Source: Nguyenibacter vanlangensis (GTDB taxonomy: Bacteria; Pseudomonadota; Alphaproteobacteria; Acetobacterales; Acetobacteraceae). From it: DNA of 44,399 nucleotides. The notes beneath the pieces were generated by a model. It did not search any database. It was not told where the DNA came from and worked only from the letters and a program-made list of their open reading frames with translations. Each line of letters begins with the position of its first letter. The stretch's first letter is position 1. Position numbers and translations under genes: made by a program. Below, piece by piece: positions 1-44,399 of this stretch. The DNA is taken from contig NZ_JABXXP010000004.1 in assembly GCF_013376155.1 (NCBI RefSeq), forward strand, positions 1 through 44,399. Direction: 5' to 3'.

Positions 1-471
1 CGGGCCATGGCGCGCTGGCTCGGCTACGGCGTCAGCAGCGACGGCCACCACATGTCGACCCCAGACCCCGAGGCGCGCGGCGCAACTCGCGCCATGGTCG
101 AGGCCCTGCGCCACGCCGGGCTCGATCCCTCGGAGATTGATTACGTCAACCTGCATGGCACCGGCACGATCGCCAACGATGCAATGGAGGATCGGGCAGT
201 GCATGCCGTCTTCGGCGACGCCGTGCCCTGCGCGTCGACAAAGGGTTGGACCGGGCATACGCTGGGTGCCTCGGGCATCGTCGAGGCGCTATTCTCCGTG
301 CTGATGATGCGCGATGGGTTCCTGGCCGGATGTCTGGGGGTGGAGATTGTCGACCCCATGTTCCGCAGTCATGTCCTGACCGGCAATCGCGCCGCTACGC
401 CGCGCGCGATTATGAGCAACGCGTTCGGATTTGGCGGTACCAATTGCAGCCTCGTATTCGGAGCGGCGTGA
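1..471 (+). CDS. Beta-ketoacyl-ACP synthase, C-terminal part (5' end outside window)
   Basis: This is the C-terminal part of a KAS I/II-type condensing enzyme. The reading frame is open to the window edge, so the ATG at 7 is internal and not the start. The fragment holds the first active-site His motif (LHGTGT), the second (KGWTGHTLGASG) and the terminal glycine-rich NAFGFGGTN motif, all typical of thiolase-fold ketosynthases. The nucleophilic Cys must lie upstream of the window. The stop TGA overlaps the ATG of the next gene by one base, so the two are translationally coupled. Next to a chain-length-factor-like ketosynthase, a hotdog dehydratase and a ketoreductase, the likely role is chain elongation on an ACP in an aryl polyene or xanthomonadin-type pigment pathway. 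The ketosynthase assignment is firm; the exact pathway is inferred from context. Confidence 0.9.
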   Translation, partial: RAMARWLGYGVSSDGHHMSTPDPEARGATRAMVEALRHAGLDPSEIDYVNLHGTGTIANDAMEDRAVHAVFGDAVPCASTKGWTGHTLGASGIVEALFSVLMMRDGFLAGCLGVEIVDPMFRSHVLTGNRAATPRAIMSNAFGFGGTNCSLVFGAA

Positions 472-1265
472 TGCGGGTGGCGGTGCGCGGTGTGTCCGTC
501 TGGGGACCGGGATTGTCGGGTTGGGCGCAGGCGGCTCGGGTCTTGCGCGGCGAGGCCCCCTGGGTAGCCGCCCCGGTCCAGCCGCCACCACCCGCCAGCC
601 TGCCGGCCAACGAGCGCCGCCGCGCCGGTGCGGTAACTCGTCTCGCGCTGGCGCTGGCCGAAGATGCATGCACGCAGGCCGGACTTGCGCCAGCCGAGGT
701 GCGCGGCGTGTTTGCCAGTTCCAATGGCGACGGCGCGGTGCTCGACGATATCCTGCGCGCTTTGACCACGCCGGGGGGTGACGTGTCGCCTACGCGATTC
801 CACAATTCCGTCCACAACACCGCCGCAGGATACTGGACGATCGGCCATGCTTCGCTTGCCCCAGCGGTGGCGCTAGGCTGTTTCGACTGGTCGTTCGGGC
901 AGGGGCTGCTGAAGGCTGCGGCGGAATGCGTGGTCGAGGACGCCCCGGTGCTGCTGGTGGCCTATGACCTGCCCATCCCCGGGCCGATCGGCACTGCCCG
1001 CGTCACACGCGACGCATTCGGCTGCGCGCTGATGCTCGTCCCCGGTGGCACGCCCCGTGCAGGTGTCATGCTCGACCTCTCATATCAGGCGGGGCCGATC
1101 GGACCGGCAAAAGCCGGGGAGCAGCCGGGCAGCACCCTGATCGACGGCAATCCCGCGGCTTCATCGCTTCCTCTATTGGCTGCCATCGCGCGCCGTGAAA
1201 CGGGCGCGCGGCCGCCAGTACGGATACCCTGCCTGCCTGGCCATCTGACGATAGAGGTGACATGA
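471..1265 (+). CDS. Beta-ketoacyl synthase chain-length-factor-like protein
   Basis: The 264-aa product resembles the N-terminal ketosynthase-like domain found alone in aryl polyene and related type II clusters. It opens with VRGVSVWGPGLSGW and contains the segment RFHNSVHNTAAGYWTIG, seen in such chain-length-factor-like proteins. The Cys and two His residues of an active ketosynthase are not in canonical motifs, so a partner role to the upstream ketosynthase is more likely than independent catalysis. The start is the ATG at 471, which shares one base with the upstream stop. The stop overlaps the next ATG in an ATGA. The family call rests on motif memory and operon position. Confidence 0.75.
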   Translation: MRVAVRGVSVWGPGLSGWAQAARVLRGEAPWVAAPVQPPPPASLPANERRRAGAVTRLALALAEDACTQAGLAPAEVRGVFASSNGDGAVLDDILRALTTPGGDVSPTRFHNSVHNTAAGYWTIGHASLAPAVALGCFDWSFGQGLLKAAAECVVEDAPVLLVAYDLPIPGPIGTARVTRDAFGCALMLVPGGTPRAGVMLDLSYQAGPIGPAKAGEQPGSTLIDGNPAASSLPLLAAIARRETGARPPVRIPCLPGHLTIEVT

Positions 1266-1705
1266 TCGGGCGCGACGAAATTTTGCACTATATCCCACAT
1301 CAGGGGACAAGCTGTCTTATCGATTCCTGCACGCGCAGGACGGCGACGGCGTTGCGCGCCCATACCATGGCCCATCTGCGCTCCGACAACCCCCTGCGTT
1401 TCGGCGATAGGGTCGATCCGCTGGTGGGCGCCGAAATGGCGATGCAAGCTGCCGCGCTGCACGCGACACTTGCGGGTGACGGGCAGGTTCGGCGCGCTGC
1501 GGGCTATCTCGCGGCGTTGCGGGATCTCGAATTCCACTGCGACCGTCTCGATCGTTCCGAATACGGAGAGCTGAGCATCGACGTGGCGCGCGAACAGATG
1601 GACCCGGCGGGCATGATCTATGGCTTTGTCGTGCGCGCGCGCGATGATGAGCCTCTGGTATCGGGGCGCGGCATCGTGATGTTCCGCCCGGCCGCCGCCT
1701 CGTGA
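1262..1705 (+). CDS. Hotdog-fold 3-hydroxyacyl-ACP dehydratase-like protein (ApeP/FabZ-like)
   Basis: The 147-aa protein has the size of a single hotdog domain. It begins IGRDEILHYIPHQGTSCLID, matching the 'PHxxP/G…ID' entrance of FabA/FabZ-like and ApeP-type dehydratases, and has GAEMAMQAAALH as the likely central helix with the acidic residue. It would remove water from 3-hydroxyacyl-ACP to give the double bonds of a polyene. It overlaps the previous gene by 4 bp (ATGA), and its TGA overlaps the next start. The assignment depends on the hotdog-like pattern plus its place between a ketosynthase pair and a ketoreductase. Confidence 0.72.
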   Translation: MIGRDEILHYIPHQGTSCLIDSCTRRTATALRAHTMAHLRSDNPLRFGDRVDPLVGAEMAMQAAALHATLAGDGQVRRAAGYLAALRDLEFHCDRLDRSEYGELSIDVAREQMDPAGMIYGFVVRARDDEPLVSGRGIVMFRPAAAS

Positions 1706-2421
1706 TGAAGCGCGCGCTGGTTACGGGCGGTGCGAGCCCGATCGGTGCTGCGATTTGCCGCCGGCTGGCCGCGGACGGTCTGCATGTGATCGTGCATGCC
1801 AACCGCTCGATGCCGCAGGCTGAGCAGGTCGCCGCCGCGATTCGCGAAGGCGGCGGTTCTGCTGAGATATGGTGCTGTGATATCGCCGATGCGGCGGCAA
1901 CACGGGATGCGCTGGCCGCCCTGCTGGCCGGAGGCGTGCCGCAGGTCATCGTCCACAATGCCGGTACGCATGACGACGTGACGATGGCCGGCATGACTGA
2001 AGCGCAGTGGCGCGGCGTTCTCGCCGTCTCGCTCGATGGGTTTTTTAACGTCGTGCAGCCGCTGCTGCTGCCGATGACGCGCACGCGCTGGGGGCGGATC
2101 ATCGCTCTTTCGTCGGTCAGCGCGCGGCTCGGTAACCGGGGGCAGGTGAACTACGCCGCCGCCAAAGCGGGCCTTGAAGGGGCGGTGAGGTCGCTTGCGC
2201 GCGAGGTCGGCAGCCGGGGTATCACGGTCAACGCGATCGCGCCGGGCATCATCGACACGCCCGCGACAGTCGGGTTCACGGCCAACGATATTAGCGCGAT
2301 CGTGCCGGCCAAGCGGCTCGGCCGGCCGGATGAGGTTGCGGATCTGGTCGCGTTCGTGGCATCGGACCGGGCGGCCTATATCTCCGGCCAGACGATCGGG
2401 GTCAACGGAGGAATGGTGTGA
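1705..2421 (+). CDS. 3-oxoacyl-ACP reductase, FabG-like SDR
   Basis: A classical short-chain dehydrogenase/reductase of about 238 aa. It has the N-terminal nucleotide motif TGGASPIGAAI, the HNAG segment, a catalytic Ser in LSSVSARLGN and the YAAAK active-site Tyr/Lys pair. It ends with SGQTIGVNGGMV, typical of FabG. It should reduce 3-oxoacyl-ACP with NADPH in the same polyene pathway. Two starts are possible: GTG at 1702 (GTGA overlap with the dehydratase stop) or ATG at 1705. I prefer the ATG because MKRALVTGG is the usual N-terminus. Confidence 0.92.
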   Translation: MKRALVTGGASPIGAAICRRLAADGLHVIVHANRSMPQAEQVAAAIREGGGSAEIWCCDIADAAATRDALAALLAGGVPQVIVHNAGTHDDVTMAGMTEAQWRGVLAVSLDGFFNVVQPLLLPMTRTRWGRIIALSSVSARLGNRGQVNYAAAKAGLEGAVRSLAREVGSRGITVNAIAPGIIDTPATVGFTANDISAIVPAKRLGRPDEVADLVAFVASDRAAYISGQTIGVNGGMV

Positions 2422-3683
2422 GCATCGAGAAAAATCTCATGAAAACATGCGATGTTCTCGTCATTGGCGGCGGCCCGGCGGGCAGCACGGCGGCGACCCT
2501 TCTGGCGCGCGGGGGGCGGTCGGTCATCATGCTGGAGAAAGACCCGCATCCGCGCTTTCACATTGGTGAATCGTTGCTGCCATGCAACCTGCCGATCCTG
2601 CGCGATCTCGGTGTACTTGAAAAAGTTCAGGAGATCGGGGTCTTCAAACCCGGGGCGGAGTTCGTCTCCGACCAGGGGGAAGGGCGTGTTGCTTTTCCGT
2701 TCCGCTTTGCCATCGGCGCGAAGGACGATCACGCCTATCAGGTGCGGCGGTCCGAATTCGACGAAATCCTGTTCCGCAACGCGCAGGCCCATGGCGTTAC
2801 AACGCATGAAGGTCTGCGCGTCACGCAGGCTGAGTTCACGCCCGGGAAGCCGGCCCGCGTCACCGCCGTGGACAGCGAGAAGCAGGAGCATCATTTCGCG
2901 CCGCGCTTCGTGCTCGATGCTTCCGGGCGCGACGGGTTTCTCGCCCATCGCCTGCACACGCGCCACGCCGACAAGAATAACTCGACGGCGGCGATCTTCG
3001 CGCATTTCCGCGGCGTCCAACAGCGCGAGACGGAGATGGAGGGATATATCTCGATCCACCTGGTCGAGGATGGCTGGTTCTGGATGATCCCGCTGCGCGA
3101 CAATGTCATGAGCGTCGGCTTCGTGGGCAACCGGAACGCCTTTCAGTCCCAAAGCGGGCAGAAGACCGACCTGTTCTGGGTGAAGGCCGCGCAGAGCCCA
3201 AGCGTCTCCGCGCGATTGGCCTCCGCCGAACTGCTCGGTGACCTCACGACCACCGGGAATTATTCCTATTGCGCCGATCGCAACTGGGGGGAGGGATATT
3301 ACATGATCGGCGATGCCTATGCTTTCCTCGATCCTGTCTTTTCGTCGGGTGTGCTGCTCGCCACCCGGAGCGCCTATCGCGGCGCGCGCGTCGCCCGGGC
3401 ATGGTTGCGCGACCCCAAAGCCGGCCGTCGGGCGGCTACGCGTGAGGAACGGCGTACGCGCGCTGAAATGCGCCGAGTGTCGTGGATGATTTATGGCATC
3501 AACGATCCCGTTCAACGTATGCTGTTTCTCAATCCGAAGAACATCCTGCGGATGCGCGACGGTGTCATCGCCCTTCTGGCGGGGGATCTCACGGGACGCG
3601 TGCGGGTGCAGGCGCCCCTTGCGGCGTTCCGGACAGTGCTGGGCTTGATGCGTTGGCGTCACGCTCGGCGTCGAGTTGCGTAA
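2418..3683 (+). CDS. FAD-dependent oxidoreductase, halogenase/geranylgeranyl-reductase-like
   Basis: The 421-aa flavoprotein has the N-terminal dinucleotide-binding motif VLVIGGGPAGSTAA, then HIGESLLPCNLPIL, which is typical of flavin halogenase-like and GG-reductase-like monooxygenases. It continues with a C-terminal FAD motif, MIGDAYAFLDPVFSSG. It also has DGWFWMIPL, which resembles the WxWxIP motif of FAD-dependent halogenases. It could tailor the aryl polyene head group, but halogenation is not shown. The GTG start at 2418 is preceded by a good Shine-Dalgarno (GGAGGA, 2407-2412) and overlaps the FabG stop as GTGA. The 3' end overlaps the convergent lipoprotein gene by 95 bp. Confidence 0.82.
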   Translation: MSIEKNLMKTCDVLVIGGGPAGSTAATLLARGGRSVIMLEKDPHPRFHIGESLLPCNLPILRDLGVLEKVQEIGVFKPGAEFVSDQGEGRVAFPFRFAIGAKDDHAYQVRRSEFDEILFRNAQAHGVTTHEGLRVTQAEFTPGKPARVTAVDSEKQEHHFAPRFVLDASGRDGFLAHRLHTRHADKNNSTAAIFAHFRGVQQRETEMEGYISIHLVEDGWFWMIPLRDNVMSVGFVGNRNAFQSQSGQKTDLFWVKAAQSPSVSARLASAELLGDLTTTGNYSYCADRNWGEGYYMIGDAYAFLDPVFSSGVLLATRSAYRGARVARAWLRDPKAGRRAATREERRTRAEMRRVSWMIYGINDPVQRMLFLNPKNILRMRDGVIALLAGDLTGRVRVQAPLAAFRTVLGLMRWRHARRRVA

Positions 3684-4902
3684 GACCGGCCTCCACCAAT
3701 GCCTGTTCCCGGTCCAGCCACGCATAATATGCGTCATAGAAGGCCGCGAAATCCGCCGGCTCGCGCGCCAGCCACCACCCGCGGGGTTTCTTCTCTCCCT
3801 CGATCCGCTGGTAGAGCGCACGATACCACAACAGGTTCGCGCGCAGATCGTGATAGCGTGGCTGGTCGAGATAGCTGCGAAATGCCTTGTGATAATGGCC
3901 GAGAACCGGATCGTCATAGAAAATCAACGACAGGTTCGTGTTGTAGAGCGCATTGGGCGCGCGGACCGGATTGGAATCGAGAGTGACGCCCGGCTCACCC
4001 GGCAACCAGCCGTCACGCAACAGCGTCCGGCGCGTCAGCGGATCGCGATAGAGCGCGCGCAGGTCAGCGGGATTATGTTTGGCGATCCGGTCCAGAAGAT
4101 TGACGACCTCGTTCTTCGGCACGGGAAAACTGAAGGCCGCGGCGAGAACGAATTGGTCCACCGGCCAGTCGCGCCAGATGTCGGCGGCGGCGAGCGCGTT
4201 GTGCGTCAGGTGGTTGCAGTTGTCCTGAAACACATTGGTCTCGAACGTCCTCGGCCCATTACGATAAAGCGCGTTTCGGCTGTTGAGAAAATCGATCACG
4301 CGCTGCATCTGCGCCTGTGTCATCGGCACGCGGGTACAATACCGGGCGCGAGCATAGGACACGGCATAATCGGTGCCGATCGACACCTCGTATTTCCAGT
4401 CTTCGCGTGGCGTGCCCGTCGGACGATCGCGCACAGCCCAGTCACGAAAGGCAATTGCGCTATATAGGCCCCGGCGTTGCCCTTCAGCTTTCGTGGCCTG
4501 ATACGCCGCTGGTGTCAGGCCCTCGCCGGGACGCAAGATCCCGTCGAAAAAAAACGCGCGCCCCGGGATACCGACCCAGTTGGCGTTGACGAAATGCGCG
4601 TTCATGCTGATGCCCGTGCCATCCCCGCGACAGGCGCGCAGCACGGGGTAGGGAGAGCGTGTGTCCAGGCAGGCCCCCTGAAGATACATCACCGCATGTC
4701 CGCCCGGTCCGCCGGAGGTGTCGGCGCCATTGCCGGGATTCTTCGAAATCTGCGACACGGCACAGAGTTCGGCCCAGTCGGGGAACAACGCATCGTAGAC
4801 CGCCGAGGCACGTAGGGGGCCGGGGCGGTTGAAATCGGGCGGCACGCAGCCTCCGAAAACCGCCAGGGTAAGGATGAGAAAACTTTTTCTGCGAACACGC
4901 AC
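3589..4902 (-). CDS. Predicted lipoprotein of unknown function
   Basis: I chose the GTG at 4902, where translation gives a short basic N-terminus (RVRRKS), a hydrophobic stretch and a lipobox ending FGGC with Cys19. Starts further upstream would bury this signal. The mature protein, about 418 aa, carries NVFQDNCNHLTHNALAAADIW, a Cys/His/Asn-rich segment that recalls papain-like or Lnb-type periplasmic enzymes; I cannot confirm either. Several Trp/Tyr-rich segments follow, then a Pro/Ala-rich tail. The gene converges on the FAD oxidoreductase gene and overlaps its 3' end by 95 bp. An envelope role linked to the polyene pathway is possible but unproven. Confidence 0.7.
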   Translation of the reverse strand: MRVRRKSFLILTLAVFGGCVPPDFNRPGPLRASAVYDALFPDWAELCAVSQISKNPGNGADTSGGPGGHAVMYLQGACLDTRSPYPVLRACRGDGTGISMNAHFVNANWVGIPGRAFFFDGILRPGEGLTPAAYQATKAEGQRRGLYSAIAFRDWAVRDRPTGTPREDWKYEVSIGTDYAVSYARARYCTRVPMTQAQMQRVIDFLNSRNALYRNGPRTFETNVFQDNCNHLTHNALAAADIWRDWPVDQFVLAAAFSFPVPKNEVVNLLDRIAKHNPADLRALYRDPLTRRTLLRDGWLPGEPGVTLDSNPVRAPNALYNTNLSLIFYDDPVLGHYHKAFRSYLDQPRYHDLRANLLWYRALYQRIEGEKKPRGWWLAREPADFAAFYDAYYAWLDREQALVEAGLTQLDAERDANASSPALSGTPQGAPAPARVP

Positions 4903-5636
4903 GGCATGCCCCTGAGATAAATAAAACTGCGCCGCGCCTACTGTCTGAGTATGTCTGCCGGAGTGTGACGATGCGAAAGTACGCAAACCGCACGGCAGGT
5001 GTCGCATTGGAAACGTCGGAAAGCAAGAGTTCAATCGCATGATTTTGAAAGGTATCTTTGGATTGGATAGATTGAAAGAGACGTCATTGTGATCGGGCAT
5101 ACTGAAATGGCCCGGAAATGGGACCACAGGTTAAGTTGGAGATATCTGGTGCTGTCGTCAAACCCTGGGACTAAACACGACCTGCTGGTCGCCTGAACAG
5201 AGAGATTCAGGAGAGTCAGACCTTCCAACTTAAAATCAGCCACCACCGGTCATCAGGACAGGGTTTACTTCAAGCGGGAGTTACTGATCCGTCTACATCA
5301 AGTCGACCGGCTGGATTGGAGCCGAGCCTGCATGGACAGCGCGTCTATTGCAGCCAGGGGAAACGACCGGCTCGAACTCGACTGATCTCGGCGGGCATGG
5401 CATAAAGCACTATATTGTCACAGATCGACAGAGTGTTCCGCCGATTGTTCCGCCGATTGTTCTGCTGTCTTGGGCGGATGTCTACGACACATGATGCTTG
5501 AGTTTCTTCTGGATGCTTTGCCTCCAATTCAAGGGAGGAATGGACACCCATGCCGATGAGAAAATATGACAGAAGGTTACGTATTGTCTTGAATGGCCGT
5601 ATGTGTATGGTGGAATGAAATTGGGCTTGGAATTCG
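4903..5636. other. 734-bp gap without a convincing gene
   Basis: Only short ORFs without recognisable domains occur here. Base composition is visibly less GC-rich than in the polyene operon, which marks the transition into the defence locus. A 12-bp motif (GTTCCGCCGATT) is repeated in perfect tandem at 5435-5446 and 5447-5458, with a decayed third copy starting at 5459. The promoter of the ABC-3C operon should lie in the last 100 bp, but I see no strong -35/-10 pair. Confidence 0.5.
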
Positions 5637-6848
5637 ATGGCAGACGATAGGCGTCATGCAGCTGCGCCAGCAGCCCTTGGCTTTTATTATCAGTCGTTCT
5701 TTGCATTAAGGACGCTCGTCAGTTTGACCGGCGATGACGGTGCCGTCGCTATCGAGAGCGCGGATGACGTCGAGCTGAAAGGTAATGGGCAGTGTCTCCT
5801 CTTCCAGCTCAAACATTCGCTGAAAACTACCCCAACCGCGATGACCATTAGATCGAAAGGGCTTTGGCAGACACTCAAGGCTTGGATCGACGTTCTTCCG
5901 GGCCTGACACTATCGGAGACTCTGTTTCACCTTGTGACAGTAGCCCCCATCACCAGAGGGAACATTCTGGAGACTCTTGGGACGCCAGGAGCCGATCGAA
6001 AGCCGCTTGTCGCGGCACTTGTCCAGGAAGCAGAGCGCGTGGTGGCGGAGCGGGAGGCGGCAGCTCAGGCGAAGAAGCCGCTGCCGTACGCTGACCGGGC
6101 GGCAGGTTGCGAAGCCTTCCTGAAGCTGACGCCGGATGGCAGGCTGAATCTCATGCGTCAGACCCGAATCCAACCCGGGACCATGCCGATCGATCAGATG
6201 GAAGGTGCAATCGCGCAGATGCTCACGTTGATCAAGCCGGAAGATCGCGCAAGCGTAGCGCGGCGCCTAATCGAATGGTGGGATCGGCAGGTCGTATATT
6301 CTCTTTGCAAGAAAAGACCTCAATTCATTTCGCGCGGTGAACTACAAGAGTACATCACGGAACTTATCGGCGATATTGAGCATGACAGACTTGCTGCAGA
6401 TTTCGAGACAATAGCCCATCCAAGCGATTATCAGCCGGACGGTATGCTTACACGGCAGATCAACCTCGTCGATGGGAAAAGCCATGATCTTACCAAGGCT
6501 ATTCGTGAAGAATGGAGGGCTCGCCAGCAGCGCTCAAAATGGGTGAACGATCGACCGAATATGGCAGCTATAATTGCCACATATGACCACATTCTAAAGG
6601 AATATTGGTCTGATCGGCACGCGGAAATTGTCGAGTCATGCGAGGATCTGGAGGACGCGGAAAAGCGCAGCAAGGGCCTAGGGCTTTTGAGATGGGCGCA
6701 CAACGATGCGCCGACGACAGTCAGGCCAATCGTTCCTGGATTCGAAGCTCCATATTATGTTCGTGGTAGCTATCAGGTGCTGGCGATTGACCAAGAGGTG
6801 GGGTGGCACCCCGATTATGCGACACTTCTGGCCGATAAGTCGTCATGA
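5637..6848 (+). CDS. ABC-3C system effector with N-terminal nuclease-like domain
   Basis: The 403-aa product starts with PAALGFYYQSFFALRTL, then E40, D43/D44 and FQLKH (Q57, K59). A 'GFxYQ…E…DD…QxK' pattern is typical of restriction-endonuclease-like domains of the DUF4297/Cap4 kind found in conflict systems. The C-terminal two thirds has no motif I recognise and probably contacts the other two subunits. It is followed by the middle component (ATGA overlap) and a DUF3732-type ATPase, the exact three-part order described for ABC-three-component systems. By family knowledge, the ATPase senses a threat and the effector attacks nucleic acid. The trigger and target are unknown here. Confidence 0.8.
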   Translation: MADDRRHAAAPAALGFYYQSFFALRTLVSLTGDDGAVAIESADDVELKGNGQCLLFQLKHSLKTTPTAMTIRSKGLWQTLKAWIDVLPGLTLSETLFHLVTVAPITRGNILETLGTPGADRKPLVAALVQEAERVVAEREAAAQAKKPLPYADRAAGCEAFLKLTPDGRLNLMRQTRIQPGTMPIDQMEGAIAQMLTLIKPEDRASVARRLIEWWDRQVVYSLCKKRPQFISRGELQEYITELIGDIEHDRLAADFETIAHPSDYQPDGMLTRQINLVDGKSHDLTKAIREEWRARQQRSKWVNDRPNMAAIIATYDHILKEYWSDRHAEIVESCEDLEDAEKRSKGLGLLRWAHNDAPTTVRPIVPGFEAPYYVRGSYQVLAIDQEVGWHPDYATLLADKSS

Positions 6849-7327
6849 TCGCGTATGACCTCTATGCCGAGACGAATCCGGCGTTCGGCGCTTATTTGCT
6901 TGTCTCCTTCGTGCGCGGCTTTGCTGGGGCAAACGCTAAAGGTCCGGAATTGCCGGTTGCCTATTTGGCATTGCCACTCGCGATCTCAGGCGATCTTGAG
7001 TCTGCCTTTGACCATACAAACCGCAAGACCGGTCTCCAAGAATGGCTTGAACGCAGTCCGCAAATCCAGATCAACCTAGCTGAACGCTTAAACAATTCGA
7101 TGGATTTTGTGTCAGGGGCCGTCCGATTTGGTTGCTTTTCGCATACGGTACAGCTGACTAAGGGGGCTCGTCTCACCGTTGGTACACGTATGTTGAAGAA
7201 GGACCTGACCTTTGGTCTCTCGAGCGAGCTTGCGCAAGTGGTGCGCTACGCCGACCGTCTCGGCTACTGGTGTGCTACGGCCGGATCGACAAAGACAATC
7301 TATGATATGCTAGGACTCACCTCTTGA
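6845..7327 (+). CDS. ABC-3C system middle component
   Basis: The 160-aa protein matches the 'three component ABC system middle component' type. It starts with a hydrophobic MIAYDLYAETNPAFGAYLL, has the segment PVAYLALPLAISGDL, and near its C-terminus has a winged-helix-like stretch ending TAGSTKTIYDMLGL. These proteins are thought to bridge effector and ATPase. It overlaps the effector stop by 4 bp (ATGA) and its own stop overlaps the ATPase start (TTGA), so the three are made in a coupled ratio. No catalytic motif is visible. Confidence 0.8.
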   Translation: MIAYDLYAETNPAFGAYLLVSFVRGFAGANAKGPELPVAYLALPLAISGDLESAFDHTNRKTGLQEWLERSPQIQINLAERLNNSMDFVSGAVRFGCFSHTVQLTKGARLTVGTRMLKKDLTFGLSSELAQVVRYADRLGYWCATAGSTKTIYDMLGLTS

Positions 7328-9294
7328 AGCGCTGGAATATTGCCTCAATTTTTTTTCTCGGTCTTGATGGCCGGCAACGTCCGGTTAATTTTGAACCGGG
7401 TGTCAACATTATTACCGGTGCATCCGGCACCGGCAAATCAGCCCTGATCAAGGCTATCGATTATTGTTTGGGATCGAGCCGGTGCGAATTGCCCGCATAT
7501 GTACGCAAGCGCAGCATAGCTGTCGGTGTCAAATGGGTCGCCGGCGAAGACGAGATGATCGTTGGCCGCCTTATCCCCGAGATGGGGAAGGGTACAAGCT
7601 ATCACATGTTTGCCAGCTCGGGGCGCAATCTGCCGTCGCCAACCACTATCGAGGAGTTCGAGGGACCAACCACTCTTAACGCTGCTAAGGCGTTCTTGGA
7701 GCGTGCTTTCGGTATCGGCGATCTACCCGGCGAGGCCGATGCTTGGGGTAAGACCCGTGGGCGCGCCACCGTTCGCCATGTTACCCCCTATATGTTCGTC
7801 ACCAAGGAAGTGATTTATAGCGAGCAAGTGCTGCTCCACGGTCTCGAGCAGGCCGACGAAGCACCCGACATTATCGCAACGATGCCTTATTTCCTTCGAG
7901 CCACTGACGAAGCGAGTGCATTGAATGAGCGCCGCTTGCGGCAGTTGCAACGAATGCTGGAGCTCGAAGAGCGTCGCGCACGCACACGTGCGACGGCAGC
8001 CAGTGTGTTTCGTGAACGCGCGTTCAGTCTGCTGGCTGAGGCCGAGCGCTTGGAGATGACTGATTCTGTTCCGGCAGGCACGTCCGATGCCGTGTTGCTG
8101 GATAGGCTGAATTCGTTGGGCCAAGATCCGGTCAAGGCGAAGGTCGTTCCCAGTGAAGGCCAACTCGCCGAGCTTCACCGGCAGCGAAAGGCTTTGCTGG
8201 TCGATCTTGGCGAGGTCAGGCGCCAGGCTGCTGCTACGCAAACTGTCATCGAGGAAGTTTCTGGGTTCGAGGGTACAGTCCGCAAGCAGCGTGAGAAACT
8301 GATGTTAGTCTCCCATCTCAAGCTCGACGCCGTTGGCCACATTTGCCCCGTTTGTGATCAACCGTCTGAGGCAGGCGTTAGTGCCGTCGAGGCCCTGCGA
8401 GAGACTCTCTCGAAAGTGAGCGGCGAAAGTGCGGCGGTGGAGCGCGTGAAGCCACGGCTGATCGATTATGATGGAACGCTTCAAAGCAAGCGCATCACCA
8501 TTAATGACGAGATCAAGCGCGTTGACGATAATATCCGAACATGGCTGCGCCAGTCGGAAGATGCCAGAACGTTCGCTAGTCTTGCTCATCTGCGCGCTCA
8601 CCTCTTGGGACGAGTGTCATTTTTCATCGAAACGATGAATGATGAACGTCGGCCCGGAGGGAGGGACCTTAGTATTCTGAAATCGCAAATTCGTGAGCTT
8701 GAAGGTTTGGTTGACCGCGACGCTAGGATCGTCAGGCTGCGTCGCGCAGAGCGAAAAATCTCGCAATATGCCACCGAAGCCTTCTCGAACTTGCCAACCA
8801 TCGAACCGTGTGTGGGCTCCGAGCTTGACTTCTCATCATCCGAACCAGAGATCGCAGTGGTCGAGGCAGACAGCAGCGTTGTGCTACAGATGACCGATGT
8901 CGGCTCGGACCAGAATTATCTCGCCATCCACATTGCACTTTCTTTCGCCCTCCAGCATTTCCTAGGTGAAGTCGGCTCACCAGTCCCAGGCGTGCTGGTG
9001 TTCGATCAGATTAGCCGGCCTTATTTTCCTGCAAAAGGAGAAGAGCAACATGACGAAAGGACAATCGAATCGTCGGAGGACGAAGAAGAAGATGAGGATA
9101 TCACAGCCATGCGGCGCCACGTTGACTTCCTGTTCGCCGAAGCTGCCCGCCGTCCCGACCTTCAAGTTATTCTCATCGAGCACGCCTATTTCGCGGACGA
9201 TTCACGTTACGTGGCAGCAACACGGGAGCGGTGGACACATGCGTCCGGTCGAGGTCTAGTCCCGAATAATTGGCCCATGCGTCCCGTAAACTAG
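7324..9294 (+). CDS. ABC-3C system ATPase, DUF3732-type, SMC/Rad50-like
   Basis: A 656-aa SMC/Rad50-like ATPase. Walker A is GASGTGKS (residues 32-39). Two heptad-rich arms (about 200-330 and 370-480) flank HICPVCDQP, with C341 and C344 in a CPxC arrangement like a Rad50 zinc hook. The C-terminal head has a signature-like region (about 526-547), a Walker B in which DQ replaces the usual DE (VLVFDQISRPYFP, about 557-569), and an H-loop His near 620. A very acidic run (about 582-592) follows Walker B. The DQ variant and the 'RPYFP' tail are characteristic of DUF3732 proteins. The start is TTG, overlapping the previous stop as TTGA. Confidence 0.88.
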   Translation: MKRWNIASIFFLGLDGRQRPVNFEPGVNIITGASGTGKSALIKAIDYCLGSSRCELPAYVRKRSIAVGVKWVAGEDEMIVGRLIPEMGKGTSYHMFASSGRNLPSPTTIEEFEGPTTLNAAKAFLERAFGIGDLPGEADAWGKTRGRATVRHVTPYMFVTKEVIYSEQVLLHGLEQADEAPDIIATMPYFLRATDEASALNERRLRQLQRMLELEERRARTRATAASVFRERAFSLLAEAERLEMTDSVPAGTSDAVLLDRLNSLGQDPVKAKVVPSEGQLAELHRQRKALLVDLGEVRRQAAATQTVIEEVSGFEGTVRKQREKLMLVSHLKLDAVGHICPVCDQPSEAGVSAVEALRETLSKVSGESAAVERVKPRLIDYDGTLQSKRITINDEIKRVDDNIRTWLRQSEDARTFASLAHLRAHLLGRVSFFIETMNDERRPGGRDLSILKSQIRELEGLVDRDARIVRLRRAERKISQYATEAFSNLPTIEPCVGSELDFSSSEPEIAVVEADSSVVLQMTDVGSDQNYLAIHIALSFALQHFLGEVGSPVPGVLVFDQISRPYFPAKGEEQHDERTIESSEDEEEDEDITAMRRHVDFLFAEAARRPDLQVILIEHAYFADDSRYVAATRERWTHASGRGLVPNNWPMRPVN

Positions 9295-9616
9295 AGAAAA
9301 TGGTAGCGGATTCCCTCCGCTCTCTGAACTTTTCTGTCCGTCAGGACGGAGACGGCTGTTTCTGATTCTGGTGGTTCAGCGTTCGGGCGGGTGCTTGAGC
9401 GGGCAATTTCTTACATTTCACATGAGACGCTGGGGCTATGCTTTTTGATGAAATTGTTAATTACTGGATTCATATTGATATATTAATACTAAGCTCTCTT
9501 CGTTCGAACCCATATCGGTTTTCACTCGAAACACGGATATCCGGGCATGATGCTGAAGCGGGCCCATCTTACCTATGGGTTCGCACAAAGTGGAATTCGT
9601 ATAAAGGTCAAACATA
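9295..9616. other. 322-bp AT-rich gap
   Basis: Beyond the candidate terminator hairpins, this stretch is AT-rich (for example around 9440-9490) and holds no convincing gene. The promoter of the GNAT-like gene probably lies here; no clear -35/-10 pair stands out. Confidence 0.4.
9305..9321 (+). terminator. Candidate terminator hairpin after the ABC-3C operon
   Basis: Eleven bases after the ATPase stop, AGCGGA-TTCCC-TCCGCT can form a 6-bp stem with a 5-nt loop, followed by CTCTGAACTTTTC. A second dyad (TCCGTCAGGACGGA) follows about 15 bp later. The T-tract is weak, so this is only a candidate. Confidence 0.4.
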
Positions 9617-10378
9617 GTGGAACGACTTTCAATGAGATGCAAAGATGCGGAGAAAATTTTTGAGAAGTTACCGTATCCGCCTGTCTGGTTCCTACGCTTG
9701 CAGATAGACTCCTTCGGGCAGCAGGGCGTATTCGAAATACGAGAACGAGAAAATCAACTGGGTCAGTTTCGATTTTACCGAGCGGAAGCAAGATTGATCT
9801 GGACCGAAACTTCTTACTGGATGGCAGAGAAACTTGATAAGTTTCAAATGTTTCAAAACTCCATTCAAGTAGTCGTAGACGTGGAAAACTCCACGGCCAG
9901 GTTCGGACCAACGAGCCAAATTAGTATGCAATATCCCGGCGTAGGACTCGGATCTGCGCTCATGACCACGGTTATTCGCTGGTTGAAGACAAAATTCCCT
10001 GAAGCAAAAGTGCTACCAGGAAGTCTATCATCTGCCCAAGCAACGCCGGACAACAAGCAACGGCGTAATGAATTTTATCAGTCGCATGGCTTTGATATGA
10101 CTTACAACGATGTAGAAATGAGGAGCGGATCATTCAAAAAGGACCGAGCTGGTGATCTTCTAGATGATAAACCCCTTAAAGGACCGGATATGCACTTGGA
10201 TGATATTTTCAGGCTCTACTTCAGAGCGCATGAGACGTCGAAATCTCAGGAACGTCATATCGAGAGTTTAAATAAATCTCTCGCAGAAAGGAATCTTACG
10301 ATAAAATATTTGTGCATTACGTTGTTCATATTATTGTCTATTTTCGCTCTCGTAATTATTTTTGCCAAAACTCCCTAA
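9617..10378 (+). CDS. GNAT-like acetyltransferase with C-terminal membrane anchor
   Basis: The 253-aa protein has a GNAT-like core. YPGVGLGSALMTTVIRWL resembles the acetyl-CoA-binding motif A (Q/R-xx-G-x-G/A), and RRNEFYQSHGF resembles the C-terminal 'FYxxxGF' motif. A charged linker (about 190-228) leads to one C-terminal transmembrane helix, YLCITLFILLSIFALVIIFA, with a very short tail. This suggests a tail-anchored cytoplasmic enzyme. The start is GTG 9617 with AAAGG upstream; ATG 9632 is an alternative. The gene is much more AT-rich than its neighbours and lies just after the defence operon, so recent acquisition is likely. Substrate unknown. Confidence 0.65.
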   Translation: MERLSMRCKDAEKIFEKLPYPPVWFLRLQIDSFGQQGVFEIRERENQLGQFRFYRAEARLIWTETSYWMAEKLDKFQMFQNSIQVVVDVENSTARFGPTSQISMQYPGVGLGSALMTTVIRWLKTKFPEAKVLPGSLSSAQATPDNKQRRNEFYQSHGFDMTYNDVEMRSGSFKKDRAGDLLDDKPLKGPDMHLDDIFRLYFRAHETSKSQERHIESLNKSLAERNLTIKYLCITLFILLSIFALVIIFAKTP

Positions 10379-10490
10379 ACTTCCATCAATTTGAAGTAAT
10401 TCCAACCTGCTGATGTTGTGGCTCGTTGGGGTGCCGCGAAACGTGAAATCGTGATTCATAGGATGCCAACTTGAATGAAAGGTATCCTGA

Positions 10491-10674
10491 ATGAGCAGAG
10501 CGTTGATTTTACGGGGTGACTACGATGCGGCGGTTCTGCGCGGGTTGGCGCGCAAGACAGGACATGTGGGCCCGATCCCGCCGTCTTCTGGCTCTGGCGG
10601 CGATCTATGACGGGACTTCGCGCGGCGGTGCGGCACGTCTGGCGGGCACGGACCGGCAGATCATCCGTGACTAG
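10491..10674 (+). pseudogene. IS630-family transposase fragment (N-terminus, frameshifted)
   Basis: ATG at 10491 starts MSRALILRGDYDAAVLRGLARKTG, the usual N-terminus of a common IS630-type transposase. Homology continues in another frame from about 10575 (RRLLALAAIYDGTSRGGAARLAG…IIRD), so a frameshift lies near 10570. Homology stops at the CTAG where the IS481-type element begins, and no IS630 sequence is visible on its far side. It is a dead scrap. Confidence 0.7.
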
Positions 10675-11760
10675 CTGTCAGGTTGTGAGACGTCATTGGG
10701 ATGAGGTATCGTGGGCTATTGCCGCCTACCCCCCCCTGGTTTGACGTTGAATCCTGGAGTGATCGCTGATGCACCAGATCCACCCGCAAGCCCGCACTAC
10801 GCCAGCCGTCCGGGCAGAAATCGCGCAGTCGATGGAAGCGACCGGCGTGTTAGCCCGACGCTTCGGCATCAGCGACGAGACGGTGCGCAAATGGCGCAAG
10901 CGCGGAGTGGAGGGATGCACGGATCGTAGCAGCAAGCCCCGTGTTCTGGCCTGGAAAGCGACCGAGGAAGAGCGCGCGATCGTTTGCCATCTGCGTCGTA
11001 CCACCGAGTTCGGACTCGATGACCTGACCTTCGTGCTGCGGCACTTCCTGCCCCACCTCAACCGCGACAGCGTCTGGCGCATCCTCAAGGATGCAGGGCT
11101 CAATCGTCGGCCGGTGAAGGAGAAGATCCGCCCGGCGCGGGGAGAAGGCACCTTCCGGGATTACGACCTGGGCTATGTCCATATCGACGTGAAGCATCTG
11201 CCGAAGCTGCAGACCGCAGACGGAGAGGCCCGCAAACGGTTCCTCTACGTCGCGATCGATCGCTGCTCGCGCTTCGTGCATCTGGCCGTCTACGATGCCG
11301 AGAATGCAGCCAATGCCGTCGATTTTCTCAAGGCCGCCAAAGCCGCCTTCCCATTCAAGATAACTCATATCCTGACCGATCGCGGCTCTTGCTTCACTGC
11401 GGACGCGTTTGAGAAAGCATGCCAGGATCAGGGTGTGGATCGGCGGCGAACCCGGGCCTACTCGCCCCAGACGAATGGCATGGTCGAGCGGTTTAACGGC
11501 CGTGTCGCGACCGAAGTCCTGCCGATCAACGTCGCGCACCACGCGGATCTTGAAGCCCTGCTGCGTGGGTTCAACCACGCCTACAACCAACGCCGACAGA
11601 GGGTTCTGGGCGGCCTTTCGCCCGCTGCCAAAGTCGCCGAACGTATCCAGAAAACACCGCGCCTTCGTAATCGCAGCTACAAGGCCACAAACGAGGCAGT
11701 CATCATGGACGATGTCGATCGTATTATGATATATGACAATGACGTCTCGAAACCTGACGG
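10675..11760 (+). mobile_element. IS481-family insertion sequence, apparently complete
   Basis: Both ends carry an imperfect inverted repeat. The left end reads CTGTCAGGTTGTGAGACGTC. The right end, read inward, reads CCGTCAGGTTTCGAGACGTC, and both continue CATTG. Both sides are flanked by CTAG (10671-10674 and 11761-11764). IS481-type elements are known to favour CTAG targets. The single transposase gene is open from end to end. The exact outer base is uncertain by one. Confidence 0.85.
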
Positions 11761-11764
11761 CTAG
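10769..11764 (+). CDS. IS481-family DDE transposase
   Basis: The 331-aa product has an N-terminal helix-turn-helix (residues about 20-45, ARRFGISDETVRKWRKRG). An integrase-core domain follows: YVHIDVKHLPKL supplies the first Asp, HILTDRGSCF the second, and YSPQTNGMVERFNGR the Glu. The C-terminal segment FNHAYNQRRQRVLGGLSPAAKV is typical of IS481 transposases. No frameshift is seen, so the element may be active. The stop codon TAG (11762-11764) lies in the CTAG flank and not inside the element, so the target site completes the gene. Confidence 0.92.
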   Translation: MHQIHPQARTTPAVRAEIAQSMEATGVLARRFGISDETVRKWRKRGVEGCTDRSSKPRVLAWKATEEERAIVCHLRRTTEFGLDDLTFVLRHFLPHLNRDSVWRILKDAGLNRRPVKEKIRPARGEGTFRDYDLGYVHIDVKHLPKLQTADGEARKRFLYVAIDRCSRFVHLAVYDAENAANAVDFLKAAKAAFPFKITHILTDRGSCFTADAFEKACQDQGVDRRRTRAYSPQTNGMVERFNGRVATEVLPINVAHHADLEALLRGFNHAYNQRRQRVLGGLSPAAKVAERIQKTPRLRNRSYKATNEAVIMDDVDRIMIYDNDVSKPDG

Positions 11765-11895
11765 ACGGTATCCCAGCGCGATACGACCTGCTCGCCCAGC
11801 CGCGTGCCCGTTCGCCCATTAGTGAATCCCCGGTTTCCCGGGCCTTCAGATGCTGGTACAGCCCGGAACGTTCTTCCCCGTCGCTGAGGTCCGTC

Positions 11896-12843
11896 ATGCC
11901 CGCCCGATCGCTTGCCCTACTGCTCCTTCTCCTGCATTCCGTTCATGCCTTGGCCGCTCCCGCCCCGCAGGTCGGCTTCCAATACCGGCACATGCCGGAC
12001 GGCACGGAAGTCGGCATCTGGTATCCGGCGACAGGGCATCCCACGCACCAGCATCTCGGCATCTACGAACAGGACGTGGTGACGGACGCGCTGCCCGTCG
12101 GACATGACCTCCCACTGGTCGTGATCTCCCATGGTCATGGTGGCGCGTTCTCCGGCCATCTTGATACCGCAGTCGCTCTGGCCAATGCCGGTTTCGTTGT
12201 GGCCAGCCTAACCCATCCGGGTGACAATTGGCGCGACGAAAGCCGTGCCACCCATGTCGAGGATCGCCCGAAGGCGCTGAGTAGGTTGATCACCTACATG
12301 CTGTCGACGTGGTCCTCGCACACCATCATCGACCCAGCCCGGATCGGCGCGTTCGGGTTTTCCTCGGGCGGCTTTACCGTGCTCGCGGCGGCGGGTGGCA
12401 AACCGGACTTCTCCCGTGTGGCCGCGCATTGCTCCGCACATCCCGAATATTACGACTGCCAGCTCGTCAGGCAGCATCCCGGCCCGCTGCCCATCTGGAC
12501 CGGCCACCGTGATGGCAGGATCAAGGCGATCGTGGTCGCGGCGCCCGCGCTGGGCTACACGTTCGGGCGCGAGGGCTTGTCGAGTGTCACGATCCCGGTG
12601 CAGCTCTGGCGGGCCGATGACGACCATGTTCTGCCGGCACCGCTCTACGCCGATGAAGTGCGTGCCGACCTGACCCGGCTGCCGGAATTCCATGACGTGC
12701 CAGAGGCCGGCCATTTCGATTTCCTGGCCCCCTGTGCGGCGCCCCTGCCGATCTGCCAAAGCGCCGCGGGCTTTGATCGGGCGGCGTTTCACCAAGTGTT
12801 CGATAAGGATGTGGTAAGGTTCTTCAGCCGGGTGCTACACTGA
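11896..12843 (+). CDS. Secreted alpha/beta hydrolase (PAF-acetylhydrolase/dienelactone-hydrolase-like)
   Basis: The 315-aa protein starts with a clear signal peptide (ARSLALLLLLLHSVHALA, cleavage near residue 20). The mature part has the oxyanion motif VVISHGHGG, the nucleophile elbow GFSSGGF, an acidic residue in WRADDDHVLP and the catalytic His in EAGHFDFLAPC, a complete Ser-Asp-His triad. It should hydrolyse an ester or similar bond in the periplasm or outside the cell. Several Cys pairs (AHCSAHPEYYDC, APCAAPLPIC) would suit disulfides in an exported enzyme. The ATG at 11896 follows CTGAGGTCC, a fair ribosome site. It stands alone between two IS elements, so its link to the neighbouring clusters is unclear. 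Confidence 0.88.
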   Translation: MPARSLALLLLLLHSVHALAAPAPQVGFQYRHMPDGTEVGIWYPATGHPTHQHLGIYEQDVVTDALPVGHDLPLVVISHGHGGAFSGHLDTAVALANAGFVVASLTHPGDNWRDESRATHVEDRPKALSRLITYMLSTWSSHTIIDPARIGAFGFSSGGFTVLAAAGGKPDFSRVAAHCSAHPEYYDCQLVRQHPGPLPIWTGHRDGRIKAIVVAAPALGYTFGREGLSSVTIPVQLWRADDDHVLPAPLYADEVRADLTRLPEFHDVPEAGHFDFLAPCAAPLPICQSAAGFDRAAFHQVFDKDVVRFFSRVLH

Positions 12844-13049
12844 AATGATGTTGCAAGCCGCGAGCCGATCGGGTGACGTGATTGCCGCGGCGGCTTCCGC
12901 CGCCATCCCGGATGCCGGAATACAGCCCTACGTTTCCTCGAAGCGGACGTGGCTCGTGGCATGCGAGGATGGGTCGCCTCCAATCTCGGTGCGATTCGGC
13001 TCGCTGGCTACGAGCCTACTCCGAATAAACTCAAAAATAGCGCAAACTG

Positions 13050-13919
13050 TCCTACTACCTGGCTCAAAAAACGACCTGATTGATTTTCCGCGGAACCCTG
13101 CGGATATGAGCGATCATGAGCCACGCTTCGGATGAGGAAATGCTCCCTCGACATCCCGTGTGAGACGTCGGCCCCGTCCGAGCCATGCGAAGCTGCTCTC
13201 GACGATCCAGCGCTTAAGCAGGATGACAAAACCTTTGGGGCGATCGGAGCGCTTGACGGTCTCGATGGTCCACTGGCCGAGTTCGGCCAGGGCGTTTCGA
13301 AGCTTCTCGCCCGTATAACCACCGTCACCGATCAGGTGGCGCAGCCAGGGGACCAGGAACCTGATCCGGCTGGCGACCAGCGGTGCGCCTTCGCGGTCCT
13401 GGATATCGGCGGGATGCACGACGGCCGCCACGATGTGGCCCAGCGTGTCGGTCGCGATATGCCGCTTGCGCCCCTTGACCTTCTTGCCCGCGTTATAGCC
13501 GCGCGGCCCAGCGTTTTCTGCGGTTTTGACCGACTGGCTGTTGATGATCCCGGCGCTCGGCGTCGCCTCGCGTCCGTCCTGCTCACGCGAGAGGATGACC
13601 AGGATATGGTTGATCGCTTCACAGCGCCTTTCGCGGATCCACTGATAGAAATAGCTCTGCACAGTCGTGAAGGGCGGGAAGTGACGGGCAACTGCCGCCA
13701 CTGATAGCCGGTCGTGACGATGTAGAGGATCGCCTCCACGATGCGACGAAGGTCAAGGCATCGGGGCCTTCCCAGACGCTTGCGCTCCGGCAGCAAAGGC
13801 GCAATCAGCTTCCATTCCGCATCGTCAGTCAGGTAGTTAGGGAAAGGACCACTCTCGAAAATGCCCGGTCGCTGCTTCTGGTCGAGCGGGCAACTATTGG
13901 CGCTTCCGATACTTAACAA
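13050..13919 (-). pseudogene. IS5-family transposase, degenerate
   Basis: The N-terminal part lies in one frame (NYLTDDAEWKLIAPLLPERKRLGRPR…GYQWRQLP). The catalytic part follows in a second frame (HFPPFTTVQSYFYQWIRE…GDGGYTGEKL…FAWLGRGRRLTRD). The usual C-terminal EAWLMIAHIRR falls in a third frame near 13090-13130. The first break could be the programmed shift of IS427-group elements; the second cannot. The first catalytic Asp, normally in IDSQSVK, is Asn here (INSQSVK). The element is therefore almost certainly dead. The window-left boundary near 13050 (CTGTCCTACTACCTGGCTC) looks like the element end; the other end is unclear. Confidence 0.8.
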
Positions 13920-14000
13920 CCCGAAGCTGAACGGGGGTAAGCATGCGGTTCATACGCTGCCTCTCTCTGGTGTCAGGTCGTCGGCATAGTAACCGGGATA

Positions 14001-14783
14001 TCACCCATGCGAGATGAGGCCGATCATGATAGCCTTGACGACGGCCTGTGTCCTGTTTGAGGCCTGCAATTTCAGCCGAACTGAGTCGAGGTGAAATTCG
14101 ACGGATTTCTCGCCGATACCGACGATCTGGGCGATGTCCCAGGTTGATTTTCCTCGGGCAACCCAAGTCAGCATTTCTGTCTCGCGCGGCGTTAGCAGCG
14201 ATTTGCGCCGCCTGGACCCGCTGATGAGGTGTTCCTCCTGGGCCAGGCGTGCCGCACGAGCATGCAAATGTTCTCCGATCAGGCGAAGCAGATTGAACCG
14301 TTGCTGGTTTGTCGCCGATGATGCCGCCTGATTGGTCAGGAGGAGGCTGAATGCCGCCTTTTCCCCGCCTCGTGAGAGAAGGGGGACGGTGACGCCGTCG
14401 AAAATGCCCGCGTCTCGCGCATCCTCCAGGAGCGCTTTCTGCCGGGCTCCGATATCCGCTGGGTCGACGCCTTCAGACCAGACGAAGCCTTTTCGTTGTG
14501 CCAGAACCCGAGCGACGACCGGATCATCATTGACGAAGCCGCTGGCTATGTAATGTTTTACCCATTCTGTCGGGTATGAAGTAAGGCCGACGGTCTCCCG
14601 TGGTCGCACGTCCTCGACCGAGGCCCGCATCACGATGTGATAGGCGAAGTTACTATACCCTAGGGGTTCGAGATATTGCATGACGCAGTCAGTAATGCTG
14701 GATCCGTCGCTAAGTCGGTTAATATCGTCGGCAAATCGGTCGATGTCGAATGGTTCATCGGTGGTATTCACGGCCAGCTCCAT
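14001..14783 (-). CDS. LuxR-family AHL-responsive regulator 1
   Basis: The 260-aa protein has an N-terminal autoinducer-binding domain and a C-terminal LuxR helix-turn-helix (about 196-250, TPRETEMLTWVARGKSTWDIAQIVGIGEKSVEFHL). The ligand-pocket residues conserved in TraR/LuxR are all present: W74, Y78, D87, P88, W102 and the Gly of GIFDG. It should therefore bind an acyl-homoserine lactone. It lies 172 bp downstream of luxI1 on the same strand and is clearly a paralogue of luxR2 along its full length. The likely DNA target is the CT-N12-AG dyad found upstream of luxI1 and of the large operon. The start lacks an obvious Shine-Dalgarno. Confidence 0.93.
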   Translation of the reverse strand: MELAVNTTDEPFDIDRFADDINRLSDGSSITDCVMQYLEPLGYSNFAYHIVMRASVEDVRPRETVGLTSYPTEWVKHYIASGFVNDDPVVARVLAQRKGFVWSEGVDPADIGARQKALLEDARDAGIFDGVTVPLLSRGGEKAAFSLLLTNQAASSATNQQRFNLLRLIGEHLHARAARLAQEEHLISGSRRRKSLLTPRETEMLTWVARGKSTWDIAQIVGIGEKSVEFHLDSVRLKLQASNRTQAVVKAIMIGLISHG

Positions 14784-14955
14784 CGATACAATAATGAACC
14801 GATTAGAGCACGGGCCAAAATCCCGCGCAACGGATGGAATAGAGAAAAGTTCTCAACGTCATATGAAATGTCCAAGACAAGGCTCCGGCTTCGAGCGTGC
14901 CCCCCGAGGGCTGGGGAACACGATCAGTCGTGCACCTGTCCCTTCGGCGGCGCGC

Positions 14956-15657
14956 TTATGCCAAGGTGAGTTCTTGCGGCTCCGCTCCAGTGGTGTCGGC
15001 GGCAGCATTTTCGATTGCAGGAGGGCCGCCGGTCTTTTCCAGGACGTCGAAATCCTCGCCCGTGTTGGCAACGGCCTGCGCCCCCTTGCCGAACGCCAGG
15101 GGAACGAAGCGCCTCCCGCCGATAATCATCGGTGCCGCCAGGCGCCGTGACGGACAGCCGACATTCCGCAGAAGCTGCTCCATGCCACTAAAGGACACGG
15201 AGATGTACTCGCTCAGACCGCAGAGCATGCTGTAATCCTGCAAACCCTGGATCATCTGGGCGCCGAGATTGCCACACCCCGCTGTCCGGATGCGACAGGG
15301 GTCAACGACGAACCGGGACACCTCATAGACCATGTCCGGCCAGCCAGCTCCACAACCAGGGAGTCCGGGAAACATTTCGGCCATGAGCGACGACCCATTT
15401 GCCGGCAGCAGCCTTAGGCCTGCAACCACCTCATCGGAGGTATTGCTCATCAGCATGTAGATCGTGTCACTCGTATCGAAGCGATCGTACTCGTGTGTGG
15501 CATCCTGTTCCTGTCCTGGTGACCGGGGCGTTGCGCGTGATGCCTCGGGACCATGCCATCCAAGGCGGTCGGTAAATACCCGGCGGCGCAGTACAGCAAA
15601 GTCCGCGACGCGGTGTGCGTTTGTAGCCAGGTTGCGCCTATTGATGATCCTCAGCAT
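14956..15657 (-). CDS. LuxI-family acyl-homoserine-lactone synthase 1
   Basis: I start the gene at ATG 15657 (MLRIINRRN), as upstream codons show no LuxI homology. The product is 233 aa. LuxI invariant positions are present: LRRRVF, RLGW, HEYDRFDTSD, VAGLRLLP, AEMFP and EVSRFVV. It should make an N-acyl-homoserine lactone from SAM and an acyl donor. An insertion of about 20 residues between GW and HEYD, and a C-terminal extension of about 30 residues, make it longer than classic LuxI. The upstream gap (15658-15818) carries a lux-box-like dyad and is shared with a divergent 80-aa ORF. Confidence 0.94.
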   Translation of the reverse strand: MLRIINRRNLATNAHRVADFAVLRRRVFTDRLGWHGPEASRATPRSPGQEQDATHEYDRFDTSDTIYMLMSNTSDEVVAGLRLLPANGSSLMAEMFPGLPGCGAGWPDMVYEVSRFVVDPCRIRTAGCGNLGAQMIQGLQDYSMLCGLSEYISVSFSGMEQLLRNVGCPSRRLAAPMIIGGRRFVPLAFGKGAQAVANTGEDFDVLEKTGGPPAIENAAADTTGAEPQELTLA

Positions 15658-15743
15658 TTCGGTTGCTCCAATGGTGTTGCAGCGAGACCATTTCAAAGCC
15701 TGAGTGCAACGACCATCTGGCGCAAAGCCCCTCGTGTTCAAAG

Positions 15744-15761
15744 CCTGGGAGAAATGCCAGG
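15744..15761. promoter_or_regulatory. Lux-box-like operator, site 1
   Basis: CCTGGGAGAAATGCCAGG is an 18-bp dyad with perfect 5-bp arms and fits the CT-N12-AG pattern of LuxR-type boxes. It lies 87 bp from the luxI1 start. It is also 35 bp (centre to centre) from a plus-strand TTGAAT (15785-15790) that could be the -10 element of the 80-aa ORF. It closely matches site 2 at 41483. Confidence 0.6.
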
Positions 15762-15818
15762 TGTTCGGCGGCCGCGGAGGACGGTTGAATAGGGCAACGT
15801 TCAACTAGGTGGCAGAAA

Positions 15819-16061
15819 ATGGCTAAAGGCAGCAAGCAGCGGAAGAAAAGGTACCCGGGCCTGATCCGGGCACAACCGGATGAGGATGTGCCACGATCGG
15901 TAGTGGTTGTGCGACTTGGAATGGCGTTCAGGTATTTGCGCGATGAGGCTGCGGCGTACAACCTTGGCCCTGTCGTCAATGGAACTGAGCGGGTGATCAA
16001 AATATTGGACGCCTATGGTGCCGAGCAAGATGGTGGCACCAAGCCTCGGCCTCCCCAGTGA
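15819..16061 (+). CDS. Small basic protein of unknown function in the quorum-sensing node
   Basis: An 80-aa ORF starts at ATG 15819 behind a good ribosome site (AGGTGG, 15809-15814). The product is very basic at the N-terminus (AKGSKQRKKRYPG), has a central segment that could be helical (GMAFRYLRDEAAAYNLG) and a polar tail. I do not recognise a family. It is divergent from luxI1, shares its promoter gap with the lux-box-like dyad, and precedes luxR2 on the same strand. Small regulators next to luxI genes are known elsewhere, but nothing in the sequence proves that role here. It could also be a chance ORF. Confidence 0.45.
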   Translation: MAKGSKQRKKRYPGLIRAQPDEDVPRSVVVVRLGMAFRYLRDEAAAYNLGPVVNGTERVIKILDAYGAEQDGGTKPRPPQ

Positions 16062-16253
16062 TTGGGGCATCTTCAGCTACCGGGCGGGGTCTCTCTGGCA
16101 TGAGCCGCTTTCTGGCGACTCTATTGCCCGTTGGGCTTGCGCGGGCGCCCTTAAACGGGCGAAACTGGGGAATAGATGGCAGAGTCGACCGTGCCAGCTG
16201 CCCGCCAGGGCCAATGTTTGTCGTGATCAGGGGCGGATCGTGAAGGCAGAAAT

Positions 16254-17021
16254 ATGACAGCGTTCATGGGTTCCAGCATCCGGGATTTCGCCGAGCGCCT
16301 TTCCGACTTGTCGGACAGTGCTGCGATCAGTGATTACCTGATGAGCGTGATCGAGCCGCTGGGGTTTGGCAGCTTTGCCTACCATTTGATCCAGGCGCCG
16401 GACATAGACCAGGTCGCGCCACGCACTGCCACCGGCATCTCATCGTATCCGGAGCCTTGGAAGGCGCATTACGTTTCGAACGGATATGTGAACCACGATC
16501 CGGTAGTTGAGAAGGTTTTTGAGGAAAAGACCCCGTTCGTCTGGAGCCGTGTCATCCATCCAGCCTCGCTCTCGCGCCAGCAGTCGCGGCTGCTCGATGA
16601 CGCAAGGGGCATCGGGATCATGGATGGACTGACCATTCCCCTCCTGCCCCGCCGCGGGGAGACTGCATCACTCAGTCTGGTCCCGAACAAGCTCGACCCC
16701 GAGGCCCTGAACGATCCGGGCCTCCATAATCACGTCCACCTGCTGGGCGAATTCCTCCATAGCCGCGCGGCTCGGATCGTCGTCGAGGAGGCTGCGACCC
16801 GGAATTCCCGTCGCCGCCGATCGATCCTGTCGCCACGGGAGGATGAGGTGTTGACCTGGGTCGCCCGCGGCAAATCGACCTGGGATGTCTCGAGACTTCT
16901 CGGCATCTCGGAGAAGGCGGTCGACTTCCACCTCGATGCCACGAAGCGGAAGCTCCAGGCGACGAACCGGACGCAGGCCGTGGTGAAGGCCGTTGTTATG
17001 GGTATCATTACCTTCGGGTAA
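16254..17021 (+). CDS. LuxR-family AHL-responsive regulator 2
   Basis: The 255-aa paralogue of luxR1 lies in the opposite orientation. The autoinducer-binding domain retains W69, Y73, D82, P83, W97 and the Gly of GIMDG. The C-terminal helix-turn-helix (SPREDEVLTWVARGKSTWDVSRLLGISEKAVDFHL) is almost the same as in luxR1, so the two probably share DNA sites. Differences in the ligand domain (for example GYVNHDPVV against GFVNDDPVV) allow different AHL preference, which would fit the two AHL synthases in the window. IS21 debris begins about 190 bp after its stop. Confidence 0.93.
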   Translation: MTAFMGSSIRDFAERLSDLSDSAAISDYLMSVIEPLGFGSFAYHLIQAPDIDQVAPRTATGISSYPEPWKAHYVSNGYVNHDPVVEKVFEEKTPFVWSRVIHPASLSRQQSRLLDDARGIGIMDGLTIPLLPRRGETASLSLVPNKLDPEALNDPGLHNHVHLLGEFLHSRAARIVVEEAATRNSRRRRSILSPREDEVLTWVARGKSTWDVSRLLGISEKAVDFHLDATKRKLQATNRTQAVVKAVVMGIITFG

Positions 17022-17239
17022 AGCCCCATCGATCCCGGCCTTGGCATCCGACCTGCGCCTCGGGCCCGCATTTGTCGCTTCAATGAATGCACTCCCCGCA
17101 GAGCGTTCGACGTCATGGGAGCAGGCCAGACGTGTAGCCGGCCGGCAGGGCAGGTGATCCCGACTTTGGCCTGCTCCCCTCCCCACTTCCTGCTGCTCAG
17201 GCCCGGTATTCCGGCGCTCTGTAAATGCTGGATGAAAAG

Positions 17240-18087
17240 TCCGCAGAAGTGCTGGATGAAAAATCCCCAGTTTCTGGTTTTTGGGGATCAGCCAGAGCCT
17301 CGATCGTCGGTTTCTCTCCTGGGTGGCCGTCCACGGCGTTTTGGTAGCGGAGGCGGGGTGAGACTGGCATGAGCGCGCGTGTGTTCCGGCACCAGGTCCG
17401 CGCGTTGACGCAACCGATAACTGGCCCCCTCCGATCTGCACGACGATGGCGTGGTGCAGGAGGCGTTCGAGGAGCGCGGTTGCCACCACCGGATCCCCGA
17501 ATACGTCGCCCCATTCGGAAAATCCGCGATTGGAGGTCAGGATCATCGATCCCTTCTCGTATCGGGCATTGACCAGCTGGAAAAACAGATTGGCACCCAC
17601 CGCTGGTGATCGGCAGGTATCCGATTTCATCCACGATCAGCAGCGCGGCACGGGCCTAGAAACGGATCTTTTCCGCGAGGCGGCCTTCGCGCTCGGCGCG
17701 AGCAAGCGCCTCGATCAGTTCGGCGAGGGTGCAGCGATAGACGCTGCGTCCCGCCTTGACCGCCGCGACACCGATGGCTGTGGCGAGGTGGCTCTTGCCT
17801 GTCCCGGGCGGCCCAAGGAAATGGACGACTTCCGCGCGGCCGATGAATTGGAGCTGGGCGATCGCCATGATCCGGTTTCGCTCGAGAGAGGGCTGAAAGG
17901 AAAAATCGAAGCTTTCGAGCGTCTTGATCGGCAAGAGACGCGCGGTCCGCAGGGCGACGCCGATCCGACGTCCTTCCCGCAGGCTCAGTTCCTCGGCCAG
18001 CAGTTCGTCGATCGCCTCGATCGCGCTGATGTCGCCGCGCTCCAGACGGCCGAGGGTCTGGTCGAGCGTTTCCAGAGCCCGCGCCAT
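17240..18087 (-). pseudogene. istB: IstB-like transposition helper ATPase, broken
   Basis: The start at 18087 gives ARALETLDQTLGRLERGD…, then the Walker A region FLGPPGTGKSHLATAIG. An in-frame TAG at 17656 interrupts the protein after EKIRF. Homology continues past it (LLIVDEIGYLPI, the Walker B) and then changes frame near 17600 (FFQLVNARYEKGSMILTSNRGFSEWGDVF). At least one stop and one frameshift therefore inactivate it. IstB normally assists IstA in strand transfer. Confidence 0.8.
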
Positions 18088-18135
18088 ATGCAGGTGGACT
18101 AGCTAGGCTCTGGCGGATGCGTTCGGTTACCGGTG

Positions 18136-18579
18136 TCATGGCCGATCCCCCGCTCCTGTGGTGGCCAGCCTGCGGCCGACGGCCTCATAGAATTCAAGCG
18201 ACCGGCGTGCGACATGAGCGCACTCAGGCCGCGGCCTGACCTGTCGCGCTGCCGGCACCGTCTTACGGTGAGCGGGATCGACACGCCGCTGGTTGCGCCC
18301 ATCCAGCGCCGGGTGCCGGGCGACCAGTATTCCGTTCTCGAAAATCCGGACTTCCGCCGGATGGTTCTGGATCTCGAGAATGCGTCGTCGGGCGGTGTCC
18401 GGCACGCTGTAGAGATTGCCGCCGACCGAGACCATGCCTTCATGACTGACACGGCGTTCGACCGTCAGGACGGCGTCATAGGGATGCGCTGGAAGGTCGC
18501 GCAAATGGGGGCGTTCGTCGGCGAAATGCTTCGCGACTATGCGACCGGTCATGGCATGACATCTGGCATTGGCGACGCA
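18136..18579 (-). pseudogene. istA: IstA transposase C-terminal fragment
   Basis: About 147 residues of IstA remain, beginning near VANARCHAMTGRIVAKHFADERPHLR and including the typical segments LPAHPYDAVLTVERRVSHEG and VGGNLYSVPD. The DDE core and N-terminus are absent, lost or displaced by the element inserted at about 18580. Confidence 0.8.
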
Positions 18580-18604
18580 TTGCCTCGTATAAAATGCTCC
18601 TGAA

Positions 18605-20187
18605 ATGACGGTTGTTGCCTCATCTGAAATGCTCCCTGGGATGATATTCGGGGAGACGGGGATGAGGCGGGTCAGCATGGCAACACGTGATGAAATCGTA
18701 GCGGCGCTGCAACGGCGCTACGTGAGTTCGGGTCGGGAGGAACGCGGTCGAATTCTGGATGAGTTCGCGGCCGTGACGGGGTTTCATCGCAAGCACGCGA
18801 TGCGCCTTTTGCGCCCGGAGCGCCCGACACCGAAAAGAGAGCGCCTTGATCGGCGGCTGTATAACGACGCCACGCGCGAGGCGCTGGTGCTGCTGTGGGA
18901 GGCATCGGACCGGATCTGCAGCCGCCGCCTGAAGGTGCTGATTCCGCTTCTGCTCGATGCCATGGAACGCCATGGTCATGCATTGCCGTCGCCGGACATC
19001 CGAACGAAGCTGATCGCGATGAGCGCGGCGACGATAGACCGGGCGCTGGACCGCAAGAACGTCCGGCCGCCAACGCGGCGTAAGACGAGTGTACCTTCGG
19101 TGCGCCGGAGTATTCCGATCCGGACGTTCGTGATTGGGACGACCCGGCGCCCGGCTATATGGAGATGGACCTGGTCGCACATAGCGGCGGCACACAAAAG
19201 GGCAGTTATGTGCAGACGCTGGTGCTGACGGACATCGCGACCGGCTGGACGGAATGCGCGCCGCTGCTGGTGCGCGAGCAGCATCTGCTGACGAAAGTTC
19301 TCGACGAAGTGCGCACGCGCCTGCCGTTTCCGCTGTTGGGGATCGACGCGGACAACGACAGCGTGTTCATGAACGAGACGGTCAAGACCTATTGCGCTGA
19401 ACACGGCATCGAGTTGACGCGTTGCCGTCCTTATAGGAAGAACGATCAGGCCTGGGTCGAGCAGAAGAACGGATCGATCGTGCGGCGCGCCATTGGTTAC
19501 CGACGCTATGAGGGTCTGGAAGCGGCCCGCCTGCTGGCGCATTTTTACGGTCATCTTCGGCTTTACGTGAATTTTTTTCAGCCATCGTTCAAGCTGCGGA
19601 GCAAGGAGCGGAACGGCGCGCGCATCGTGAAGCGGTATCATGCGCCTGCGACGCCGCGCCAACGGGCTGAAGACGATCATCGGATCGCCAATGGCGTCAA
19701 GGCGGCCTTGTCGGTGGAGACAGCGACGCTGGATCCGATTGCATTGCTCCAGACCATCCGTCAGTTACAGGAGGAACTGGTCAGCCTGTCGGACGGAACG
19801 GTTCCCGGCAGCCACGGCGCGCCGGACGCGGTGACGCTGGACGCATTCCTCGCCGGCTTGAAAACGGCGTGGGAAAACGGCCCGATCATCCGGCCCACCC
19901 ACCGTCGCAAGACGACTGGACCGCGGGAGCGGCGCCGACCCGATCCGCTCGCCGAGGTTGTCGGTGAATTACAAGCTTGGTTTACCGAAGAGCCCTGGCG
20001 GACAGGGCGGCACTTGCTTGAACGCCTCCAGACCGCCTATCCGGGCTGCTATCCGAATGGTCTGCTGCGAACAGTACAGCGCCGGATCAAAGACTGGCGA
20101 CGGGCGGCAGCGGAGGCGCTCTATGCGGTCGGTATGGCCGAATCCCCGTTGCCGCCCGATCGGGCGGCAACGGGGATCGATACGTGA
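18605..20187 (+). pseudogene. DDE-type integrase/transposase with a frameshift
   Basis: The N-terminal part (from about 18665) has EIVAALQRRYVSSGREERGRILDEF and TGFHRKHAMRLL, a helix-turn-helix head common in this transposase type. The catalytic part (MEMDLVAHSGG…LVLTDIATGWTE…LLGIDADNDSVFMNE…) is in another frame. Around 19128 the expected junction 'TF-DWDDPAPGYMEMDL' is split between frames, so a 1-nt shift separates the halves. The C-terminal tail is encoded by a 36-bp perfect palindrome. It is probably inactive unless the shift is programmed. Confidence 0.75.
20142..20177. repeat. 36-bp perfect palindrome at the integrase 3' end
   Basis: Each 18-base half is the exact reverse complement of the other (left half ATCCCCGTTGCCGCCCGA), centred between 20159 and 20160. 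It lies inside the last codons of the integrase gene, 8 bp before its stop. As RNA it would form a very stable GC-rich hairpin; as DNA it could extrude a cruciform. No T-tract follows on either strand. Confidence 0.9.
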
Positions 20188-20313
20188 GGCAACGAGTTCA
20201 ACAGGGTGAGGCGACAATCAGACGCTCGGGAACATTTTTCAATGAGGCAATACGGGTTCTCACCCTGATTGTCGCGCAGCACTTTGCTTCGTCGCCTTCC
20301 GGTCAGATGGTGC

Positions 20314-21267
20314 TTATGCCGCGGCGTAGGACAACACACCGATATTGTCGAAGAACCGGGTGGCCTCGCGACCCATCAAGCCGATTCCGCTGACGGCCGG
20401 CACCAGGTGCCGAAATACGGAGCGCTGCATGCTCTGATTTATCTGGGACGCGCGGATCAGCTCGCGACATTCGCTGCGGGGGATGCCCATCGGGGTCCAG
20501 ATGTCCTCTCCGAACAGATGCTCGCGCAGTGTGTGGCAGGCCTCCACGACGAATTCCTCGCGCTCTCGACGTTCATGCTCCATCAGCTGCGGATAGAAAC
20601 CGCTCAAGGCAACCTGTCCGGTCGCGAAGTGACGCGCCTCGTCGCGCAACACCAGCGCCTGCATGTTTTTCACGAAGGGATCGTTGGAATATGCCTGCAC
20701 GTTCTTGAAGAAAGTCAGTGCCAGGCCTTCGATTAGGATCTGCATTCCTAGGGATGCGAAATCATGGCGGGACTCCCCCATGATCTGCTCGAGCAATTTA
20801 TACAGAGCCCCCGATATTGGATAGCTGTTCTTCATCTTGGACATCAGGCGGCTGTAGACTTCGATATGCCGCGCCTCGTCCATAACCTGAACCGCGTTGC
20901 AATATTTGATCACCATGTCCGGTTCGGACTGGGCAATCCGCGAGGCACAGAACAGGGCACCCTGCTCACCGTGCAAGATCTGCGATATGTTCCATCCTTG
21001 GACATGATTGCGCAGGTCGGCCCTATTTTTCTCCGACATCTTGTCCCAGGTCGACGAGCCGTAGATCGCGATCGTACCGTCCGGCATGGCGAGCGGATTG
21101 TCCTCGTTCAGCTCGTACGTCCAGTCGATGTCCATGTGCGCATCCCACTGGTTACGTTTCGCCTTGTGGTAGAGCGACAACAGTGTGGGGTTGTCCTCGA
21201 CATAGTCGGCGAACTGGAACTTGGCGACAGCTTCGATGGCGCTCGGAATACCATGTTCAATATTCAT
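20314..21267 (-). CDS. Ferritin-like diiron oxygenase
   Basis: The 317-aa all-helical protein has the complete six-ligand set of a ferritin-like diiron enzyme: E101 (HGEQGA), E131/H134 (DEARH), E180 (LIEGLAL) and E210/H213 (a second DEARH). The E101-E131 and E180-E210 spacings are equal. The extra His of AurF-type N-oxygenases (HxxxExxH) is not present at the second motif, so the closest relatives could be R2-like or desaturase-like oxidases as much as N-oxygenases. It would hydroxylate, desaturate or N-oxygenate an ACP- or CoA-bound intermediate. It is the last gene of the operon, and an IS end lies about 60 bp beyond. Confidence 0.8.
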   Translation of the reverse strand: MNIEHGIPSAIEAVAKFQFADYVEDNPTLLSLYHKAKRNQWDAHMDIDWTYELNEDNPLAMPDGTIAIYGSSTWDKMSEKNRADLRNHVQGWNISQILHGEQGALFCASRIAQSEPDMVIKYCNAVQVMDEARHIEVYSRLMSKMKNSYPISGALYKLLEQIMGESRHDFASLGMQILIEGLALTFFKNVQAYSNDPFVKNMQALVLRDEARHFATGQVALSGFYPQLMEHERREREEFVVEACHTLREHLFGEDIWTPMGIPRSECRELIRASQINQSMQRSVFRHLVPAVSGIGLMGREATRFFDNIGVLSYAAA

Positions 21268-21285
21268 TTTCTTGCTTCCTTCGGA

Positions 21286-22137
21286 TCAGATGGCGGTCTG
21301 GGGCGAGGTCTTGTCTGCCGCCGCAGAATTGTGGAGTTCGATCACCGCATTGGGCGACAAGGTAATATGGGCGATGGCGTGGTAGCCATTGAGGGCGAGA
21401 GAGCCGACGATTGCGGTTGCCGGCCTAGCGCCGGCGCATGCCTCGATCAAGCCGATCCAAGGATCAGAGCCGAAGCTGTGGCCGTATTCGCCGTGACGGT
21501 CAGCGCACTCGTTTGGTAGATGTGACGTGGCGCGGAACCCTTTGCGGGTTGCCTCAGGGAAAAACGGCGTGCTGACAACCTGCGCTGGCTTGGCGGCGGT
21601 GAAAACGCCAAGTGCCTTGCGAAAATTACGTAGCGCGCCGGCTTTCGGCACGGCGTCGACAGATACGTCTGCCGCCGCCCCGGCGCCGACGTCGATGATG
21701 AGCGTCGTTATGCCGAAGCCTGAGTTGCCCCAGGCATCGTTCCTGCGCCAGAAAGTGAAGTTGTGAACATCACAATCCTGAATGAGGATCATGATGGGCC
21801 CCGTGATCCCGAGATGGGTCACGTGGCGTAGGATGTAGCCCCAGCCGGTGCATTCGTAGGCGTTGATCAAAAGGGGCGTGCAACCGGTTGCCTCGGCTAG
21901 GGCCCTGGTGACGGCATGCTGTTCTGGCCCGGGCTCGGTCACCCGCGGCGACATGATTGTCGATGTGACGAACACATGGTCCGGCGCAACGCCGGTTGCG
22001 GTCATGGCTTCACGTGCGTCCTGAGCGAGCAATCGCGCAAGGTCGCTGACAGCGCCTGCCAGGGGAGATGCCGACACGCCACCGAACGGGTAGCCCGAGC
22101 GGCGGTAGGTAGCCGCCCGAAGCACAAGGCCGGTCAT
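21286..22137 (-). CDS. KSIII-like thiolase-fold protein
   Basis: At 283 aa it is shorter than FabH (about 320). C96 in NAYECTGWGYIL is at the expected nucleophile position, and GEYGHSFGSDPWIGLIEA (H220) matches a KSIII catalytic-His region. A second His, H253, lies in LNGYHAIAHI. It may condense or transfer an acyl group from CoA or ACP. The ATG at 22137 overlaps the acyl ligase stop (ATGA), and it ends 18 bp before the diiron gene. The Cys and His suggest an active enzyme, unlike the second half of the tandem KSIII-like protein in the same operon. Confidence 0.72.
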   Translation of the reverse strand: MTGLVLRAATYRRSGYPFGGVSASPLAGAVSDLARLLAQDAREAMTATGVAPDHVFVTSTIMSPRVTEPGPEQHAVTRALAEATGCTPLLINAYECTGWGYILRHVTHLGITGPIMILIQDCDVHNFTFWRRNDAWGNSGFGITTLIIDVGAGAAADVSVDAVPKAGALRNFRKALGVFTAAKPAQVVSTPFFPEATRKGFRATSHLPNECADRHGEYGHSFGSDPWIGLIEACAGARPATAIVGSLALNGYHAIAHITLSPNAVIELHNSAAADKTSPQTAI

Positions 22138-23759
22138 CGGACAGGCTCCAGCGTGGATTGGGTTGCGAACACCTGCCGGTATTCGGCCTCCAGCAATGGC
22201 CGGTCGATCTTGCCGTTCGGGTTGCGCGGGAGGTCCGCCCGCATGACGATCTCATGCGGAACCGCATAGTTCGGCAAGGATCGTGCACAGGTGCGTCCTA
22301 TCGCATCCAGCCCTTCCCGCGCATTGTCCGGATGGCTGTCCGAGGCGACGTAGAGCGCCACGATCGCCTGACCAAGCGTCGGGTGCGGCACGCCGAATGC
22401 CACTGCCTCGCTGACGCCAGGGGCAGCGAGAAGAGCCTCTTCGATGTCGGTTGCGCTCACCCGGTAGCCCGATGTCTTGATCAGACCGTCGCGGCGGCCG
22501 ATGAAATACAGGAAACCATCGTCATCACGGCGCACGAGGTCTCCGGACCATACGGCGATATCCTGTCGCAGACTGGCGCCAAACGGGTCGGGGACGGGAC
22601 GAAATCGCGCGGCGGTGGCTTCGGGCGCACGCCAGTACCCGAGCGTAACAAAGGCGCCGCGATGAACGAGCTCACCGATCTCGCCGCTGTCGGCCTCGGT
22701 TCCGTCCTCGCGGAGGACGCGGACATCCGCGTTGGGGACGGCCTTGCCGATCGAATTGGGGCGCCGTTCGACTTCCATCGGATCCAGGTAGGTCGATCTG
22801 AAGGCTTCGGTCAGGCCGTACATTAGATAGGGTGATGCTTTGGGGAAGGTGCGGCGCAACGTGCCGAGAAGTGGGGCAGGCATATGGCCGCCAGTATTGG
22901 CGATCGTCCGGATCGTGCCGGCGGTGCTGGCATCCCAGTCCGCAGCAGTCAGGCGATGCCACAGGGGCGGCACCCCGGTTATGGAGGTCACCGCGTGCTC
23001 GCGACAGGCAGCCACGACCTCGTCCGCGACAAGGAAAGTAAGCAGGTGAATCTTCGCCTGTGCGTCAATCGCGGTCGTCAGTTGGCTCAGCCCGGCATCA
23101 AAGCTCATCGGCAACACGCTGAGAATTGTGTCGTCCGACCTGGTGCCGAGATAGGCGTTGACTGACTGGGCACCCGCGACGAGGTTGCGGTGCGAAAGGA
23201 CAACGCCTTTGGGAGCACCGGTCGACCCCGAGGTGTAGAGAATGGCGGCGGGATCGAGTTCGGACCCGTTGAGTGCGGGCAGAGACGCGCCACACGCCTC
23301 GAGGTCGCTCCATTCGACAAGGTTTTGCGCGTTGGTGGTGCTGGTGTCGGTGCGGATCAGCATACCCTCGAAGGATGCGGCCTCCATGCATGACGACCGC
23401 CGGCCGGTGGTAATGATGGCTCGCGCCTGGGAATTGGCCAGAATATGTCCGGCCTGCTGGTTTTTCAGCAGCGGGTTGATCGGCACGGCCATAGCGCCGA
23501 TACGCATGCAGGCGACCAGCGCGATCGCGAATTCGAAATTCTTGTCGAGGTAGATCGCCACACGGTCGCCCGAGCGGATCCCGGCCTCGACCATCCCAGC
23601 GGCAATCGCGTCGACGCGATCATCGAAGGCACCGAACGCAAGTGCATCCTTCCGGTAAGTGAGGGCGATCTTGTCAGGTCGCTCCCAAGCGGCCTTGCGA
23701 AGCATATCGGAGACGCTCTGGATCGAGCGCCGATGGTAGGAAGGTGAGGCGATGGTCAC
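22134..23759 (-). CDS. AMP-forming acyl-CoA/acyl-ACP ligase
   Basis: The 541-aa ANL-superfamily enzyme has the A3 P-loop AILYTSGSTGAPKGVV, the A5 motif YLMYGLTEAF, the hinge region YFIGRRDGLIKTSGYRVS and the C-terminal catalytic Lys in NPNGKIDR. It should adenylate a carboxylic acid and load it on CoA or on the operon's ACP. The ligase, PLP decarboxylase and ACP combination is also known from exosortase A-associated clusters, and this ligase resembles that type. The start is GTG at 23759, overlapping the acyl-CoA dehydrogenase stop as GTGA. Confidence 0.93.
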   Translation of the reverse strand: MTIASPSYHRRSIQSVSDMLRKAAWERPDKIALTYRKDALAFGAFDDRVDAIAAGMVEAGIRSGDRVAIYLDKNFEFAIALVACMRIGAMAVPINPLLKNQQAGHILANSQARAIITTGRRSSCMEAASFEGMLIRTDTSTTNAQNLVEWSDLEACGASLPALNGSELDPAAILYTSGSTGAPKGVVLSHRNLVAGAQSVNAYLGTRSDDTILSVLPMSFDAGLSQLTTAIDAQAKIHLLTFLVADEVVAACREHAVTSITGVPPLWHRLTAADWDASTAGTIRTIANTGGHMPAPLLGTLRRTFPKASPYLMYGLTEAFRSTYLDPMEVERRPNSIGKAVPNADVRVLREDGTEADSGEIGELVHRGAFVTLGYWRAPEATAARFRPVPDPFGASLRQDIAVWSGDLVRRDDDGFLYFIGRRDGLIKTSGYRVSATDIEEALLAAPGVSEAVAFGVPHPTLGQAIVALYVASDSHPDNAREGLDAIGRTCARSLPNYAVPHEIVMRADLPRNPNGKIDRPLLEAEYRQVFATQSTLEPVR

Positions 23760-25603
23760 AGCGCATATACTCCTGCTTCGTCAGCCGCGTGGGTCGGCGC
23801 AACGATGCCGTGGTGCATGGTGATGAAGCTCGAATTGTCGAGAATGACGGAGCTGTCGCGGACGACCGCAGGCAGCAGGTTGTGCACGAAGAAGCGGGCA
23901 GAGGCGATCTTGCCCTCGTAGAACGTGACGTCCCCGCTCGAGAGGTCTGGCTCCTTCAGGCGCTTTCCTGCGATGACGGCAGCGCGGAGCAGTACCTGCG
24001 CAACCACGCTCGTGCCGAACATGTGCAGGATCCGGGTGCAGTACTGGCCGATGGCTTCCGGAGTGTCGCCGGCCGACACGCTGGCAATATACTCCATCGT
24101 GCGAACGATGGCCTCGAGCGCCGTGGCGCAAGCGGCAAATTCGCGCGCAAGGGACGGCTCGTCGTCCCCCTCGAGGAGAAACGCATTATAGTCCTCGACG
24201 AAATACGCGAGGTTGCGTGATTTCCGCCCAAAGCCGAGCTTGTCACGCACTAGGTCCTGCGCCTGGATGTAATTTGTGCCCTCCCAGATCGACAGGATTC
24301 GAATATCGCGGGCGTATTGTTCGATCGGGAGATCAGCACAATAGCCAACGCCGCCATGCACCTGCATCGACAATTCGGCGACGCGCCAGGCCTGATCGGA
24401 GACGTATGCCTTGACGATCGGGGTGTAGAGCTGCGCCATTTGTGCGTGTCGGGCTGCGAGCTCGGTGTCGCCTGCAGCGCGGGCCGAGGCGGCCGCACTC
24501 AGATTGCCGGTCAGCTTGCCGATCAGGCCGCGGGAGCCCTCGACCAGCCCCTGCATTTCGAGCAGCATGCGCTGGACGTCGGGGTGCTCGATGATGTGGC
24601 AGTGAGGCGCCTTCATGTCGAAGCTTCGCATGAAAGAGCGGCCCTGGACCCGCTTGCGGGCGAAATCCAGCGCGTGGAGATAGGCGCTCGATGCCATGCC
24701 CAGAGCAAACAGGCCTGTGCCCATGCGGGCTTCCTGCATGACCGATTGCAGCTGTAGGAGCCCGATATTTACGCGATCGCCAAGGGCGAAGGCCCGCGTG
24801 GGCCCCTCGGCGCCGAACAGGAGATGGGCGTTGGCACATGCCTTCAAGCCCATCTTCTTCTCGATCTTGGCACAGGTCACGTTATTCGGCGTGAAGGTAC
24901 CATCCTCTTCCGGCCAATATTTTGGAACGAGCAGACACGTCATCTGGTAAGTGCCGGCGCTGCGCGCATTGCTGCGGGCGAGGACGATGTAGACAGTGTT
25001 ATCCGTCATCTCGTGCATGCCTGCCGAGATGAAGATTTTCTCACCCGTCACCAAGTGCAGACCCGAACCGTCCGGTGTCGCGCAAGATGTCACCATCGAC
25101 ACGTCACTGCCCGCCTTGGGTTCCGTGACGCAGAAGCAGGCGTCCCAGTCGAGGGTTTTTAGCTTGGGCAGAAGAGCCTCTTTCTGACGGGGCGTGCCGT
25201 GCTCGCTGATCAGACGGATCGCAGGAATGTTGAAGCCGCCGTAGGTGATGAATGCCGGATTGGCGCCCGACAGTATCTCCATGTTAACCTGCTGGGCCTC
25301 ATACGGGATTACCGTGCCGTGCGTTTCCCGCCAGTAGGTCACGTAACGGCGCCACAGATCGGTAAACACGGTGGGCAGCCGCACTTTTCCACCGTCTTCG
25401 AGGCGTGCCTCCTCCCGATCCGCTTGCATATACGCGGCACCGAGGTGACGCGAGAATTCCTCGGCACGATCGACCAGCATTTCGATGTCGACGCTAGTCA
25501 GACCGTCGTAGGGAGCGTTGGCGAGAACTGAGTCGAGCTTGGCGATTTCATTTAGGTAGAAGGACATCTCGCGGCGGTCGTGCCGGTATGCGTTTTTTGT
25601 CAT
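23756..25603 (-). CDS. Acyl-CoA dehydrogenase, large (DmdC/FadE-like)
   Basis: The 615-aa size and the C-terminal extension place it with the longer DmdC/FadE5-like flavoprotein dehydrogenases. Visible features are CFCVTEPKAGSDVS (FAD/substrate loop), GEKIFISAGMH, QVHGGVGYCADLPIEQYARDIRI and IWEGTNYIQAQDLV with the catalytic-base Glu. It should introduce an alpha,beta double bond in an acyl thioester. It starts 2 bp after the Fe/2OG oxygenase stop and ends in a GTGA overlap with the acyl ligase, an obvious functional partner. Confidence 0.93.
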   Translation of the reverse strand: MTKNAYRHDRREMSFYLNEIAKLDSVLANAPYDGLTSVDIEMLVDRAEEFSRHLGAAYMQADREEARLEDGGKVRLPTVFTDLWRRYVTYWRETHGTVIPYEAQQVNMEILSGANPAFITYGGFNIPAIRLISEHGTPRQKEALLPKLKTLDWDACFCVTEPKAGSDVSMVTSCATPDGSGLHLVTGEKIFISAGMHEMTDNTVYIVLARSNARSAGTYQMTCLLVPKYWPEEDGTFTPNNVTCAKIEKKMGLKACANAHLLFGAEGPTRAFALGDRVNIGLLQLQSVMQEARMGTGLFALGMASSAYLHALDFARKRVQGRSFMRSFDMKAPHCHIIEHPDVQRMLLEMQGLVEGSRGLIGKLTGNLSAAASARAAGDTELAARHAQMAQLYTPIVKAYVSDQAWRVAELSMQVHGGVGYCADLPIEQYARDIRILSIWEGTNYIQAQDLVRDKLGFGRKSRNLAYFVEDYNAFLLEGDDEPSLAREFAACATALEAIVRTMEYIASVSAGDTPEAIGQYCTRILHMFGTSVVAQVLLRAAVIAGKRLKEPDLSSGDVTFYEGKIASARFFVHNLLPAVVRDSSVILDNSSFITMHHGIVAPTHAADEAGVYAL

Positions 25604-25605
25604 GG

Positions 25606-26679
25606 TCAGAATTCCTCATTCGGGAGGTTGTCAAACATGGCCACCTCGATTTCGCGCTCGCCGCTGAAGATATTGCGGCCATGGGCGGTGGAGATGTTGT
25701 CGACGAGCATCACGTCGTCTCTCTCCCAGGGGGTCGCCACGGTGAGTGTGTCGAGTGCCGCGTAGACGGGCTGGAGTTCAGCGTCGATGATGACGCTGCC
25801 GTCGCCCCACGTCACAGTGGTTGGGAGTTTCGCTCCTGGGGGGTAGAGCCGCCTTATCGAACTGCTGAAGTGCCCCAGGGATCGGGGGTTGGCATGGAGC
25901 GTTGCGATCTGGTTGAACCATATGGTCTCGCTCGAAAAGGGATGTTCGATCGTGCCCGGACTTGCGTACGTTATCTCGAGGCTTCCATCATCGCCCCATT
26001 CGAACGATCCGAGATCGGAGCAGATGGCTTCGACTTCCTTACGATCCTTCGTACCGAACGCCATGTCCCAGCTCCGGTGAAAATTCCGGATCGCCGGCGC
26101 GAAGGGGTGGGGCGGCATATCAGGGTGGACGAAGTGCCGACGGTAGATGATTCCAAGGCGATCGAGTTTGTCATTGAAGGTCGCCGGAAGCATCTGCCGC
26201 ATCCGGCGCATGTCGCCCAGCGTGGTCTCCCCGCCCGTCGGTGACGGCTTTACACAATGAAAGACCAGAAGGTCGGGGAAGCTGGGGGCATAGCAGATTT
26301 CCTGATGCAGATGCAGGCGGAAACCGGGCGGCGCGCTCGTTGACGTCAGCACCCGTCCATCCTTCGTAGCGCGGGGGTTGGCAATTCCGCGACAGCCCTC
26401 GGAGAAAGGCATCAGATGATCAAAGAGGGTGCCGAATTGTCTGGTCGTCGTCGGGGCGAAGCCACGAAACAGCATGGCGCCTGCTTCGTTCAGCGCCGCC
26501 ATGACGGCGCCATTGTTGTCACGAAGCCACGTCCGCCATGCTTCCGGGGCCGTTGCCAAGGCGGATCCGGGAAATGGCGTTACCAGCAATGGCATGCCCT
26601 CGCCGAGGCGGCCGCACGAGATACCGGGCGCAAACGGTGTTTCCGACAGAAAACCCCGGCGGGACGTTCTGTTGCTCAT
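25606..26679 (-). CDS. Fe(II)/2-oxoglutarate oxygenase, TauD-like with HxE motif
   Basis: The start at ATG 26679 gives 357 aa. The iron ligands are H125 and E127 (LHLHQEICY) and H333 (STAHGRNIF); R342 nearby may hold 2-oxoglutarate. The HxE form, in place of HxD, is known from clavaminate-synthase/VioC-like members of the TauD superfamily. Such enzymes hydroxylate, desaturate or oxidatively rearrange amino-acid-like substrates, which suits a pathway with a PLP decarboxylase and an ATP-grasp ligase. The N-terminus (NRTSRRGFL) contains a twin Arg but lacks a hydrophobic stretch, so it is not a signal peptide. A 53-bp gap separates it from the ABC-2 permease gene. Confidence 0.85.
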   Translation of the reverse strand: MSNRTSRRGFLSETPFAPGISCGRLGEGMPLLVTPFPGSALATAPEAWRTWLRDNNGAVMAALNEAGAMLFRGFAPTTTRQFGTLFDHLMPFSEGCRGIANPRATKDGRVLTSTSAPPGFRLHLHQEICYAPSFPDLLVFHCVKPSPTGGETTLGDMRRMRQMLPATFNDKLDRLGIIYRRHFVHPDMPPHPFAPAIRNFHRSWDMAFGTKDRKEVEAICSDLGSFEWGDDGSLEITYASPGTIEHPFSSETIWFNQIATLHANPRSLGHFSSSIRRLYPPGAKLPTTVTWGDGSVIIDAELQPVYAALDTLTVATPWERDDVMLVDNISTAHGRNIFSGEREIEVAMFDNLPNEEF

Positions 26680-26732
26680 GAGTTGTCTCCCAAGAATATA
26701 ATGGTTCGTCTTGCGGTCGTGCGACCCTGCTG

Positions 26733-27857
26733 TCAGGAAGCGGGCTGTGACCAGCGGAACAGTCTGATCGACACTGCGAAAAAGAGTGCGGTCCATCCGA
26801 AGATTACGATGATTTTCATCAGGTCTGCTTCGGGCGGGCTGCCGGTGAAAAGGCACTCCCGGAGCGCGGAGACAACGCCATGCACCGGAAGGATCGAGAG
26901 CGCTTTACCCGCCAAGGTCGGAAAATCTTTTAACGGGATGGTCAGGTCACCCAAGAACATCAGCGGGAAGTAGACGAGGTTGCCGATCATCGTTGCGCCG
27001 CCGATGCTCGATGTCCGAGCGCCCAGCGCCAGGCCAAGTGCCAGAAACATGGTCGTGCCGAGGACGATAAGCAGGGCCGCCTCGCTGATGCCTGCCGGCG
27101 TCGCCTTAAACGGCACGCCGTAGAGAAAATGTCCGGCGAGAAGGAGTGCGACCGCCGATGCGATGGCGATGATCGCGCGTGCCGCCAGGAATGAGGCCAG
27201 GAATACCGTTCTCGGAAGCGGCATGCAGGCATAGACCTTGATCGTCTGGGTTTCCCGCAAGGCTGCGAGGGCGACCGACGTCGTCATGATCCCGGTCGAC
27301 ATCATGACCATGACGAGGACGCCGGTCAGGATATACTGGGCATACGAGATCTCGACATTTTTTCCTCCTGCGTTGGTGTAGGCGACGTCGACGACCCGGT
27401 TGGGGCGGGTTCTCGTCGTGTCGAAGACCATGCTGAAATTGCCGATTGCATGGGCGACTGTTCTCACCGCGATCGGAGCACCGAAGCTGTAGGACACGAC
27501 GACACGTGCCGGCTGATCTGGCGCCGCCTGGCCGAAGCCCTTCGGCACTTCTACGCGAACGTTGCTGGCGGCAGTCGGCGCTTTTGCCTGATCGTCGCTC
27601 AGGCGGCGCTCGGTGATTGTCACGTCGCCGGAGGAAAAAACCAAGGGCACGGTGTCGATATATCTGGCCGATGCCGGGCTGTGATCATGATCCACAATCT
27701 CGATGGGGACGTTGCCAAGCCCGCCTTTCGAGCCGAACGCGAACAGCATTACGGTCAGAAGGAAGACGGGGAACACCAGGCTCCAGAAGATCACCGCGCG
27801 GTTGGAAAGCATGATCGTGAGTTCGTTGCGGAGGAGGCGCAGGAATAGGTCAGACAT
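26733..27857 (-). CDS. ABC-2 type transporter permease
   Basis: The 374-aa protein has one N-terminal membrane helix (VIFWSLVFPVFLLTVMLFAF), a periplasmic domain (about residues 45-175) and a C-terminal block of about five helices ending before RLFRWSQPAS. This is the topology of ABC-2 exporters with one long extracytoplasmic loop. The start overlaps the stop of the ABC ATPase by 8 bp, so the two form one exporter. It probably moves the operon's product, or a lipid-linked intermediate, across the inner membrane. Confidence 0.9.
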   Translation of the reverse strand: MSDLFLRLLRNELTIMLSNRAVIFWSLVFPVFLLTVMLFAFGSKGGLGNVPIEIVDHDHSPASARYIDTVPLVFSSGDVTITERRLSDDQAKAPTAASNVRVEVPKGFGQAAPDQPARVVVSYSFGAPIAVRTVAHAIGNFSMVFDTTRTRPNRVVDVAYTNAGGKNVEISYAQYILTGVLVMVMMSTGIMTTSVALAALRETQTIKVYACMPLPRTVFLASFLAARAIIAIASAVALLLAGHFLYGVPFKATPAGISEAALLIVLGTTMFLALGLALGARTSSIGGATMIGNLVYFPLMFLGDLTIPLKDFPTLAGKALSILPVHGVVSALRECLFTGSPPEADLMKIIVIFGWTALFFAVSIRLFRWSQPAS

Positions 27858-28887
27858 ACTCGCCTCCCGCTGCGCAGAACGTCAGAAGATTGCCCAGCCC
27901 CAGCTGAGCAATGGCCACTTCCGTTATTTCGTGGTCCCGCATCACCGCCGTCATCAAGGCGACCAGTTGCTCCCCGCCATAGGCGACCACTAGGCCGGGG
28001 CCGTCCGGAGCCGTTATATGGCGCAATTCGCCGCTCGCGTTGAGGGATGCGGTTACAAAATCCACCATTGCTTTGTCGACGCACCGGATGCTGATCCTGT
28101 GCGAGCCGAGGAGGCGGTCCTTCATATCGGTGACCGGGCCATGATCCCGGACGATCCCGTCTGTCATCCAGATCATCTCGTCCGCCAGTGCGAGTTCTCC
28201 GCTGGAATGGCAGATCATCATGACCGTGGTGCTACCGCGCTCGGAGATCAGTCGTTCGACGGCGCTCGCGAACATTTGATCGAGCCCGGTAAAAGGCTCG
28301 TCCATGAACACGAGGCGGGGGCGATGTGCCCAGGCCATGTAGAGCTTGAAGCGTTGACGCTCACCCTGGGACAGGACGCCAAATGTCTTGTCGGCCAGCG
28401 CCCCGATATCGAGCAACTCGTGCACCTGGGGGGCTGCCTTGCCGTAGAGCAGGGCGTGGGTTGCCACCAGGTCGCGGACCCGAAGCATGCACGGGTAGCC
28501 GGCGGAGAGCAGCTGCACTCCGATATCGCGTCGTGCAGATGTGCTTCGTGCGGCCAGAGTAACAGGCTGGCCCATGATGGACAGGGTGGCAGACGCTTCG
28601 GTGAGCCCGAGGAGGCTTTCCATGAGGCTGGTCTTGCCGGAACCGTTCGGGCCGACAATTGCGAGACAGCGGCCGCTCCCGACCTTCACTTCATTGACCG
28701 ACATTTTAAAGGTCGCACGCTTTAGCGACATCGTCTTAATGTCGATAGCCGTGTCATTGTGCACCGTGCGGTGAGTTTCCGCCGGGGGCAGGATGACCTT
28801 TCTTGCGGCGCTTCGTGGAAACGACCGGCGTCTCCATGGAACCCGGGAGGGTCGCTCCCCGAGATCCTGCACAAATGTGGTGTCCAT
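27850..28887 (-). CDS. ABC transporter ATPase (ABC-2 partner)
   Basis: The 345-aa ATPase has Walker A GPNGSGKT, a Q-loop region (IGVQLLS), signature LSQGERQRF, Walker B LVFMDEP and a switch His in CHSSGEL. About 50 extra N-terminal residues rich in Arg and a C-terminal domain of about 100 residues extend the usual core. The start at 28887 has AGGAA 10 bp upstream. It ends inside the start of the permease gene. Together they form a complete half-by-half exporter. Confidence 0.92.
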   Translation of the reverse strand: MDTTFVQDLGERPSRVPWRRRSFPRSAARKVILPPAETHRTVHNDTAIDIKTMSLKRATFKMSVNEVKVGSGRCLAIVGPNGSGKTSLMESLLGLTEASATLSIMGQPVTLAARSTSARRDIGVQLLSAGYPCMLRVRDLVATHALLYGKAAPQVHELLDIGALADKTFGVLSQGERQRFKLYMAWAHRPRLVFMDEPFTGLDQMFASAVERLISERGSTTVMMICHSSGELALADEMIWMTDGIVRDHGPVTDMKDRLLGSHRISIRCVDKAMVDFVTASLNASGELRHITAPDGPGLVVAYGGEQLVALMTAVMRDHEITEVAIAQLGLGNLLTFCAAGGEYV

Positions 28888-28902
28888 GGCTTCGAATTTC
28901 CT

Positions 28903-30465
28903 TCAGAAGTATTTGACGATACGAGTCAGGACAGCGCCGCTTTGCGGCACGCTGCCGTATTCCCCACGGGTGCTTCCGGCTGTCAGGTTCCCTTGCAGGT
29001 TAACTGCCCAGCCGCCGTGGAAACTGTAGGTTACGGACGCCTGGTAGGCGCCGCTGCCATCGCCGAGGTTTATCTGGGCGATAGCGGAGAGAGACAGGTT
29101 GCGTACGAACGCATCGCTCCAGGCGAACCTGACAAAACCGGTATGTCGCCCCAGGGGATCTTGTTGGTCCACCCCATATTGCCGCACGACCCAGTATGTC
29201 GCGGCACCCAGCCCGCCCGCTTGGCCCGCGCTCGTCAGAAGCTGCATCTTGCCTTTTGTCAGCCCCGCCTCGCTGTAGTCGTATTCGAGCGACAGCGACA
29301 CCTTGGGGAGCAGTGCGTATGTTATGCCGATCGCAAGTTGCTGGCGGAAGCGCTCGCCGCCTCCTCCGATGTCGGGGTCGGGGGTAAACGAGGGCAACAG
29401 TCCCGCCGCAAGAGCATTTGTCAGGGCGTCGCTCACAATCGTGCCGCGGTTCCAGCCCGCCCATTCGGCGTAACCGGTAGCCTTTGAGCTCAGCAAGACG
29501 GCACTGGATGCCCCGAACTTGACTGCGTGCCTGTCATGATAGACGTAGGCGGCCGGGGCAAAGCGGGTAACGCCTGGAAATGTCAGGCGCAGCTCTTCCC
29601 GCCAGTCGGGATTTGTGCGCTCCAGGCCCAGGTCGAAGTTTTCGTCAACAGCAAGATAGTGTTCGTCATGCGACCGCGTCAGCCTGGGAGCGATCGCAGC
29701 GGCCACGTCGATGGTCGGCGTGAAAAGCTCCGCATGGGCCATAAAGGTACCCAGGCGTCGCTCCCGCAGGGCAGTGACGTCGTTCGTATCGACGTTCAGC
29801 ACCGTGGCGGTGCGGAAAAAGTCCGTCGGGTTAAATCCGGAGGCAACACCGGCTTTCAGGTTGAAGCGACCGATGTCGACAAAAAAATGATCTCCCGCTC
29901 CAACGGTGACATAAGCCTCCCGGGTGTCGAACCTAAAATCTCGATAGGGAGTCATGGACGGCGCCTGGTCGGAAAACAGGTTGAAGCCAAAGCCTCCGTG
30001 AAGGGTTATGCTTTTCGCCAGACGCACGTTTTGCCGGATATCGAGATTGACCCAATTAAGCCACGGTATGCCCCGCGCTACGGGAACGGGCGTTCCCCCG
30101 CGGGGCGTGTTGACGATCGTCTCCTCCGTCAGAGCCCAGCGATCCTCGGGGCGGGCATACCTGTGCGCCACAACATGATGAACAGGCGCCTCGGGACCGG
30201 AGGCCTCTGGGATCGCACCTCCTGGCACGGAGAGGCCCACGGCGGGGATGAGGTTCGCCTCGTCTCGGGATGCGGCGCCGGGGCCCGCGCCTGCCAGACC
30301 TCTGGTGGGACCCGGCGCCTTGCCCGCCGCGGTAGCATTACCCGTCGCCCGGGCATGGTGCGCGGCCGGCACGGTCTTTCCCTTGCCAATGGTAGCGGCA
30401 GATGCCGTAATCGGCAGCAGGGCGGTCGGCAGGGCGACGAAAATAACGCGGGTCCCGATTATCAT
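28903..30465 (-). CDS. Predicted outer-membrane beta-barrel protein
   Basis: The start at ATG 30465 yields a signal peptide (MIIGTRVIFVALPTALLPITASAA) and 520 aa. A Pro/Ala/Gly-rich linker (to about residue 90) is followed by alternating polar/hydrophobic strands typical of a barrel, and the chain ends …LTRIVKYF with the terminal aromatic residue required for BAM-dependent insertion. It recalls the DUF1302-like barrels found next to LolA-like proteins, but I cannot confirm the family. Placed between the LolA-like gene and two ABC systems, it may be the outer-membrane exit for the product. Confidence 0.75.
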   Translation of the reverse strand: MIIGTRVIFVALPTALLPITASAATIGKGKTVPAAHHARATGNATAAGKAPGPTRGLAGAGPGAASRDEANLIPAVGLSVPGGAIPEASGPEAPVHHVVAHRYARPEDRWALTEETIVNTPRGGTPVPVARGIPWLNWVNLDIRQNVRLAKSITLHGGFGFNLFSDQAPSMTPYRDFRFDTREAYVTVGAGDHFFVDIGRFNLKAGVASGFNPTDFFRTATVLNVDTNDVTALRERRLGTFMAHAELFTPTIDVAAAIAPRLTRSHDEHYLAVDENFDLGLERTNPDWREELRLTFPGVTRFAPAAYVYHDRHAVKFGASSAVLLSSKATGYAEWAGWNRGTIVSDALTNALAAGLLPSFTPDPDIGGGGERFRQQLAIGITYALLPKVSLSLEYDYSEAGLTKGKMQLLTSAGQAGGLGAATYWVVRQYGVDQQDPLGRHTGFVRFAWSDAFVRNLSLSAIAQINLGDGSGAYQASVTYSFHGGWAVNLQGNLTAGSTRGEYGSVPQSGAVLTRIVKYF

Positions 30466-30490
30466 GGCAACTTCCCGGAAGGCCCCGTTA

Positions 30491-31327
30491 TTATTGGTCG
30501 GCCAGGCGCGCCAGGAAGTCGCGCTCAAACCATTGGTCGGGCACGTCACGGGCAATCGCATCGCTGAAGCGCATGATTGTTGCGAGGCGGGTGTCCACTG
30601 CATCGATGATGATGGCCGTACCTGCGCGGGTCGCGCCCAGCATCGGCGCATAGTCCTTGTAGAAGATGACCTTCAACTCGCGGCCGCTGTCGCTGAAATA
30701 GCGCGCCTTGACCGGACGGCTCGTCTCGCGCTCCACCCAGTAGAGGACGCGGGCATAGGTCGCATCCGGCGCCGCAGCGACCATTTCGAGGCGCCAGCAG
30801 TCACGCTCCGCATGTGCCGCGTCGAGGATCGCGTCCTCGCCGATCGAGGCGGCGTGGTAGTCCCTCGCGTAGTTGACGGAGATGACGTCACCGATGGATG
30901 CCTGGCCGACAAGCCTCTGCTGCGGCGCGATCCGGGTTGTGGACTTCGAATTCTCGTCGTAGAACCACATGTCGTTCCCGTTCTTCAGGAACAGCTTTCC
31001 GGTATCCTGCTCGGGCTCGAGGTAGCGTACGATGCTCGCGAACTCTCCCGTCGACGCCATCACCTTGCCGAACGTCTCGAGAACGACCTGGCTCTGGGTG
31101 ACCCCCGCCCGGTAGTCGACGATCGTGTTCGTCATCCGAAACGGAACGCCGGGGTTGCGGATTGCGTCTGCCTTGGTGACCTCCGCTTCGGCAGATGGTG
31201 CAACGACGTCTGCCAGGGCCGTTCGGGGCGACAAGGCCGGTATCATGGTGAGGCCAAAGGCTCCCAGTATCGAGCGTCGCGACAGCGAAAGCGGGCGGGG
31301 GCGCAGTGTGGCGAAGTTCTTACTCAT
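30491..31327 (-). CDS. LolA-like periplasmic lipid/lipoprotein carrier
   Basis: The 278-aa protein starts with a signal containing SRRSILGAFGL and cleaved near ALA-DV, so export by Tat is possible. The mature domain has the pattern of 'outer membrane lipoprotein-sorting' proteins: TNTIVDYRAG, YLEPEQDTGKLFLKNGNDMWFYDENSKSTTRI and RYFSDSGRELKVIFYKDY. These form a LolA-like half-barrel that holds acyl chains. It lies between the MacB-like ABC pair and the barrel gene, the order expected of a trans-envelope route for a lipidic product. Confidence 0.82.
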   Translation of the reverse strand: MSKNFATLRPRPLSLSRRSILGAFGLTMIPALSPRTALADVVAPSAEAEVTKADAIRNPGVPFRMTNTIVDYRAGVTQSQVVLETFGKVMASTGEFASIVRYLEPEQDTGKLFLKNGNDMWFYDENSKSTTRIAPQQRLVGQASIGDVISVNYARDYHAASIGEDAILDAAHAERDCWRLEMVAAAPDATYARVLYWVERETSRPVKARYFSDSGRELKVIFYKDYAPMLGATRAGTAIIIDAVDTRLATIMRFSDAIARDVPDQWFERDFLARLADQ

Positions 31328-31338
31328 CAGTATTCTCC

Positions 31339-32733
31339 TTAAACGTGCCGCAGGGCGGCAACGACGTTCATGCGGGCGGCGCGGCTGGCGGGGCTGACGG
31401 AGGCGATGCCGGCCACCACGACGAGGATCATCCAGGGTGCGGCAAGCTGGATCGGGGTCGCGGTCAGGTCGAGATGGAAGGCAACCGAATGGCTGGCTCC
31501 CGGCGGCGTCCAGTGGGCCCCGGATCCGTTCAGCAGGAGGGCAATCGCGCCGCCTGCGATAAGCCCGCCAGTCGCACCGATCGAGCCCAGGATCAGGCCC
31601 TCGGCCAGGTACTGGGAGCGGATGGCGCTGCGGCGCACGCCAAGGGCACGCATGGTGCCAATCTCGGCGATGCGCTCCATGACATTCATCGACACGGTGT
31701 TGACGACGGTGAAAAGCGTCACCGCTGCCATTGCCAGCATGACGAAAATGAAGATGCCCGAGTAAAGGCCCACAATCTGCCCGTAGAGCGGATCGAGTTG
31801 CTTGAAGTCATAAATCTCGAGATGTTCGCCCGCCAGGATATTCATCAGACGCTTCCGCGCGATGGGGATGTCCGATGTGTGGCGGAGCTGGATCGTGATC
31901 GCGGACACTTTGTGGATTCCGCGGCCGTAGACGAGCTGCTGGGCGAGGGGGAGGGTCATGATGACAGCGCTGTCGTCGAGCCCTTTGAAGCCTTGCGACT
32001 GTGCTGCCACGACGTCCATCAGCACCACGTTGGGCGCGCCTCCGGCCGTTGAGGCGAGCAGGTTGATGGACTTGAGGTTCGATGGCACTGTGGGGGTTTC
32101 GGCTGCCCCGAGCGAGCGGATCATATCGGCATCTGCCGCGGTCCCGGCGCCCGGCTTTGCCGCGGCGGTCGATGGCGGCAGCGTGGGGCATTGCTCCAGC
32201 CCCAATGCGGTGCACAGCCCGAGGATGCGGGCGAGGCCGGGTCCTACGAAGCCTCTCTGGGTAATTTCGTCGCTCATGTCGACGGCTTCCGGCGCGCGCC
32301 CGATGCCGAGGCCAAATCCGTCCCATGCCCGCATGTGGTCCTGGTCAGACGGTACGAGACCCGTGCCCAGAAATACCTTGCTGCGCTCCGCGGGGTCGTA
32401 GCTGGCAACGCCGAAAACCTGCTGGGAGGGTGTTGCGACCACAACGAGGGGGGCGAGCACCGGATCCTCGCGGATCTGATCGACGATCTTCGCATAGTCG
32501 GCAATGCCGTAAGCTGCGGGATCGCCTGCTCCGAAATCGTAGAACCCCTCACGGTACAGGGTGAGGTGACCACGGCTCTGGACCGTGACAGTCTGATAGC
32601 TGAATACGAGCTGGGCCACGAAGCCGCTCAGGAGCAGCATCACTGCGCCACCGATGCCCACGGCGGCTCCAGTCACGAGCGAGCGTCGCTGGTTCCGGCG
32701 GATATTGCGAACGGCGAGAAAGATACTGTTCAC
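31339..32733 (-). CDS. FtsX/MacB-type ABC permease
   Basis: The start is GTG 32733, which overlaps the ATPase stop as GTGA and gives 464 aa. One N-terminal helix (SLVTGAAVGIGGAVMLLLSGFVAQLVF) is followed by a large periplasmic domain (about 45-325). Three C-terminal helices flank the FtsX-type coupling segment (MNVMERIAEIGTMRALGVRRSAI). Members such as LolC/E and MacB extract lipoproteins or drive periplasmic transport with mechanical force. Its pairing with a LolA-like protein suggests hand-off of a lipid-like product. Confidence 0.9.
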   Translation of the reverse strand: MNSIFLAVRNIRRNQRRSLVTGAAVGIGGAVMLLLSGFVAQLVFSYQTVTVQSRGHLTLYREGFYDFGAGDPAAYGIADYAKIVDQIREDPVLAPLVVVATPSQQVFGVASYDPAERSKVFLGTGLVPSDQDHMRAWDGFGLGIGRAPEAVDMSDEITQRGFVGPGLARILGLCTALGLEQCPTLPPSTAAAKPGAGTAADADMIRSLGAAETPTVPSNLKSINLLASTAGGAPNVVLMDVVAAQSQGFKGLDDSAVIMTLPLAQQLVYGRGIHKVSAITIQLRHTSDIPIARKRLMNILAGEHLEIYDFKQLDPLYGQIVGLYSGIFIFVMLAMAAVTLFTVVNTVSMNVMERIAEIGTMRALGVRRSAIRSQYLAEGLILGSIGATGGLIAGGAIALLLNGSGAHWTPPGASHSVAFHLDLTATPIQLAAPWMILVVVAGIASVSPASRAARMNVVAALRHV

Positions 32734-33473
32734 GACACATGTCCTTCTTGGCTGATGATTTTGCCGTCGCGGAGGTTGACGATCTGATCCATCCGCTCGA
32801 CCAGGCGCGGGTCGTGTGTGCTGAAAACGAAGCTCGTGCCGAAGCGGCTCCGCATCTCCATCATGACGTCGAGCACCAGCTCGGCGGAGTGGCTGTCGAG
32901 ATTGGCTGTGGGCTCGTCGGCCAGGACAAGGCTCGGGCGTTTGACCAGCGCCCGGGCAATGGCCACGCGCTGCTGCTGACCCCCGCTCATTTCGCTGGGT
33001 CGCCGCCTTGCCTGATCGGCCAAGCTCACCTCTTCGAGAGCTGTCAGGGCACGTTCCCGGCGGTCCCGCTCGCCGCGCGGCAGGCCCATCTCGACGTTCT
33101 GAACGGCAGAGAGGGTGGGCACGAGGCTGTAGCTCTGGAAGACGAAGCCGATCTCCCGTGACCGGAAATCGGTTCGGGCGTTGTCGCTCATCAGGGCCGG
33201 TACGACGCCGCAGATTTCCGCGACGCCGCTCGTTGGTGCGTCGAGGCACCCGATGATGTTCAGCAGCGTCGACTTGCCGCTCCCGGAGGGGCCGGTAACG
33301 GCGAGGAATGCATCTTCACGAATTGTTAGGGTCACGCCAGCTAGTGCTTCGACCGTGACATTGCCGAGCCGGTGCACCTTGCGGATGTCGGTCAGGTTGA
33401 CGATTGGGGGCGCGGGCGGCGCGGGCATTGAAAACGATGGTGCGATCATCTCGATGATGTCCGGGGTGCTCAT
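32730..33473 (-). CDS. ABC ATPase, LolD/MacB-like
   Basis: A 247-aa ATPase with Walker A TGPSGSGKST, Q-loop GFVFQSYSLVPTLSAVQNVE, signature MSGGQQQRVAIARAL, Walker B LVLADEPTANLD and switch His FSTHDPRLVE. The sequence around ANLDS and the LVPTLSAVQNVE segment are typical of the LolD/MacB/FtsE subgroup. It overlaps the GNAT stop (ATGA) and the permease start (GTGA). A Pro-rich N-terminal extension of about 24 residues is unusual. Confidence 0.94.
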   Translation of the reverse strand: MSTPDIIEMIAPSFSMPAPPAPPIVNLTDIRKVHRLGNVTVEALAGVTLTIREDAFLAVTGPSGSGKSTLLNIIGCLDAPTSGVAEICGVVPALMSDNARTDFRSREIGFVFQSYSLVPTLSAVQNVEMGLPRGERDRRERALTALEEVSLADQARRRPSEMSGGQQQRVAIARALVKRPSLVLADEPTANLDSHSAELVLDVMMEMRSRFGTSFVFSTHDPRLVERMDQIVNLRDGKIISQEGHVS

Positions 33474-34114
33474 AGTGCCATTTCCTGCAACATGGCTTCC
33501 GCCTGCTCGGCCTCTAGTTCGCGCTCCTGGTCAAAAAACTCCTCGCGGGTGATGTCAAAGAGGATGCGATCGTATACTTCACCGTCGATGACGTGGCACT
33601 GTCGCTGACGCCCGACGTCGACAAACCCGGCAGCGAGCATGCCCGCACAGGAAATCGTGTTGCCGTCGGCGACGAAGGCGTGAACTGAGCGCAGATCGAG
33701 TGTCTCGAAGGCTTCGCGCATCAGCGCGCGCATCTCCCGCGCCATGTTGGTGCGTGCGGGAGGGCGAAGGCGTGGTCGAAGGCCCCAGATCATCGCGGTA
33801 CCGAAGACGGTGTTGATGTGAGCCAGGGCCACGACGCCGATCGGGCGTCCATCGGGTTCGGTGGTGACGACCCGGATCATGTTGGCGGGCGACCTGCTAG
33901 CGATATGCATGCCCTGGGGCGTGTAGGTCTGACGGCCGCCGCCGAAATCCAGCCACTGGTGCACCGTTTTGGGTTCGAGCCACTCCGAGATGAGCCGGGC
34001 CGTTTCCTGGGTCACCTCGCGCCGCGAGGTCTCCAGATGTCGCCAGCGCTTGACTGCCAGCCCGGTAACGGACCCGCCCATATCATTCACGCGCATTGCT
34101 GACGTGCAGTTCAT
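33470..34114 (-). CDS. GNAT-family N-acyltransferase
   Basis: I place the start at ATG 34114, which overlaps the previous stop as ATGA, giving 214 aa. The central block has GRPIGVVALAHINTVFGTAMIWGLRP, a span of about 12 residues, then NMAREMRALMREAFETLDLRSVHAFVADGNTISCAGMLAAGFVDVGRQR, which follows the GNAT fold of the RimJ-like type (helix, N at 'GN', 'GF'). It could acylate an amine made by the PLP decarboxylase, or N-acylate the final product. The acyl donor could be CoA or the operon's ACP. A Glu-rich tail follows. Confidence 0.78.
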   Translation of the reverse strand: MNCTSAMRVNDMGGSVTGLAVKRWRHLETSRREVTQETARLISEWLEPKTVHQWLDFGGGRQTYTPQGMHIASRSPANMIRVVTTEPDGRPIGVVALAHINTVFGTAMIWGLRPRLRPPARTNMAREMRALMREAFETLDLRSVHAFVADGNTISCAGMLAAGFVDVGRQRQCHVIDGEVYDRILFDITREEFFDQERELEAEQAEAMLQEMAL

Positions 34115-35253
34115 GCGTTCCTCCATTCCTGTGAGAGTGCAATCCGGGTTGTTTGTCGCGGGGGAGTCGCGCGACCATAAAGTTCGCGGAAGCAGCGATA
34201 GGAGCTGCCCTCCATTTTTCCGAAGCCCTGAAGATCCCGCGCGATGGCGGGCGATCGGACATTGCCGCGGACGATGATGTCCATCAGGAGCTCGTTACAG
34301 GCGAGTTTCAGCGCGAGAACCTGCTGGAGCAGCAGGTTGCTGTAGAGCCTGGCATCCGTGATGCTGTGGCCGATCCGCTCGAGTTCGGCTACGAGATCGC
34401 GCTGCCGGGTGGTCAGGTTCAGGTCGCCCCTGTCGTGCAGCCAGCGCACATGCGCCAGGACGGCGCGCACGAAAAATGGCCGAACCGTTGTCAGGAGCTG
34501 GTTGATCATCGTGAATCCGCCGCGCCCGCATCGATCAGCGTCGGTGACTTCCACTGTGCCCTTGAATGCCCCGAGATGGACCACCCCCCCCAGGAAGGGC
34601 GCGCCATTGCTAGACTTGGCAAGCTGGCCGCATTGTTGCGGAGACAGCAGATAGGGGATCGGGTACATCGCACCCTCGGCTCGCACCGCGACGATACCGA
34701 AGCCAGGCTTGTTAGCCCCCATGATCCAGCACTTGTCGACATGGATTTTCTGTACGCCGTCTTCGACCTTGAGCACGCTGTTCCAGTTTGCCAGTGCCGG
34801 CCCGCCCCCGTCCGTCATCATGAAGAGGGTGCCGAAGCCCTGTTGGGCCCACTCGCGGCCTATGGCCTGCTGGCGCTCATCCACGAAAAAACGATGCGTC
34901 AGGCGAGAGAAGCCTTTGAGCAGCGTCAGAAGATGCGGGTTAAGGCTTTCCTTTCTGATGGTTTCGACAATGTCATCGAGCGGATCGGTGAGGTCGGCCG
35001 GCAGGGTAGTGCTGGAACCAAATTCCGCCTGTGCCCGCAGCGTTCCGTCGAACGCGCTTTCGATGATGATTTCGGAGTCCAGCAGCCGGGTGACGGCCTC
35101 TGATACAAGGCCGCAAAGGTCGTCACTGAGATCGGTGCCGCGGGCGAGCGCTTCGATGGCAATCCTGCCGAACCCCGCATCGCGCCAGACACAGATGGCG
35201 GGCTGCGACGTCGCGCGCGAGAGGGTTTCGGTGGCTGGAGTGTCATGCAGCAT
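34111..35253 (-). CDS. Divergent acyl-CoA-dehydrogenase-like protein
   Basis: About 380 aa with an acyl-CoA dehydrogenase-like layout: a helical N-terminus, a mid-beta region with GFGTLFMMTDGGGPALAN (cf. the 'T-E-P-x-x-GSD' loop), KCWIMGANKPGFGIVAV, and a C-terminal helical bundle. The usual catalytic Glu and QxxGGxGY motifs are not evident, so it may act as a flavin-binding partner or have lost dehydrogenase chemistry. I choose ATG 35253, with an 11-bp overlap to the upstream stop; ATG 35286 is also possible. Family call moderate. Confidence 0.62.
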   Translation of the reverse strand: MLHDTPATETLSRATSQPAICVWRDAGFGRIAIEALARGTDLSDDLCGLVSEAVTRLLDSEIIIESAFDGTLRAQAEFGSSTTLPADLTDPLDDIVETIRKESLNPHLLTLLKGFSRLTHRFFVDERQQAIGREWAQQGFGTLFMMTDGGGPALANWNSVLKVEDGVQKIHVDKCWIMGANKPGFGIVAVRAEGAMYPIPYLLSPQQCGQLAKSSNGAPFLGGVVHLGAFKGTVEVTDADRCGRGGFTMINQLLTTVRPFFVRAVLAHVRWLHDRGDLNLTTRQRDLVAELERIGHSITDARLYSNLLLQQVLALKLACNELLMDIIVRGNVRSPAIARDLQGFGKMEGSSYRCFRELYGRATPPRQTTRIALSQEWRNA

Positions 35254-35803
35254 GGTCGAGCCACTCTTCGGCGGCGTCGTGGCCATAGGTGATCGATCCG
35301 AGGGAGGCGGTGACCTGGGCCCGGGAGAACCACGAGGTAAAGGTATCGTTTTCGATCCCCCATGCCTGGCACGTGAGACTGTTGTCGCCCCGCTCGATGG
35401 TGTCCCGCCGGAAATGATCGGAAATCAGAAGCACAGGTCCCGGATCTGGCACGCCGGCGAGCCAGGTATGCGGATCGTGACCAAGGAAGACGTCAGGGGC
35501 CAGCAGCGACTTCGGCAGCGACAGCATGTACGGGCCGGAGAACCGAGCGAAGATCGTGACACCGTTGAAGGCGTCCCGGGCCTCGCTGACCAGATCGGCC
35601 AGCAAGGTGTAATGCTGGCTGTAATTCAGCAGGACGGGTGTCGACGACGTATTGGCAATCTCCTCGAGGGCGCCATAGTCCGACGTGTCGCCGAGGGCCG
35701 GCGAGCGCATCTCGACCTCCATCGGCACTGAGCCGAAAGGTGCCCTGATCAGGACGCCCCGGGCACTGCAGGACGCTTGGCGAATATCAATTCCTGTTGT
35801 CAT
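35243..35803 (-). CDS. 186-aa protein of unknown function
   Basis: The start at ATG 35803 overlaps the PLP decarboxylase stop (ATGA). I recognise no family. The protein is acidic, mixed alpha/beta in appearance, with YGALEEIANTSSTPVLLNYSQHYTLLADLV, FARFSGPYMLSLPKSLL and LISDHFRRDTIERGDNSLTCQAWGIEND as its more distinctive segments. No signal peptide or membrane helix is visible. Tight coupling on both sides implies a dedicated role in the pathway, perhaps as a pathway-specific enzyme or a partner of the adjacent dehydrogenase-like protein. Confidence 0.7.
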   Translation of the reverse strand: MTTGIDIRQASCSARGVLIRAPFGSVPMEVEMRSPALGDTSDYGALEEIANTSSTPVLLNYSQHYTLLADLVSEARDAFNGVTIFARFSGPYMLSLPKSLLAPDVFLGHDPHTWLAGVPDPGPVLLISDHFRRDTIERGDNSLTCQAWGIENDTFTSWFSRAQVTASLGSITYGHDAAEEWLDHAA

Positions 35804-36948
35804 GACAGCATGTTCCCGATATATACCCGCGCCTGGCGGAGACTGAGAAAGCTCGCGACGGTGTAGGTTGCGTTGTAGGCGCCACATCCCTCGAAGGCGT
35901 AGAGGTCGCCGACCGCGGGCCTGTCAGCCTCGGGTCCGAGCTTGCCGATACGATCCTGACGATTGCACGAGCTTCCTGTCAGGGTGACCGGCTTGTTTGC
36001 CTGCGTGAGTGACGCGCCCGCACGGGCAACGGCTCTGGGTGCCTGGAAATTTCGGTAGGCCGCCTCTGTCTGAGCGAGGAGGAAATTCTGGGCCATGCCG
36101 CCATCGCAGACCGCAACGATCCGGTCGTCGAACTCTTTTACGGCGAGAATGCGCGTGAGATACTGGCCTGCATCACCGAAGATTGCCCGCCCGCTCTCAT
36201 GGGCTACCGTAAGGCGCTGCGCGAGCGGCGTGATCGCCTCGAGATAAGGGCCAAAATCGAGCTTTCTCCAGTCGCGGGGAAAGCCGCCACCGAGATTGAC
36301 GAACTCCAGCTTGCGCCCGGTGGTGGCCTCGATCAGATCAACCAGTTTCGGCATGGCCTGTGCGAGAGCGATACCGCGTGGCACGAAGCTGTGCGAGCCG
36401 CCGAAGGCGTGCAGTCCCCGGACCTTAATTCCCGCGTCAGACAACACGCGCGCGGCCTGGACCAGCGTGTCACGGTTCATTCCGAAATGATCGGGTCCGT
36501 GCCCGGAGAGAGGCTCGATGAGGGATTCCACGTTGACGCGCATCAGGACAGGCCGGATGGTCGACCCCGCGCCGGCTACTTCGGCGAGGGTCTTCGCCTG
36601 GGTGATGTCGTCCACGATCAACGTTGCCCGGGACGCAATGGCCCCGCGCAGCAACGTGTTGTCCCAGGCGGGGGTGTTGATGTACCGCTCGCACCGCACA
36701 CGCCCCACGACGAGGTCGAGCTCGCCCAGGCTTGCAATATCGACCCCGTCCTCGAACGCATGAGCGCAGCGCTGGAGGAGCTCGAAATTGGGGTTGGCCT
36801 TGACCGAGACGATCAATCGTGTGCCCAGGCGCGACCGCAATGCAGTGTAGTTCTCGATCACCCTTTCAGGATCAAAAATATAGGCTGGGGTTGAGATTTT
36901 CGTCGATGTTGTCATCGGCGGAGGTGGGATGCGTGTGACGGCGTTCAT
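35800..36948 (-). CDS. Fold-type III PLP-dependent decarboxylase (ornithine/diaminopimelate-decarboxylase-like)
   Basis: The 382-aa enzyme keeps the full set for this fold: K50 in SVKANPN (PLP Schiff base), H183 in HAFGGSHSF, the glycine loop GGGFPRD (220-226), E251 in HESGR (250-254), C328 and D332 in SSCNRQDRIG, and aromatic residues in CGAYNATY (about 355-362). It should decarboxylate a basic or amino-acid-like acid, possibly while it is carried on the ACP, as proposed for relatives in ACP-linked clusters. It starts 3 bp after the ACP stop, which supports a functional pair. The exact amino acid cannot be read from sequence. Confidence 0.94.
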   Translation of the reverse strand: MNAVTRIPPPPMTTSTKISTPAYIFDPERVIENYTALRSRLGTRLIVSVKANPNFELLQRCAHAFEDGVDIASLGELDLVVGRVRCERYINTPAWDNTLLRGAIASRATLIVDDITQAKTLAEVAGAGSTIRPVLMRVNVESLIEPLSGHGPDHFGMNRDTLVQAARVLSDAGIKVRGLHAFGGSHSFVPRGIALAQAMPKLVDLIEATTGRKLEFVNLGGGFPRDWRKLDFGPYLEAITPLAQRLTVAHESGRAIFGDAGQYLTRILAVKEFDDRIVAVCDGGMAQNFLLAQTEAAYRNFQAPRAVARAGASLTQANKPVTLTGSSCNRQDRIGKLGPEADRPAVGDLYAFEGCGAYNATYTVASFLSLRQARVYIGNMLS

Positions 36949-36951
36949 GGC

Positions 36952-37218
36952 TCAGACCAGGGCGTCTTCAGCGTGCGCCTCGGCGGCCGCCTTCGTGAAG
37001 TTGCGATCGAAATCGCTCAGCGTCGTGTACTGATCGATGTTCAGGTCTTCGGGTGACACGCGCCCACCGTAGATCTGCTCGCAGGCGAGGAGCAGCTCGA
37101 CGATGACCAGAGAGTCCACGCCGAGTTCGCCCAGGCCGACATCGGGCTCGACGGAGTCCACGTTCAGGATACGGGCGACTTCGGCTGTGAGCTTCTGAAG
37201 TTTCATGTTGGTGGTCAT
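36952..37218 (-). CDS. Acyl carrier protein
   Basis: The 88-aa protein has the carrier motif GVDSLVIVELLL, with the Ser that receives phosphopantetheine at residue 36. The preceding LGELGVDS and the helix pattern are those of a stand-alone ACP/PCP. It probably holds the amino acid or acyl chain processed by the decarboxylase, oxygenases and ketosynthase-like proteins. A short AAGAA site precedes the ATG at 37218; ATG 37206 is a possible later start. The product ends in an acidic tail. Confidence 0.93.
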   Translation of the reverse strand: MTTNMKLQKLTAEVARILNVDSVEPDVGLGELGVDSLVIVELLLACEQIYGGRVSPEDLNIDQYTTLSDFDRNFTKAAAEAHAEDALV

Positions 37219-37294
37219 GATGGAATTCTTCTGTTTTCGGATGGTTGTCGGAAAGGATCGTGATTGAACGCGGGGAAGGTCAGGCTGCGGCGCG

Positions 37295-37570
37295 CTAGGT
37301 GGTCTCGGCGAAGCAGCGCAGCAATTCGGTGACCGGAATCCCCTCGATTGTCATTCCGTCGTAACGGCTGTTCGAGATTGCCACTCCTACGAGACTGACC
37401 GCAGTCAGGGTGGAGCGGTCGAGACTGACACGGTGGAAAGCCGCGTCATTAAGGCCGACGGAGGTGAAGGTCGCTTTCTCCATCGAGACTTCCTCGAAGG
37501 TACTGCCATCGAGGCGACCGTCCTGTGCCACGATCTGAACGTCGCAGTTGCTGAGTGGAACTGTCGTCAT
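37295..37570 (-). CDS. Small pentapeptide-repeat-like protein
   Basis: The 91-aa protein repeats a five-residue pattern such as STFEEVSMEKATFTSVGLNDAAFHRVSLDRSTLTAVSL, which should fold into a right-handed beta-helix of about three coils. It ends GMTIEGIPVTELLRCF, a conserved tail I recall from small pentapeptide proteins. It has no signal peptide. It lies between the ATP-grasp and ACP genes. Known small pentapeptide proteins include DNA-mimic resistance factors, but a scaffold role for the ACP enzymes is just as plausible. Confidence 0.72.
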   Translation of the reverse strand: MTTVPLSNCDVQIVAQDGRLDGSTFEEVSMEKATFTSVGLNDAAFHRVSLDRSTLTAVSLVGVAISNSRYDGMTIEGIPVTELLRCFAETT

Positions 37571-37609
37571 TTGCTGTCTGTCTCCTTTGCTCGTGTAGTT
37601 GAACCGGCG

Positions 37610-38857
37610 TTACAGCGCGGTGAGTTCGAGTTTTTCGTAGAAGCGCTCTTCGATGAGAGCTGCCTTCTGCTCGAAGTCGTCGATGCCATCAGACTGCAGG
37701 ATGAAGAGTCCGATGAAATCGGTGCAGTGCGCGCAAGACGCCCTGAACTGCCCTTGCGCGACATTGACCTGCTTTCGCAGTATCCACGGGTCCTGAAAGC
37801 TCGCTTCGCTGGGCGCCGCGCTGACGATGCCGCCTCGTGCGTGTCGCAAGCCGATCAGGCCCGCCGTGAATGTGTGTCCTGCCTGCATGACGGGAGCCGG
37901 CGCATTCCCGAGCTCGACCTGAAGCGCGGCAAGGGGGAGGTGCCAGCCATACTGCGCCTCGATCATCCAGATGATGCCGCCACCACCGGTGCGGGCGGCA
38001 ACCTCGCAGAAGACGGCCGGCTTGCCAGCGGGGGCGAAGGCCTCGAGATGGATGACACCGCGCTCCATGCCGAGACCCGTGACCGACTTCTGGGCCAGCT
38101 CCGCGAGCTCGTCATGCAGTGCACCAGGCTCGAGCATTGCCGAGACGAACGGGGTGCCTGCTGTAAAGTCGATATTTGCCCGCCCTGGCAGATAGGGCGC
38201 GATCGCGATGTGCGAGAGCGTGCCGCCGATCACCAGCCCGTTGACGTGATAAAGGGTTCCGTCGACAAACTCTTCCAGTTCATACTGGTCTATCGACGCC
38301 CCCCGTTTACTGGAAGCGAACTCTTCAACCCATGCATCGTAGGCGGCCATGTCGCGGCAGAACACGACACCGCGTGAGCCACACTCTGCACGCGGCTTGA
38401 GGACCAGCCGCCCGTGGGCCTTGAGGATTTCCTCCGCGAGCTCCCGCGACGTGGCCGGCCCATGCCTGGGCACTGCGACACCTGCCGCCGACACGCGCTC
38501 CTTCATCAGGATCTTGTCGCGGAACCCTTCGGCAACGCTGGGCGTCATGCCAGGCACGCCCAGCGCGGCGCGCAGGGATGCTGCCCGGCCGACCAGGAGC
38601 TCGTTCAGCGTCAGGATCGCGTCGAACGGGGCGATGGCGTGATGTCGGGAGACGATCTCCAGCAGCGCGCTTTCATCATCGAACACATCCCAGCGGACGA
38701 CCTCGACGGTAACGTTGCGCAAGCCCTTGAACGAGGATGCATCACCCCTGGCTGCCAGGACCACAATGTCAGCATTGAGGCTTGCGATTACACGGTGGCC
38801 AGCGAGGTCGGTAAATGCAGGTCCTTCCTCGCGGGTAAGCAGGGCGATCCGTTTCAT
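37610..38857 (-). CDS. ATP-grasp ligase
   Basis: The 415-aa enzyme starts at ATG 38857 with an ATGA overlap to the KSIII-like stop. It has a Rossmann-like N-terminus (KRIALLTREEG), the B-loop region LKPRAECGSRGVVFC with the nucleotide-binding Lys, and a metal-binding stretch (GVIHLEAFAPAGKPAVFCEVAARTGGGGI) with the E…E/N pattern of the ATP-grasp core. Such enzymes form amide bonds from an acid and an amine, via an acyl-phosphate. With an amine-making decarboxylase nearby, ligation of an amino acid to another acid is likely. A Cys-rich CAHC near the end may be structural. Confidence 0.9.
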   Translation of the reverse strand: MKRIALLTREEGPAFTDLAGHRVIASLNADIVVLAARGDASSFKGLRNVTVEVVRWDVFDDESALLEIVSRHHAIAPFDAILTLNELLVGRAASLRAALGVPGMTPSVAEGFRDKILMKERVSAAGVAVPRHGPATSRELAEEILKAHGRLVLKPRAECGSRGVVFCRDMAAYDAWVEEFASSKRGASIDQYELEEFVDGTLYHVNGLVIGGTLSHIAIAPYLPGRANIDFTAGTPFVSAMLEPGALHDELAELAQKSVTGLGMERGVIHLEAFAPAGKPAVFCEVAARTGGGGIIWMIEAQYGWHLPLAALQVELGNAPAPVMQAGHTFTAGLIGLRHARGGIVSAAPSEASFQDPWILRKQVNVAQGQFRASCAHCTDFIGLFILQSDGIDDFEQKAALIEERFYEKLELTAL

Positions 38858-40824
38858 TGTTTCTCTCCCGGGCACTCGATCAAGATTGCTGCAGCGTGGC
38901 CGGACAATGAGACCGTCCAGACGATGCCCCGCATCGGCAAGGAAGAGCTCTTTGCGCGTCGGATCAGCTCTGCGATGCCGAACAGTGGGGCGGCGGAACC
39001 GTAGTGGATCTCTGGGTTCCACAGGCGGTCGGCCGGCACGCCGAGCGAGTGTGCGATGTCGCGCCGGGTTGCATCGGCGATGCCGTCGCCTAGGATCAGG
39101 TCGATGGCATCGATATCTGTTCCGGTGGAGGAGAGAAGGCCACCGACTGCACCAAGTGCTGAGGTTTTGACGAACTGCTCGAGGGTATCGCCCACGGTTG
39201 CCCAGAGTGTTTCGGGAGCCTGAGCAAGCGTAAGATACTCGGCGCCAATAGTGGCGAGCGGCTTCACCTCCGAATTGGCCGGACCGACCACGCAGGCTGC
39301 AGCTGCATCTCCAAGCGGCGCAAGTCCCGGGTGACGGCGGTAGAATGGGGACACCCACTTGTCGGCGGCACTCAGGCAGACCCGCCCGCTCTGGTCGCTG
39401 TCGAGGAGCTGGAGGCCGGCAAGCCTGAGCGCCGTTGGAACACCCGCGGTCCCGAGCTGGTCCAGTGACATCGCAGACAAGGCGCTCGGGAAATGGTCGT
39501 GCTGGATACGAAGGCAAGTCGAGCCGAGAATATTCTCGTCAAGCATGCATTGCGCATGCAGCACGTGGCTGATGGAGGTGTCCTCCGTGAGGCCGAGCTT
39601 GTTCACAGCGGCGGACGCCATGTCAGGTATACGGACCCCTCGTGCAACCGGAATGGCAGCGATGCTCTGGACTTCGTCAAACCCGTCAATCGGCGGGCAC
39701 GAGTGTTGCCCGGCCTCGGTAAAGAACATGTGCGGGAATACACCAACTATGTTCGTGCCGCGAATACTGGAAACCTCCTGTGACGACGGCAAGTCGGTCG
39801 CGATCGCGTAGATGCCGAGAGCCGGCGCGACGCGGGGAGTGGCATTCGCGTATTTGTCTTCAGTGCTGTCCGGCGGCAGCATAAGGGCCACGGCGTGGGC
39901 GCCGACATTGGATTGTCCGCAAGCAAGTACCGCCTTGCCGTCCTCAATGACCTCAAGGCCACGGTCGAGCAGGTTTATCGCGAAATCCGCCGTGCAGGCA
40001 TGTCCTTTCGCACTGATGTTGTGGTCGAACACCGTGCCTGTGGAAAGCCCGTTCGAGCGCTCAACCATGCGCCAGTAGGAGCGATCGGCGTTGATCGGCA
40101 GGATGGTGCCGACATCATCCCAGGGGATGTTTTCCGCGCCGAGGGTCAGGTTGAGCGTGTCTCGCGTCTGATACCATGCTGTCTTGCCGATAGCGGCGCT
40201 CGCCGCCGAGTTGATTGGCCCGGCATGATGGATTGAATAATTGCCCAGGCCGATACGGGCGATCCTTGTCTTGAGGTTTCGCCGGCCAATCAAAATTGCT
40301 GACCCCCCGTCTGACATGATGCCAGCATCCTGTCGAACCCGGTATTCTCCGCCGCCGAACACACGGTCGGAGGTGAGAACCAGCCCAAGTGCATCGGCGG
40401 ACTGGGTCCGCAGATGCTGTGCCACGAGCCAGATTGCATTAATCACGGACGCGCAGGCGAGGTGGCTCACCGAAAAGGACAGTGCGGGTGCCAGCCCTTC
40501 GGCATTGACGAACTCGGCGACAATCGATCGAGGGGCAGGTGGAACGCTGAAAGCCTGGGTGTGAGCATGCGCCACGATGGAAATGGCTGACTGATCGAAC
40601 GTTTCGGTGCGCTTCAGCTCCGCATAGGCGGCCGACACAATGGAGAGATCGTCTTCTTCGGGTCCGGCGACATGGAAATGCCGGCATCCGTTGGCGGTGA
40701 GAGTGTCGACAAGCGACTGGCCGAGGCCCTCGCCGGTGCTCCAGCGGGATATGTCTTGTGGCGGCCCGGGAAGGTATCGGGTTGCACCTACAACGCCGAC
40801 ATCGGAAAGTGGAAAGGAATGCAT
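38854..40824 (-). CDS. Tandem KSIII-like fusion protein
   Basis: The 656-aa protein consists of two thiolase-fold domains (about 1-330 and 335-656). The first keeps C124 (SHLACASVI) and H268/N269 with H275 (DHNISAKGHAC), a plausible KSIII catalytic set. In the second, the Cys position is T459 (QLGTAGVPTAL) and the 'GH' His is replaced (HYGSAAPLFG), so it looks catalytically dead. Size and symmetry suggest an internal pseudo-dimer. It could do condensation or acyl transfer while the second half binds the ACP. Starts after a 46-bp gap; stop overlaps the ATP-grasp start. Confidence 0.8.
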   Translation of the reverse strand: MHSFPLSDVGVVGATRYLPGPPQDISRWSTGEGLGQSLVDTLTANGCRHFHVAGPEEDDLSIVSAAYAELKRTETFDQSAISIVAHAHTQAFSVPPAPRSIVAEFVNAEGLAPALSFSVSHLACASVINAIWLVAQHLRTQSADALGLVLTSDRVFGGGEYRVRQDAGIMSDGGSAILIGRRNLKTRIARIGLGNYSIHHAGPINSAASAAIGKTAWYQTRDTLNLTLGAENIPWDDVGTILPINADRSYWRMVERSNGLSTGTVFDHNISAKGHACTADFAINLLDRGLEVIEDGKAVLACGQSNVGAHAVALMLPPDSTEDKYANATPRVAPALGIYAIATDLPSSQEVSSIRGTNIVGVFPHMFFTEAGQHSCPPIDGFDEVQSIAAIPVARGVRIPDMASAAVNKLGLTEDTSISHVLHAQCMLDENILGSTCLRIQHDHFPSALSAMSLDQLGTAGVPTALRLAGLQLLDSDQSGRVCLSAADKWVSPFYRRHPGLAPLGDAAAACVVGPANSEVKPLATIGAEYLTLAQAPETLWATVGDTLEQFVKTSALGAVGGLLSSTGTDIDAIDLILGDGIADATRRDIAHSLGVPADRLWNPEIHYGSAAPLFGIAELIRRAKSSSLPMRGIVWTVSLSGHAAAILIECPGEKQ

Positions 40825-40870
40825 TGAGGCGGGTCCAATCGCATGCAGTGAGTGGATTGTGAGTGCTGGT

Positions 40871-41407
40871 TCAGGCGGCGATCACATTGCCGACGGGGAG
40901 GGACGTGTGGCTGGTCGCGGCGTATTTCCGCGTCAGTGTCACTGCCTTGCCGAGGAAGATGCCGGCCATGTGAGCGGCCACCGCGATATTCAGCAGGGCG
41001 CAGCCGGGGCTGGCGAGCCAGCTCGGATGAATGGCAGCAATCGTGGCGAAGGCGTAGTTTGTCAGGAATGCGACGATCAACAGGGGAAGATATGTCCTGT
41101 CGCCTGGCCGACTGATGACGCCACGGTCATGGTCAGCGAGGATAGCCTCGTTGTGCACACTTAGGTGCCCAACGAAGCCTCCTATGAGAAGGAAGGCCGC
41201 CCAGAGCATGCAGTTCCCGACGCTGATCGCATATCGGGTCGCAAGGATGCTGCCGCCCCAGCACAGGAATACTGCCGGGACGACGAATAATCTCAGGACG
41301 CGCGTAGTGTTCGGTCGGCCGGCCTGGATGCCGCGATAGACCAGAAAGCCTGCGATCGCGAGAACCCACCAGGGCGTGTGGGAAAATGTTTGTGTAACGG
41401 TGCTCAT
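40871..41407 (-). CDS. Small integral membrane protein (DUF6622-like)
   Basis: The 178-aa protein has about five hydrophobic helices, starting with TPWWVLAIAGFLVYRGIQA. The opening recalls DUF6622-type small membrane proteins, a group of unknown function. It is the first gene of the operon and has a good AGGA ribosome site 9 bp before ATG 41407. As the first gene, it is closest to the lux-box-like promoter region. Role unknown; it may act as an immunity, regulatory or transport accessory. Confidence 0.7.
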   Translation of the reverse strand: MSTVTQTFSHTPWWVLAIAGFLVYRGIQAGRPNTTRVLRLFVVPAVFLCWGGSILATRYAISVGNCMLWAAFLLIGGFVGHLSVHNEAILADHDRGVISRPGDRTYLPLLIVAFLTNYAFATIAAIHPSWLASPGCALLNIAVAAHMAGIFLGKAVTLTRKYAATSHTSLPVGNVIAA

Positions 41408-41482
41408 GTCGCCGGGTCCTTATTTGTCGGATCAGGATTGCTCCCTGAGACAACTTAAGCATGCGCGGCATCCGAACATGCA

Positions 41483-41498
41483 CTGGCAGAAACCCCAG
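41483..41498. promoter_or_regulatory. Lux-box-like operator, site 2, in the divergent promoter gap
   Basis: CTGGCAGAAACCCCAG is a 16-bp dyad in the CT-N12-AG pattern. It shares both 4-bp arms and the AGAAA spacer core with site 1 at 15744. Its centre is about 83 bp from the membrane-protein start. A weak -10 (TTAAGT, minus strand) lies about 33 bp away, as in activator sites centred near -42. On the plus strand no suitable -10 lies at that distance. Confidence 0.6.
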
Positions 41499-41620
41499 GG
41501 GAAATTCGGCAGGGCAGCCCGGCCGGCATGCTTCTACTAACTGTCTTGGTCGAAATGTGCTCGCAAGCGTTCGGAAGGAGGAACGATGCGCACAAGTAAA
41601 TATCCGGAGAATCATCCAAA

Positions 41621-43084
41621 ATGCAGGACTTTCGCAGCTTTTACATTGATGGCTCGTGGGTTGACCCAATGGGCTTGGATACCGTGCCGCGGATCGACCC
41701 GACGACTGGCCGGAACATCGGCCTTGTCGCAGTCGGATCCGAGGCTGACATTGACCGGGCCGTGGCGGCGGCAAGGCGAGCGGCGCTTGGATACAGAGGC
41801 GTCTCGACGGCACAAAGGGCAGACCTCTTACGCAGCATCCTGGCAGAATATACACGTCGGTCTGGAGCGCTCGCTGATGCGATCGTCGAGGACATGGGCG
41901 CTCCTGTCCGTTTTGCGCGCTCGGCGCAGGTGCCGGCGGGTATGGCGCACCTGAGTGGCGCTATCCGCTCACTTCTGGCGCAGGATGCGGTTGTCGTTCG
42001 AGGACGCACGCATTTGGCTCGTGACCCGATAGGCGTGTGTGGCTTCATAACGCCCTGGAATTGGCCTCTGAACCAGATACTGGCCAAAGTCGCCCCGGCG
42101 TTGGCGGCAGGGTGTGCGATCGTACTCAAGCCGTCAGAACAGGCGGCCTCATCGGCGCAGGTTCTTGCCGAAATCATTGCGGCAGCCGGGGTGCCGCGAG
42201 GGGTGTTCAACCTGGTTCACGGCGATGGAAGGACGACCGGGGCTGCACTGTCAGCTCACCCTGGTGTGGACATGATATCTATAACGGGGTCGGTGCAGGC
42301 GGGGGTCGAAGTCGCGGCCAAGGCTGCGCCGGGCGTCAAGCGGGTGGCTCAGGAACTCGGGGGCAAGAGCGCGCACATCATTTTCGATGACGACAACCTC
42401 AGGACCAATGTTGCCCGTGGTGTGCGGCAAGTGATGCTCAACTCGGGCCAGAGTTGCAATGCACCCACGCGAATGCTCGTTCCCCGGGCGCGCATGGAGG
42501 AGGTCATTGAGGAAGCACGCACCGCTGCGTCACGGATCACGGTCGGAGCTCCATCAGACAACCCTGTAATGGGGCCTGTGGCCCATAGAGCCTTGTTCAA
42601 CAGCATTCAGATGCATATTGCCGTCGCGATCGCGAACCGGTGCCGTCTTGTTGCAGGGGGGGCAGGCCGTCCGGAGGGTCTTCCGGATGGGTTCTACGTC
42701 AAGCCAACGATATTTGCCAATGTTGATCCCAAATCAGCGCTTGCTCAGGAAGAGATATTCGGCCCGGTGCTCGCGATAATCGGCTACCAGGATATCGAGG
42801 AGGCTATTACCATAGCCAACGACACGGAATACGGGCTTGCCGCATATGTGAGTGGCGCCGATACCGAGGCTGCCTATGCCGTTTCCCGGAAACTGCAAGC
42901 GGGACAAGTATCAATCAATGGAGCGTTTGATTTCGAAGCGCCATTCGGCGGCTTCAAGAAGAGTGGGAACGGGCGCGAGGGGGGCGATGGCGCATTGGAT
43001 GCGTACCAGGAGATCAAGGCCATCATGGGGGCACCACCGCGGAAGGCCCCGGAGCGCGAAGCGGGGGTTGCGCAGTCGACCTGA
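41621..43084 (+). CDS. NAD(P)-dependent aldehyde dehydrogenase
   Basis: A complete 487-aa aldehyde dehydrogenase with ITPWNWPL (cofactor region), ITGSVQAGVEVA, E246 in QELGGKS and C279 in NSGQSCNAPTRM (nucleophile), and the C-terminal FEAPFGGFKKSGNGREGG. It should oxidise an aldehyde to its acid, perhaps to supply the acyl ligase of the divergent operon. An in-frame TAA at 41597 rules out earlier starts. A much stronger ribosome site (AAGGAGG) lies in front of an out-of-frame ATG at 41586. It precedes luxI2 by 115 bp and may be cotranscribed with it. Confidence 0.95.
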   Translation: MQDFRSFYIDGSWVDPMGLDTVPRIDPTTGRNIGLVAVGSEADIDRAVAAARRAALGYRGVSTAQRADLLRSILAEYTRRSGALADAIVEDMGAPVRFARSAQVPAGMAHLSGAIRSLLAQDAVVVRGRTHLARDPIGVCGFITPWNWPLNQILAKVAPALAAGCAIVLKPSEQAASSAQVLAEIIAAAGVPRGVFNLVHGDGRTTGAALSAHPGVDMISITGSVQAGVEVAAKAAPGVKRVAQELGGKSAHIIFDDDNLRTNVARGVRQVMLNSGQSCNAPTRMLVPRARMEEVIEEARTAASRITVGAPSDNPVMGPVAHRALFNSIQMHIAVAIANRCRLVAGGAGRPEGLPDGFYVKPTIFANVDPKSALAQEEIFGPVLAIIGYQDIEEAITIANDTEYGLAAYVSGADTEAAYAVSRKLQAGQVSINGAFDFEAPFGGFKKSGNGREGGDGALDAYQEIKAIMGAPPRKAPEREAGVAQST

Positions 43085-43199
43085 GAGGCTGCGAACACCC
43101 AGGATTATTCCGGGGGTACATATAAAGGGGGTGGTATGCCCGGTTACTCGGGATGACCTCAAATCATCATTCTCACTTCAGCAACGAAGCTGGAGAAAA

Positions 43200-43904
43200 A
43201 TGATGATTAAAGTCGTTAACGCGAAAAACATCAATCCTAATGTTCACTATATTGCGTCTTTTGCGAGACTTCGTCATAGAGTTTTCATCGAAAAGCTGAG
43301 ATGGAATCTTCCATTACACGATGACGCGTCAGGTCATGAGTATGATAGTTACGATACGGAAGACGCTACTTACATTCTCGTGTGCAACGGCGTTGAAGTC
43401 GTCGCCGGCGTTCGCCTCATCAAGACAACACAGCGCTTTCTCCTCGGAGAGCTGTTTCCGCATCTTGAACGCACCGTCGTGCCGACGGGTAAGGACGTCC
43501 TCGAGGTAACGCGCTTTGTCGTCGAGCCGGAGCGGGAGCGTCTGGGCTCAGTTACCGATCCGGTAGGGGAGCTTGTGGTCGCCCTTCTGGAATATGGAGT
43601 GGCGAACCGGCTGCGCAACTTTATTTCGGTTTCGTATGCCGGAATGGAGCGTCTTCTTGCTAGGACCGGATGCCAGATTGGGCGCCTGGGTTCGCCGCTC
43701 CGGTTCGATGGTCGCATGACCGTGCCCCTGAAATTCGACATTTCTCGGGAAATTCTGACAGCCGCAAAGGCCCGCCTTTCAGGGCTTGCTGTGGTCGCTG
43801 CTCCCACGGAGCGCGCCGCACCCGTGCCTGCCGATCTGCCCATGGCATCGCGCACGACCTCTCATGCCGGGCGATATCCGGCCCGCGTCGCCCTTGCAGC
43901 ATGA
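43200..43904 (+). CDS. LuxI-family acyl-homoserine-lactone synthase 2
   Basis: The start at ATG 43200 or 43203 is preceded by GGAG (43192-43195). The 234-aa product retains LuxI invariants: LRHRVF, KLRW, HEYDSYDTED, VAGVRL, GELFP and EVTRFVV. It differs from LuxI1 across the acyl-pocket region and lacks its insertion, so another AHL may be made. There is no luxR next to it in the window, so it may signal through luxR1, luxR2 or both. A Pro/Ala-rich tail of about 40 residues follows the core. Confidence 0.94.
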   Translation: MMIKVVNAKNINPNVHYIASFARLRHRVFIEKLRWNLPLHDDASGHEYDSYDTEDATYILVCNGVEVVAGVRLIKTTQRFLLGELFPHLERTVVPTGKDVLEVTRFVVEPERERLGSVTDPVGELVVALLEYGVANRLRNFISVSYAGMERLLARTGCQIGRLGSPLRFDGRMTVPLKFDISREILTAAKARLSGLAVVAAPTERAAPVPADLPMASRTTSHAGRYPARVALAA

Positions 43905-44278
43905 CCGTTGGGCTCTTTTAACGGAAACCGCAGCTTAATAGGCTGCGGAAATTCAGGGCGCAAAAGTGGTGTTGATCACCAATCCGTTGAGGTATCGTAT
44001 ATAAACTCTGACTGCCCTCGGTAAGTGGGTGATCGGATCCCGGCGTTTTTTGCTATGCCAATCGGTCAACGAAGCCACATGCAAGCAGCAGTTTTCTTTG
44101 GTTGCGTGCCCCCGCAACCAACCGTTTAATAACAAACGCTTAGGCCGCCCCAAAGGCGGCCTTCGGCGTTCATGGCACCTGACCCTGCCCCGAACGTGCC
44201 CTCAGTTTTGAGTTAGGGTCTGTGGGTTGCTAAAGTGCTCCCCGATCTTAGGCCAGGGCGAGCTGGAAATTCCCGGGG
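43905..44278. other. 374-bp gap with three hairpins and an IS3 end
   Basis: No convincing gene is present. Besides the hairpin at 43928 there are two more perfect 7-bp stems: GGTTGCG/CGCAACC (44100-44119) and GGCCGCC/GGCGGCC (44143-44161). The last 60 bp (about 44205-44278) are probably the non-coding end of the IS3-type element that follows. Confidence 0.5.
43928..43948 (+). terminator. Candidate hairpin after luxI2
   Basis: CCGCAGC-TTAATAG-GCTGCGG forms a perfect 7-bp stem 24 bp after the luxI2 stop. No T-tract follows on the plus strand; on the minus strand TTTCCGTTAAAAG follows. It is a weak candidate for a two-way terminator. Confidence 0.4.
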
Positions 44279-44399
44279 TTAGGGCTCAACCGGCAAGCAC
44301 GCCGGCAAGCTATTGAGCAGCGATATCGGCGGTTTATTGCCGATGGCACTGTGTGGGCGGACCTCGTTGTAGTCCTGACGCCAAGCCTCCATTTTTGCC
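44279..44399 (-). CDS. IS3-family transposase OrfB, C-terminal end (cut by window)
   Basis: The minus-strand frame reads AKMEAWRQDYNEVRPHSAIG then NKPPISLLNSLPACLPVEP and stops at 44279. The DYNEVRPHSAIG segment is the hallmark C-terminal end of IS3-family OrfB integrases. The rest lies beyond the window. It marks the right-hand IS boundary of the quorum-sensing island. Confidence 0.88.
   Translation of the reverse strand, partial: AKMEAWRQDYNEVRPHSAIGNKPPISLLNSLPACLPVEP

Follow-up and report, generated by a model that had tools for sequence, protein, structure and literature searches.

A candidate afc-type, condensation-domain-free thiotemplate operon with altered end-group genes in Nguyenibacter vanlangensis

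Described systems related to the operon

The Burkholderia afc cluster gives rise to the antifungal N-acyl-tetrapeptide AFC-BC11, N-acyl-(dehydro-beta-Ala)3-dehydroLys, by condensation-domain-free thiotemplate chemistry, and a paper of 2025 described both how this new antifungal chemotype is built and how it is assembled (PMC12186527). AfcQ, AfcP and AfcA were demonstrated to perform their steps in vitro, as was AfcL when given surrogate substrates. AfcQ is a VinN-type Asp adenylation enzyme with the pocket residue Arg311 and the catalytic Lys503, while the active-site residues are Cys/His/Asp in AfcL and AfcO and Thr/His/Glu in AfcR (PMC12186527). The acyl end of AFC-BC11 is made by a fatty acyl-AMP ligase (AfcA), a citrate synthase and an FAD oxidoreductase, with AfcS, AfcF and AfcT as the citrate-derived fatty acid genes, and the trimer length is set by AfcA, which acts as a gatekeeper ligase (PMC12186527).

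Two other systems share parts of this chemistry. As described in PMC7756342, the bolagladin cluster of B. gladioli also forms dehydro-beta-alanine on a discrete carrier, with KAS III homologues carrying a changed active-site residue and an ACAD-type desaturase; the dehydro-beta-alanine of bolagladin originates from Asp (PMC12186527). By its description, this cluster additionally employs a modular NRPS, which the operon presented here lacks, and its product has just one dehydro-beta-alanine. A second cluster of Burkholderia cenocepacia (L007) resembles the operon in its ACP, AfcQ-like enzyme (45%), decarboxylase (27%), KAS III proteins, ACADs and related GNAT, and has an adjoining LuxR and LuxI-like frame and no FAAL match; it differs by giving no ATP-grasp, AfcN, AfcU, FtsX or LolA match.

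Gene content of the operon and its relationship to afc

The analysed stretch of 44,399 nucleotides (the window) carries a minus-strand run of 20 genes at 20314-41407, all of which are open frames (Table 1). With start codons as chosen here, including ATG 38857 for the ATP-grasp gene, 15 of the 19 junctions range from a 16-base overlap up to a 25-base gap, and the remaining four are gaps of 39, 46, 53 and 76 bases. Pfam recognised an ACP, a type III PLP decarboxylase, ATP-grasp, AMP-ligase and GNAT proteins, AurF-like diiron and TauD-like oxygenases, one acyl-CoA dehydrogenase, two ABC systems and a LolA-like protein, and none of its matches in the 20 genes was a condensation, KS-AT or thioesterase module. 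The tight packing noted in the original prediction was borne out by open frames and short junctions. Its reading of the run as a single apparent operon, which would make a small molecule on an ACP and lacks a modular NRPS or PKS, is supported. No promoter or terminator signals above chance were found in the part scanned (34000-41700), a crude scan gave no lux-box-like palindrome, and there was no Rfam match at gathering score.

Table 1. Genes of the operon in the order of transcription, with the evidence for each assignment
Feature	Coordinates	Strand	Evidence
Small membrane-type protein, 178 aa, first gene	40871..41407	-	ORF; no BLAST match in afc loci
Two fused KAS III-like domains	38854..40824	-	N half AfcO-like, 36%; C half AfcR-like, ~30%
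ATP-grasp ligase, L-amino-acid-ligase type (BL00235, BacD)	37610..38857	-	match in 0/13 afc loci
Short pentapeptide-repeat-like protein, 91 aa	37295..37570	-	below Pfam cut-offs; 0/13 afc loci
Discrete carrier protein, AfcK-like	36952..37218	-	PF00550; 61% over 62 residues
Type III PLP decarboxylase, AfcP-like	35800..36948	-	45%; best solved relative BtrK
AfcM-like protein	35243..35803	-	35% over 113 residues
AfcJ-like acyl-CoA/ACP dehydrogenase	34111..35286 (alternative start 35253)	-	37%; fold search
GNAT	33470..34126	-	Pfam; no match in afc loci; 31% to GNAT of L007 cluster
ABC ATPase	32730..33473	-	afc counterpart, 44%
FtsX-type permease	31339..32733	-	afc counterpart, 26% over 469 residues
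LolA-like protein	30491..31327	-	afc counterpart, 27%
Presumed outer-membrane protein, in AfcI's place	28903..30465	-	position after LolA; no Pfam match
ABC ATPase, AfcV-like by position	27850..28887	-	35%
ABC-2 permease, AfcW-like by position	26733..27857	-	34%
TauD-family Fe/2-oxoglutarate-type oxygenase, AfcU-like by position	25606..26679	-	39%; HQE motif
AfcE-like acyl-ACP dehydrogenase	23756..25603	-	45%
AfcQ-like putative aspartate adenylation enzyme	22134..23759	-	48-58%
AfcL-like KAS III acyltransferase	21286..22137	-	40%; YEC and GHxFGSDPW motifs kept
AfcN-like diiron-type protein, AurF family, last gene	20314..21267	-	46%

Matches to a single 37-kb Burkholderia afc locus were found for 15 of the 20 proteins, namely the carrier protein, AfcQ, AfcP, the three KAS III domains, AfcE, AfcJ, AfcM, AfcN, AfcU, both ABC systems and the LolA-like protein. 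In each of 13 Burkholderiaceae loci, taken with 10 kb on either side, 14 of the 20 matched; there, the second ATPase hit chiefly the other ATPase, and the 10-kb flanks do not reach the ABC-2 permease. By comparison, 26 actinobacterial loci with an AurF-like gene, which are shorter (3 to 21 kb) than the afc locus, matched only 1 to 4 of the 20 proteins each, some of them sharing generic ATPases or ligases beyond that gene. Comparing 15 of 20 in one afc locus with these counts, the likeness to afc is more than chance. The statement that no characterised cluster has this gene set thus no longer holds, as afc provides counterparts of 15 genes and its chemistry is published (PMC12186527). In part, this is the close match to a characterised cluster that would count against the original prediction: it is of the same kind, yet with identities of about 25-61%, a shuffled gene order and different end-group genes.

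Further differences from afc are the fusion of the AfcO and AfcR counterparts and the addition of ATP-grasp, GNAT and pentapeptide proteins, none of which has a match in any of the 13 afc loci. In the reverse search, which took in all frames of at least 120 aa of the afc locus L005 (the AfcT frame was not singled out), AfcS (citrate synthase), AfcF, AfcI and AfcX had no match among the window frames, and the same was true for the LysR regulator, the divergent genes and the other L005 frames, antisense frames of listed genes aside. The first gene was considered as an AfcX homologue and rejected for want of a match. Likewise, the presumed outer-membrane protein was rejected as an AfcI homologue, showing no sequence similarity to AfcI and an hhalign probability of 0.4. 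Judged by its genes, the operon is a far relative of afc with both sets of end-group parts swapped, and a literature search showed no cluster of this variant.

Proposed assembly of the core and its end groups

From gene content, homology and kept residues, we infer the product and, above all, both of its end groups. The operon is likely to be an afc-type condensation-domain-free thiotemplate cluster, which would make an Asp-derived oligo-beta-alanine core with altered capping and release. The AfcQ-like enzyme would adenylate the side-chain carboxylate of L-Asp and load it onto the AfcK-like carrier, the AfcP-like enzyme would decarboxylate the carrier-bound Asp to beta-alanine, and the free amine of the beta-alanyl-carrier could accept the next Asp, leading to oligo-beta-alanyl-ACP. 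Desaturation of the chain to dehydro-beta-alanine may be performed by the AfcE- and AfcJ-like dehydrogenases. The earlier idea of a head group built on the ACP is kept in this proposal and sharpened to a putative oligo-beta-alanine or dehydro-beta-alanine.

The loading step is suggested by residues kept in the AfcQ-like enzyme. Its alignment retains, in 9/9 sequences, the Arg and Lys corresponding to Arg311 and Lys503, a correspondence which assumes that the numbering in PMC12186527 is two higher than that of L008. Its stretch LMYGLTEAFRSTYL is identical in the Burkholderiaceae and L007 enzymes. While the gene contents were nearly as first listed, according to Pfam, homology and fold, the "acyl ligase" was an exception: with 48-58% identity to AfcQ and the residues kept, an assignment as fatty acyl ligase was rejected, and the protein is better read as a probable AfcQ-type aspartate-activating adenylation enzyme. 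The carrier protein keeps its DSL motif in the alignment, and an AfcP-like match to the decarboxylase was present in 13/13 afc loci.

In butirosin biosynthesis, the ATP-grasp enzyme BtrJ loads Glu on the ACP BtrI, and BtrK decarboxylates it to GABA-ACP. The operon also combines an ACP, an ATP-grasp gene and a type III PLP decarboxylase, whose best solved relative is BtrK, and could be imagined to follow a similar route, with the ATP-grasp enzyme loading, e.g., Glu on the ACP, a BtrK-like decarboxylase producing GABA-ACP and the AMP-ligase activating an acyl chain. Such a route is nevertheless very unlikely, as the decarboxylase shares 44-45% identity with AfcP (281 to 307 bits) and reaches only 68 bits with BtrK, the AMP-ligase matches AfcQ and keeps the pocket Arg, and the ATP-grasp protein is nearest to L-amino acid ligases.

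The predicted three KSIII-like domains are supported, two of them fused, and match AfcO, AfcR and AfcL. For the protein at 21286-22137, neither Pfam nor the PDB sequences gave a match, and it is named KAS III because of its match to AfcL; its two motifs are kept in 8/8 aligned sequences, and we assign the AfcL Cys/His/Asp triad to them. In the AfcO-like half the Cys is kept, but Ile replaces the His of the AfcO LPHNAD motif, tentatively taken here as the triad His, so this step may differ from AFC-BC11. In the AfcR-like half (26-31% identity), Thr at the Cys position and a His align with AfcR. Both expected acyl-CoA-dehydrogenase-like proteins were also found, the AfcE-like one as an ACAD relative by Pfam and sequence, and the AfcJ-like one, which gives no Pfam match, by homology and fold, its model (pLDDT 71) matching acyl-CoA dehydrogenases with a Foldseek E of 3e-7 and TM-scores of only ~0.4-0.55. 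For the AfcM-like protein, aligned from 12 of the 13 loci with L016 left out, the model (pLDDT 55) had no PDB match at E 0.001, the best being thiolase-fold proteins at E 0.05, and naming a fold from so poor a model was rejected.

In regard to the ends of the molecule, no counterparts of the fatty acyl-AMP ligase, citrate synthase and FAD oxidoreductase were found in the operon, and the sole window match of AfcA is the AfcQ-like protein (24%). As the enzyme setting the trimer length is absent, chain length and acylation logic must differ from those of AFC-BC11. The GNAT would probably N-cap the peptide from an acyl-CoA or acyl-ACP, unlike in AFC-BC11. However, a FAAL homologue (32%) is encoded elsewhere in the genome, on a contig of 11 kb that gave no further afc match, and with an assembly that is 87.6% complete, acylation in trans is possible. 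At the other end, the AfcL-like KAS III would bind the chain to its Cys through a thioester before handing it to an amine nucleophile, while a C-terminal amino acid or dipeptide is probably supplied or added by the ATP-grasp enzyme; solved L-amino acid ligases form dipeptides. The AfcN-, AfcU- and AfcM-like proteins could perform further putative steps. Finally, the two ABC systems and LolA-like protein, all with afc counterparts, and the presumed outer-membrane protein would carry a lipid-like product through the envelope. The oxidation, acylation and export themes of the original prediction are likewise supported.

Alternatively, a single, non-iterative beta-alanyl-ACP could be formed, as proposed for bolagladin, with the ATP-grasp enzyme rather than AfcQ forming the amide bonds of a short lipopeptide. 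The resemblance of the ATP-grasp protein to solved L-amino acid ligases and the lack of the FAAL gating trimer length would fit such a scheme, as would the one dehydro-beta-alanine per molecule described for bolagladin (PMC7756342). We consider it unlikely, since the operon has no NRPS to extend a single unit and retains AfcQ-, AfcL-, AfcJ- and AfcE-like genes together, as in afc. Under the oligo-beta-alanine proposal, the swapped end-group parts point to a product that is probably a new compound on an AFC-BC11-type core, and with the identities given above, substrates may also have shifted.

Distribution and meaning of the operon

None of the 396 other family genomes sampled, among them a one-contig genome of the same species, has the AfcJ-like gene. 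Missing marker genes in the same species and transposase genes on the left side of the operon could indicate that insertion elements carried in an island which has since decayed or does not function. This is very unlikely, given that none of the 20 closely spaced frames is interrupted and that the catalytic motifs inspected are kept, the AfcO-like half excepted.

AfcN-like matches occur in 14 of 397 sampled genomes of the family: besides that of the window, nine have matches at E < 1e-86 and four have weak ones. Around the 9 strong matches no other operon gene was found except generic ATPases, in a view limited by three of the nine contigs being under 17 kb. The gene was also rejected as an afc marker, as 26 of 39 AfcN-like loci, scanned for with only two short peptide patterns, were without other afc genes, all of these being actinobacterial. 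Two of 176 records matching the ATP-grasp protein, from Paraburkholderia phymatum and a Vibrio plasmid, showed no other window-protein match in the neighbourhood, generic ATPases in P. phymatum aside.

In another class, one genus repeatedly harbours a third afc-type cluster, and this lineage carries an FAD halogenase-like enzyme and a hydrolase. It is an evenly balanced question whether afc-type chemistry serves as a general chassis, in which the oligo-(dehydro-beta-alanine) core stays fixed and the ends are exchanged among three lineages. These ends would be a cap by fatty acyl-AMP ligase and release to lysine in Burkholderiaceae, a GNAT cap and an ATP-grasp amino-acid ligase end in the lineage of the window, and the FAD halogenase-like enzyme with the hydrolase in the third. 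If so, each lineage would make a different photoswitchable foldamer-like lipopeptide.

If the operon works as proposed, this chemistry would be a platform present in at least three lineages and not a Burkholderia speciality. Acylation and release would then have been exchanged in what amount to natural experiments. The operon could also supply such enzymes from beyond Burkholderia, point to new compounds worth searching for, and allow one to test what determines the chain length without the gatekeeper AfcA.

Relation to the afc cluster

The 20 genes run from 41407 down to 20314 and are closely coupled: 15 of the 19 junctions, computed from the start codons chosen in our analysis, range from a 16-base overlap to a 25-base gap, and no gap exceeds 76 bases. 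Most of the gene assignments of the original prediction were borne out by Pfam. The fused KAS III protein, used as a tblastn query against plasmids, pointed to the third replicon of Burkholderia cenocepacia, and 15 of the 20 proteins match a 37-kb locus of this species, L005 (BLASTP, E 1e-3 or better), in agreement with the reverse search. From its gene families, checked by Pfam, and their order, which fit the published description, L005 is identified as the afc cluster, responsible for the antifungal N-acyl-tetrapeptide AFC-BC11. As given in PMC6301696, these families include the acyl-CoA dehydrogenase AfcE (BCAS0208), a citrate synthase (BCAS0207) and an ABC transporter (BCAS0204). The letters given to individual genes are our own assignments, made from family, position and the text of PMC12186527.

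Best identities to L005 are 61% for AfcK, 58% over 380 residues for AfcQ (the L005 gene looks split), 46% for AfcN, 45% for AfcP and AfcE, 44% for the ABC ATPase, 40% for AfcL, 39% for AfcU, 37% for AfcJ, 36% for AfcO, 35% for AfcM and the second ABC ATPase, 34% for the permease of the latter, about 30% for AfcR, 26-32% for FtsX and 27% for the LolA-like protein. In 13 other loci, the AfcQ-like enzyme is 48-51% identical. The original prediction of a real operon stands, and the operon looks intact; the statement that no characterised cluster was known with this set does not stand, given these 15 matches and the characterisation of the afc kind in 2025. The operon is of the afc kind and not categorically new; it sits in a lineage new for this kind, and its end-group enzymes have been exchanged.

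Residues corresponding to Arg311 and Lys503 of AfcQ, if numbering in the compared sequence L008 runs two lower, are kept in the window enzyme, as are the Cys and His motifs of AfcL and the carrier Ser. We take the residues kept in the two oxygenases to be of metal-ligand type, and the lysine kept in the decarboxylase to bind PLP, judging by their families. The AfcO-like half of the fused KAS III protein carries Ile at the His position of AfcO, and its role may therefore have changed.

Genomic surroundings

The window is 44,399 bases long, and its source genome (3.92 Mb, 1,307 contigs) is 87.6% complete. Upstream of the operon lie a divergent aldehyde dehydrogenase gene and a LuxI-type gene; its other side holds an ABC-3C defence set together with insertion-element and LuxR/LuxI genes. 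The right-hand LuxI also matches the N-acyl amino acid synthase FeeM, below the Pfam cut-off. The genes near the contig end look like a portion of a cluster of polyene or fatty-acid type, and in the 13 remaining genomes of the genus matches to them were limited to short fragments.

Features of the window and of related clusters
Sequence	Position	Strand	Feature
Window	246-4467	+	Ketosynthase-like, SDR and Trp-halogenase-like FAD genes near contig end
Window	5637-9294		ABC-three-component (ABC-3C) defence-type set: CTD7 effector, MC3 middle component, DUF3732 ATPase
Window	14001-17021 and 42852-43904		Genes flanking the island: two of LuxI type, two of LuxR type
Window	20314-41407	-	Operon of 20 genes
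Window	22134-23759	-	AfcQ-like enzyme
Window	44180-44399		Dispersed repeat
L006, Agrobacterium vitis VAR03-1 plasmid	10000-29300		Two ACPs, three ACADs, KAS III, decarboxylase, three AMP-ligases, P450
L007, Burkholderia cenocepacia	5700-17900		ACP, AfcQ-like enzyme, PLP decarboxylase, KAS III proteins, two ACADs, GNAT, LuxR, LuxI-like frame

The left part of the window matched 53 plasmid records, most numerously from Rhizobium (14); the best 20 of the 53 are mostly matches to transposase genes at 72-84% identity, from Gluconobacter, Kozakia, Acetobacter, Komagataeibacter and Acidisoma. This points to an acetic-acid bacterium as the probable host; no 16S gene was found in the assembly. At the end of the window, ~220 bases match, with 99% identity, a repeat dispersed in G768, another genome of this species that consists of one contig, which supports placing the window's contig in the species; a core of ~45 bases has many copies across the genus. 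As AfcN- and AfcJ-like genes had no match in G768, the operon seems to be accessory.

Distribution and further relatives

Two peptide patterns of the AfcN pair, run against 84,980 species genomes, picked out 39 loci. Thirteen are from Burkholderiaceae (11 Burkholderia, Robbsia and Trinickia), each matching the same 14 window genes within 10-kb flanks, although most second-ATPase matches there were to the other ATPase, and the permease fell outside the flanks. The remaining 26 are actinobacterial and match the AurF-like protein and, beyond it, no more than generic ATPases or ligases. Among 397 sampled genomes of the window's family, nine others carry AfcN-like genes at E below 1e-86, without other operon genes as far as their contigs reach, and four more do so weakly; an AfcJ-like gene occurred in one of the 397, the window itself. 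Within the class, AfcJ was matched in 1 of 190 genomes and the fused KAS III protein in three of 385, namely the window and two weak, partial matches.

One of 398 genomes of the phylum besides the window's, G880, carries an AfcJ-like gene and lies outside the window's class; in its family the gene occurs in 10 of 144 genomes, all of one genus. The five genomes examined among these ten (loci L082/L083 and L108-L115) carry a conserved third afc-type cluster with one order: AfcQ-like (27-29%), AfcP-, AfcJ-, AfcL-, AfcM- and AfcE-like proteins, carrier protein, ABC ATPase, FtsX and LolA-like protein. A FAD protein in all five matches the window protein at 2418-3683 (25-26%), and frames read by eye in G880 and G1241 add a FAD halogenase-like protein and an alpha/beta hydrolase. 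The five showed no match for the ATP-grasp enzyme or the GNAT, and the sole match of AfcA was their AfcQ-like protein.

The window's AfcQ-like enzyme also passes the NCBIfam threshold of TIGR03098 ('acyl-CoA ligase, exosortase A system-associated'). Ligases of this type in rhizobia (46-48% among the matches listed) adjoin exosortase-A-associated PLP decarboxylases, and such a pair may therefore make beta-alanyl-ACP from Asp. The A. vitis plasmid cluster is a more distant relative.

Candidate end groups of the predicted product

In the chemistry published for AFC-BC11 (PMC12186527), AfcQ activates Asp, on the side-chain carboxylate by the authors' argument, and loads AfcK with it; once AfcP has decarboxylated the bound unit, AfcQ attaches more Asp at its free amine. 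Acylation of the trimer falls to AfcA; AfcL binds the trimer as a thioester and passes it on to lysyl-CoA, and AfcE is proposed as a desaturase. In the reverse search, the fatty acyl-AMP ligase (FAAL), citrate synthase and FAD oxidoreductase of afc had no counterpart in the window, the FAAL AfcA matching only the AfcQ-like protein at 24%, so a citrate-derived acyl end would not be expected. The divergent L005 genes, where the lysine desaturase AfcC would be expected, also had no counterpart found there. Conversely, five operon proteins are without an afc counterpart: the first membrane protein, an ATP-grasp enzyme, a pentapeptide protein, a GNAT and a presumed outer-membrane protein. The GNAT would be a natural candidate for N-capping, and the ATP-grasp enzyme, which most resembles L-amino acid ligases, for the C-terminus.

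L007, a second B. cenocepacia cluster and a GNAT-type cousin of the operon, has a GNAT of the same family (31%) beside a carrier protein, AfcQ-like enzyme, decarboxylase and KAS III proteins, and no AfcA match, which supports an exchange of GNAT for FAAL. Against this exchange, a 32% FAAL homologue is present elsewhere in the window's genome, where its contig shows no further match to afc. In our search, which covered few subscription papers, no description of an exchangeable chassis was found; comparison of the three afc types suggests that they are built on one.
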